A stretch of 64,000 nucleotides of DNA, taken from contig OZ025263.1 of assembly GCA_964019135.1 (NCBI GenBank), forward strand, positions 37,984,133-38,048,132. Direction: 5' to 3'. The position numbers and the translations under genes are program-made. This DNA is from Arenicola marina. Its lineage: Eukaryota > Annelida > Polychaeta > Arenicolidae. The notes under the pieces were generated by a model, which did not search any database, had not been told where the DNA came from, and saw only the letters and a list, made by a program, of their open reading frames with translations. Of this stretch, positions 1 to 64,000 are shown in pieces. Within the stretch, counting starts at the first letter, position 1. Each line of letters opens with the position of its first letter.

Positions 1-182
1 TGGGAGTATGAAGGTGAGGGTTCTTGACGGCGGAGGGTGGGTGGGGTGTGGGGGCTGAGAGGTGGGGCAAGCGTGGGAGTATGAAGGTGAGGGTTCTTGA
101 CGGCGGAGGGTGGGTGGGGTGTGGGGGCTGAGAGGTGGGGCAGGCATGGGAGTATGAAGGTGAGGGTTCTTGACGGCGGAGG
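1..182. repeat. 73-bp G-rich tandem repeat, about 2.5 copies
   Basis: Copies start at 1, 74 and 147 with the same opening (TGGGAGTATGAAGGTGAGGG). The third is cut off near 182, where the sequence becomes unrelated. The first two copies are nearly identical, so this is young or homogenised. Each unit contains AAG|GTGAGG, a good 5' splice-site consensus, followed by G-triplets. Each full copy also has four closely spaced runs of three or more G. The array probably lies in the intron upstream of the first visible exon and may continue to the left of the window. Confidence 0.9.
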
Positions 183-578
183 GGGAGATGCTGGGAAGAT
201 GGTTATTTCTGGTGCAGGGGGGTTGGGATGGGGATTCTGTGGATTCCCATGACGAGAGAACACCAAGCGGTTATATTAATTTACATATTTGAAGATTATT
301 TGCGCGACACGCCCCCCCCCCTCGTACCCCTTGTTTGCACCTGCACCCCGTGGGTTCACCTGTACTGATAGTAATACACGGATACTGCTATTTTATCAAT
401 ATCGCTTTTTAAAATGATTGTTAAGGGTTTTTGACGTATTAAGACACGCTATATAGTGTCATAATGTCAAGTGTCACAAGTGGTGTTTGTGCACAATTTA
501 CCATTGACCATTGATGGCGGATTGTGTACTGACTGGATAATCTATTTAGTATTTCATTTCATTTACCTTCGCCGGTAG
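183..578 (+). other. Upstream intron segment ending in a 3' splice site
   Basis: Non-repetitive sequence with no coding region that I can support. It contains a run of ten C at 312-321. It ends in a T-rich stretch (about 549-570) and the acceptor GCCGGTAG at 571-578, directly before the first EGF exon. Calling it intron follows from that acceptor and the phase-1 entry into an EGF exon; the upstream exon is not in the window. Confidence 0.6.
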
Positions 579-674
579 TATCCTGCATCCCCGGCTGTTA
601 CAATGGCGGTTGGTGTCGCCGTCCTAACCAATGTTCCTGTCCACCAGGCTACACTGGGTCACGCTGTGAACAGG
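579..674 (+). CDS. EGF-like domain exon 1 (internal, phase 1-1)
   Basis: This 96-bp exon encodes one EGF-like domain, an extracellular disulfide-bonded module, probably in a secreted or membrane protein. The cysteines are spaced C-x3-C-x5-C-x5-C-x-C-x8-C, with YNGGW between C2 and C3 and PPGYTGSR between C5 and C6. The acceptor is TAG at 576-578 and the donor G|GTAAGTG starts at 675. The exon starts and ends in phase 1, the usual state for shuffled EGF exons. There is no calcium-binding D-x-D/N-E motif. The C5-C6 segment fits the EOGT O-GlcNAc consensus (C-x-x-G-Y-T-G-x-x-C). The short spacing recalls WIF-1, tenascin and VWDE repeats, but the gene cannot be named. Splicing to the exon at 3203 keeps the frame through a GCT (Ala) junction codon. 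Confidence 0.85.
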
Positions 675-1149
675 GTAAGTGTTTGGCTAGTGCACCCCTT
701 GCGTCTGTCGTGGCATGGGTATTGGCTGACTCCCCCCGTTGCTACGGTCAGCCTGGCTAAAGAAAGTCGTTCTGTCTCGTGATGGACTGGCAGCAAGGGT
801 TCAAGTAAAACCATCCGTACGACCATAAGTAATATTCCATCTGCGCCAGAGGGTATCTCGCACTTACCAAATGGCTCCATCTGTCATTTAATCACGAAAT
901 GGTTCAATAGCCAAATCCACATGATTGACAGGCTGTTTGGCGGTAGCAACGGGCATGGCGTGTTAGCAAAGAGAGCGGTTGTACCCTTACTTAGCGACAT
1001 GTTAGCTTATGGCAGAACCCAAAAACTGCCAAATTGTACCTCAGCGCGGGGGGGGGGGGTAGTTAATACATTGCTGGGTTTGGGGGGGTTCCACGATATA
1101 AAGCCCCTCTTTTCACCTCAAAAATCCGCTCGGTAGGGGCGTTTCACCT
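675..1149 (+). other. Intron 1, unique 5' part
   Basis: The segment begins with the donor GTAAGTG and holds no recognisable gene. It has a 12-G homopolymer at 1048-1059. Two short open frames here (659-880 on the minus strand, 921-1136 on the plus) have no recognisable domain, and one of them overlaps the EGF exon in antisense, so I do not call them. Just before the array, 1141-1160 already resembles the repeat (CACCTCCAGTCACCAC) and is a plausible seed. Confidence 0.7.
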
Positions 1150-3185
1150 CCAGTCACCACAAGTGTACTACAGAGTCCCCCACCTCCCTTCTGTCACCAC
1201 CAGTGTACTACAGTCCCCCACCTCCCTTCTGTCACCACCAGTGTACTACTGTCCCCCACCTCCCTTCTGTCACCACCAGTGTACTACAGTCCCCCACCTC
1301 CCTCCTGTCACCACCAGTGTACTACAGTCTCCCATCCCCTTCTGTCACCACCAGTGTACTACAGTCCCCCACCTCCCTCCTGTCACCACCAGTGTACTAC
1401 AGTCTCCCACTCCCATCTGTCACCACCAGTGTACTACAGTCCCCCACCTCCCTTCTGTCACCACCAGTGTACTACAGTCCCCCACCTCCCTTCTGTCACC
1501 ACCAGTGTACTACAGTCCCCCACCTCCCTTCTGTCACCACCAGTGTACTACAGTCCCCCACCTCCCTTCTGTCACCACCAGTGTACTACAGTCCCCCACC
1601 TCCCTCCTGTCACCACCAGTGTACTACAGTCCCCCACCTCCCTTCTGTCACCACCAGTGTACTACAGTCCCCCACCTCCCTTCTGTCACCACCAGTGTAC
1701 TACAGTCCCCCACCTCCCTTCTGTCACCACCAGTGTACTACAGTCCCCCACCTCCCTTCTGTCACCCCCAGTGTACTACAGTCTCCCACCTCCCTTCTGT
1801 CACCACCAGTGTACTACTGTCCCCCACCCCCTTCTGTCACCACCAGTGTACTACAGTCCCCCACCTCCCTTCTGTCACCACCAGTGTACTACAGTCCCCC
1901 ACCTCCCTTCTGTCACCACCAGTGAACTACAGTCCCCCACCTCCCTTCTGTCACCACCAGTGTACTACAGTCCCCCACCTCCCTTCTGTCACCACCAGTG
2001 AACTACAGTCCCCCACCTCCCTTCTGTCACCACCAGTGAACTACAGTCCCCCACCTCCCTTCTGTCACCACCAGTGTACTACAGTCCCCCACCTCCCTTC
2101 TGTCACCACCAGTGAACTACAGTCCCCCACCTCCCTTCTGTCACCACCAGTGTACTACAGTCCCCCACCTCCCTTCTGTCACCACCAGTGTACTACTGTC
2201 CCCCACCCCCTTCTGTCACCACCAGTGTACTACAGTCCCCCACCTCCCTTCTGTCACCACCAGTGTACTACAGTCCCCCACCTCCCTTCTGTCACCACCA
2301 GTGAACTACAGTCCCCCACCTCCCTTCTGTCACCACCAGTGTACTACAGTCCCCCACCTCCCTTCTGTCACCACCAGTGTACTACAGTCCCCCACCTCCC
2401 TTCTGTCACCACCAGTGTACTACAGTCCCCCACCTCCCTTCTGTCACCACCAGTGTACTACAGTCCCCCACCTCCCTTCTGTCACCACCAGTGAACTACA
2501 GTCCCCCACCTCCCTTCTGTCACCACCAGTGTACTACAGTCCCCCACCTCCCTTCTGTCACCACCAGTGTACTACAGTCCCCCACCTCCCTTCTGTCACC
2601 ACCAGTGTACTACAGTCCCCCACCTCCCTTCTGTCACCACCAGTGTATTACAGTCCCCCACCTCCCTTCTGTCACCACCAGTGTACTACAGTCCCCCACC
2701 TCCCTTCTGTCACCACCAGTGTACTACAGTCCCCCACCTCCCTTCTGTCACCACCAGTGTACTACAGTCCCCCACCTCCCTTCTGTCACCACCAGTGTAC
2801 TACAGTCCCCCACCTCCCTTCTGTCACCACCAGTGTACTACAGTCCCCCACCTCCCTTCTGTCACCACCAGTGTATTACAGTCCCCCACCTCCCTTCTGT
2901 CACCACCAGTGTACTACAGTCCCCCACCTCCCTTCTGTCACCACCAGTGTACTACAGTCCCCCACCTCCCTTCTGTCACCACCAGTGTATTACAGTCCCC
3001 CACCTCCCTTCTGTCACCACCAGTGTACTACAGTCCCCCACCTCCCTTCTGTCACCACCAGTGTACTACAGTCCCCCACCTCCCTTCTGTCACCACCAGT
3101 GTACTACAGTCCCCCACCTCCCTTCTGTCACCACCAGTGTACTACAGTCCCCCACCTCCCTTCTGTCACCACCAGTGTATTACAG
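1150..3185. repeat. 38-bp minisatellite with acceptor-like units, about 53 copies
   Basis: The unit runs TGTACTACAG, a C/T-rich stretch, then CTGTCACCACCAG. Most copies differ by one or two bases, for example TGAAC for TGTAC from 1922 on, TGTATTACAG at 2644, 2872, 2986 and 3177, and a 37-bp form near 1812 and 2190. The two 37-bp forms are about 379 bp apart and mark a duplicated ten-unit block. On the gene's strand each unit is laid out like a 3' splice site: TACTAC resembling a branch point, a pyrimidine tract, then CACCAG|TG. The array ends about 17 bp before the real acceptor of the next exon. The unit has no stop in any + frame, which explains the long Pro/Ser/His/Thr-rich open frames across it. 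Confidence 0.97.
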
Positions 3186-3202
3186 ATCTCTTTATTCTGC
3201 AG
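3186..3202 (+). promoter_or_regulatory. Authentic 3' splice site of intron 1
   Basis: The sequence ATCTCTTTATTCTGCAG is a pyrimidine-rich tract ending in CAG. It is not part of the 38-bp unit and directly precedes the second EGF exon in the correct phase. It is the best candidate for the acceptor actually used, lying just downstream of about 53 acceptor-like repeat units. Confidence 0.8.
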
Positions 3203-3295
3203 CTCGATGCCGACTTCCCTGTGTTAATGGCGGTGTCTGTGTCCTGCCAAATGTATGCAGCTGTCCGGTGGGTTACACGCCCCCCTCGTGTTCCC
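3203..3295 (+). CDS. EGF-like domain exon 2 (internal, phase 1-1)
   Basis: This 93-bp exon encodes a second complete EGF-like domain with the same cysteine spacing as exon 1. It has VNGGV between C2 and C3 and PVGYTPPS between C5 and C6. The usual glycine after GYT is replaced by proline, so unlike its neighbours it does not fit the EOGT consensus. The acceptor is TTCTGCAG|CT and the donor C|GTAAGT, both phase 1. The junction codon to the next exon is CCG (Pro). Upstream, the same frame stays open into the 38-bp array as far back as 2377, so a transcript retaining that part of intron 1 would not hit a stop there. Nothing indicates that this happens. Like its neighbours it lacks a calcium-binding motif. 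Confidence 0.87.
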
Positions 3296-3307
3296 GTAAG
3301 TAATGAT

Positions 3308-3570
3308 GATGTTTTAGCGTCAGGGTTGTCTCGATGTAGCTCTATTATATAAGACTAGAGCTAAGGTTGTTCCGATATTTTAGGGGCTAGGTTTGTCTCT
3401 ATGTAACTATCATATAAGACAAGAACTAAGGTTGTGACGATGTTTTAGAGGTTAAGTTTGTCTCTATGTAGCTGGATTATAAAAGATTAGGGCTAAGGTT
3501 GTGCCGATGTTTTAGGGGTTAGGATTGTCTCGATGTAATTCTTTTATGTAAGATTCGGGTTAGGATTCTG
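3308..3570. repeat. Diverged 66-bp tandem repeat in intron 2, about 4 copies
   Basis: Copies start at GATGTTTTAG or GATATTTTAG at 3308, 3374, 3439 and 3506, giving periods of 65-67 bp. Shared blocks include TTAGGGGTTAGG, TTGTCTCGATGTA and CTAAGGTTGT. Copies differ at many positions, so this array is clearly older than the two large minisatellites. It starts 13 bp after the exon 2 donor. Confidence 0.85.
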
Positions 3571-3780
3571 GCGTTGTGGCTGTGTTATCCATGTTTAAAA
3601 GGGTTTTTCCGATGTAACACCTTTTTCGGAGAGAAACAAGTCAGGGACAGATCTTTGGCGACGTTTTGTCGATGCAAACCCTCCCAGTGATAAGAGCTAG
3701 TTCCGCCCCTGTCATTCACGTTGCATTACAGAACTAGCACACTATGTAAAGATTCTTGCTTTTTGACTTTGGAACCTTAG
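3571..3780 (+). other. Intron 2, unique 3' part with acceptor
   Basis: Non-repetitive sequence with no gene visible. It ends in TTTTTGACTTTGGAACCTTAG at 3760-3780, a modest pyrimidine-containing acceptor directly before the third EGF exon. Confidence 0.7.
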
Positions 3781-3876
3781 CGTTATGCCCGGAAGGGTGT
3801 TACAATGGCGGGACGTGCGCCTCGCCCGGCACCTGTCTATGTATCCATGGTTACAGTGGACGGCGCTGCCAGACAG
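3781..3876 (+). CDS. EGF-like domain exon 3 (internal, phase 1-1), abutting the giant array
   Basis: This 96-bp exon encodes a third EGF-like domain with identical cysteine spacing, YNGGT between C2 and C3 and IHGYSGRR between C5 and C6. The threonine before C3 gives the O-fucose consensus C2-x4-S/T-C3 (POFUT1), and the C5-C6 segment fits the EOGT consensus. The acceptor is CCTTAG at 3775-3780. The exon ends AGACAG|GTGAGG with the donor at 3877, phase 1. The last five exon bases and first six intron bases (GACAGGTGAGG) equal the joint between units of the 51-bp array that follows without any gap. The next exon of the gene must therefore lie beyond 64000, across an intron of more than 60 kb. 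It has no calcium-binding motif, and the gene identity is unknown. Confidence 0.87.
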
Positions 3877-6800
3877 GTGAGGCTATTATACCCGTACATC
3901 CCTGAGGAAGAGAGGTGTAGATGACAGGTGAGGCTATTATACCCGTACACCCCTGCGGAAGAGAGGTGAAGATGCCAGGTGAGGCTATTATACCCGTACA
4001 TACCTGAGGAAGAGAGGTGTAGATGACAGGTGAGGCTATTATACCCTACATCCCTGAGGAAGAGAGGTGTAGATGCCAGGTGAGGCTATTATACCCGTAC
4101 ATCTCTTAGGAAGAGAGGTGTAGATGACAGGTGAGGCTATTATACCCGTACATCCCCGAGGAAGAGAGGTGTAGATGACAGGTGAGGCTATTATACCCTA
4201 CATCCCTGAGGAAGAGAGGTGTAGATGACAGGTGAGGCTATTATACCCTACATCCCTGAGGAAGAGAGGTGTAGATGCCAGGTGAGGCTATTATACCCTA
4301 CATCCCTGAGGAAGAGAGGTGTAGATGACAGGTGAGGCTATTATACCCGTACACCCCCGAGGAAGAGAGGTGTAGATGCCAGGTGAGGCTATTATACCCG
4401 TACATCCCTGAGGAAGAGAGGTGTAGATGCCAGGTGAGGCTATTATACCCGTACATCGCCGAGGAAGAGAGGTGTAGATGACAGGTGAGGCTATTATACC
4501 CGTACATCCCCGAGGAAGAGAGGTGTAGATGACAGGTTAGGCTATTATACCCGTACACCCCCGAGGAAGAGAGGTGTAGATGACAGGTGAGGCTATCATA
4601 CCCGTACATCCCTGAGGAAGAGAGGTGTAGATGCCAGGTGAGGCTATTATACCCGTACATCCCTGAGGAAGAGAGGTGTAGATGCCAGGTGAGGCTATTA
4701 TACCCGTACATCGCCGAGGAAGAGAGGTGTAGATGACAGGTGAGGCTATTATACCCTACACCCCTGAGGAAGAGAGGTGTAGATGCCAGGTGAGGCTATT
4801 ATACCCTACATCCCCGAGGAAGAGAGGTGTAGATGCCAGGTGAGGCTATTATACCCTACATCCCCGAGGAAGAGAGGAGTAGATGCCAGGTGAGGCTATT
4901 ATACCCGTACATCCCTGAGGAAGAGAGGTGTAGATGCCAGGTGAGGCTATTATACCCTACATCCCCGAGGAAGAGAGGTGTAGATGCCAGGTGAGGCTAT
5001 TATACCCCTACATCCTTGAGGAAGAGAGGTGTAGATGACAGGTGAGGCTATTATACCCTACATCCCTGAGGAAGAGAGGTGTAGATGACAGGCGAGACTA
5101 TTATACCCGTACATCCCTGAGGAAGACAGGTGTAGATGACAGGTGAGGCTGTTATACCCGTACATCCCTGAGGAAGAGAGGTGTAGGTGACCGGTGAGGC
5201 TATTATACCCTACATCCCTGAAGAAGACAGGTGTAGATGACAGGTGAGGCTATTATACCCGTACATCCCTGAGGAAGAGAGGTGTAGATGACAGGTGAGG
5301 CTATTATACCCGTACATCCCTGAGGAAGAGAGGTGTAGATGCCAGGTGAGGCTATTATACCCGTACATCCCTGAGAAAAAGAGGTGTAGATGACAGGTGA
5401 GGCTATTATACCCGTACATCCCCGAGGAAGAGAGGTGTAGATGACAGGTGAGGCTATTATACCCGTACATCCCCGAGGAAGAGAGGTGTAGATGACAGGT
5501 GAGGCTATTACACCCGTACATCCCTGAAGAAGAGAGGTGTAGGTGACCGGTGAGGCTATTATACCCTACATCCCTGAAGAAGACAGGTGTAGATGACAGG
5601 TGAGGCTATTATACCCGTACATCCCTGAGGAAGAGAGGTGTAGATGACAGGTGAGGCTATTATACCCTACATCCCTGAGGAAGACAGGTGTAGATGACAG
5701 GTGAGGCTATTATACCCTACATCCCTGAGGAAGAGAGGTGTAGATGTCAGGTGAGGCTATTATACCCTACATCCCCGAGGAAGAGAGGTGTAGATGACAG
5801 GTGAGGCTATTATACCCTACATCCCTGAGGAAGAGAGGTGTAGATGTCAGGTGAGGCTATTATACCCGTACATCCCTGAGGAAGAGAGGTGTAGATGACA
5901 GGTGAGGCTATTATACCCGTACATCCCCGAGGAAGAGAGGTGTAGATGACAGGTGAGGCTATTATACCCTACATCCCTGAGGAAGAGAGGTGTAGATGAC
6001 AGGTGAGGCTATTATACCCTACATCCCCGAGGAAGAGAGGTGTAGATGACAGGTGAGGCTATTATACCCTACATCCCTGAGGAAGAGAGGGGTAGATGTC
6101 AGGTGAGGCTATTATACCCTACATCCCTGAGGAAGAGAGGTGTAGATGACAGGTGAGGCTATTATACCCGTACATCCCCGAGGAAGAGAGGTGTAGATGA
6201 CTGGTGAGACTATTATACCCTACATCCCTGAGGAAGAGAGGTGTAGATGACAGGTGAGGCTATTATACCCGTACATCCCCGAGGAAGAGAGGTGTAGATG
6301 ACAGGTGAGGCTATTATACCCGTACACCGCCGAGGAAGAGAGGTGTAGATGACAGGTGAGGCTATTATACCCGTACATCCCCGAGGAAGAGTGGTGTAGA
6401 TGACAGGTGAGGCTATTATACCCGTACATCGCCGAGGAAGAGAGGTGTAGATGACAGGTGAGACTATTATACCCGTACATCCCTGAGGAAGAGAGGTGTA
6501 GATGACAGGTGAGGCTATTATACCCGTACATCCCCGAGGAAGAGTGGTGTAGATGACAGGTGAGGCTATTATACCCGTACATCCCTGAGGAAGAGAGGTG
6601 TAGATGACAGGTGAGGCTATTATACCCGTACATCCCCGAGGAAGAGTGGTGTAGATGAGAGGTGAGGCTATTATACCCGTACATCCCTGAGGAAGAGAGG
6701 TGTAGATGACAGGTGAGGCTATTATACCCGTACATCCCTGAGGAAGAGAGGTGTAGATGACAGGTGAGGCTATTATACCCGTACATCCCCGAGGAAGAGA

Positions 6801-7150
6801 GGTGTAGATGACAGGTGAGGCTATTATACCCGTACATCCCTGAGGAAGAGAGGTGTAGATGACAGGTGAGGCTATTATACCCGTACATCCCCGAGGAAGA
6901 GAGGTGTAGATGACAGGTGAGGCTATTATACCCGTACATCCCTGAGGAAGAGAGGTGTAGATGACAGGTGAGGCTATTATACCCGTACATCCCCGAGGAA
7001 GAGTGGTGTAGATGACAGGTGAGGCTATTATACCCGTACATCCCCGAGGAAGAGTGGTGTAGATGACAGGTGAGGCTATTATGCCCGTACATCCCCGAGT
7101 AAGAGGTGTAGATGACAGGTGAGGCTATTATACCCGTACATCCCCGAGGA
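3877..7150. repeat. Array domain I: local homogenisation only
   Basis: The exon-proximal units are mixtures of 51- and 50-bp forms with GATGACAG or GATGCCAG ends. They lack the ATTGTAC variant seen later. I recognise only short-range copying, for example a block with GTAGGTGACCGG followed by GAAGAAGACAG near 5181 that recurs about seven units later near 5540. No kilobase-scale partner elsewhere was obvious. The limits are approximate. Confidence 0.6.
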
Positions 7151-7624
7151 AGAGAGGTGTAGGTGACCGGTGAGGCTATTATAACCTACATCCCTGAAGG
7201 AGAGAGGTGTAGATAACAGGTGAGGCTATTATAACCTACATCCCCGAGGAAGAGAGGTTTTGATGTCAGGTGAGGCTATTATACCCTACATCCCTGAGGA
7301 AGAGAGGTGTAGATGACAGGTGAGGCTATTATACCCGTACATCCCCGAGGAAGAGAGGTGTAGATGACAGGTGAGGCTATTATACCCTACATCCCTGAGG
7401 AAGAGAGGTGTAGATGACAGGTGAGGCTATTATACCCGTACATCCCCGAGGAAGAGAGGTGTAGATGACAGGTGAGGCTATTATGCCCTACATCCCTGAG
7501 GAAGAGAGGTGTAGATGACAGGTGAGGCTATTATACCCGTACATCCCCGAGAAAGAGAGGTGTAGATGACAGGTGAGGCTATTATACCCTACATCCCTGA
7601 GGAAGAGAGGTGTAGATGACAGGT

Positions 7625-10265
7625 GAGGCTATGATACCCGTACATCCCCGAGGAAGAGAGGTGTAGATGACAGGTGAGGCTATTATACCCGTACATCCCT
7701 TAGGGAGAGAGGTGTAGATGACAGGTGAGGCTATTATACCCGTACATCCCTTAGGGAGAGAGGTGTAGATGACAGGTGAGGCTATTATACCCCTACTTCC
7801 CCCAGGAAGAGAGGTGTAGATGACAGGTGAGGCTATTATACCCGTACATCCCCGAGTAAGAGGTGTAGATGACAGGTGAGGCTATTATACCCGTACATCT
7901 CCGAGGAAGAGAGGTGTAGATGACAGGTGAGGTTATTATTCCCTACATCCCTGAGGAAGGGAGGTGTAGATGACAGGTGAGGTTATTATATTGTACATCC
8001 CTGAGGAAGACAGGTGTAGATGACAGGTGAGGCTATTATACTCTACATCCCTGAGGAAGACAGGTGTAGATGACAGGTGAGGCTATTATACTCTACATCC
8101 CTGAGGAAGAGAGGTGTAGATGACAGGTGAGGCTATTATACCCGTACATCCCTGAGGAAGAGAGGTGTAGATGAGAGGTGAGGCTATTATACCCTACATT
8201 CCTGAGGAAGAGAGGTGTAGATGACAGGTGAGGCTATTATACCCGTACATCCCTGAGGAAGAGAGGTGTAGATGAGAGGTGAGGCTATTATACCCGTACA
8301 TCCCTTAGGGAGAGAGGTGTAGATGACAGGTGAGGCTATTATACCCCTACATCCCCAAAGAAGAGAGGTGTAGATGACAGGTGAGGCCATTATACCCTAC
8401 ATCCCTGAGGAAGAGAGGTGTAGGTGACCGGTGAGACTGTTATACCCTACATCCCCGAAGAAGAGAGGTGTAGATAACAGGTGAGACTATTATAACCTAC
8501 ATCCCTGAGGAAGAGAGGTGTAGATGACAGGTGAGGCTATTATACCCCTACATCCCTGAGGAAGAGTGGTGTAGATGACAGGTGAGGCTATTATACCCGT
8601 ACATCCCCGAGGAAGAGAGGTGTAGATGACAGGTGAGGCTATTATGCCCGTACATCCCTGAGGAAGAGAGGTGTAGGTGACCGGTGAGGCTATTATACCC
8701 GTACATCCCCGAGGAAGAGAGGTGTAGATGACAGGTGAGGCTATTATACCCGTACATCCCTGAGGAAGAGAGGTGTAGATGACAGGTGAGGCTATTATAC
8801 CCCTACATCCCCAAGGAAGAGAGGTGTAGATGACCGGTGAGGCTATTATACCCTACATCCCTGAAGAAGAGAGGTGTAGATAACAGGTGAGGCTATTATA
8901 ACCTACATCCCCGAGGAAGAGAGGTGTAGATGACAGGTGAGGCTATTGTACCCGTACATCCCTGAGGAAGAGAGGTGTAGGTGACCGGTGAGGCTATTAT
9001 ACCCTACATCCCTGAAGAAGAGAGGTGTAGATGACAGGTGAGGCTATTATACCCTACATCCCTGAGGAAGAGAGGTGTAGATGACAGGTGAGGCTGTTAT
9101 ACCCGTACATCCCCGAGGAAGAGAGGTGTAGATGACAGGTGAGGCTATTATACCCGTACATCGCCGAGGAAGAGAGGTGTAGATGACAGGTGAGGCTATT
9201 ATACCCGTACATCCCCGAGGAAGAGTGGTGTAGATGACAGGTGAGGCTATTATACCCGTACATCGCCGAGGAAGAGAGGTGTAGATGACAGGTGAGACTA
9301 TTATACCCGTACATCCCCGAGGAAGAGAGGTGTAGATGACAGGTGAGGCTATTATACCCGTACATCCCTGAGGAAGAGAGTTGTAGATGACAGGTGAGGC
9401 TATTATACCCGTACATCCCCGAGGAAGAGTGGTGTAGATGACAGGTGAGGCTATTATACCCGTACATCCCTGAGGAAGAGAGGTGTAGATGACAGGTGAG
9501 GCTATTATACCCGTACATCCCCGAGGAAGAGTGGTGTAGATGACAGGTGAGGCTATTATACCCGTACATCCCTGAGGAAGAGAGGTGTAGATGACAGGTG
9601 AGGCTATTATACCCGTACATCCCTGAGGAAGAGAGGTGTAGATGACAGGTGAGGCTATTATACCCGTACATCCCCGAGGAAGAGAGGTGTAGATGACAGG
9701 TGAGGCTATTATACCCGTACATCCCCGAGAAAGAGAGGTGTAGATGACAGGTGAGGCTATTATACCCGTACATCCCCGAGGAAGAGTGGTGTAGATGACA
9801 GGTGAGGCTATTATACCCGTACATCCCCGAGGAAGAGTGGTGTAGATGACAGGTGAGGCTATTATACCCGTGCATCCCCGAGTAAGAGGTGTAGATGACA
9901 GGTGAGGCTATTATACCCGTACATCCCCGAGGAAGAGAGGTGTAGGTGACCGGTGAGGCTATTATACCCTACATCCCTGAAGGAGAGAGGTGTAGATAAC
10001 AGGTGAGGCTATTATAACCTACATCCCCGAGGAAGAGAGGTTTTGATGTCAGGTGAGGCTATTATACCCTACATCCCTGAGGAAGAGAGGTGTAGATGAC
10101 AGGTGAGGCTATTATACCCGTACATACCCGAGGAAGAGAGGTGTAGATGACAGGTGAGGCTATTATACCCTAAATCCCTGAGGAAGAGAGGTGTAGATGA
10201 CAGGTGAGGCTATTATACCCGTACATCCCCGAGGAAGAGAGGTGTAGATGACAGGTGAGGCTATT
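7625..10265. repeat. Higher-order repeat, copy 1 (partner 11217-13806)
   Basis: Variant units match those of 11217-13806 in the same order. The offset is 3592 bp at the left end and 3541 bp after a one-unit difference (two CTTAGGG units at 7700-7760 against one at 11290). Markers include CTATGATACC at 7629 and 11221, and the CTAAATCCCTG unit near 10170. Scattered single-base differences are visible, so this duplication is older than the 10.9-kb one. Confidence 0.8.
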
Positions 10266-11216
10266 ATACCCGTACATCCCAGAGGAAGAGTGGTGTAGAT
10301 GACAGGTGAGGCTATTATACCCGTACATCCCTGAGGAAGAGAGGTGTAGATGACAGGTGAGGCTATTATACCCGTACATCCCTGAGGAAGAGAGGTGTAG
10401 ATGACAGGTGAGGCTATTATACCCGTACATCCCCGATGAAGAGAGGTGTAGATGACAGGTGAGGCTATTATACCCGTACATCCCTGAGGAAGAGAGGTGT
10501 AGATGACAGGTGAGGCTATTATACCCGTACATCCCCGAGGAAGAGTGGTGTAGATGACAGGTGAGGCTATTATACCCGTACTTCCCCCAGGAAGAGAGGT
10601 GTAGATGACAGGTGAGGCTATTATACCCGTACATCCCCGAGGAAGAGTGGTGTAGATGACAGGTGAGGCTATTATACCCGTACATCCCCGAGTAAGAGGT
10701 GTAGATGACAGGTGAGGCTATTATACCCGTACATCCCCGAGGAAGAGAGGTGTAGGTGACCGGTGAGGCTATTATACCCTACATCCCTGAAGAAGAGAGG
10801 TGTAGATAACAGGTGAGGCTATTATAACCTACATCCCCGAGGAAGAGAGGTTTTGATGTCAGGTGAGGCTATTATACCCTACATCCCTTAGGGAGAGAGG
10901 TGTAGATGACAGGTGAGGCTATTATACCCGTACATCGCCGAGGAAGAGAGGTGTAGATGACAGGTGAGACTATTATACCCGTACATCCCCGAGGAAGAGA
11001 AGTGTAGATGACAGGTGAGGCTATTATACCCGTACATCCCTGAGGAAGAGAGGTGTAGGTGACCGGTGAGGCTATTATACCCTACATCCCTGAAGAAGAG
11101 AGATGTAGATAACAGGTGAGGCTATTATAACCTACATCCACGAGGAAGAGAGGTGTAGATGACAGGTGAGGTTATTATACCCGGATATCCCCGAGTAAGA
11201 GGTGTAGATGACAGGT

Positions 11217-13806
11217 GAGGCTATGATACCCGTACATCCCCGAGGAAGAGAGGTGTAGATGACAGGTGAGGCTATTATACCCGTACATCCCTTAGGGAGA
11301 GAGGTGTAGATGACAGGTGAGGCTATTATACCCCTACTTCCCCCAGGAAGAGAGGTGTAGATGACAGGTGAGGCTATTATACCCGTACATCCCCGAGTAA
11401 GAGGTGTAGATGACAGGTGAGGCTATTATACCCGTACATCTCCGAGGAAGAGAGGTGTAGATGACAGGTGAGGTTATTATTCCCTACATCCCTGAGGAAG
11501 GGAGGTGTAGATGACAGGTGAGGTTATTATATTGTACATCCCTGAGGAAGACAGGTGTAGATGACAGGTGAGGCTATTATACTCTACATCCCTGAGGAAG
11601 ACAGGTGTAGATGACAGGTGAGGCTATTATACTCTACATCCCTGAGGAAGAGAGGTGTAGATGACAGGTGAGGCTATTATACCCGTACATCCCTGAGGAA
11701 GAGAGGTGTAGATGAGAGGTGAGGCTATTATACCCTACATTCCTGAGGAAGAGAGGTGTAGATGACAGGTGAGGCTATTATACCCGTACATCCCTGAGGA
11801 AGAGAGGTGTAGATGAGAGGTGAGGCTATTGTACCCGTACATCCCTTAGGGAGAGAGGTGTAGATGACAGGTGAGGCTATTATACCCCTACATCCCCAAA
11901 GAAGAGAGGTGTAGATGACAGGTGAGGCCATTATACCCTACATCCCTGAGGAAGAGAGGTGTAGGTGACCGGTGAGGCTGTTATACCCTACATCCCCGAA
12001 GAAGAGAGGTGTAGATAACAGGTGAGACTATTATAACCTACATCCCTGAGGAAGAGAGGTGTAGATGACAGGTGAGGCTATTATACCCCTACATCCCTGA
12101 GGAAGAGTGGTGTAGATGACAGGTGAGGCTATTATACCCGTACATCCCCGAGGAAGAGAGGTGTAGATGACAGGTGAGGCTATTATGCCCGTACATCCCT
12201 GAGGAAGAGAGGTGTAGGTGACCGGTGAGGCTATTATACCCGTACATCCCCGAGGAAGAGAGGTGTAGATGACAGGTGAGGCTATTATACCCGTACATCC
12301 CTGAGGAAGAGAGGTGTAGATGACAGGTGAGGCTATTATACCCCTACATCCCCAAGGAAGAGAGGTGTAGATGACCGGTGAGGCTATTATACCCTACATC
12401 CCTGAAGAAGAGAGGTGTAGATAACAGGTGAGGCTATTATAACCTACATCCCCGAGGAAGAGAGGTGTAGATGACAGGTGAGGCTATTATACCCGTACAT
12501 CCCTGAGGAAGAGAGGTGTAGGTGACCGGTGAGGCTATTATACCCTACATCCCTGAAGAAGAGAGGTGTAGATGACAGGTGAGGCTATTATACCCTACAT
12601 CCCTGAGGAAGAGAGGTGTAGATGACAGGTGAGGCTGTTATACCCGTACATCCCCGAGGAAGAGAGGTGTAGATGACAGGTGAGGCTATTATACCCGTAC
12701 ATCGCCGAGGAAGAGAGGTGTAGATGACAGGTGAGGCTATTATACCCGTACATCCCCGAGGAAGAGTGGTGTAGATGACAGGTGAGGCTATTATACCCGT
12801 ACATCGCCGAGGAAGAGAGGTGTAGATGACAGGTGAGACTATTATACCCGTACATCCCCGAGGAAGAGAGGTGTAGATGACAGGTGAGGCTATTATACCC
12901 GTACATCCCTGAGGAAGAGAGTTGTAGATGACAGGTGAGGCTATTATACCCGTACATCCCCGAGGAAGAGTGGTGTAGATGACAGGTGAGGCTATTATAC
13001 CCGTACATCCCTGAGGAAGAGAGGTGTAGATGACAGGTGAGGCTATTATACCCGTACATCCCCGAGGAAGAGTGGTGTAGATGACAGGTGAGGCTATTAT
13101 ACCCGTACATCCCTGAGGAAGAGAGGTGTAGTTGACAGGTGAGGCTATTATACCCGTACATCCCTGAGGAAGAGAGGTGTAGATGACAGGTGAGGCTATT
13201 ATACCCGTACATCCCCGAGGAAGAGAGGTGTAGATGACAGGTGAGGCTATTATACCCGTACATCCCCGAGAAAGAGAGGTGTAGATGACAGGTGAGGCTA
13301 TTATACCCGTACATCCCCGAGGAAGAGTGGTGTAGATGACAGGTGAGGCTATTATACCCGTACATCCCCGAGGAAGAGTGGTGTAGATGACAGGTGAGGC
13401 TATTATACCCGTGCATCCCCGAGTAAGAGGTGTAGATGACAGGTGAGGATATTATACCCGTACATCCCCGAGGAAGAGAGGTGTAGGTGACCGGTGAGGC
13501 TATTATACCCTACATCCCTGAAGGAGAGAGGTGTAGATAACAGGTGAGGCTATTATAACCTACATCCCCGAGGAAGAGAGGTTTTGATGTCAGGTGAGGC
13601 TATTATACCCTACATCCCTGAGGAAGAGAGGTGTAGATGACAGGTGAGGCTATTATACCCGTACATACCCGAGGAAGAGAGGTGTAGATGACAGGTGAGG
13701 CTATTATACCCTAAATCCCTGAGGAAGAGAGGTGTAGATGACAGGTGAGGCTATTATACCCGTACATCCCCGAGGAAGAGAGGTGTAGATGACAGGTGAG
13801 GCTATT
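11217..13806. repeat. Higher-order repeat, copy 2 (partner 7625-10265)
   Basis: Second copy of the 3.5-kb-offset duplication; the match stops near 13806. Its left part, with sequence from about 10270, also matches 15890-18130 at a constant offset of 5620 bp (for example GGATATCCCCGAG at 11183 and 16803). The array is therefore a mosaic of overlapping duplications rather than one regular higher-order unit. Confidence 0.75.
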
Positions 13807-15956
13807 ATACCCTACATCCCTGAGGAAGAGAGGTGTAGATGACAGGTGAGGCTATTATACCCGTACATCCCCGAGGAAGAGAGGTGTAGATGACAGGTGA
13901 GGCTATTATACCCTACATCCCTGAGGAAGAGAGGTGTAGATGACAGGTGAGGCTATTATACCCTACATCCCCGAGGAAGAGAGGTGTAGATGACAGGTGA
14001 GGCTATTATACCCGTACATCGCCGAGGAAGAGAGGTGTAGATGACAGGTGAGGCTATTATACCCGTACATCCCCGAGGAAGAGTGGTGTAGATGACAGGT
14101 GAGGCTATTATACCCGTACATCGCCGAGGAAGAGAGGTGTAGATGACAGGTGAGACTATTATACCCGTACATCCCCGAGGAAGAGAGGTGTAGATGACAG
14201 GTGAGGCTATTATACCCGTACATCCCTGAGGAAGAGAGGTGTAGATGACAGGTGAGGCTATTATACCCGTACATCCCCGAGGAAGAGTGGTGTAGATGAC
14301 AGGTGAGGCTATTATACCCGTACATCCCTGAGGAAGAGAGGTGTAGATGACAGGTGAGGCTATTATACCCGTACATCCCAGAGGAAGAGTGGTGTAGATG
14401 ACAGGTGAGGCTATTATACCCGTACATCCCCGAGGAAGAGAGTTGTAGATGACAGGTGAGGCTATTATACCCGTACATCCCCGAGGAAGAGTGGTGTAGA
14501 TGACAGGTGAGGCTATTATACCCGTACATCCCTGAGGAAGAGAGGTGTAGATGACAGGTGAGGCTATTATACCCGTACATCCCCGAGGAAGAGTGGTGTA
14601 GATGACAGGTGAGGCTATTATACCCGTACATCCCTGAGGAAGAGAGGTGTAGTTGACAGGTGAGGCTATTATACCCGTACATCCCTGAGGAAGAGAGGTG
14701 TAGATGACAGGTGAGGCTATTATACCCGTACATCCCCGAGGAAGAGAGGTGTAGATGACAGGTGAGGCTATTATACCCGTACATCCCCGAGAAAGAGAGG
14801 TGTAGATGACAGGTGAGGCTATTATACCCGTACATCCCCGAGGAAGAGTGGTGTAGATGACAGGTGAGGCTATTATACCCGTACATCCCCGAGGAAGAGT
14901 GGTGTAGATGACAGGTGAGGCTATTATACCCGTGCATCCCCGAGTAAGAGGTGTAGATGACAGGTGAGGATATTATACCCGTACATCCCCGAGGAAGAGA
15001 GGTGTAGGTGACCGGTGAGGCTATTATACCCTACATCCCTGAAGGAGAGAGGTGTAGATAACAGGTGAGGCTATTATAACCTACATCCCCGAGGAAGAGA
15101 GGTTTTGATGTCAGGTGAGGCTATTATACCCTACATCCCTGAGGAAGAGAGGTGTAGATGACAGGTGAGGCTATTATACCCGTACATACCCGAGGAAGAG
15201 AGGTGTAGATGACAGGTGAGGCTATTATACCCTAAATCCCTGAGGAAGAGAGGTGTAGATGACAGGTGAGGCTATTATACCCGTACATCCCCGAGGAAGA
15301 GAGGTGTAGATGACAGGTGAGGCTATTATACCCTACATCCCTGAGGAAGAGAGGTGTAGATGACAGGTGAGGCTATTATACCCGTACATCCCCGAGGAAG
15401 AGAGGTGTAGATGACAGGTGAGGCTATTATACCCTACATCCCTGAGGAAGAGAGGTGTAGATGACAGGTGAGGCTATTATACCCTACATCCCCGAGGAAG
15501 AGAGGTGTAGATGACAGGTGAGGCTATTATACCCGTACATCGCCGAGGAAGAGAGGTGTAGATGACAGGTGAGGCTATTATACCCGTACATCCCCGAGGA
15601 AGAGTGGTGTAGATGACAGGTGAGGCTATTATACCCGTACATCGCCGAGGAAGAGAGGTGTAGATGACAGGTGAGACTATTATACCCGTACATCCCCGAG
15701 GAAGAGAGGTGTAGATGACAGGTGAGGCTATTATACCCTTACATCCCTGAGGAAGAGAGGTGTAGATGACAGGTGAGGCTATTATACCCGTACATCCCCG
15801 AGGAAGAGTGGTGTAGATGACAGGTGAGGCTATTATACCCGTACATCCCTGAGGAAGAGAGGTGTAGATGACAGGTGAGGCTATTATACCCGTACATCCC
15901 AGAGGAAGAGTGGTGTAGATGACAGGTGAGGCTATTATACCCGTACATCCCCGAGG
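12915..15956. repeat. Tandem duplication of a 1521-bp block
   Basis: 12915-14435 and 14436-15956 match at an offset of 1521 bp (30 units). Rare variants recur at that distance: GAGTTGTAG at 12919 and 14440, GAGGATATTAT near 13445 and 14966, and the CTAAATCCCTG unit near 13712 and 15233. Confidence 0.75.
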
Positions 15957-18900
15957 AAGAGAGGTGTAGATGACAGGTGAGGCTATTATACCCGTACATC
16001 CCTGAGGAAGAGAGGTGTAGATGACAGGTGAGGCTATTATACCCGTACATCCCCGAGGAAGAGAGGTGTAGATGACAGGTGAGGCTATTATACCCGTACA
16101 TCCCTGAGGAAGAGAGGTGTAGATGACAGGTGAGGCTATTATACCCGTACATCCCCGAGGAAGAATGGTGTAGATGACAGGTGAGGCTATTATACCCGTA
16201 CATCCCTGAGGAAGAGAGGTGTAGATGACAGGTGAGGCTATTATACCCGTACATCCCCGAGGAAGAGTGGTGTAGATGACAGGTGAGGCTATTACACCCG
16301 TACATCCCCGAGTAAGAGGTGTAGATGCCAGGTGAGGCTATTATACCCGTACATCCCCGAGGAAGAGAGGTGTAGGTGACCGGTGAGGCTATTATACCCT
16401 ACATCCCTGAAGAAGAGAGGTGTAGATAACAGGTGAGGCTATTATAACCTACATCCCCGAGGAAGAGAGGTTTTGATGTCAGGTGAGGCTATTATACCCT
16501 ACATCCCTTAGGGAGAGAGGTGTAGATGACAGGTGAGGCTATTATACCCGTACATCGCCGAGGAAGAGAGGTGTAGATGACAGGTGAGGCTATTATACCC
16601 GTACATCCCCGAGGAAGAGAGGTGTAGATGACAGGTGAGGCTATTATACCCGTACATCCCTGAGGAAGAGAGGTGCAGGTGACCGGTGAGGCTATTATAC
16701 CCTACATCCCTGAAGAAGAGAGATGTAGATAACAGGTGAGGCTATTATAACCTACATCCACGAGGAAGAGAGGTGTAGATGACAGGTGAGGTTATTATAC
16801 CCGGATATCCCCGAGTAAGAGGTGTAGATGACATGTGAGGCTATTATACCCGTACATCCCCGAGGAAGAGAGGTGTAGATGACAGGTGAGGCTATTATAC
16901 CCGTACATCCCTTAGGGAGAGAGGTGTAGATGACAGGTGAGGCTATTATACCCCTACTTCCCCCAGGAAGAGAGGTGTAGATTACAGGTGAGGCTATTAT
17001 ACCCGTACATCCCCGAGTAAGAGGTGTAGATGACAGGTGAGGCTATTATACCCGTACATCTCCGAGGAAGAGAGGTGTAGATGACAAGTGAGGCTATTAT
17101 TCCCTACATCCCTGAGGAAGAGAGGTGTAGATGACAGGTGAGGTTATTATATTGTACATCCCTGAGGAAGACAGATGTAGATGACAGGTGAGGCTATTAT
17201 ACTCTACATCCCTGAGGAAGACAGGTGTAGATGACAGGTGAGGCTATTATACTCTACATCCCTGAGGAAGAGAGGTGTAGATGACAGGTGAGGCTATTAT
17301 ACCCGTACATCCCTGAGGAAGAGAGGTGTAGATGAGAGGTGAGGCTATTATACCCTACATTCCTGAGGAAGAGAGGTGTAGATGACAGGTGAGGCTATTA
17401 TACCCGTACATCCCTGAGGAAGAGAGGTGTAGATGAGAGGTGAGGCTATTATACCCGTACATCCCTTAGGGAGAGAGGTGTAGATGACATGTGGGGATAT
17501 TATACCCCTACATCCCCAAAGAAGAGAGGTGTAGATGACAGGTGAGGCCATTATACCCTACATCCCTGAGGAAGAGAGGTGTAGGTGACCGGTGAGGCTG
17601 TTATACCCTACATCCCCGAAGAAGAGAGGTGTAGATAACAGGTGAGACTATTATAACCTACATCCCTGAGGAAGAGAGGTGTGGATGACAGGTGAGGCTA
17701 TTATACCCCTACATCCCTGAGGAAGAGTGGTGTAGATGACAGGTGAGGCTATTATACCCGTACATCCCCGAGGAAGAGAGGTGTAGATGACAGGTGAGGC
17801 TATTATGCCCGTACATCCCTGAGGAAGAGAGGTGTAGGTGACCGGTGAGGCTATTATACCCGTACATCCCCGAGGAAGAGAGGTGTAGATGACAGGTGAG
17901 GCTATTATACCCGTACATCCCTGAGGAAGAGAGGTGTAGATGACAGGTGAGGCTATTATACCCCTACATCCCCAAGGAAGAGAGGTGTAGATGACCGGTG
18001 AGGCTATTATACCCTACATCCCTGAAGAAGAGAGGTGTAGATAACAGGTGAGGCTATTATAACCTACATCCCCGAGGAAGAGAGGTGTAGATGACAGGTG
18101 AGGCTATTATACCCGTACATCCCTGAGGAAGAGAGATGTAGGTGACCGGTGAGGCTATTATACCCTACATCCCTGAAGAAGAGAGGTGTAGATAACAGGT
18201 GAGGCTATTATAACCTACATCCCCGAGGAAGAGAGGTGTAGATGACAGGTGAGGTTATTATACCCGGATATCCCTGAGGAAGAGAGGTGTAGATGACAGG
18301 TGAGGCTATTATACCCGTACATCCCCGAGGAAGAGAGGTGTAGATGACAGGTGAGGCTATTATACCCGTACATCCCTTAGGGAGAGAGGTGTAGATGACA
18401 GGTGAGGCTAATATACCCCTATTTTCCCCAGGAAAAGAGGTGTAGATGACAGGTGAGGCTATTATACCCGTACATCCCCGAGTAAGAGGTGTAGATGACA
18501 GGTGAGGCTATTATACCCGTACATCCCCGAGGAAGAGAGGTGTAGATGACAGGTGAGGCTATTATACCCGTACATCCCTTAGGGAGAGAGGTGTAGATGA
18601 CAGGTGAGGCTATTATACCCTACATCCCTGAGGAAGAGAGGTGTAGATGACAGGTGAGGTTATTATATTGTACATCCCTGAGGAAGACAGGTGTAGATGA
18701 CAGGTGAGGCTATTATACTCTGCATCCCTGAGGAAGACAGGTGTAGATGACAGGTGAGGCTATTATACTCTACACCCCTGAGGAAGAGATGTGTAGATGA
18801 CAGGTGAGGCTATTATACCCGTACATCTCTTTGGGAGAGAGGTGTTGATGACAGGTGAGGCTATTATACCCTACATTCCTGAGGAAGAGTGGTGTAGATG

Positions 18901-21900
18901 ACAGGTGAGGCTATTATACCCGTACATCCCTGAGGAAGAGAGATGTAGATGAGAGGTGAGGCTATTATACCGGTACATCCCTTAGGGAGAGAGGTGTAGA
19001 TGACAGGTGAGGCTGTTATACCCTACATCCCCGAAGAAGAGTGGTGTAGATAACAGGTGAGACTATTATAACCTACATCCCCGAGGAAGAGAGGTGTAGA
19101 TGACAGGTGAGGTTATTATGCACGGATATCCCCGAGTAAGAGGTGTAGATGACAGGTGAGGCTATTATACCCGTACATCCCCGAGGAAGAGAGGTGTAGA
19201 TGACAGGTGAGGCTATTATACCCGTACATCCCTGAGGAAGAGAGGTGTAGATGAGAGGTGAGGCTATTATACCCGTACATCCCTTAGGGAGAGAGGTGTA
19301 GATGACATGTGGGGCTATTATACCCCTACATCCCCAAAGAAGAGAGGTGTAGATGACAGGTGAGGCCATTATACCCTACATCCCTGAGGAAGAGAGGTGT
19401 AGGTGACCGGTGAGGCTGTTATACCCTACATCCCCGAAGAAGAGAGGTGTAGATAACAGGTGAGACTATTATAACCTACATCCCTGAGGAAGAGAGGTGT
19501 GGATGACAGGTGAGGCTATTATACCCCTACATCCCTGAGGAAGAGTGGTGTAGATGACAGGTGAGGCTATTATACCCGTACATCCCCGAGGAAGAGAGGT
19601 GTAGATGACAGGTGAGGCTATTATGCCCGTACATCCCTGAGGAAGAGAGGTGTAGGTGACCGGTGAGGCTATTATACCCGTACATCCCCGAGGAAGAGAG
19701 GTGTAGATGACAGGTGAGGCTATTATACCCGTACATCCCTGAGGAAGAGAGGTGTAGATGACAGGTGAGGCTATTATACCCGTACATCCCTGAGGAAGAG
19801 AGATGTAGGTGACCGGTGAGGCTATTATACCCTACATCCCTGAAGAAGAGAGGTGTAGATAACAGGTGAGGCTATTATAACCTACATCCCCGAGGAAGAG
19901 AGGTGTAGATGACAGGTGAGGTTATTATACCCGGATATCCCTGAGGAAGAGAGGTGTAGATGACAGGTGAGGCTATTATACCCGTACATCCCCGAGGAAG
20001 AGAGGTGTAGATGACAGGTGAGGCTATTATACCCGTACATCCCTTAGGGAGAGAGGTGTAGATGACAGGTGAGGCTAATATACCCCTATTTTCCCCAGGA
20101 AAAGAGGTGTAGATGACAGGTGAGGCTATTATACCCGTACATCCCCGAGTAAGAGGTGTAGATGACAGGTGAGGCTATTATACCCGTACATCCCCGAGGA
20201 AGAGAGGTGTAGATGACAGGTGAGGCTATTATACCCGTACATCCCTTAGGGAGAGAGGTGTAGATGACAGGTGAGGCTATTATACCCTACATCCCTGAGG
20301 AAGAGAGGTGTAGATGACAGGTGAGGTTATTATATTGTACATCCCTGAGGAAGACAGGTGTAGATGACAGGTGAGGCTATTATACTCTGCATCCCTGAGG
20401 AAGACAGGTGTAGATGACAGGTGAGGCTATTATACTCTACACCCCTGAGGAAGAGATGTGTAGATGACAGGTGAGGCTATTATACCCGTACATCTCTTTG
20501 GGAGAGAGGTGTTGATGACAGGTGAGGCTATTATACCCTACATTCCTGAGGAAGAGTGGTGTAGATGACAGGTGAGGCTATTATACCCGTACATCCCTGA
20601 GGAAGAGAGATGTAGATGAGAGGTGAGGCTATTATACCGGTACATCCCTTAGGGAGAGAGGTGTAGATGACAGGTGAGGCTGTTATACCCTACATCCCCG
20701 AAGAAGAGTGGTGTAGATAACAGGTGAGACTATTATAACCTACATCCCCGAGGAAGAGAGGTGTAGATGACAGGTGAGGTTATTATGCACGGATATCCCC
20801 GAGTAAGAGGTGTAGATGACAGGTGAGGCTATTATACCCGTACATCCCCGAGGAAGAGAGGTGTAGATGACAGGTGGGACTATTATACCCTACATCCCTT
20901 AGGGAGAGAGGTGTAGATGACAGGTGAGGCTATTATACCCCTACTTCCCCCAGGAAGAGAGGTGTAGATGACAGGTGAGGCTATTATACCCATACATCCC
21001 CGAGTAAGAGGTGTAGATGACAGGTGAGGCTATTATACCCGTACATCCTCGAGGAAGAGAGGTGTAGATGACAGGTGAGGCTATTATACCCGTACATCCC
21101 TTAGGGAGAGAGGTGTAGATGACAGGTGAGGCTATTATACCCTACATCCCTGAGGAAGAGAGGTGTAGATGACAGGTGAGGCTATTATATTGTACATCCC
21201 TGAGGAAGACAGGTGTAGATGACAGGTGAGGCTATTATACTCTACCTCCCTGAGGAAGACAGGTGTAGATGACAGGTGAGGCTATTATACTCTACATCCC
21301 TGAGGAAGAGAGGTGTAGATGACAGGTGAGGCTATTATATTGTACATCCCTGAGAAAGAGAGGTGTAGATGACAGGTGAGGCTATTATACCCTACATCCC
21401 CGAGAAAGAGAGGTGTAGATGACAGGTGAGGCTATTATACCCTACATCCCTGAGGAAGAGAGGTGTAGATGACAGGTAAGGCTATTATACCCCTGCATCC
21501 CCAAGGAAGAGAGGTGTAGATGACAGGTGAGGCTATTATACCCCTACATCCCTGAGAAAGAGAGGTGTAGATGACAGGTGAGGCTATTATATTGTACATC
21601 CCTGAGGAAGAGAGGTGTAGATGACAGGTGAGGCTATTATACCCCTACATCCCTGAGGAAGAGAGGTGTAGATGACAGGTGAGGCTATTATACCCTACAT
21701 CCCTGAGGAAGAGAGGTGTAGATGACAGGTGAGGCTATTATACCCGTACATCCCCGAGGAAGAGAGGTGTAGATGACAGGTGAGGCTATTATACCCGTGC
21801 ATCCCCGAGGAAGAGAGGTGTAGATGACAGGTGAGGCTATTATAGCCGTACATACCTTAGGAAGAGAGGTGTAGATGACAGGTGAGGCTATTATATTGTA

Positions 21901-24107
21901 CATCCCTGAGGAAGAGAGGTGTAGATGACAGGTGAGGCTATTATACCCGTACATCCCTGAGGAAGAGAGGTGTAGATGACAGGTGAGGCTATTATACCCG
22001 TACATCCCCGAGGAAGAGAGGTGTAGATGACAGATGAGGCTATTTTACCCGTACATACCTTAGGAAGAGAGGTGTAGATGACAGGTGAGGCTATTATATT
22101 GTACATCCCTGAGGAAGAGAGGTGTAGATGACAGGTGAGGCTATTATATTGTACATCCCTGAGGAAGAGAGGTGTAGATGACAGGTGAGGCTATTATACC
22201 CTACATCCCTGAGGAAGAGAGGTGTAGATGACAGGTGAGGCTATTATATTGTACATCCCTGAGGAAGAGAGGTGTAGATGACAGGTGAGGCTATTATATT
22301 GTACATCCCTGAGGAAGAGAGGTGTAGATGACAGGTGAGGCTATTATACCCTAAATCCCTGAGGAAGAGAGGTGTAGATGACAGGTGAGGCTATTATATT
22401 GTACATCCCTGAGGAAGAGAGGTGTAGATGACAGGTGAGGCTATTATATGGTACATCCCTGAGGAAGAGAGGTGTAGATGCCAGGTGAGGCTATTATATT
22501 GTACATCCCTGAGGAAGAGAGGTGTAGACGACAGGTGAGGCTATTATACCCGTACATCCCTGAGGAAGAGAGGTGTAGATGTCAGGTGAGGCTATTATAC
22601 CTTACATCCCTGAGGAAGAGAGGTGTAGATGCCAGGTGAGGCTATTATACCCGTACATCCCTGAGGAAGAGAGGTGTAGATGTCAGGTGAGGCTATTATA
22701 TCCTACATCCCTGAGGAAGAGAGGTGTAGATGCCAGGTGAGGCTATTATATTGTACATCCCTGAGGAAGAGAGGTGTAGACGACAGGTGAGGCTATTATA
22801 CCCTACATCCCTGAGGAAGAGAGGTGTAGATGACAGGTGAGGCTATTATACCCGTACATCCCTGAGGAAGAGAGGTGTAGATGTCAGGTGAGGCTATTAT
22901 ACCCTACATCCCTGAGGAAGAGAGGTGTAGATGTCAGGTGAGGCTATTATACCCGTACATCCCTGAGGAAGAGAGGTGTAGATGACAGGTGAGGCTATTA
23001 TACCCCTACATCCCTGAGGAAGAGAGGTGTAGATGCCAGGTGAGGCTATTATACCCGTACACCCCCGAGGAAGAGAGGTGTAGATGACAGGTGAGGCTAT
23101 TATACCCGTACATCCCTGAGGAAGAGAGGTGTAGATGACAGGTGAGGCTATTATACCCGTACACCCCCGAGGAAGAGAGGTGTAGATGACAGGTGAGGCT
23201 ATTATACCCGTACATCCCTGAGGAAGAGAGGTGTAGATGCCAGGTGAGGCTATTATATTGTACATCCCTGAGGAAGAGAGGTGTAGACGACAGGTGAGGC
23301 TATTATACCCTACATCCCTGAGGAAGAGAGGTGTAGATGACAGGTGAGGCTATTATACCCGTACATCCCTGAGGAAGAGAGGTGTAGATGACAGGTGAGG
23401 CTATTATATTGTACATCCCTGAGGAAGAGAGGTGTAGATGCCAGGTGAAGCTATTATACCCGTACATCCCTGAGGAAGAGAGGTGTAGATGTCAGGTGAG
23501 GCTATTATACCCTACATCCCTGAGGAAGAGAGGTGTAGATGCCAGGTGAGGCTATTATACCCGTACATCCCTGAGGAAGAGAGGTGTGGATGTCAGGTGA
23601 GGCTATTATACCCTACATCCCTGAGGAAGAGAGGTGTAGATGTCAAGTGAGGCTATTATACCCGTACATCCCTGAGGAAGAGAGGTGTAGGTGACCGGTG
23701 AGGCTATTATACCCTACATCCCTGAAGAAGAGAGGTGTAGATAACAGGTGAGGCTATTATAACCTACATCCCCGAGGAAGAGAGGTTTTGATGTCAGGTG
23801 AGGCTATTATACCCTACATCCCTTAGGGAGAGAGGTGTAGATGACAGGTGAGGCTATTATACCCGTACATCGCCGAGGAAGAGAGGTGTAGATGACAGGT
23901 GAGGCTATTATACCCGTACATCCCCGAGGAAGAGAGGTGTAGATGACAGGTGAGGCTATTATACCCGTACATCCCTGAGGAAGAGAGGTGCAGGTGACCG
24001 GTGAGGCTATTATACCCTACATCCCTGAAGAAGAGAGATGTAGATAACAGGTGAGGCTATTATAACCTACATCCACGAGGAAGAGAGGTGTAGATGACAG
24101 GTGAGGT
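13248..24107. repeat. 10.86-kb tandem duplication, copy A
   Basis: Every landmark unit in this segment recurs in 24108-35118, at an offset of 10860 bp up to about 19785 and 11011 bp after it. The change of offset is a 151-bp (three-unit) block present in copy B near 30640-30800 but absent here. By eye I see only a few single-base differences over nearly 11 kb, which implies a recent event. Copy A holds the marker CTATTTTCCCC at about 18419 and 20086, two local copies about 1667 bp apart. Confidence 0.85.
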
Positions 24108-27100
24108 TATTATACCCGTACATCCCCGAGAAAGAGAGGTGTAGATGACAGGTGAGGCTATTATACCCGTACATCCCCGAGGAAGAGTGGTGTAGATGAC
24201 AGGTGAGGCTATTATACCCGTACATCCCCGAGGAAGAGTGGTGTAGATGACAGGTGAGGCTATTATACCCGTGCATCCCCGAGTAAGAGGTGTAGATGAC
24301 AGGTGAGGATATTATACCCGTACATCCCCGAGGAAGAGAGGTGTAGGTGACCGGTGAGGCTATTATACCCTACATCCCTGAAGGAGAGAGGTGTAGATAA
24401 CAGGTGAGGCTATTATAACCTACATCCCCGAGGAAGAGAGGTTTTGATGTCAGGTGAGGCTATTATACCCTACATCCCTGAGGAAGAGAGGTGTAGATGA
24501 CAGGTGAGGCTATTATACCCGTACATACCCGAGGAAGAGAGGTGTAGATGACAGGTGAGGCTATTATACCCTAAATCCCTGAGGAAGAGAGGTGTAGATG
24601 ACAGGTGAGGCTATTATACCCGTACATCCCCGAGGAAGAGAGGTGTAGATGACAGGTGAGGCTATTATACCCTACATCCCTGAGGAAGAGAGGTGTAGAT
24701 GACAGGTGAGGCTATTATACCCGTACATCCCCGAGGAAGAGAGGTGTAGATGACAGGTGAGGCTATTATACCCTACATCCCTGAGGAAGAGAGGTGTAGA
24801 TGACAGGTGAGGCTATTATACCCTACATCCCCGAGGAAGAGAGGTGTAGATGACAGGTGAGGCTATTATACCCGTACATCGCCGAGGAAGAGAGGTGTAG
24901 ATGACAGGTGAGGCTATTATACCCGTACATCCCCGAGGAAGAGTGGTGTAGATGACAGGTGAGGCTATTATACCCGTACATCGCCGAGGAAGAGAGGTGT
25001 AGATGACAGGTGAGACTATTATACCCGTACATCCCCGAGGAAGAGAGGTGTAGATGACAGGTGAGGCTATTATACCCGTACATCCCTGAGGAAGAGAGGT
25101 GTAGATGACAGGTGAGGCTATTATACCCGTACATCCCCGAGGAAGAGTGGTGTAGATGACAGGTGAGGCTATTATACCCGTACATCCCTGAGGAAGAGAG
25201 GTGTAGATGACAGGTGAGGCTATTATACCCGTACATCCCAGAGGAAGAGTGGTGTAGATGACAGGTGAGGCTATTATACCCGTACATCCCCGAGGAAGAG
25301 AGTTGTAGATGACAGGTGAGGCTATTATACCCGTACATCCCCGAGGAAGAGTGGTGTAGATGACAGGTGAGGCTATTATACCCGTACATCCCTGAGGAAG
25401 AGAGGTGTAGATGACAGGTGAGGCTATTATACCCGTACATCCCCGAGGAAGAGTGGTGTAGATGACAGGTGAGGCTATTATACCCGTACATCCCTGAGGA
25501 AGAGAGGTGTAGTTGACAGGTGAGGCTATTATACCCGTACATCCCTGAGGAAGAGAGGTGTAGATGACAGGTGAGGCTATTATACCCGTACATCCCCGAG
25601 GAAGAGAGGTGTAGATGACAGGTGAGGCTATTATACCCGTACATCCCCGAGAAAGAGAGGTGTAGATGACAGGTGAGGCTATTATACCCGTACATCCCCG
25701 AGGAAGAGTGGTGTAGATGACAGGTGAGGCTATTATACCCGTACATCCCCGAGGAAGAGTGGTGTAGATGACAGGTGAGGCTATTATACCCGTGCATCCC
25801 CGAGTAAGAGGTGTAGATGACAGGTGAGGATATTATACCCGTACATCCCCGAGGAAGAGAGGTGTAGGTGACCGGTGAGGCTATTATACCCTACATCCCT
25901 GAAGGAGAGAGGTGTAGATAACAGGTGAGGCTATTATAACCTACATCCCCGAGGAAGAGAGGTTTTGATGTCAGGTGAGGCTATTATACCCTACATCCCT
26001 GAGGAAGAGAGGTGTAGATGACAGGTGAGGCTATTATACCCGTACATACCCGAGGAAGAGAGGTGTAGATGACAGGTGAGGCTATTATACCCTAAATCCC
26101 TGAGGAAGAGAGGTGTAGATGACAGGTGAGGCTATTATACCCGTACATCCCCGAGGAAGAGAGGTGTAGATGACAGGTGAGGCTATTATACCCTACATCC
26201 CTGAGGAAGAGAGGTGTAGATGACAGGTGAGGCTATTATACCCGTACATCCCCGAGGAAGAGAGGTGTAGATGACAGGTGAGGCTATTATACCCTACATC
26301 CCTGAGGAAGAGAGGTGTAGATGACAGGTGAGGCTATTATACCCTACATCCCCGAGGAAGAGAGGTGTAGATGACAGGTGAGGCTATTATACCCGTACAT
26401 CGCCGAGGAAGAGAGGTGTAGATGACAGGTGAGGCTATTATACCCGTACATCCCCGAGGAAGAGTGGTGTAGATGACAGGTGAGGCTATTATACCCGTAC
26501 ATCGCCGAGGAAGAGAGGTGTAGATGACAGGTGAGACTATTATACCCGTACATCCCCGAGGAAGAGAGGTGTAGATGACAGGTGAGGCTATTATACCCTT
26601 ACATCCCTGAGGAAGAGAGGTGTAGATGACAGGTGAGGCTATTATACCCGTACATCCCCGAGGAAGAGTGGTGTAGATGACAGGTGAGGCTATTATACCC
26701 GTACATCCCTGAGGAAGAGAGGTGTAGATGACAGGTGAGGCTATTATACCCGTACATCCCAGAGGAAGAGTGGTGTAGATGACAGGTGAGGCTATTATAC
26801 CCGTACATCCCCGAGGAAGAGAGGTGTAGATGACAGGTGAGGCTATTATACCCGTACATCCCTGAGGAAGAGAGGTGTAGATGACAGGTGAGGCTATTAT
26901 ACCCGTACATCCCCGAGGAAGAGAGGTGTAGATGACAGGTGAGGCTATTATACCCGTACATCCCTGAGGAAGAGAGGTGTAGATGACAGGTGAGGCTATT
27001 ATACCCGTACATCCCCGAGGAAGAATGGTGTAGATGACAGGTGAGGCTATTATACCCGTACATCCCTGAGGAAGAGAGGTGTAGATGACAGGTGAGGCTA

Positions 27101-30100
27101 TTATACCCGTACATCCCCGAGGAAGAGTGGTGTAGATGACAGGTGAGGCTATTACACCCGTACATCCCCGAGTAAGAGGTGTAGATGCCAGGTGAGGCTA
27201 TTATACCCGTACATCCCCGAGGAAGAGAGGTGTAGGTGACCGGTGAGGCTATTATACCCTACATCCCTGAAGAAGAGAGGTGTAGATAACAGGTGAGGCT
27301 ATTATAACCTACATCCCCGAGGAAGAGAGGTTTTGATGTCAGGTGAGGCTATTATACCCTACATCCCTTAGGGAGAGAGGTGTAGATGACAGGTGAGGCT
27401 ATTATACCCGTACATCGCCGAGGAAGAGAGGTGTAGATGACAGGTGAGGCTATTATACCCGTACATCCCCGAGGAAGAGAGGTGTAGATGACAGGTGAGG
27501 CTATTATACCCGTACATCCCTGAGGAAGAGAGGTGCAGGTGACCGGTGAGGCTATTATACCCTACATCCCTGAAGAAGAGAGATGTAGATAACAGGTGAG
27601 GCTATTATAACCTACATCCACGAGGAAGAGAGGTGTAGATGACAGGTGAGGTTATTATACCCGGATATCCCCGAGTAAGAGGTGTAGATGACATGTGAGG
27701 CTATTATACCCGTACATCCCCGAGGAAGAGAGGTGTAGATGACAGGTGGGGCTATTATACCCGTACATCCCTTAGGGAGAGAGGTGTAGATGACAGGTGA
27801 GGCTATTATACCCCTACTTCCCCCAGGAAGAGAGGTGTAGATTACAGGTGAGGCTATTATACCCGTACATCCCCGAGTAAGAGGTGTAGATGACAGGTGA
27901 GGCTATTATACCCGTACATCTCCGAGGAAGAGAGGTGTAGATGACAAGTGAGGCTATTATTCCCTACATCCCTGAGGAAGAGAGGTGTAGATGACAGGTG
28001 AGGTTATTATATTGTACATCCCTGAGGAAGACAGATGTAGATGACAGGTGAGGCTATTATACTCTACATCCCTGAGGAAGACAGGTGTAGATGACAGGTG
28101 AGGCTATTATACTCTACATCCCTGAGGAAGAGAGGTGTAGATGACAGGTGAGGCTATTATACCCGTACATCCCTGAGGAAGAGAGGTGTAGATGAGAGGT
28201 GAGGCTATTATACCCTACATTCCTGAGGAAGAGAGGTGTAGATGACAGGTGAGGCTATTATACCCGTACATCCCTGAGGAAGAGAGGTGTAGATGAGAGG
28301 TGAGGCTATTATACCCGTACATCCCTTAGGGAGAGAGGTGTAGATGACATGTGGGGATATTATACCCCTACATCCCCAAAGAAGAGAGGTGTAGATGACA
28401 GGTGAGGCCATTATACCCTACATCCCTGAGGAAGAGAGGTGTAGGTGACCGGTGAGGCTGTTATACCCTACATCCCCGAAGAAGAGAGGTGTAGATAACA
28501 GGTGAGACTATTATAACCTACATCCCTGAGGAAGAGAGGTGTGGATGACAGGTGAGGCTATTATACCCCTACATCCCTGAGGAAGAGTGGTGTAGATGAC
28601 AGGTGAGGCTATTATACCCGTACATCCCCGAGGAAGAGAGGTGTAGATGACAGGTGAGGCTATTATGCCCGTACATCCCTGAGGAAGAGAGGTGTAGGTG
28701 ACCGGTGAGGCTATTATACCCGTACATCCCCGAGGAAGAGAGGTGTAGATGACAGGTGAGGCTATTATACCCGTACATCCCTGAGGAAGAGAGGTGTAGA
28801 TGACAGGTGAGGCTATTATACCCCTACATCCCCAAGGAAGAGAGGTGTAGATGACCGGTGAGGCTATTATACCCTACATCCCTGAAGAAGAGAGGTGTAG
28901 ATAACAGGTGAGGCTATTATAACCTACATCCCCGAGGAAGAGAGGTGTAGATGACAGGTGAGGCTATTATACCCGTACATCCCTGAGGAAGAGAGATGTA
29001 GGTGACCGGTGAGGCTATTATACCCTACATCCCTGAAGAAGAGAGGTGTAGATAACAGGTGAGGCTATTATAACCTACATCCCCGAGGAAGAGAGGTGTA
29101 GATGACAGGTGAGGTTATTATACCCGGATATCCCTGAGGAAGAGAGGTGTAGATGACAGGTGAGGCTATTATACCCGTACATCCCCGAGGAAGAGAGGTG
29201 TAGATGACAGGTGAGGCTATTATACCCGTACATCCCTTAGGGAGAGAGGTGTAGATGACAGGTGAGGCTAATATACCCCTATTTTCCCCAGGAAAAGAGG
29301 TGTAGATGACAGGTGAGGCTATTATACCCGTACATCCCCGAGTAAGAGGTGTAGATGACAGGTGAGGCTATTATACCCGTACATCCCCGAGGAAGAGAGG
29401 TGTAGATGACAGGTGAGGCTATTATACCCGTACATCCCTTAGGGAGAGAGGTGTAGATGACAGGTGAGGCTATTATACCCTACATCCCTGAGGAAGAGAG
29501 GTGTAGATGACAGGTGAGGTTATTATATTGTACATCCCTGAGGAAGACAGGTGTAGATGACAGGTGAGGCTATTATACTCTGCATCCCTGAGGAAGACAG
29601 GTGTAGATGACAGGTGAGGCTATTATACTCTACACCCCTGAGGAAGAGATGTGTAGATGACAGGTGAGGCTATTATACCCGTACATCTCTTTGGGAGAGA
29701 GGTGTTGATGACAGGTGAGGCTATTATACCCTACATTCCTGAGGAAGAGTGGTGTAGATGACAGGTGAGGCTATTATACCCGTACATCCCTGAGGAAGAG
29801 AGATGTAGATGAGAGGTGAGGCTATTATACCGGTACATCCCTTAGGGAGAGAGGTGTAGATGACAGGTGAGGCTGTTATACCCTACATCCCCGAAGAAGA
29901 GTGGTGTAGATAACAGGTGAGACTATTATAACCTACATCCCCGAGGAAGAGAGGTGTAGATGACAGGTGAGGTTATTATGCACGGATATCCCCGAGTAAG
30001 AGGTGTAGATGACAGGTGAGGCTATTATACCCGTACATCCCCGAGGAAGAGAGGTGTAGATGACAGGTGAGGCTATTATACCCGTACATCCCTGAGGAAG

Positions 30101-33100
30101 AGAGGTGTAGATGAGAGGTGAGGCTATTATACCCGTACATCCCTTAGGGAGAGAGGTGTAGATGACATGTGGGGCTATTATACCCCTACATCCCCAAAGA
30201 AGAGAGGTGTAGATGACAGGTGAGGCCATTATACCCTACATCCCTGAGGAAGAGAGGTGTAGGTGACCGGTGAGGCTGTTATACCCTACATCCCCGAAGA
30301 AGAGAGGTGTAGATAACAGGTGAGACTATTATAACCTACATCCCTGAGGAAGAGAGGTGTGGATGACAGGTGAGGCTATTATACCCCTACATCCCTGAGG
30401 AAGAGTGGTGTAGATGACAGGTGAGGCTATTATACCCGTACATCCCCGAGGAAGAGAGGTGTAGATGACAGGTGAGGCTATTATGCCCGTACATCCCTGA
30501 GGAAGAGAGGTGTAGGTGACCGGTGAGGCTATTATACCCGTACATCCCCGAGGAAGAGAGGTGTAGATGACAGGTGAGGCTATTATACCCGTACATCCCT
30601 GAGGAAGAGAGGTGTAGATGACAGGTGAGGCTATTATACCCCTACATCCCCAAGGAAGAGAGGTGTAGATGACCGGTGAGGCTATTATACCCTACATCCC
30701 TGAAGAAGAGAGGTGTAGATAACAGGTGAGGCTATTATAACCTACATCCCCGAGGAAGAGAGGTGTAGATGACAGGTGAGGCTATTATACCCGTACATCC
30801 CTGAGGAAGAGAGATGTAGGTGACCGGTGAGGCTATTATACCCTACATCCCTGAAGAAGAGAGGTGTAGATAACAGGTGAGGCTATTATAACCTACATCC
30901 CCGAGGAAGAGAGGTGTAGATGACAGGTGAGGTTATTATACCCGGATATCCCTGAGGAAGAGAGGTGTAGATGACAGGTGAGGCTATTATACCCGTACAT
31001 CCCCGAGGAAGAGAGGTGTAGATGACAGGTGAGGCTATTATACCCGTACATCCCTTAGGGAGAGAGGTGTAGATGACAGGTGAGGCTAATATACCCCTAT
31101 TTTCCCCAGGAAAAGAGGTGTAGATGACAGGTGAGGCTATTATACCCGTACATCCCCGAGTAAGAGGTGTAGATGACAGGTGAGGCTATTATACCCGTAC
31201 ATCCCCGAGGAAGAGAGGTGTAGATGACAGGTGAGGCTATTATACCCGTACATCCCTTAGGGAGAGAGGTGTAGATGACAGGTGAGGCTATTATACCCTA
31301 CATCCCTGAGGAAGAGAGGTGTAGATGACAGGTGAGGTTATTATATTGTACATCCCTGAGGAAGACAGGTGTAGATGACAGGTGAGGCTATTATACTCTG
31401 CATCCCTGAGGAAGACAGGTGTAGATGACAGGTGAGGCTATTATACTCTACACCCCTGAGGAAGAGATGTGTAGATGACAGGTGAGGCTATTATACCCGT
31501 ACATCTCTTTGGGAGAGAGGTGTTGATGACAGGTGAGGCTATTATACCCTACATTCCTGAGGAAGAGTGGTGTAGATGACAGGTGAGGCTATTATACCCG
31601 TACATCCCTGAGGAAGAGAGATGTAGATGAGAGGTGAGGCTATTATACCGGTACATCCCTTAGGGAGAGAGGTGTAGATGACAGGTGAGGCTGTTATACC
31701 CTACATCCCCGAAGAAGAGTGGTGTAGATAACAGGTGAGACTATTATAACCTACATCCCCGAGGAAGAGAGGTGTAGATGACAGGTGAGGTTATTATGCA
31801 CGGATATCCCCGAGTAAGAGGTGTAGATGACAGGTGAGGCTATTATACCCGTACATCCCCGAGGAAGAGAGGTGTAGATGACAGGTGGGACTATTATACC
31901 CTACATCCCTTAGGGAGAGAGGTGTAGATGACAGGTGAGGCTATTATACCCCTACTTCCCCCAGGAAGAGAGGTGTAGATGACAGGTGAGGCTATTATAC
32001 CCATACATCCCCGAGTAAGAGGTGTAGATGACAGGTGAGGCTATTATACCCGTACATCCTCGAGGAAGAGAGGTGTAGATGACAGGTGAGGCTATTATAC
32101 CCGTACATCCCTTAGGGAGAGAGGTGTAGATGACAGGTGAGGCTATTATACCCTACATCCCTGAGGAAGAGAGGTGTAGATGACAGGTGAGGCTATTATA
32201 TTGTACATCCCTGAGGAAGACAGGTGTAGATGACAGGTGAGGCTATTATACTCTACCTCCCTGAGGAAGACAGGTGTAGATGACAGGTGAGGCTATTATA
32301 CTCTACATCCCTGAGGAAGAGAGGTGTAGATGACAGGTGAGGCTATTATATTGTACATCCCTGAGAAAGAGAGGTGTAGATGACAGGTGAGGCTATTATA
32401 CCCTACATCCCCGAGGAAGAGAGGTGTAGATGACAGGTGAGGCTATTATACCCTACATCCCTGAGGAAGAGAGGTGTAGATGACAGGTAAGGCTATTATA
32501 CCCCTGCATCCCCAAGGAAGAGAGGTGTAGATGACAGGTGAGGCTATTATACCCCTACATCCCTGAGAAAGAGAGGTGTAGATGACAGGTGAGGCTATTA
32601 TATTGTACATCCCTGAGGAAGAGAGGTGTAGATGACAGGTGAGGCTATTATACCCCTACATCCCTGAGGAAGAGAGGTGTAGATGACAGGTGAGGCTATT
32701 ATACCCTACATCCCTGAGGAAGAGAGGTGTAGATGACAGGTGAGGCTATTATACCCGTACATCCCCGAGGAAGAGAGGTGTAGATGACAGGTGAGGCTAT
32801 TATACCCGTGCATCCCCGAGGAAGAGAGGTGTAGATGACAGGTGAGGCTATTATAGCCGTACATACCTTAGGAAGAGAGGTGTAGATGACAGGTGAGGCT
32901 ATTATATTGTACATCCCTGAGGAAGAGAGGTGTAGATGACAGGTGAGGCTATTATACCCGTACATCCCTGAGGAAGAGAGGTGTAGATGACAGGTGAGGC
33001 TATTATACCCGTACATCCCCGAGGAAGAGAGGTGTAGATGACAGATGAGGCTATTTTACCCGTACATACCTTAGGAAGAGAGGTGTAGATGACAGGTGAG

Positions 33101-35118
33101 GCTATTATATTGTACATCCCTGAGGAAGAGAGGTGTAGATGACAGGTGAGGCTATTATATTGTACATCCCTGAGGAAGAGAGGTGTAGATGACAGGTGAG
33201 GCTATTATACCCTACATCCCTGAGGAAGAGAGGTGTAGATGACAGGTGAGGCTATTATATTGTACATCCCTGAGGAAGAGAGGTGTAGATGACAGGTGAG
33301 GCTATTATATTGTACATCCCTGAGGAAGAGAGGTGTAGATGACAGGTGAGGCTATTATACCCTAAATCCCTGAGGAAGAGAGGTGTAGATGACAGGTGAG
33401 GCTATTATATTGTACATCCCTGAGGAAGAGAGGTGTAGATGACAGGTGAGGCTATTATATGGTACATCCCTGAGGAAGAGAGGTGTAGATGCCAGGTGAG
33501 GCTATTATATTGTACATCCCTGAGGAAGAGAGGTGTAGACGACAGGTGAGGCTATTATACCCGTACATCCCTGAGGAAGAGAGGTGTAGATGTCAGGTGA
33601 GGCTATTATACCTTACATCCCTGAGGAAGAGAGGTGTAGATGCCAGGTGAGGCTATTATACCCGTACATCCCTGAGGAAGAGAGGTGTAGATGTCAGGTG
33701 AGGCTATTATATCCTACATCCCTGAGGAAGAGAGGTGTAGATGCCAGGTGAGGCTATTATATTGTACATCCCTGAGGAAGAGAGGTGTAGACGACAGGTG
33801 AGGCTATTATACCCTACATCCCTGAGGAAGAGAGGTGTAGATGACAGGTGAGGCTATTATACCCGTACATCCCTGAGGAAGAGAGGTGTAGATGTCAGGT
33901 GAGGCTATTATACCCTACATCCCTGAGGAAGAGAGGTGTAGATGTCAGGTGAGGCTATTATACCCGTACATCCCTGAGGAAGAGAGGTGTAGATGACAGG
34001 TGAGGCTATTATACCCCTACATCCCTGAGGAAGAGAGGTGTAGATGCCAGGTGAGGCTATTATACCCGTACACCCCCGAGGAAGAGAGGTGTAGATGACA
34101 GGTGAGGCTATTATACCCGTACATCCCTGAGGAAGAGAGGTGTAGATGACAGGTGAGGCTATTATACCCGTACACCCCCGAGGAAGAGAGGTGTAGATGA
34201 CAGGTGAGGCTATTATACCCGTACATCCCTGAGGAAGAGAGGTGTAGATGCCAGGTGAGGCTATTATATTGTACATCCCTGAGGAAGAGAGGTGTAGACG
34301 ACAGGTGAGGCTATTATACCCTACATCCCTGAGGAAGAGAGGTGTAGATGACAGGTGAGGCTATTATACCCGTACATCCCTGAGGAAGAGAGGTGTAGAT
34401 GACAGGTGAGGCTATTATATTGTACATCCCTGAGGAAGAGAGGTGTAGATGCCAGGTGAAGCTATTATACCCGTACATCCCTGAGGAAGAGAGGTGTAGA
34501 TGTCAGGTGAGGCTATTATACCCTACATCCCTGAGGAAGAGAGGTGTAGATGCCAGGTGAGGCTATTATACCCGTACATCCCTGAGGAAGAGAGGTGTGG
34601 ATGTCAGGTGAGGCTATTATACCCTACATCCCTGAGGAAGAGAGGTGTAGATGTCAAGTGAGGCTATTATACCCGTACATCCCTGAGGAAGAGAGGTGTA
34701 GGTGACCGGTGAGGCTATTATACCCTACATCCCTGAAGAAGAGAGGTGTAGATAACAGGTGAGGCTATTATAACCTACATCCCCGAGGAAGAGAGGTTTT
34801 GATGTCAGGTGAGGCTATTATACCCTACATCCCTTAGGGAGAGAGGTGTAGATGACAGGTGAGGCTATTATACCCGTACATCGCCGAGGAAGAGAGGTGT
34901 AGATGACAGGTGAGGCTATTATACCCGTACATCCCCGAGGAAGAAAGGTGTAGATGACAGGTGAGGCTATTATACCCGTACATCCCTGAGGAAGAGAGGT
35001 GCAGGTGACCGGTGAGGCTATTATACCCTACATCCCTGAAGAAGAGAGATGTAGATAACAGGTGAGGCTATTATAACCTACATCCACGAGGAAGAGAGGT
35101 GTAGATGACAGGTGAGGT
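24108..35118. repeat. 11.01-kb tandem duplication, copy B
   Basis: Copy B starts where sequence like that ending at 35118 (GTGAGGTTATTATACCCG) switches to sequence like that starting at 13248. Left-type sequence runs to 24107 (GAGGTT) and right-type from 24119 (CCCGTACATC), so the exchange lies within 24108-24118. The intact form of the left flank, continuing into GGATATCCCCGAG, is seen at 35114-35140. Confidence 0.83.
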
Positions 35119-38100
35119 TATTATACCCGGATATCCCCGAGTAAGAGGTGTAGATGACAGGTGAGGCTATTATACCCGTACATCCCCGAGGAAGAGAGGT
35201 GTAGATGACAGGTGAGGCTATTATACCCGTACATCCCTTAGGGAGAGAGGTGTAGATGACAGGTGAGGCTATTATACCCCTACTTCCCCCAGGAAGAGAG
35301 GTGTAGATTACAGGTGAGGCTATTATACCCGTACATCCCCGAGTAAGAGGTGTAGATGACAGGTGAGGCTATTATACCCGTACATCTCCGAGGAAGAGAG
35401 GTGTAGATGACAAGTGAGGCTATTATTCCCTACATCCCTGAGGAAGAGAGGTGTAGATGACAGGTGAGGTTATTATATTGTACATCCCTGAGGAAGACAG
35501 ATGTAGATGACAGGTGAGGCTATTATACTCTACATCCCTGAGGAAGACAGGTGTAGATGACAGGTGAGGCTATTATACTCTACATCCCTGAGGAAGAGAG
35601 GTGTAGATGACAGGTGAGGCTATTATACCCGTACATCCCTGAGGAAGAGAGGTGTAGATGAGAGGTGAGGCTATTATACCCTACATTCCTGAGGAAGAGA
35701 GGTGTAGATGACAGGTGAGGCTATTATACCCGTACATCCCTGAGGAAGAGAGGTGTAGATGAGAGGTGAGGCTATTATACCCGTACATCCCTTAGGGAGA
35801 GAGGTGTAGATGACATGTGGGGCTATTATACCCCTACATCCCCAAAGAAGAGAGGTGTAGATGACAGGTGAGGCCATTATACCCTACATCCCTGAGGAAG
35901 AGAGGTGTAGGTGACCGGTGAGGCTGTTATACCCTACATCCCCGAAGAAGAGAGGTGTAGATAACAGGTGAGACTATTATAACCTACATCCCTGAGGAAG
36001 AGAGGTGTGGATGACAGGTGAGGCTATTATACCCCTACATCCCTGAGGAAGAGTGGTGTAGATGACAGGTGAGGCTATTATACCCGTACATCCCCGAGGA
36101 AGAGAGGTGTAGATGACAGGTGAGGCTATTATGCCCGTACATCCCTGAGGAAGAGAGGTGTAGGTGACCGGTGAGGCTATTATACCCGTACATCCCCGAG
36201 GAAGAGAGGTGTAGATGACAGGTGAGGCTATTATACCCGTACATCCCTGAGGAAGAGAGGTGTAGATGACAGGTGAGGCTATTATACCCCTACATCCCCA
36301 AGGAACAGAGGTGTAGATGACCGGTGAGGCTATTATACCCTACATCCCTGAAGAAGAGAGGTGTAGATAACAGGTGAGGCTATTATAACCTACATCCCCG
36401 AGGAAGAGAGGTGTAGATGACAGGTGAGGCTATTATACCCGTACATCCCTGAGGAAGAGAGGTGTAGGTGACCGGTGAGGCTATTATACCCTACATCCCT
36501 GAAGAAGAGAGGTGTAGATAACAGGTGAGGCTATTATAACCTACATCCCCGAGGAAGAGAGGTGTAGATGACAGGTGAGGTTATTATACCCGGATATCCC
36601 TGAGGAAGAGAGGTGTAGATGACAGGTGAGGCTATTATACCCGTACATCCCCGAGGAAGAGAGGTGTAGATGACAGGTGAGGCTATTATACCCGTACATC
36701 CCTTAGGGAGAGAGGTGTAGATGACAGGTGAGGCTAATATACCCCTATTTTCCCCAGGAAAAGAGGTGTAGATGACAGGTGAGGCTATTATACCCGTACA
36801 TCACCGAGTAAGAGGTGTAGATGACAGGTGAGGCTATTATACCCGTACATCCCCGAGGAAGAGAGGTGTAGATGACAGGTGAGGCTATTATACCCGTACA
36901 TCCCTTAGGGAGAGAGGTGTAGATGACAGGTGAGGCTATTATACCCTACATCCCTGAGGAAGAGAGGTGTAGATGACAGGTGAGGTTATTATATTGTACA
37001 TCCCTGAGGAAGACAGGTGTAGATGACAGGTGAGGCTATTATACTCTGCATCCCTGAGGAAGACAGGTGTAGATGACAGGTGAGGCTATTATACTCTACA
37101 CCCCTGAGGAAGAGAGGTGTAGATGACAGGTGAGGCTATTATACCCGTACATCTCTTTGGGAGAGAGGTGTTGATGACAGGTGAGGCTATTATACCCTAC
37201 ATTCCTGAGGAAGAGTGGTGTAGATGACAGGTGAGGCTATTATACCCGTACATCCCTGAGGAAGAGAGATGTAGATGAGAGGAGAGGCTATTATACCGGT
37301 ACATCCCTTAGGGAGAGAGGTGTAGATGACAGGTGAGGCTGTTATACCCTACATCCCCGAAGAAGAGTGGTGTAGATAACAGGTGAGACTATTATAACCT
37401 ACATCCCCGAGGAAGAGAGGTGTAGATGACAGGTGAGGTTATTATGCACGGATATCCCCGAGTAAGAGGTGTAGATGACAGGTGAGGCTATTATACCCGT
37501 ACATCCCCGAGGAAGAGAGGTGTAGATGACAGGTGGGACTATTATACCCTACATCCCTTAGGGAGAGAGGTGTAGATGACAGGTGAGGCTATTATACCAC
37601 TACTTCCCCCAGGAAGAGAGGTGTAGATGACAGGTGAGGCTATTATACCCATACATCCCCGAGTAAGAGGTGTAGATGACAGGTGAGGCTATTATACCCG
37701 TACATCCTCGAGGAAGAGAGGTGTAGATGACAGGTGAGGCTATTATACCCGTACATCCCTTAGGGAGAGAGGTGTAGATGACAGGTGAGGCTATTATACC
37801 CTACATCCCTGAGGAAGAGAGGTGTAGATGACAGGTGAGGCTATTATATTGTACATCCCTGAGGAAGACAGGTGTAGATGACAGGTGAGGCTATTATACT
37901 CTACCTCCCTGAGGAAGACAGGTGTAGATGACAGGTGAGGCTATTATACTCTACATCCCTGAGGAAGAGAGGTGTAGATGACAGGTGAGGCTATTATATT
38001 GTACATCCCTGAGAAAGAGAGGTGTAGATGACAGGTGAGGCTATTATACCCTACATCCCCGAGGAAGAGAGGTGTAGATGACAGGTGAGGCTATTATACC

Positions 38101-39848
38101 CTACATCCCTGAGGAAGAGAGGTGTAGATGACAGGTAAGGCTATTATACCCCTGCATCCCCAAGGAAGAGAGGTGTAGATGACAGGTGAGGCTATTATAC
38201 CCCTACATCCCTGAGAAAGAGAGGTGTAGATGACAGGTGAGGCTATTATATTGTACATCCCTGAGGAAGAGAGGTGTAGATGACAGGTGAGGCTATTATA
38301 CCCCTACATCCCTGAGGAAGAGAGGTGTAGATGACAGGTGAGGCTATTATACCCTACATCCCTGAGGAAGAGAGGTGTAGATGACAGGTGAGGCTATTAT
38401 ACCCCTACATCCCTGAGGAAGAGAGGTGTAGACGACAGGTGAGGCTATTATACCCGTGCATCCCCGAGGAAGAGAGGTGTAGATGACAGGTGAGGCTATT
38501 ATAGCCGTACATACCTTAGGAAGAGAGGTGTAGATGACAGGTGAGGCTATTATATTGTACATCCCTGAGGAAGAGAGGTGTAGATGACAGGTGAGGCTAT
38601 TATACCCGTACATCCCTGAGGAAGAAAGGTGTAGATGACAGGTGAGGCTATTATACCCGTACATCCCCGAGGAAGAGAGGTGTAGATGACAGATGAGGCT
38701 ATTTTACCCGTACATACCTTAGGAAGAGAGGTGTAGATGACAGGTGAGGCTATTATATTGTACATCCCTGAGGAAGAGAGGTGTAGATGACAGGTGAGGC
38801 TATTATATTGTACATCCCTGAGGAAGAGAGGTGTAGATGACAGGTGAGGCTATTATACCCTACATCCCTGAAGAAGAGAGGTGTAGATGACAGGTGAGGC
38901 TATTATATTGTACATCCCTGAGGAAGAGAGGTGTAGATGACAGGTGAGGCTATTATATTGTACATCCCTGAGGAAGAGAGGTGTAGATGACAGGTGAGGC
39001 TATTATACCCTAAATCCCTGAGGAAGAGAGGTGTAGATGACAGGTGAGGCTATTATATTGTACATCCCTGAGGAAGAGAGGTGTAGATGACAGGTGAGGC
39101 TATTATATGGTACATCCCTGAGGAAGAGAGGTGTAGATGCCAGGTGAGGCTATTATATTGTACATCCCTGAGGAAGAGAGGTGTAGACGACAGGTGAGGC
39201 TATTATACCCGTACATCCCTGAGGAAGAGAGGTGTAGATGTCAGGTGAGGCTATTATACCTTACATCCCTGAGGAAGAGAGGTGTAGATGCCAGGTGAGG
39301 CTATTATACCCGTACATCCCTGAGGAAGAGAGGTGTAGATGTCAGGTGAGGCTATTATATCCTACATCCCTGAGGAAGAGAGGTGTAGATGCCAGGTGAG
39401 GCTATTATATTGTACATCCCTGAGGAAGAGAGGTGTAGACGACAGGTGAGGCTATTATACCCTACATCCCTGAGGAAGAGAGGTGTAGATGACAGGTGAG
39501 GCTATTATACCCGTACATCCCTGAGGAAGAGAGGTGTAGATGTCAGGTGAGGCTATTATACCCTACATCCCTGAGGAAGAGAGGTGTAGATGTCAGTTGA
39601 GGCTATTATACCCGTACATCCCTGAGGAAGAGAGGTGTAGATGACAGGTGAGGCTATTATACCCCTACATCCCTGAGGAAGAGAGGTGTAGATGCCAGGT
39701 GAGGCTATTATACCCGTACACCCCCGAGGAAGAGAGGTGTAGATGACAGGTGAGGCTATTATACCCGTACATCCCTGAGGAAGAGAGGTGTAGATGACAG
39801 GTGAGGCTATTATACCCGTACACCCCCGAGGAAGAGAGGTGTAGATGA
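30061..39848. repeat. Nested duplication with 5648-bp offset
   Basis: 30061-34200 matches 35709-39848 at a constant offset of 5648 bp, and the same pair appears again in 39929-49277 (for example 42128 and 47776). It must have arisen before the 9.43-kb duplication, because both 9.43-kb copies contain it. Confidence 0.75.
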
Positions 39849-39928
39849 CAGGTGAGGCTATTATATTGTACATCCCTGAGGAAGAGAGGTGTAGATGACA
39901 GGTGAGGCTATTATATTGTACATCCTTG
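30500..39928. repeat. 9.43-kb tandem duplication, copy 1
   Basis: Landmarks recur at a constant offset of 9429 bp in 39929-49357: CTATTTTCCCC at about 31097 and 40526, and again at 36745 and 46174. The junction lies between about 39920 and 39944, where an ATTGTAC unit with CATCCTTGAG joins a GTAGGTGACCGG unit. The segment overlaps copy B of the 11-kb duplication. Near 39850 copy 1 is one unit shorter than copy 2. Confidence 0.8.
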
Positions 39929-42900
39929 AGGAAGAGAGGTGTAGGTGACCGGTGAGGCTATTATACCCGTACATCCCCGAGGAAGAGAGGTGTAGATGAC
40001 AGGTGAGGCTATTATACCCGTACATCCCTGAGGAAGAGAGGTGTAGATGACAGGTGAGGCTATTATACCCCTACATCCCCAAGGAAGAGAGGTGTAGATG
40101 ACCGGTGAGGCTATTATACCCTACATCCCTGAAGAAGAGAGGTGTAGATAACAGGTGAGGCTATTATAACCTACATCCCCGAGGAAGAGAGGTGTAGATG
40201 ACAGGTGAGGCTATTATACCCGTACATCCCTGAGGAAGAGAGATGTAGGTGACCGGTGAGGCTATTATACCCTACATCCCTGAAGAAGAGAGGTGTAGAT
40301 AACAGGTGAGGCTATTATAACCTACATCCCCGAGGAAGAGAGGTGTAGATGACAGGTGAGGTTATTATACCCGGATATCCCTGAGGAAGAGAGGTGTAGA
40401 TGACAGGTGAGGCTATTATACCCGTACATCCCCGAGGAAGAGAGGTGTAGATGACAGGTGAGGCTATTATACCCGTACATCCCTTAGGGAGAGAGGTGTA
40501 GATGACAGGTGAGGCTAATATACCCCTATTTTCCCCAGGAAAAGAGGTGTAGATGACAGGTGAGGCTATTATACCCGTACATCCCCGAGTAAGAGGTGTA
40601 GATGACAGGTGAGGCTATTATACCCGTACATCCCCGAGGAAGAGAGGTGTAGATGACAGGTGAGGCTATTATACCCGTACATCCCTTAGGGAGAGAGGTG
40701 TAGATGACAGGTGAGGCTATTATACCCTACATCCCTGAGGAAGAGAGGTGTAGATGACAGGTGAGGTTATTATATTGTACATCCCTGAGGAAGACAGGTG
40801 TAGATGACAGGTGAGGCTATTATACTCTGCATCCCTGAGGAAGACAGGTGTAGATGACAGGTGAGGCTATTATACTCTACACCCCTGAGGAAGAGATGTG
40901 TAGATGACAGGTGAGGCTATTATACCCGTACATCTCTTTGGGAGAGAGGTGTTGATGACAGGTGAGGCTATTATACCCTACATTCCTGAGGAAGAGTGGT
41001 GTAGATGACAGGTGAGGCTATTATACCCGTACATCCCTGAGGAAGAGAGATGTAGATGAGAGGTGAGGCTATTATACCGGTACATCCCTTAGGGAGAGAG
41101 GTGTAGATGACAGGTGAGGCTGTTATACCCTACATCCCCGAAGAAGAGTGGTGTAGATAACAGGTGAGACTATTATAACCTACATCCCCGAGGAAGAGAG
41201 GTGTAGATGACAGGTGAGGTTATTATGCACGGATATCCCCGAGTAAGAGGTGTAGATGACAGGTGAGGCTATTATACCCGTACATCCCCGAGGAAGAGAG
41301 GTGTAGATGACAGGTGGGACTATTATACCCTACATCCCTTAGGGAGAGAGGTGTAGATGACAGGTGAGGCTATTATACCCCTACTTCCCCCAGGAAGAGA
41401 GGTGTAGATGACAGGTGAGGCTATTATACCCATACATCCCCGAGTAAGAGGTGTAGATGACAGGTGAGGCTATTATACCCGTACATCCTCGAGGAAGAGA
41501 GGTGTAGATGACAGGTGAGGCTATTATACCCGTACATCCCTTAGGGAGAGAGGTGTAGATGACAGGTGAGGCTATTATACCCTACATCCCTGAGGAAGAG
41601 AGGTGTAGATGACAGGTGAGGCTATTATATTGTACATCCCTGAGGAAGACAGGTGTAGATGACAGGTGAGGCTATTATACTCTACCTCCCTGAGGAAGAC
41701 AGGTGTAGATGACAGGTGAGGCTATTATACTCTACATCCCTGAGGAAGAGAGGTGTAGATGACAGGTGAGGCTATTATATTGTACATCCCTGAGAAAGAG
41801 AGGTGTAGATGACAGGTGAGGCTATTATACCCTACATCCCCGAGGAAGAGAGGTGTAGATGACAGGTGAGGCTATTATACCCTACATCCCTGAGGAAGAG
41901 AGGTGTAGATGACAGGTAAGGCTATTATACCCCTGCATCCCCAAGGAAGAGAGGTGTAGATGACAGGTGAGGCTATTATACCCCTACATCCCTGAGAAAG
42001 AGAGGTGTAGATGACAGGTGAGGCTATTATATTGTACATCCCTGAGGAAGAGAGGTGTAGATGACAGGTGAGGCTATTATACCCCTACATCCCTGAGGAA
42101 GAGAGGTGTAGATGACAGGTGAGGCTATTATACCCTACATCCCTGAGGAAGAGAGGTGTAGATGACAGGTGAGGCTATTATACCCGTACATCCCCGAGGA
42201 AGAGAGGTGTAGATGACAGGTGAGGCTATTATACCCGTGCATCCCCGAGGAAGAGAGGTGTAGATGACAGGTGAGGCTATTATAGCCGTACATACCTTAG
42301 GAAGAGAGGTGTAGATGACAGGTGAGGCTATTATATTGTACATCCCTGAGGAAGAGAGGTGTAGATGACAGGTGAGGCTATTATACCCGTACATCCCTGA
42401 GGAAGAGAGGTGTAGATGACAGGTGAGGCTATTATACCCGTACATCCCCGAGGAAGAGAGGTGTAGATGACAGATGAGGCTATTTTACCCGTACATACCT
42501 TAGGAAGAGAGGTGTAGATGACAGGTGAGGCTATTATATTGTACATCCCTGAGGAAGAGAGGTGTAGATGACAGGTGAGGCTATTATATTGTACATCCCT
42601 GAGGAAGAGAGGTGTAGATGACAGGTGAGGCTATTATACCCTACATCCCTGAGGAAGAGAGGTGTAGATGACAGGTGAGGCTATTATATTGTACATCCCT
42701 GAGGAAGAGAGGTGTAGATGACAGGTGAGGCTATTATATTGTACATCCCTGAGGAAGAGAGGTGTAGATGACAGGTGAGGCTATTATACCCTAAATCCCT
42801 GAGGAAGAGAGGTGTAGATGACAGGTGAGGCTATTATATTGTACATCCCTGAGGAAGAGAGGTGTAGATGACAGGTGAGGCTATTATATGGTACATCCCT

Positions 42901-45900
42901 GAGGAAGAGAGGTGTAGATGCCAGGTGAGGCTATTATATTGTACATCCCTGAGGAAGAGAGGTGTAGACGACAGGTGAGGCTATTATACCCGTACATCCC
43001 TGAGGAAGAGAGGTGTAGATGTCAGGTGAGGCTATTATACCTTACATCCCTGAGGAAGAGAGGTGTAGATGCCAGGTGAGGCTATTATACCCGTACATCC
43101 CTGAGGAAGAGAGGTGTAGATGTCAGGTGAGGCTATTATATCCTACATCCCTGAGGAAGAGAGGTGTAGATGCCAGGTGAGGCTATTATATTGTACATCC
43201 CTGAGGAAGAGAGGTGTAGACGACAGGTGAGGCTATTATACCCTACATCCCTGAGGAAGAGAGGTGTAGATGACAGGTGAGGCTATTATACCCGTACATC
43301 CCTGAGGAAGAGAGGTGTAGATGTCAGGTGAGGCTATTATACCCTACATCCCTGAGGAAGAGAGGTGTAGATGTCAGGTGAGGCTATTATACCCGTACAT
43401 CCCTGAGGAAGAGAGGTGTAGATGACAGGTGAGGCTATTATACCCCTACATCCCTGAGGAAGAGAGGTGTAGATGCCAGGTGAGGCTATTATACCCGTAC
43501 ACCCCCGAGGAAGAGAGGTGTAGATGACAGGTGAGGCTATTATACCCGTACATCCCTGAGGAAGAGAGGTGTAGATGACAGGTGAGGCTATTATACCCGT
43601 ACACCCCCGAGGAAGAGAGGTGTAGATGACAGGTGAGGCTATTATACCCGTACATCCCTGAGGAAGAGAGGTGTAGATGCCAGGTGAGGCTATTATATTG
43701 TACATCCCTGAGGAAGAGAGGTGTAGACGACAGGTGAGGCTATTATACCCTACATCCCTGAGGAAGAGAGGTGTAGATGACAGGTGAGGCTATTATACCC
43801 GTACATCCCTGAGGAAGAGAGGTGTAGATGACAGGTGAGGCTATTATATTGTACATCCCTGAGGAAGAGAGGTGTAGATGCCAGGTGAAGCTATTATACC
43901 CGTACATCCCTGAGGAAGAGAGGTGTAGATGTCAGGTGAGGCTATTATACCCTACATCCCTGAGGAAGAGAGGTGTAGATGCCAGGTGAGGCTATTATAC
44001 CCGTACATCCCTGAGGAAGAGAGGTGTGGATGTCAGGTGAGGCTATTATACCCTACATCCCTGAGGAAGAGAGGTGTAGATGTCAAGTGAGGCTATTATA
44101 CCCGTACATCCCTGAGGAAGAGAGGTGTAGGTGACCGGTGAGGCTATTATACCCTACATCCCTGAAGAAGAGAGGTGTAGATAACAGGTGAGGCTATTAT
44201 AACCTACATCCCCGAGGAAGAGAGGTTTTGATGTCAGGTGAGGCTATTATACCCTACATCCCTTAGGGAGAGAGGTGTAGATGACAGGTGAGGCTATTAT
44301 ACCCGTACATCGCCGAGGAAGAGAGGTGTAGATGACAGGTGAGGCTATTATACCCGTACATCCCCGAGGAAGAGAGGTGTAGATGACAGGTGAGGCTATT
44401 ATACCCGTACATCCCTGAGGAAGAGAGGTGCAGGTGACCGGTGAGGCTATTATACCCTACATCCCTGAAGAAGAGAGATGTAGATAACAGGTGAGGCTAT
44501 TATAACCTACATCCACGAGGAAGAGAGGTGTAGATGACAGGTGAGGTTATTATACCCGGATATCCCCGAGTAAGAGGTGTAGATGACAGGTGAGGCTATT
44601 ATACCCGTACATCCCCGAGGAAGAGAGGTGTAGATGACAGGTGAGGCTATTATACCCGTACATCCCTTAGGGAGAGAGGTGTAGATGACAGGTGAGGCTA
44701 TTATACCCCTACTTCCCCCAGGAAGAGAGGTGTAGATTACAGGTGAGGCTATTATACCCGTACATCCCCGAGTAAGAGGTGTAGATGACAGGTGAGGCTA
44801 TTATACCCGTACATCTCCGAGGAAGAGAGGTGTAGATGACAAGTGAGGCTATTATTCCCTACATCCCTGAGGAAGAGAGGTGTAGATGACAGGTGAGGTT
44901 ATTATATTGTACATCCCTGAGGAAGACAGATGTAGATGACAGGTGAGGCTATTATACTCTACATCCCTGAGGAAGACAGGTGTAGATGACAGGTGAGGCT
45001 ATTATACTCTACATCCCTGAGGAAGAGAGGTGTAGATGACAGGTGAGGCTATTATACCCGTACATCCCTGAGGAAGAGAGGTGTAGATGAGAGGTGAGGC
45101 TATTATACCCTACATTCCTGAGGAAGAGAGGTGTAGATGACAGGTGAGGCTATTATACCCGTACATCCCTGAGGAAGAGAGGTGTAGATGAGAGGTGAGG
45201 CTATTATACCCGTACATCCCTTAGGGAGAGAGGTGTAGATGACATGTGGGGCTATTATACCCCTACATCCCCAAAGAAGAGAGGTGTAGATGACAGGTGA
45301 GGCCATTATACCCTACATCCCTGAGGAAGAGAGGTGTAGGTGACCGGTGAGGCTGTTATACCCTACATCCCCGAAGAAGAGAGGTGTAGATAACAGGTGA
45401 GACTATTATAACCTACATCCCTGAGGAAGAGAGGTGTGGATGACAGGTGAGGCTATTATACCCCTACATCCCTGAGGAAGAGTGGTGTAGATGACAGGTG
45501 AGGCTATTATACCCGTACATCCCCGAGGAAGAGAGGTGTAGATGACAGGTGAGGCTATTATGCCCGTACATCCCTGAGGAAGAGAGGTGTAGGTGACCGG
45601 TGAGGCTATTATACCCGTACATCCCCGAGGAAGAGAGGTGTAGATGACAGGTGAGGCTATTATACCCGTACATCCCTGAGGAAGAGAGGTGTAGATGACA
45701 GGTGAGGCTATTATACCCCTACATCCCCAAGGAACAGAGGTGTAGATGACCGGTGAGGCTATTATACCCTACATCCCTGAAGAAGAGAGGTGTAGATAAC
45801 AGGTGAGGCTATTATAACCTACATCCCCGAGGAAGAGAGGTGTAGATGACAGGTGAGGCTATTATACCCGTACATCCCTGAGGAAGAGAGGTGTAGGTGA

Positions 45901-48900
45901 CCGGTGAGGCTATTATACCCTACATCCCTGAAGAAGAGAGGTGTAGATAACAGGTGAGGCTATTATAACCTACATCCCCGAGGAAGAGAGGTGTAGATGA
46001 CAGGTGAGGTTATTATACCCGGATATCCCTGAGGAAGAGAGGTGTAGATGACAGGTGAGGCTATTATACCCGTACATCCCCGAGGAAGAGAGGTGTAGAT
46101 GACAGGTGAGGCTATTATACCCGTACATCCCTTAGGGAGAGAGGTGTAGATGACAGGTGAGGCTAATATACCCCTATTTTCCCCAGGAAAAGAGGTGTAG
46201 ATGACAGGTGAGGCTATTATACCCGTACATCACCGAGTAAGAGGTGTAGATGACAGGTGAGGCTATTATACCCGTACATCCCCGAGGAAGAGAGGTGTAG
46301 ATGACAGGTGAGGCTATTATACCCGTACATCCCTTAGGGAGAGAGGTGTAGATGACAGGTGAGGCTATTATACCCTACATCCCTGAGGAAGAGAGGTGTA
46401 GATGACAGGTGAGGTTATTATATTGTACATCCCTGAGGAAGACAGGTGTAGATGACAGGTGAGGCTATTATACTCTGCATCCCTGAGGAAGACAGGTGTA
46501 GATGACAGGTGAGGCTATTATACTCTACACCCCTGAGGAAGAGAGGTGTAGATGACAGGTGAGGCTATTATACCCGTACATCTCTTTGGGAGAGAGGTGT
46601 TGATGACAGGTGAGGCTATTATACCCTACATTCCTGAGGAAGAGTGGTGTAGATGACAGGTGAGGCTATTATACCCGTACATCCCTGAGGAAGAGAGATG
46701 TAGATGAGAGGAGAGGCTATTATACCGGTACATCCCTTAGGGAGAGAGGTGTAGATGACAGGTGAGGCTGTTATACCCTACATCCCCGAAGAAGAGTGGT
46801 GTAGATAACAGGTGAGACTATTATAACCTACATCCCCGAGGAAGAGAGGTGTAGATGACAGGTGAGGTTATTATGCACGGATATCCCCGAGTAAGAGATG
46901 TAGATGACAGGTGAGGCTATTATACCCGTACATCCCCGAGGAAGAGAGGTGTAGATGACAGGTGGGACTATTATACCCTACATCCCTTAGGGAGAGAGGT
47001 GTAGATGACAGGTGAGGCTATTATACCACTACTTCCCCCAGGAAGAGAGGTGTAGATGACAGGTGAGGCTATTATACCCATACATCCCCGAGTAAGAGGT
47101 GTAGATGACAGGTGAGGCTATTATACCCGTACATCCTCGAGGAAGAGAGGTGTAGATGACAGGTGAGGCTATTATACCCGTACATCCCTTAGGGAGAGAG
47201 GTGTAGATGACAGGTGAGGCTATTATACCCTACATCCCTGAGGAAGAGAGGTGTAGATGACAGGTGAGGCTATTATATTGTACATCCCTGAGGAAGACAG
47301 GTGTAGATGACAGGTGAGGCTATTATACTCTACCTCCCTGAGGAAGACAGGTGTAGATGACAGGTGAGGCTATTATACTCTACATCCCTGAGGAAGAGAG
47401 GTGTAGATGACAGGTGAGGCTATTATATTGTACATCCCTGAGAAAGAGAGGTGTAGATGACAGGTGAGGCTATTATACCCTACATCCCCGAGGAAGAGAG
47501 GTGTAGATGACAGGTGAGGCTATTATACCCTACATCCCTGAGGAAGAGAGGTGTAGATGACAGGTAAGGCTATTATACCCCTGCATCCCCAAGGAAGAGA
47601 GGTGTAGATGACAGGTGAGGCTATTATACCCCTACATCCCTGAGAAAGAGAGGTGTAGATGACAGGTGAGGCTATTATATTGTACATCCCTGAGGAAGAG
47701 AGGTGTAGATGACAGGTGAGGCTATTATACCCCTACATCCCTGAGGAAGAGAGGTGTAGATGACAGGTGAGGCTATTATACCCTACATCCCTGAGGAAGA
47801 GAGGTGTAGATGACAGGTGAGGCTATTATACCCCTACATCCCTGAGGAAGAGAGGTGTAGATGACAGGTGAGGCTATTATACCCGTGCATCCCCGAGGAA
47901 GAGAGGTGTAGATGACAGGTGAGGCTATTATAGCCGTACATACCTTAGGAAGAGAGGTGTAGATGACAGGTGAGGCTATTATATTGTACATCCCTGAGGA
48001 AGAGAGGTGTAGATGACAGGTGAGGCTATTATACCCGTACATCCCTGAGGAAGAAAGGTGTAGATGACAGGTGAGGCTATTATACCCGTACATCCCCGAG
48101 GAAGAGAGGTGTAGATGACAGATGAGGCTATTTTACCCGTACATACCTTAGGAAGAGAGGTGTAGATGACAGGTGAGGCTATTATATTGTACATCCCTGA
48201 GGAAGAGAGGTGTAGATGACAGGTGAGGCTATTATATTGTACATCCCTGAGGAAGAGAGGTGTAGATGACAGGTGAGGCTATTATACCCTACATCCCTGA
48301 GGAAGAGAGGTGTAGATGACAGGTGAGGCTATTATATTGTACATCCCTGAGGAAGAGAGGTGTAGATGACAGGTGAGGCTATTATATTGTACATCCCTGA
48401 GGAAGAGAGGTGTAGATGACAGGTGAGGCTATTATACCCTAAATCCCTGAGGAAGAGAGGTGTAGATGACAGGTGAGGCTATTATATTGTACATCCCTGA
48501 GGAAGAGAGGTGTAGATGACAGGTGAGGCTATTATATGGTACATCCCTGAGGAAGAGAGGTGTAGATGCCAGGTGAGGCTATTATATTGTACATCCCTGA
48601 GGAAGAGAGGTGTAGACGACAGGTGAGGCTATTATACCCGTACATCCCTGAGGAAGAGAGGTGTAGATGTCAGGTGAGGCTATTATACCTTACATCCCTG
48701 AGGAAGAGAGGTGTAGATGCCAGGTGAGGCTATTATACCCGTACATCCCTGAGGAAGAGAGGTGTAGATGTCAGGTGAGGCTATTATATCCTACATCCCT
48801 GAGGAAGAGAGGTGTAGATGCCAGGTGAGGCTATTATATTGTACATCCCTGAGGAAGAGAGGTGTAGACGACAGGTGAGGCTATTATACCCTACATCCCT

Positions 48901-49357
48901 GAGGAAGAGAGGTGTAGATGACAGGTGAGGCTATTATACCCGTACATCCCTGAGGAAGAGAGGTGTAGATGTCAGGTGAGGCTATTATACCCTACATCCC
49001 TGAGGAAGAGAGGTGTAGATGTCAGTTGAGGCTATTATACCCGTACATCCCTGAGGAAGAGAGGTGTAGATGACAGGTGAGGCTATTATACCCCTACATC
49101 CCTGAGGAAGAGAGGTGTAGATGCCAGGTGAGGCTATTATACCCGTACACCCCCGAGGAAGAGAGGTGTAGATGACAGGTGAGGCTATTATACCCGTACA
49201 TCCCTGAGGAAGAGAGGTGTAGATGACAGGTGAGGCTATTATACCCGTACACCCCCGAGGAAGAGAGGTGTAGATGACAGGTGAGGCTATTATACCCGTA
49301 CATCCCTGAGGAAGAGAGGTGTAGATGCCAGGTGAGGCTATTATATTGTACATCCCT
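39929..49357. repeat. 9.43-kb tandem duplication, copy 2
   Basis: Second copy with the same variant order as 30500-39928 and few visible single-base differences. It continues past 49357 into sequence like 34280-34680. Near 49770 it switches to units like those at about 47080 (offset about 2722 bp), marking another exchange point. Confidence 0.8.
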
Positions 49358-49769
49358 GAGGAAGAGAGGTGTAGACGACAGGTGAGGCTATTATACCCTA
49401 CATCCCTGAGGAAGAGAGGTGTAGATGACAGGTGAGGCTATTATACCCGTACATCCCTGAGGAAGAGAGGTGTAGATGACAGGTGAGGCTATTATATTGT
49501 ACATCCCTGAGGAAGAGAGGTGTAGATGCCAGGTGAAGCTATTATACCCGTACATCCCTGAGGAAGAGAGGTGTAGATGTCAGGTGAGGCTATTATACCC
49601 TACATCCCTGAGGAAGAGAGGTGTAGATGCCAGGTGAGGCTATTATACCCGTACATCCCTGAGGAAGAGAGGTGTGGATGTCAGGTGAGGCTATTATACC
49701 CTACATCCCTGAGGAAGAGAGGTGTAGATGTCAAGTGAGGCTATTATACCCGTACATCCCTGAGGAAGA

Positions 49770-52700
49770 GGGGTGTAGATGCCAGGTGAGGCTATTATAC
49801 CCATACATCCCCGAGTAAGAGGTGTAGATGACAGGTGAGGCTATTATACCCGTACATCCTCGAGGAAGAGAGGTGTAGATGACACGTGAGGCTATTATAC
49901 CCGTACATCCCTTAGGGAGAGAGGTGTAGATGACACGTGAGGCTATTATACCCTACATCCCTGAGGAAGAGAGGTGTAGATGACAGGTGAGGCTATTATA
50001 TTGTACATCCCTGAGGAAGACAGGTGTAGATGACAGGTGAGGCTATTATACTCTACCTCCCTGAGGAAGACAGGTGTAGATGACAGGTGAGGCTATTATA
50101 CTCTACATCCCTGAGGAAGAGAGGTGTAGATGACAGGTGAGGCTATTATATTGTACATCCCTGAGAAAGAGAGGTGTAGATGACAGGTGAGGCTATTATA
50201 CCCTACATCCCCGAGGAAGAGAGGTGTAGATGACAGGTGAGGCTATTATACCCTACATCCCTGAGGAAGAGAGGTGTAGATGACAGGTAAGGCTATTATA
50301 CCCCTGCATCCCCAAGGAAGAGAGGTGTAGATGACAGGTGAGGCTATTATACCCCTACATCCCTGAGAAAGAGAGGTGTAGATGACAGGTGAGGCTATTA
50401 TATTGTACATCCCTGAGGAAGAGAGGTGTAGATGACAGTTGAGGCTATTATACCCGTACATCCCTGAGGAAGAGAGGTGTAGATGACAGGTGAGACTATT
50501 ATACCCGTACATCCCCGAGGAAGAGAGGTGTAGATGACAGATGAGGCTATTTTACCCGTACATACCTTAGGAAGAGAGGTGTAGATGACAGGTGAGGCTA
50601 TTATATTGTACATCCCTGAGGAAGAGAGGTGTAGATGACAGGTGAGGCTATTATATTGTACATCCCTGAGGAAGAGAGGTGTAGATGACAGGTGAGGCTA
50701 TTATACCCTACATCCCTGAGGAAGAGAGGTGTAGATGACAGGTGAGGCTATTATATTGTACATCCCTGAGGAAGAGAGGTGCAGATGACAGGTGAGGCTA
50801 TTATATTGTACCTCCCTGAGGAAGAGAGGTGTAGATGACAGGTGAGGCTATTATACCCTAAATCCCTGAGGAAGAGAGGTGTAGATGACAGGTGAGGCTA
50901 TTATATTGTACATTCCTGAGGAAGAGAGGTGTAGATGACAGGTGAGGCTATTATATTGTACATCCCTGAGGAAGAGAGGTGTAGATGACAGGTGAGGCTA
51001 TTATATTGTACATCCCTGAGGAAGAGAGGTGTAGACGACAGGTGAGGCTATTATACCCGTACATCCCTGAGGAAGAGAGGTGTAGATGTCAGGTGAGGCT
51101 ATTATACCTTACATCCCTGAGGAAGAGAGGTGTAGATGCCAGGTGAGGCTATTATACCCGTACATCCCTGAGGAAGAGAGGTGTAGATGTCAGGTGAGGC
51201 TATTATACCCTACATCCCTGAGGAAGAGAGGTGTAGATGCCAGGTGAGGCTATTATATTGTACATCCCTGAGGAAGAGAGGTGTAGACGACAGGTGAGGC
51301 TATTATACCCTACATCCCTCAGGAAGAGAGATGTAGATGACAAGTGAGGCTATTATACCCGTACATCCCTGAGGAAGAGAGGTGTAGATGTCAGGTGGGG
51401 CTATTATACCCTATATCCCTGAGGAAGAGAGGTGTAGATGTCAGGTGAGGCTATTATACCCGTACATCCCTGAGGAAGAGAGGTGTAGATGACAGGTGAG
51501 GCTATTATACCCCTACATCCCTGAGGAAGAGAGGTGTAGATGCCAGGTGAGGCTATTATACCCGTACACCCCCGAGGAAGAGAGGTGTAGATGACAGGTG
51601 AGGCTATTATACCCGTACATCCCTGAGGAAGAGAGGTGTAGATGACAGGTGAGGCTATTATACCCGTACACCCCCGAGGAAGAGAGGTGTAGATGACAGG
51701 TGAGGCTATTATACCCTACATCCCTAAGGAACAGAGGTGTAGATGCCAGGTGAGGCTATTATATTGTACATCCCTGAGGAAGAGAGGTGTAGATGTCAGG
51801 TGAGGCCATTATACCCTACATCCCTGAGGAAGAGAGGTGTAGATGCCAGGTGAGGCTATTATATTGTACATCAATGAGGAAGAGAGGTGTAGATGCCAGG
51901 TGAGGCTATTATACCCTACGTTCCCGCGGAAGAGAGGTGTAGATGACAGGTGAGGCTATTATACCCGTACACCCCTGAGGAAGAGAGGTGTAGATGCCAG
52001 GTGAGGTTATTATACCCTACATCCCTGAGGAAGAGAGGTGTAGATGCCAGGTGAGGCTATTATATTGTACATCCCTGAGGAAGAGAGGTGTAGATGTCAG
52101 GTGAGGCCAGTATACCCTACATCCCTGAGGAAGAGAGGTGTAGATGCCAGGTGAGGCCATTATATTGTACACCCCCGAGGAAGAGAGGTGTAGATGACAG
52201 GTGAGGCTATTATACCCGTACATCCCTGAGGAAGAGAGGTGTAGATGCCAGGTGAGGCTATTATATTGTACATCCCTGAGGAAGAGAGGTGTAGACGACA
52301 GGTGAGGCTATTATACCCTACATCCCTGAGGAAGAGAGGTGTAGATGACAGGTGAGGCTATTATACCCGTACATCCCTGAGGAAGAGAGGTGTAGATGTC
52401 AGGTGAGGCTATTATACCCTACATCCCTGAGGAAGAGAGGTGTAGATGCCAGGTGAGGCTATTATACCCGTACATCCCTGAGGAAGAGAGGTGTAGATGC
52501 CAGGTGAAGCTATTATACCCTACATCCCTGAGGAAGAGAGGTGTAGATGACAGGTGAGGCTATTATACCCTACATCCCTGAGGAAGAGAGGTGTAGACGA
52601 CAGGTGAGGCTATTATACCCTACATCCCTGAGGAAGACAGGTGTAGATGACAGGTGAGGCTATTATACCCTACATCCCTGAGGAAGAGAGGTGTAGATGA

Positions 52701-55700
52701 CAGGTGAGGCTATTATACCCTACATCCCTGAGGAAGAGAGGTGTAGATGACAGGTGAGGCTATTATACCCTACATCCCTGAGGAAGAGAGGTGTAGATGC
52801 CAGGTGAGGCTATTATACCCTACATCCCTGAGGAAGAGAGGTGTAGATGACAGGTGAGGCTATTATATTGTACATCCCTGAGGAAGAGAGGTGTAGACGA
52901 CAGGTGAGGCTATTATACCCGTACATCCCTGAGGAAGAGAGGTGTAGATGTCAGGTGAGGCTATTATACCCTACATCCCTGAGGAAGAGAGGTGTAGATG
53001 TCAGGTGAGGCTATTATACCCGTGCATCCCTGAGGAAGAGAGGTGTAGATGCCAGGTGAGGCTATTATACCCGTACATCCCTGAGGAAGAGAGGTGTAGA
53101 TGACAGGTGAGGCTATTATACCCCTACATCCCTGAGGAAGAGAGGTGTAGATGCCAGGTGAGGCTATTATACCCTACATCCCTGAGGAAGAGAGGTGTAG
53201 ATGACAGGTGAGGCTATTATACCCTACATCCCTGAGGAAGAGAGGTGTAGATGTCAGGTGAGGCTATTATACCCTACATCCCTGAGGAAGAGAGGTGTAG
53301 ACGACAGGCGAGGCTATTATACCTTACATCCCTGAGGAAGAGAGGTGTAGATGACAGGTGAGGCTATTATATTGTACATCCCTGAGGAAGAGAGGCGTAG
53401 ATGACAGGTGAGGCTATTATATTGTACATCCCTGAGGAAGAGAGGTGTAGATGACAGGTGAGGCTATTATATTGTACATCCCTGAGGAAGAGAGGTGTAG
53501 ATGACAGGTGAGGCTATTATACCCTACATCCCTGAGGAAGAGAGGTGTAGATGACAGATGAGGCTATTATACCCGTACATACCTTAGGAAGAGAGGTGTA
53601 GATGACAGGTGAGGCTATTATATTGTACATCCCTGAGGAAGAGAGGTGTAGATGACAGGTGAGGCTATTATATTGTACATCCCTGAGGAAGAGAGGTGTA
53701 GATGACAGGTGAGGCTATTATACCCTACATCCCTGAAGAAGAGAGGTGTAGATGACAGGTGAGGCTATTATATTGTACATCCCTGAGGAAGAGAGGTGTA
53801 GATGACAGGTGAGGCTATTATATTGTACATCCCTGAGGAAGAGAGGTGTAGATGACAGGTGAGGCTATTATATTGTACATCCCTGAGGAAGAGAGGTGTA
53901 GATGACAGGTGAGGCTATTATATTGTACATCCCTGAGGAAGAGAGGTGTAGATGACAGGTGAGGCTAATATATTGTACATCCCTGAGGAAGAGAGGTGTA
54001 GATGACAGGTGAGGCTATTGTATTGTACATCCCTGAGGAAGAGAGGTGTAGATGACAGGTGAGGCTATTATACCCGTACACCCCCGAGGAAGAGAGGTGT
54101 AGATGACAGGTGAGGCTATTATACCCGTACATCCCTGAGGAAGAGAGGTGTAGATGACAGGTGAGGCTATTATACCCTACATCCCCGAGGAAGAGAGGTG
54201 TAGATGACAGGTGAGGCTATTATACCCGTACATACCTTAGGAAGAGAGGTGTAGATGACAGGTGAGGCTATTATACCCGTACATCGCCGAGGAAGAGAGG
54301 TGTAGATGACAGGTGAGGCTATTATACTCGTACATACCTTAGGAAGAGAGGTGTAGATGACAGGTGAGGCTATTATATCTTACATCCCTGAGGAAGAGGG
54401 GTGTAGATGACAGGTGAGGCTATTATACCCCTACATCCCTGAGGAAGAGATGTGTAGATGACAGGTGAGGCTATTATACCCGTACATACCTTAGGAAGAG
54501 AGGTGTAGATGACAGGTGAGGCTATTATACTCGTACATACCTTAGGAAGAGAGGTGTAGATGCCAGGTGAGGCTATTATATTGTACATCCCTGAGGAAGA
54601 GGGGTGTAGATGACAGGTGAGGGTATTATACCCGTACATCCCCGAGGAAGAGAGGTGTAGATGACAGGTGAGGCTATTATAACCTACATCCCTGAGGAAG
54701 AGAAGTGTAGATGTCAGGTGAGGCTATTATACCCGTACATACCTTAGGAAGAGAGGTGTAGATGCCAGGTGAGGCTATTATACCCGTACATCCCCGAGGA
54801 AGAGAGGTGTAGATGACAGGTGAGGCTATTATACCCCTACATCTCTGAGGAAGAGAGGTGTAGATGCCAGGTGAGGCTATTATATTGTACATCCCTGAGG
54901 AAGAGAGGTGTAGATGACAGGTGAGGCTATTATACCCTACATCCCTGAGGAAGAGAGGTGTAGATGCCAGGTGAGGCTATTATACCCTACATCCCTGAGG
55001 AAGAGAGGTGTAGATGCCAGGTGAGGCTATTATATTGTACATCCCTGAGGAAGCGAGGTGTAGATGCCAGGTGAGGCTATTATACCCTACATCCCTGAGG
55101 AAGAGAGGTGTAGATGCCAGGTGAGGCTATTATATTGTACATCCCTGAGGAAGAGAGGTGTAGATGTCAGGTGAGGCCATTATACCCTACATCCCTGAGG
55201 AAGAGAGGTGTAGATGCCAGGTGAGGCTATTATATTGTACATCAATGAGGAAGAGAGGTGTAGATGCCAGGTGAGGCTATTATACCCTACGTCCCCGAGA
55301 AAGAGAGGTGTAGATGACAGGTGAGGCTATTATACCCGTACACCCCTGAGGAAGAGAGGTGTAGATGCCAGGTGAGGTTATTATACCCTACATCCCTGAG
55401 GAAGAGAGGTGTAGATGCCAGGTGAGGCTATTATATTGTACATCCCTAAGGAAGAGAGGTGTAGATGTCAGGTGAGGCCAGTATACCCTACATCCCTGAG
55501 GAAGAGAGGTGTAGATGCCAGGTGAGGCTATTATACCCTACATCCCTGAAGAAGAGAGGTGTAGATGAGAGGTGAGGCTATTATATTGTACATCCCTGAG
55601 GAAGAGAGGTGTAGATGACAGGTGAGGCTATTATATTGTACATCCCTGAGGAAGAGAGGTGTAGATGACAGGTGAGGCTATTATATTGTACATCCCTGAG

Positions 55701-58700
55701 GAAGAGAGGTGTAGATGACAGGTGAGGCTATTATATTGTACATCCCTGAGGAAGAGAGGTGTAGATGACAGGTGAGGCTATTATATTGTACATCCCTGAG
55801 GAAGAGAGGTGTAGATGACAGGTGAGGCTATTGTATTGTACATCCCTGAGGAAGAGAGGTGTAGATGACAGGTGAGGCTATTATACCCGTACACCCCCGA
55901 GGAAGAGAGGTGTAGATGACAGGTGAGGCTATTATACCCGTACATCCCTGAAGAAGAGAGGTGTAGATGACAGGTGAGGCTATTATACCCTACATCCCCG
56001 AGGAAGAGAGGTGTAGATGACAGGTGAGGCTATTATACCCGTACATACCTTAGGAAGAGAGGTGTAGATGACAGGTGAGGCTATTATACCCGTACATCGC
56101 CGAGGAAGAGAGGTGTAGATGACAGGTGAGGCTATTATACTCGTACATACCTTAGGAAGAGAGGTGTAGATGACAGGTGAGGCTATTATATTGTACATCC
56201 CTGAGGAAGAGGGGTGTAGATGACAGGTGAGGCTATTATACCCCTACATCCCTGAGGAAGAGATGTGTAGATGACAGGTGAGGCTATTATACCCGTACAT
56301 ACCTTAGGAAGAGAGGTGTAGATGACAGGTGAGGCTATTATACTCGTACATACCTTAGGAAGAGAGGTGTAGATGACAGGTGAGGCTATTATATTGTACA
56401 TCCCTGAGGAAGAGGGGTGTAGATGACAGGTGAGGCTATTATACCCGTACGTCCCTGAGGAAGAGAGGTGTAGATGACAGGTGAGGCTATTATAACCTAC
56501 ATCCCTGAGGAAGAGAGGTGTAGATGTCAGGTGAGGCTATTATACCCGTACATACCTTAGGAAGAGAGGTGTAGATGCCAGGTGAGGCTATTATACCCGT
56601 ACACCCCCGAGGAAGAGAGGTGTAGATGACAGGTGAGGCTATTATACCCCTACATCTCTGAGGAAGAGAGGTGTAGATGCCAGGTGAGGCTATTATATTG
56701 TACATCCCTGAGGAAGAGAGGTGTAGATGACAGGTGAGGCTATTATACCCTACATCCCTGAGGAAGAGAGGTGTAGATGCCAGGTGAGGCTATTATATTG
56801 TACATCCCTGAGGAAGAGAGGTGTAGATGCCAGGTGAGGCTATTATACCCTACATCCCTGAGGAAGAGAGGTGTAGATGCCAGGTGAGGCTATTATATTG
56901 TACATCCCTGAGGAAGAGAGGTGTAGATGTCAGGTGAGGCCATTATACCCTACATCCCTGAGGAAGAGAGGTGTAGATGCCAGGTGAGGCTATTATATTG
57001 TACATCAATGAGGAAGAGAGGTGTAGATGCCAGGTGAGGCTATTATACCCTACGTCCCCGAGGAAGAGAGGTGTAGATGACAGGTGAGGCTATTATACCC
57101 GTACACCCCTGAGGAAGAGAGGTGTAGATGCCAGGTGAGGTTATTATACCCTACATCCCTGAGGAAGAGAGGTGTAGATGCCAGGTGAGGCTATTATATT
57201 GTACATCCCTGAGGAAGAGAGGTGTAGATGTCAGGTGAGGCCAGTATACCCTACATCCCTGAGGAAGAGAGGTGTAGATGCCAGGTGAGGCTATTATATT
57301 GTACATCCCTGAGGAAGAGCGGTGTAGATGCCAGGTGAGGCTATTATAACCCTACATTCCCGAGGAAGAGAGGTGTAGATGACAGGTGAGGCTATTATAC
57401 CCTACATCCCTTAGGGAGAGAGGTGTAGATGACAGGTGAGGCCATTTTACCCTACATCCCTTAGGGAGAGAGGTGTAGATGCCAGGTGAGGCTATTATAC
57501 CCGTACATACCTTAGGGAGAGAGGTGTAGATGACAGGTGAGGCTATTATACCCGTACATCGCCGAGGAAGAGAGGTGTAGATGACAGGTGAGGCTATTAT
57601 ACCCTACATCCCCGAGGAAGAGAGGTGTAGATGACAGGTGAGGCTATTATACCCCTACATCCCTGAGGAAGAGAGGTGTAGATGACAGGTGAGGCTATTA
57701 TACCCGTGCATACCTTAGGAAGAGAGGTGTAGATGACAGGTGAGGCTATTATATTGTACATCCCTGAGGAAGAGAGGTGTAGATGACAGGTGAGGCTATT
57801 ATACCCGTACATCCCTGAGGAAGAGAGGTGTAGATGACAGGTGAGGCTATTATACCCGTACACCCCGAGGAAAAGAGGTGTAGATGCCAGGTGAGGCTAT
57901 TATACCCTACATCCCTGAAGAAGAGAGGTGTAGATGACAGGTGAGGCTATTATATTGTACATCCCTGAGGAAGAGAGGTGTAGATGACAGGTGAGGCTAT
58001 TATATTGTACATCCCTAAGGAAGAGAGGTGTAGATGACAGGTGAGGCTATTATATTGTACATCCCTGACGAAGAGAGTTGTAGATGACAGGTGAGGCTAT
58101 TATATTGTACATCCCTGAGGAAGAGAGGTGTAGATGACAGGTGAGGCTATTATATTGTACATCCCTGAGGAAGAGAGGTGTAGATGACAGGTGAGGCTAT
58201 TGTATTGTACATCCCTGAGGAAGAGAGGTGTAGATGACAGGTGAGGCTATTATACCCGTACACCCCCGAGGAAGAGAGGTGTAGATGACAGGTGAGGCTA
58301 TTATACCCGTACATCCCTGAGGAAGAGAGGTGTAGATGACAGGTGAGGCTATTATACCCTACATCCCCGAGGAAGAGAGGTGTAGATGACAGGTAAGGCT
58401 ATTATACCCGTACATACCTTAGGAAGAGAGGTGTAGATGACAGGTGAGGCTATTATACCCGTACATCGCCGAGGAAGAGAGGTGTAGATGACAGGTGAGG
58501 CTATTATACTCGTACATACCTTAGGAAGAGAGGTGTAGATGACAGGTGAGGCTATTATATTGTACATCCCTGAGGAAGAGGGGTGTAGATGACAGGTGAG
58601 ACTATTATACCCCTACATCCCTGAGGAAGAGATGTGTAGATGACAGGTGAGGCTATTATACCCGTACATACCTTAGGAAGAGAGGTGTAGATGACAGGTG

Positions 58701-61700
58701 AGGCTATTATACTCCTACATACCTTAGGAAGAGAGGTGTAGATGACAGGTGAGGCTATTATATTGTACATCCCTGAGGAAGAGGGGTGTAGATGACAGGT
58801 GAGGCTATTATACCCGTACATCCCTGAGGAAGAGAGGTGTAGATGACAGGTGAGGCTATTATAACCTACATCCCTGAGGAAGAGAGGTGTAGATGTCAGG
58901 TGAGGCTATTATACCCGTACATACCTTAGGAAGAGAGGTGTAGATGCCAGGTGAGGCTATTATACCCGTACATCCCCGAGGAAGAGAGGTGTAGATGACA
59001 GGTGAGGCTATTATACCCCTACATCTCTGAGGAAGAGAGGTGTAGATGCCAGGTGAGGCTATTATATTGTACATCCCTGAGGAAGAGAGGTGTAGATGAC
59101 AGGTGAGGCTATTATACCCTACATCCCTGAGGAAGAGAGGTGTAGATGCCAGGTGAGGCTATTATACCCTACATCCCTGAGGAAGAGAGGTGTAGATGCC
59201 AGGTGAGGCTATTATATTGTACATCCCTGAGGAAGAGAGGTGTAGATGCCAGGTGAGGCTATTATACCCTACATCCCTGAGGAAGAGAGGTGTAGATGCC
59301 AGGTGAGGCTATTATATTGTACATCCCTGAGGAAGAGAGGTGTAGATGTCAGGTGAGGCCATTATACCCTACATCCCTGAGGAAGAGAGGTGTAGATGCC
59401 AGGTGAGGCTATTATATTGTACATCAATGAGGAAGAGAGGTGTAGATGCCAGGTGAGGCTATTATACCCTACGTCCCCGAGGAAGAGAGGTGTAGATGAC
59501 AGGTGAGGCTATTATACCCGTACACCCCTGAGGAAGAGAGGTGTAGATGCCAGGTGAGGTTATTATACCCTACATCCCTGAGGAAGAGAGGTGTAGATGC
59601 CAGGTGAGGCTATTATATTGTACATCCCTGAGGAAGAGAGGTGTAGATGTCAGGTGAGGCCAGTATACCCTACATCCCTGAGGAAGAGAGGTGTAGATGC
59701 CAGGTGAGGCTATTATATTGTACATCCCTGAGGAAGAGCGGTGTAGATGCCAGGTGAGGCTATTATAACCCTACATCCCCGAGGAAGAGAGGTGTAGATG
59801 ACAGGTGAGGCTATTATACCCTACATCCCTTAGGGAGAGAGGTGTAGATGACAGGTGAGGCCATTTTACCCTACATCCCTTAGGGAGAGAGGTGTAGATG
59901 CCAGGTGAGGCTATTATACCCGTACATACCTTAGGGAGAGAGGTGTAGATGACAGGTGAGGCTATTATACCCGTACATCGCCGAGGAAGAGAGGTGTAGA
60001 TGACAGGTGAGGCTATTATACCCTACATCCCCGAGGAAGAGAGGTGTAGATGACAGGTGAGGCTATTATTCCCCTACATCCCTGAGGAAGAGAGGTGTAG
60101 ATGACAGGTGAGGCTATTATACCCGTGCATACCTTAGGAAGAGAGGTGTAGATGACAGGTGAGGCTATTATATTGTACATCCCTGAGGAAGAGAGGTGTA
60201 GATGACAGGTGAGGCTATTATACCCGTACATCCCTGAGGAAGAGAGGTGTAGATGACAGGTGAGGCTATTATACCCGTACATCGCCGAGGAAGAGAGGTG
60301 TAGATGACAGGTGAGGCTATTATACCCTACATCCCCGAGGAAGAGAGGTGTAGATGACAGGTGAGGCTATTATACCCCTACATCCCTGAGGAAGAGAGGT
60401 GTAGATGACAGGTGAGGCTATTATACCCGTACATACCTTAGGAAGAGAGGTGTAGATGACAGGTGAGGCTCTTATATTGTACATCCCTGAGGAAGAGAGG
60501 TGTAGATGACAGGTGAGGCTATTATACCCGTACATCCCTGGGGAAGAGAGGTGTAGATGACAGGTAAGGCTATTATATTGTACATCCCTGGGGAAGAGAG
60601 GTGTAGATGACAGGTGAGGCTATTATATCCGTACATCCCTGAGGAAGAGAGGTGTAGATGACAGGTGAGGCTATTATACCCGTACACCCCCGAGGAAGAG
60701 AGGTGTAGATGACAGGTGAGGCTATTATACCCGTACATCCCTGAGGAAGAGAGGTGTAGATGACAGGTGAGGCTATTATACCCGTACATCCCTGAGGAAG
60801 AGAGGTGTAGATGACAGGTGAGGCTATTATACCCTACATCCCTGAGGAAGAGAGGTGTAGATGAGAGGTGAGGCTATTATACCCGTACATCCCTGAGGAA
60901 GAGAGGTGTAGATGACAGGTGAGGCTATTATACCCCTACATCCCTGAGGAAGAGAGGTGTAGATGCCAGGTGAGGCTATTATATTGTACATCCCTGAGGA
61001 AGAGAGGTGTAGATGTCAGGTGAGGCCATTATACCCTACATCCCTGAGGAAGAGAGGTGTAGATGCCAGGTGAGGCTATTATATTGTACATCAATGAGGA
61101 AGAGAGGTGTAGATGCCAGGTGAGGCTATTATACCCTACGTCCCCGAGGAAGAGAGGTGTAGATGACAGGTGAGGCTATTATACCCGTACACCCCTGAGG
61201 AAGAGAGGTGTAGATGCCAGGTGAGGTTATTATACCCTACATCCCTGAGGAAGAGAGGTGTAGATGCCAGGTGAGGCTATTATATTGTACATCCCTGAGT
61301 AAGAGAGGTGTAGATGTCAGGTGAGGCCAGTATACCCTACATCCCTGAGGAAGAGAGGTGTAGATGCCAGGTGAGGCTATTATATTGTACATCCCTGAGG
61401 AAGAGCGGTGTAGATGCCAGGTGAGGCTATTATACCCGTACATCCCTGAGGAAGAGGGGTGTAGATGACAGGTGAGGCTATTATACCCTACATCCCTGAG
61501 GAAGAGAGGTGTAGATGCCAGGTGAGGCTATTATATTGTACATCCCTGAGGAAGAGAGGTGTAGATGTCAGGTGAGGCCATTATACCCTACATCCCTGAG
61601 GAAGAGAGGTGTAGATGCCAGGTGAGGCTATTATATTGTACATCAATGAGGAAGAGAGGTGTAGATGCCAGGTGAGGCTATTATACCCTACGTCCCCGAG

Positions 61701-64000
61701 GAAGAGAGGTGTAGATGACAGGTGAGGCTATAATACCCGTACACCCCTGAGGAAGAGAGGTGTAGATGCCAGGTGAGGTTATTATACCCTACATCCCTGA
61801 GGAAGAGAGGTGTAGATGCCAGGTGAGGCTATTATATTGTACATCCCTGAGTAAGAGAGGTGTAGATGTCAGGTGAGGCCAGTATACCCTACATCCCTGA
61901 GGAAGAGAGGTGTAGATGCCAGGTGAGGCTATTATATTGTACATCCCTGAGGAAGAGCGGTGTAGATGCCAGGTGAGGCTATTATACCCCTACATCCCCG
62001 AGGAAGAGAGGTGTAGATGACAGGTGAGGCTATTATACCCTACATCCCTTAGGGAGAGAGGTGTAGATGACAGGTGAGGCCATTTTACCCTACATCCCTT
62101 AGGGAGAGAGGTGTAGATGCCAGGTGAGGCTATTATACCCGTACATACCTTAGGGAGAGAGGTGTAGATGACAGGTGAGGCTATTATACCCGTACATCCC
62201 CGAGGAAGAGAGGTGTAGATGACAGGTGAGGCTATTATACCCCTACATCCCCGAGGAAGAGAGGTGTAGATGACAGGTGAGGCTATTATACCCCTACATC
62301 CCTGAGGAAGAGAGGTGTAGATGACAGGTGAGGCTATTATACCCGTACATCGCCGAGGAAGAGAGGTGTAGATGACAGGTGAGGCTATTATACCCTACAT
62401 CCCCGAGGAAGAGAGGTGTAGATGACAGGTGAGGCTATTATACCCCTACATCCCTGAGGAAGAGAGGTGTAGATGACAGGTGAGGCTATTATACCCGTAC
62501 ATACCTTAGGAAGAGAGGTGTAGATGACAGGTGAGGCTATTATATTGTACATCCCTGAGGAAGAGAGGTGTAGATGACAGATGAGGCTATTATACCCGTA
62601 CATCCCTGAGGAAGAGAGGTATAGATGACAGGTGAGGCTATTATACCCGTACATCGCCGAGGAAGAGAGGTGTAGATGACAGGTGAGGCTATTATACCCT
62701 ACATCCCCGAGGAAGAGAGGTGTAGATGACAGGTGAGGCTATTATACCCCTACATCCCTGAGGAAGAGAGTTGTAGATGACAGGTGAGGCTATTATACCC
62801 GTACATACCTTAGGAAGAGAGGTGTAGATGTCAGGTGAGGCTCTTATATTGTACATCCCTGGGGAAGAGAGGTGTAGATGACAGGTGAGGCTATTATACC
62901 CGTACATCCCTGAGGAAGAGAGGTGTAGATGACAGGTGAGGCTATTATATTGTACATCCCTGGGGAAGAGAGGTGTAGATGACAGGTGAGGCTATTATAT
63001 CCGTACATCTCTGAGGAAGAGAGGTGTAGATGACAGGTGAGGCTATTATACCCGTACACCCCCGAGGAAGAGAGGTGTAGATGACAGGTGAGGCTATTAT
63101 ACCCTACATCCCTGAGAAAGAGAGGTGTAGATGAGAGGTGAGGCTATTATACCCGTACATCCCTGAGGAAGAGAGGTGTAGATGACAGGTGAGGCTATTA
63201 TACCCTACATCCCTGAGGAAGAGAGGTGTAGATGCCAGGTGAGGCTATTATATTGTACATCCCTGAGGAAGAGAGGTGTAGATGTCAGGTGAGGCCATTA
63301 TACCCTACATCCCTGAGGAAGAGAGGTGTAGATGCCAGGTGAGGCTATTATATTGTACATCAATGAGGAAGAGAGGTGTAGATGCCAGGTGAGGCTATTA
63401 TACCCTACGTCCCCGAGGAAGAGAGGTGTAGATGACAGGTGAGGCTATTATACCCGTACACCCCTGAGGAAGAGAGGTGTAGATGCCAGGTGAGGTTATT
63501 ATACCCTACATCCCTGAGGAAGAGAGGTGTAGATGCCAGGTGAGGCTATTATATTGTACATCCCTGAGGAAGAGAGGTGTAGATGTCAGGTGAGGCCAGT
63601 ATACCCTACATCCCTGAGGAAGAGAGGTGTAGATGCCAGGTGAGGCTATTATATTGTACATCCCTGAGGAAGAGCGGTGTAGATGCCAGGTGAGGCTATT
63701 ATACCCCTACATCCCCGAGGAAGAGAGGTGTAGATGACAGGTGAGGCTATTATACCCTACATCCCTTAGGGAGAGAGGTGTAGATGACAGGTGAGGCCAT
63801 TTTACCCTACATCCCTTAGGGAGAGAGGTGTAGATGCCAGGTGAGGCTATTATACCCGTACATACCTTAGGGAGAGAGGTGTAGATGACAGGTGAGGCTA
63901 TTATACCCGTACATCCCCGAGGAAGAGAGGTGTAGATGACAGGTGAGGCTATTATACCCCTACATCTCTGAGGAAGAGAGGTGTAGATGACAGGTGAGGC
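49770..64000. repeat. Array domain III: ATTGTAC/GATGCCAG-rich 1.7-2.4 kb higher-order repeats
   Basis: To about 50.6 kb the units resemble those near 47-48 kb. Beyond that, many units are the 50-bp ATTGTAC form with GATGCCAG or GATGTCAG ends, and the GTAGGTGACCGG units typical of 7-46 kb are absent as far as I can see. The rare unit ACATCAATGAGG recurs at 51868, 55239, 57002, 59421, 61088, 61640 and 63357. Other landmark pairs give offsets of 1813 (54677/56490), 2369 (55983/58352), 2419 (57597/60016) and 2372 bp (60016/62388). A 552-bp block (60961-61430 and 61513-61982) is a local eleven-unit duplication. Confidence 0.78.

What the first reader, a model, noticed from the sequence alone, without database searches (positions are those of the whole stretch)
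3781..64000. A 60-kb intronic minisatellite built from copies of the exon's own 5' splice site
The real exon 3/intron 3 border reads GACAG|GTGAGG at 3872-3882, and the joint between successive 51-bp units also reads GACAG|GTGAGG. The array starts at that border with no spacer, so the intron has roughly 1,190 donor consensus sequences in a row on the transcribed strand. Seen: the identity and the zero gap. Known: CAG|GTGAGG is a strong U1 target. Inferred: the array grew by slippage or unequal exchange between the true donor and a second GACAGGTGAGG 51 bp inside the intron.
Basis: partly seen in the sequence, partly recalled or inferred. Interest (0 to 1): 0.85.

Follow-up and report, generated by a model that had tools for sequence, protein, structure and literature searches.

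The report
Sixty-kilobase array of copied splice donors
In an animal genome (by its mitochondrial gene order probably an annelid worm), one gene's intron consists almost wholly of about 1,245 head-to-tail copies of its own 51-base start, most of them bearing a strong splice signal, and several other genes of the same genome show the same kind of repeat growing from exon ends.

Summary
Exon 3 (3781-3876) is one of a run of one-EGF, phase-1 exons. Its donor GACAG|GTGAGG (3872-3882) is the first joint of a 51-bp array that starts at intron base 1. In the window's own genome the array runs on to 66,691: 1,245 units, 62.8 kb, 99.6% of a 63.1-kb intron. AG|GTRAG is intact at 1,140 of 1,245 joints; 1,082 pair with U1 at least as well as the real donor.

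It is not a one-off. Of 12 tandem-donor arrays seen in capped lists for contig C1, 11 had their 5' edge in view. Eight start at or inside an open-frame exon with its donor in register and no gap; in seven of these the unit also carries 16-46 bases of that exon. This supports birth by tandem duplication across the exon-intron junction. That is the 'mirage' structure described in amphioxus genes, here in a probable annelid and far larger.

The donor bases evolve no more slowly than the rest of the unit, so a selected U1-binding role is not supported. Most likely it is a neutral minisatellite, tolerated because the first donor is used. Which donor is used is inferred; no RNA data were available.

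The parts
3203..3295 (+). Exon 2, one EGF-like domain, phase 1-1, donor CCC|GTAAGT
   Evidence: Reading frame and length; Pfam EGF_2 26.3 bits, cut-off 22.1
3781..3876 (+). Exon 3, one EGF-like domain, phase 1-1; its last five bases GACAG are the part shared with the repeat unit
   Evidence: Frame; shared bases; Pfam EGF_2 21.1 bits, just under its cut-off of 22.1
3872..3882 (+). Real 5' splice site GACAG|GTGAGG (intron base 1 at 3877); U1 duplex -11.6 kcal/mol
3877..64000 (+). 51/50-bp minisatellite of donor-bearing units filling intron 3; it continues past the window to position 66,691 in window numbering (1,245 units in all); exon 4 follows at 66,946-67,041
   Evidence: TRF; parse; extension from the window's own genome; intron length

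Best explanation
The array is a junction-born minisatellite, that is, a giant 'mirage'. A short tandem duplication took in the last bases of exon 3 and about 46 bases of the intron, which made a second 5' splice site 51 bp downstream of the first. Repeated unequal exchange or slippage, including block duplications of many units, then expanded it to about 1,245 units. It is tolerated because the first donor, next to the exon body, keeps defining the exon, so everything after it is intron and is removed. The later donors are probably bound by U1 but not productively used, since they are not paired with a nearby 3' splice site. Shown: structure, register, computed U1 pairing, the same architecture at other genes with exon sequence inside the units, and no excess constraint on donor bases. 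Inferred: the duplication route, use of the first donor in vivo, and neutrality.
For: Array in register from intron base 1 with a perfect-consensus first unit. The donor sits at the same place (C-x-x plus one base) as in sister EGF exons 4 and 5, so the donor position looks ancestral and the array grew from it. Other C1 loci: 8 of 11 arrays with a visible 5' edge begin at or in an open-frame exon at zero gap; exonic bases repeated in unit 2 are 39, 16, 37, 3, 46, 39, 39 and 44. A further 27-bp donor array in L064 starts 12 nt inside an open-frame exon. Genome-wide triple-donor patterns exceed the reversed-pattern control: 6,768 vs 1,426, 2,435 vs 414 and 4,564 vs 1,994 (the first and third overlap in part). 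Neutrality: 12 of 67 private single substitutions fall in the 9 donor columns, 11.8 expected. Using the second donor instead of the first adds an in-frame TGA, so first-donor use is the coding-compatible choice.
Against: In the window only 5 exonic bases are shared with the unit, so growth of an intronic array up to the exon edge cannot be excluded there. No RNA data show which donor is used. The single-copy donor motif is itself in excess over its reversed control (27,868 vs 11,198), so a special donor preference for array birth is not shown. Of the 11 C1 arrays with a visible edge, one (3.43 Mb, L057) has no evident exon there, one (13.88 Mb, L061) has the exon donor about 140 bp upstream, and one (the 42-bp array at 1.09 Mb) abuts another donor array rather than an exon. 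Only 3 of 9 exon peptides scanned reach a Pfam cut-off.
Confidence: 0.75

Rival explanations
1. An ordinary intronic minisatellite that arose inside the intron and spread until stopped by selection at the exon edge; the GACAG match to the exon end is short homology or chance, and the first donor was then overwritten by a unit copy.
For: Only 5 exonic bases are shared in the window and 3 at the 1.75-Mb locus. Arrays whose consensus lacks a donor core are common around this gene: 38-bp array in intron 1, 67-bp repeats in intron 2, 57-bp array downstream.
Against: Seven C1 loci carry 16-46 bases of the adjacent exon in the second unit, which spread from inside the intron does not give. The first unit in the window matches the consensus fully, while the 3' edge is the decayed one.
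Confidence: 0.18
2. The array is kept because its roughly 1,100 U1 sites do something, for example hold off premature cleavage and polyadenylation across a long intron (telescripting, recalled).
For: 1,140 of 1,245 joints keep AG|GTRAG and 1,207 pair with U1 at -8 kcal/mol or better.
Against: Donor columns are hit as often as the others by private substitutions, 12 of 67 against 11.8 expected; unique-type substitutions per column do not differ (Mann-Whitney p = 0.52; nine donor columns against 36 others, six hypervariable columns left out). The intron is long only because of the array (99.6%).
Confidence: 0.05
3. Each AG|GT joint is a ratchet point or dual-specific splice site, so the intron is removed in steps or units are spliced out stochastically.
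For: Most units start GT and end AG, and AG|GT is the dual-site core described in PMC10809524.
Against: The 18 bases upstream of the joint's CAG are 18% pyrimidine on average (maximum 28%), against 67-78% at the real acceptors of exons 2-4, so no polypyrimidine tract is present.
Confidence: 0.04
4. The copy number is inflated by assembly of near-identical blocks; the true array is much shorter.
For: Unit types recur at lags of 187, 215 and 112 units (about 9.4, 10.8 and 5.6 kb), as block copies would give.
Against: Recurrence is partial (at most 19% of units identical at any lag from 1 to 699), and 234 unit types are interleaved. The structure itself does not depend on the length.
Confidence: 0.08

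Closest known systems
Amphioxus 'mirages' (Adh3, globin, PGBD5 and troponin C genes; passages of PMC3087553 and PMC3902484 read; the Adh3 and troponin C papers themselves not seen)
   Same: Minisatellite-like tandem duplication of an exon-intron boundary; many but not all units with AG/GT signals; suggested there not to interfere with regular splicing.
   Different: Probable annelid, not a lancelet. 1,245 units over 62.8 kb against 3 and 6 units in the two BflGb6 haplotypes. Units here 27-84 bp; there 10-72 bp (Adh3), 60 and 108 bp (PGBD5) and 150-160 bp (globins). Nine or more loci in one genome seen here. No RNA check here.
Dual-specific splice sites in tandem repeats (UBC, VCX3A; abstract and passages of PMC10809524 read)
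   Same: A tandem array whose joints read AG|GT.
   Different: There the joints delimit coding repeats and serve as both 5' and 3' sites; here the joints lack a pyrimidine tract and the array is intronic.
Intron gain by tandem genomic duplication of AGGT (passages of PMC3443670 read)
   Same: Tandem duplication that includes an AGGT splice core.
   Different: There an exonic duplication makes a new intron; here the intron is one of a series between phase-1 EGF exons and was enlarged, not created.
Intronic minisatellites of earthworm metallothionein genes (passages of PMC12783039 read)
   Same: Large minisatellite in an annelid intron.
   Different: Monomers of 178 and 181 bp on average, in the first intron; the passages read do not place them at a splice site.

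Membership tests
Amphioxus-type mirage | Tandem units span an exon-intron boundary | tested here: met
   Window: 5 exonic bases plus 46 intronic per unit. Seven C1 loci: 16-46 exonic bases in unit 2. Weak for the window alone.
Amphioxus-type mirage | Many units carry AG/GT splice signals | tested here: met
   AG|GTRAG at 1,140 of 1,245 joints.
Amphioxus-type mirage | Regular splicing of the mRNA is not disturbed | not testable with these tools
   No transcripts held for this genome.
Amphioxus-type mirage | Length instability between haplotypes, and somatic instability | not testable with these tools
   One assembly only; block recurrences fit turnover but do not prove it.
Recursive or dual-specific splice sites | AG|GT joint with 5' splice site strength | tested here: met
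   Computed U1 duplex -11.6 kcal/mol or better at 1,082 of 1,245 joints; use in vivo not tested.
Recursive or dual-specific splice sites | Polypyrimidine tract upstream of the AG | tested here: not met
   Mean 18% pyrimidine, maximum 28%.
Intron gain by tandem genomic duplication | The duplication creates a new intron in an exon | tested here: not met
   The intron is one of a series of phase-1 introns between single-EGF exons; the array lies within it.

The most novel reading that the evidence does not exclude
In this lineage 5' splice sites are a recurrent birthplace of minisatellites, so genes repeatedly turn their own exon ends into kilobases of donor arrays, and the splicing machinery of the animal reliably picks the first of tens to more than a thousand near-identical donors.
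Probability: 0.25. Interest if true: 0.8.

Novelty: new variant of a known kind. Interest (0 to 1): 0.6.

Why it matters
How the spliceosome chooses among equal 5' splice sites is usually studied with a few artificial copies (recalled). Here is a natural intron with 1,140 intact AG|GTRAG copies in a row and an in-frame stop in the first unit that would mark any slip to the second. The same genome offers further genes with different unit lengths and copy numbers. It also extends mirages from lancelets to a probable annelid and shows that coding sequence at exon ends can seed long intronic arrays, a route by which introns lengthen.

Tried and rejected
Amphioxus as host: suggested by the mirage likeness. 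A GFP-family search of the genome found nothing, but its controls rang nowhere, so it excludes nothing. The mitochondrial contig (C762, 15,942 bp) points to an annelid: cox1 by Pfam search, nad4, nad1, nad3, nad2, cox2, nad6, cytb, atp6 and nad5 as + strand frames under code 5, 9 of 9 scanned with a Pfam match, nad6 below its cut-off, nad2 called from the shared antiporter family and its place, tRNAs by ARAGORN (25 called, 2 of them on the minus strand and not fitting the order). Genes not scanned (cox3, atp8, nad4L, rRNAs) were placed by eye. That this order is the annelid one is recalled. No species name was obtained.

Donor preference for array birth: considered, not established. Triple-donor counts exceed reversed controls by 4.7, 5.9 and 2.3 times, but the single motif does so by 2.5 times, and counts clump by array. 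In the first 22.5 Mb of C1, as listed, 8 arrays match the donor pattern and 2 match its reversed pattern; one of those 2 holds GGTGAGTGGAC, itself donor-like. The lists are capped at about 100 places, so completeness over that stretch is assumed.

Acceptor arrays: TTTTGCAG triples 113 vs 432 control, but the single motif shows no excess (31,453 vs 32,524), so it does not mark acceptors and the test is void. A looser acceptor pattern gave 24,173 vs 18,503, and its first listed array reads CAGGTAAGG, a donor. Inconclusive.

Selection on the donor: rejected on private substitutions. Gradient along the array: none overall (Spearman -0.04, p = 0.16), though the 3' edge is decayed and the 5' edge clean.

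Unread: the original Adh3 minisatellite paper; a lookup by a PubMed id typed from recall was not held, so what I say of Adh3 comes from passages of the two papers. Paper searches for novelty. In the titles and abstract starts listed (one search showed 20 of 404 papers, 12 of 13) I saw no donor-bearing array of this size and none in an annelid. Subscription journals and preprints are mostly not in that library.

Rows dropped: of 12 C1 arrays, the one at 22.5 Mb was dropped from the boundary count because its 5' edge was not reached. The C1 arrays are those listed first, not a random sample of the genome; the array met (1.06 Mb) was not examined.
Full report
WHAT IS THERE. The window begins in a gene made of single-EGF exons. 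Exons 2-5 are 93, 96, 96 and 96 nt, phase 1 on both sides. The joined exon 1-3 peptide passes the Pfam EGF_2 cut-off. Taken singly, exons 2, 4 and 5 reach an EGF family's cut-off, while exon 3 stays just under (EGF_2 21.1 bits against 22.1). Exon 3 is 3781-3876. Its donor, GACAG|GTGAGG, opens a 51-bp tandem array without a gap. The window's own genome is held (867 Mb, 762 contigs), and the flanking DNA was fetched. The array runs to 66,691 in window numbering. It has 1,245 units, 633 of 51 bp and 553 of 50 bp. Intron 3 is 3877-66945, 63,069 bp, of which the array is 99.6%; exon 4 is 66,946-67,041.

THE JOINTS. GT opens 1,227 of 1,245 units, AG|GTRAG is intact at 1,140, and CAGGTGAGG is exact at 1,081. 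U1 genes of this genome were found by Rfam RF00003 (42 matches, a lower bound), and the one read has the 5' end AUACUUACCUG. Against it, 1,082 of 1,245 joints pair at -11.6 kcal/mol or better, the value of the real donor; donors of exons 1, 2, 4 and 5 give -11.9, -7.3, -7.3 and -3.7 (in one search the exon 5 site was taken one base off). So most internal copies pair as well as the real site, and better than three of the gene's four other donors examined. The joints are not plausible 3' splice sites: the 18 bases before the CAG are 18% pyrimidine on average, against 67-78% at the real acceptors of exons 2-4. If the second donor were used in place of the first, the added 51 bases would bring an in-frame TGA.

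CONSTRAINT AND TURNOVER. There are 234 distinct unit types. Of 67 private single substitutions, 12 fall in the nine donor columns, with 11.8 expected; unique-type substitutions per column do not differ between donor and other columns (Mann-Whitney p = 0.52, six hypervariable columns left out). The donor bases are thus preserved by array homogenisation like the rest, not by visible selection. Unit types recur at lags of 187, 215 and 112 units, a sign of block duplication or possibly of assembly. The first ten units depart from the consensus by 0.6 per unit on average over 42 stable columns, the last ten by 2.4, but there is no steady gradient.

THE SAME THING ELSEWHERE IN THE GENOME. Patterns of three strong donors at minisatellite spacing occur 6,768, 2,435 and 4,564 times, against 1,426, 414 and 1,994 for the reversed pattern; the first and third counts share arrays. 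The capped lists fall into 12 arrays on contig C1. The 5' edge was reached for 11. Eight begin at or inside an open-frame exon, donor in register, no gap: 331 kb, 606 kb, 1.56 Mb, 1.75 Mb, 4.59 Mb, 6.23 Mb, 9.84 Mb and 18.70 Mb. Nine exon peptides, these eight and the one at 13.88 Mb, were scanned with Pfam: three reach a cut-off (Aldedh at 606 kb, TTL at 4.59 Mb, TSP1_ADAMTS at 9.84 Mb), three match below it (AlaDh_PNT_N at 331 kb, Lustrin_cystein at 1.75 Mb, Copper-bind at 6.23 Mb), and three have no match (1.56, 13.88 and 18.70 Mb), so there the exon rests on an open frame and flanking signals only. The exonic bases repeated in unit 2 number 39, 16, 37, 3, 46, 39, 39 and 44, with at most three mismatches. 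At 13.88 Mb the exon's own donor stands alone and the array, a diverged copy of the exon end by eye, starts about 140 bp further on; at 3.43 Mb no exon is evident. At 1.09 Mb the 42-bp array is preceded by a 27-bp donor array that itself starts 12 bases inside an open-frame exon. The array at 22.5 Mb was not reached.

WHAT IT IS. Units that carry sequence of the adjacent exon can hardly arise except by duplication across the junction. The window's array has the same register but only five exonic bases, so it is placed in this class by analogy as well as by its own structure. [quoted passage not shown] According to PMC3087553 and PMC3902484 (passages read) many but not all units carry AG/GT signals, cluster length varies, and regular splicing is apparently not disturbed. 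The differences here are scale, number of loci seen, and host. The mitochondrial contig has its recognised protein genes on one strand in an order that I recall as the annelid one. An annelid is the likely host; no species was named.

HOW IT MOST LIKELY WORKS. A tandem duplication over the exon 3 donor made a second donor 51 bp inside the intron. The exon is still defined by its own acceptor and the first donor, so the copy is intronic and nearly free to multiply by unequal exchange. Donor quality in later units then persists through homogenisation alone. First-donor use, tolerance and neutrality are inferred; the architecture, register, computed U1 pairing and recurrence are shown. A special tendency of donors to seed arrays remains open: array counts exceed reversed controls, but so does the single motif (27,868 vs 11,198), and acceptor tests were inconclusive.

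AGAINST. The arguments from other genes do not prove the history of this one; in a genome this rich in minisatellites (other arrays in introns 1 and 2 and downstream) an intronic array could also have grown up to the exon edge. Array length could be partly an assembly product. No RNA was available.

Noticed in passing
window 1153-3185: 38-bp array of 53.6 copies in intron 1; each unit has a pyrimidine-rich run followed by CCACCAG, acceptor-like on the + strand, and the array ends 17 bases before exon 2. It may be a mirror case of acceptor-like copies.
   Followed up: no
window 1-183 and L012 8308-9993: G-rich 73-bp repeats containing AAGGTGAGGG upstream of exon 1; whether they start at an earlier exon's donor was not checked.
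   Followed up: no
L010 and L011 (C18:38058000-38077999): A C-rich 57-bp array fills these 20 kb, downstream of exon 5; its ends were not sought.
   Followed up: no
window 3877-64000, minus strand: Read on the minus strand the consensus unit holds CACCTCTCTTCCTCAG|GG, acceptor-like, so an antisense transcript would carry an acceptor array.
   Followed up: no
G000:C12:556678-593202 (L014-L017): U1 snRNA genes in a tandem array, mostly at 616-bp spacing; 41 of the 42 matches listed lie there and score alike.
   Followed up: no
L064 805-1829: 27-bp array GCTACTGCACCG|GTAAGTCAGCCCCAA starting 12 nt inside an open-frame exon and running directly into a second 42-bp array that also bears donor-like sequence.
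   Followed up: partly
G000:C1:1064543-1069685: 54-bp array of TTCCCCAGGTAAGG units, with pyrimidines before AG|GT, so these joints might be better dual or recursive sites than those of the window.
   Followed up: no
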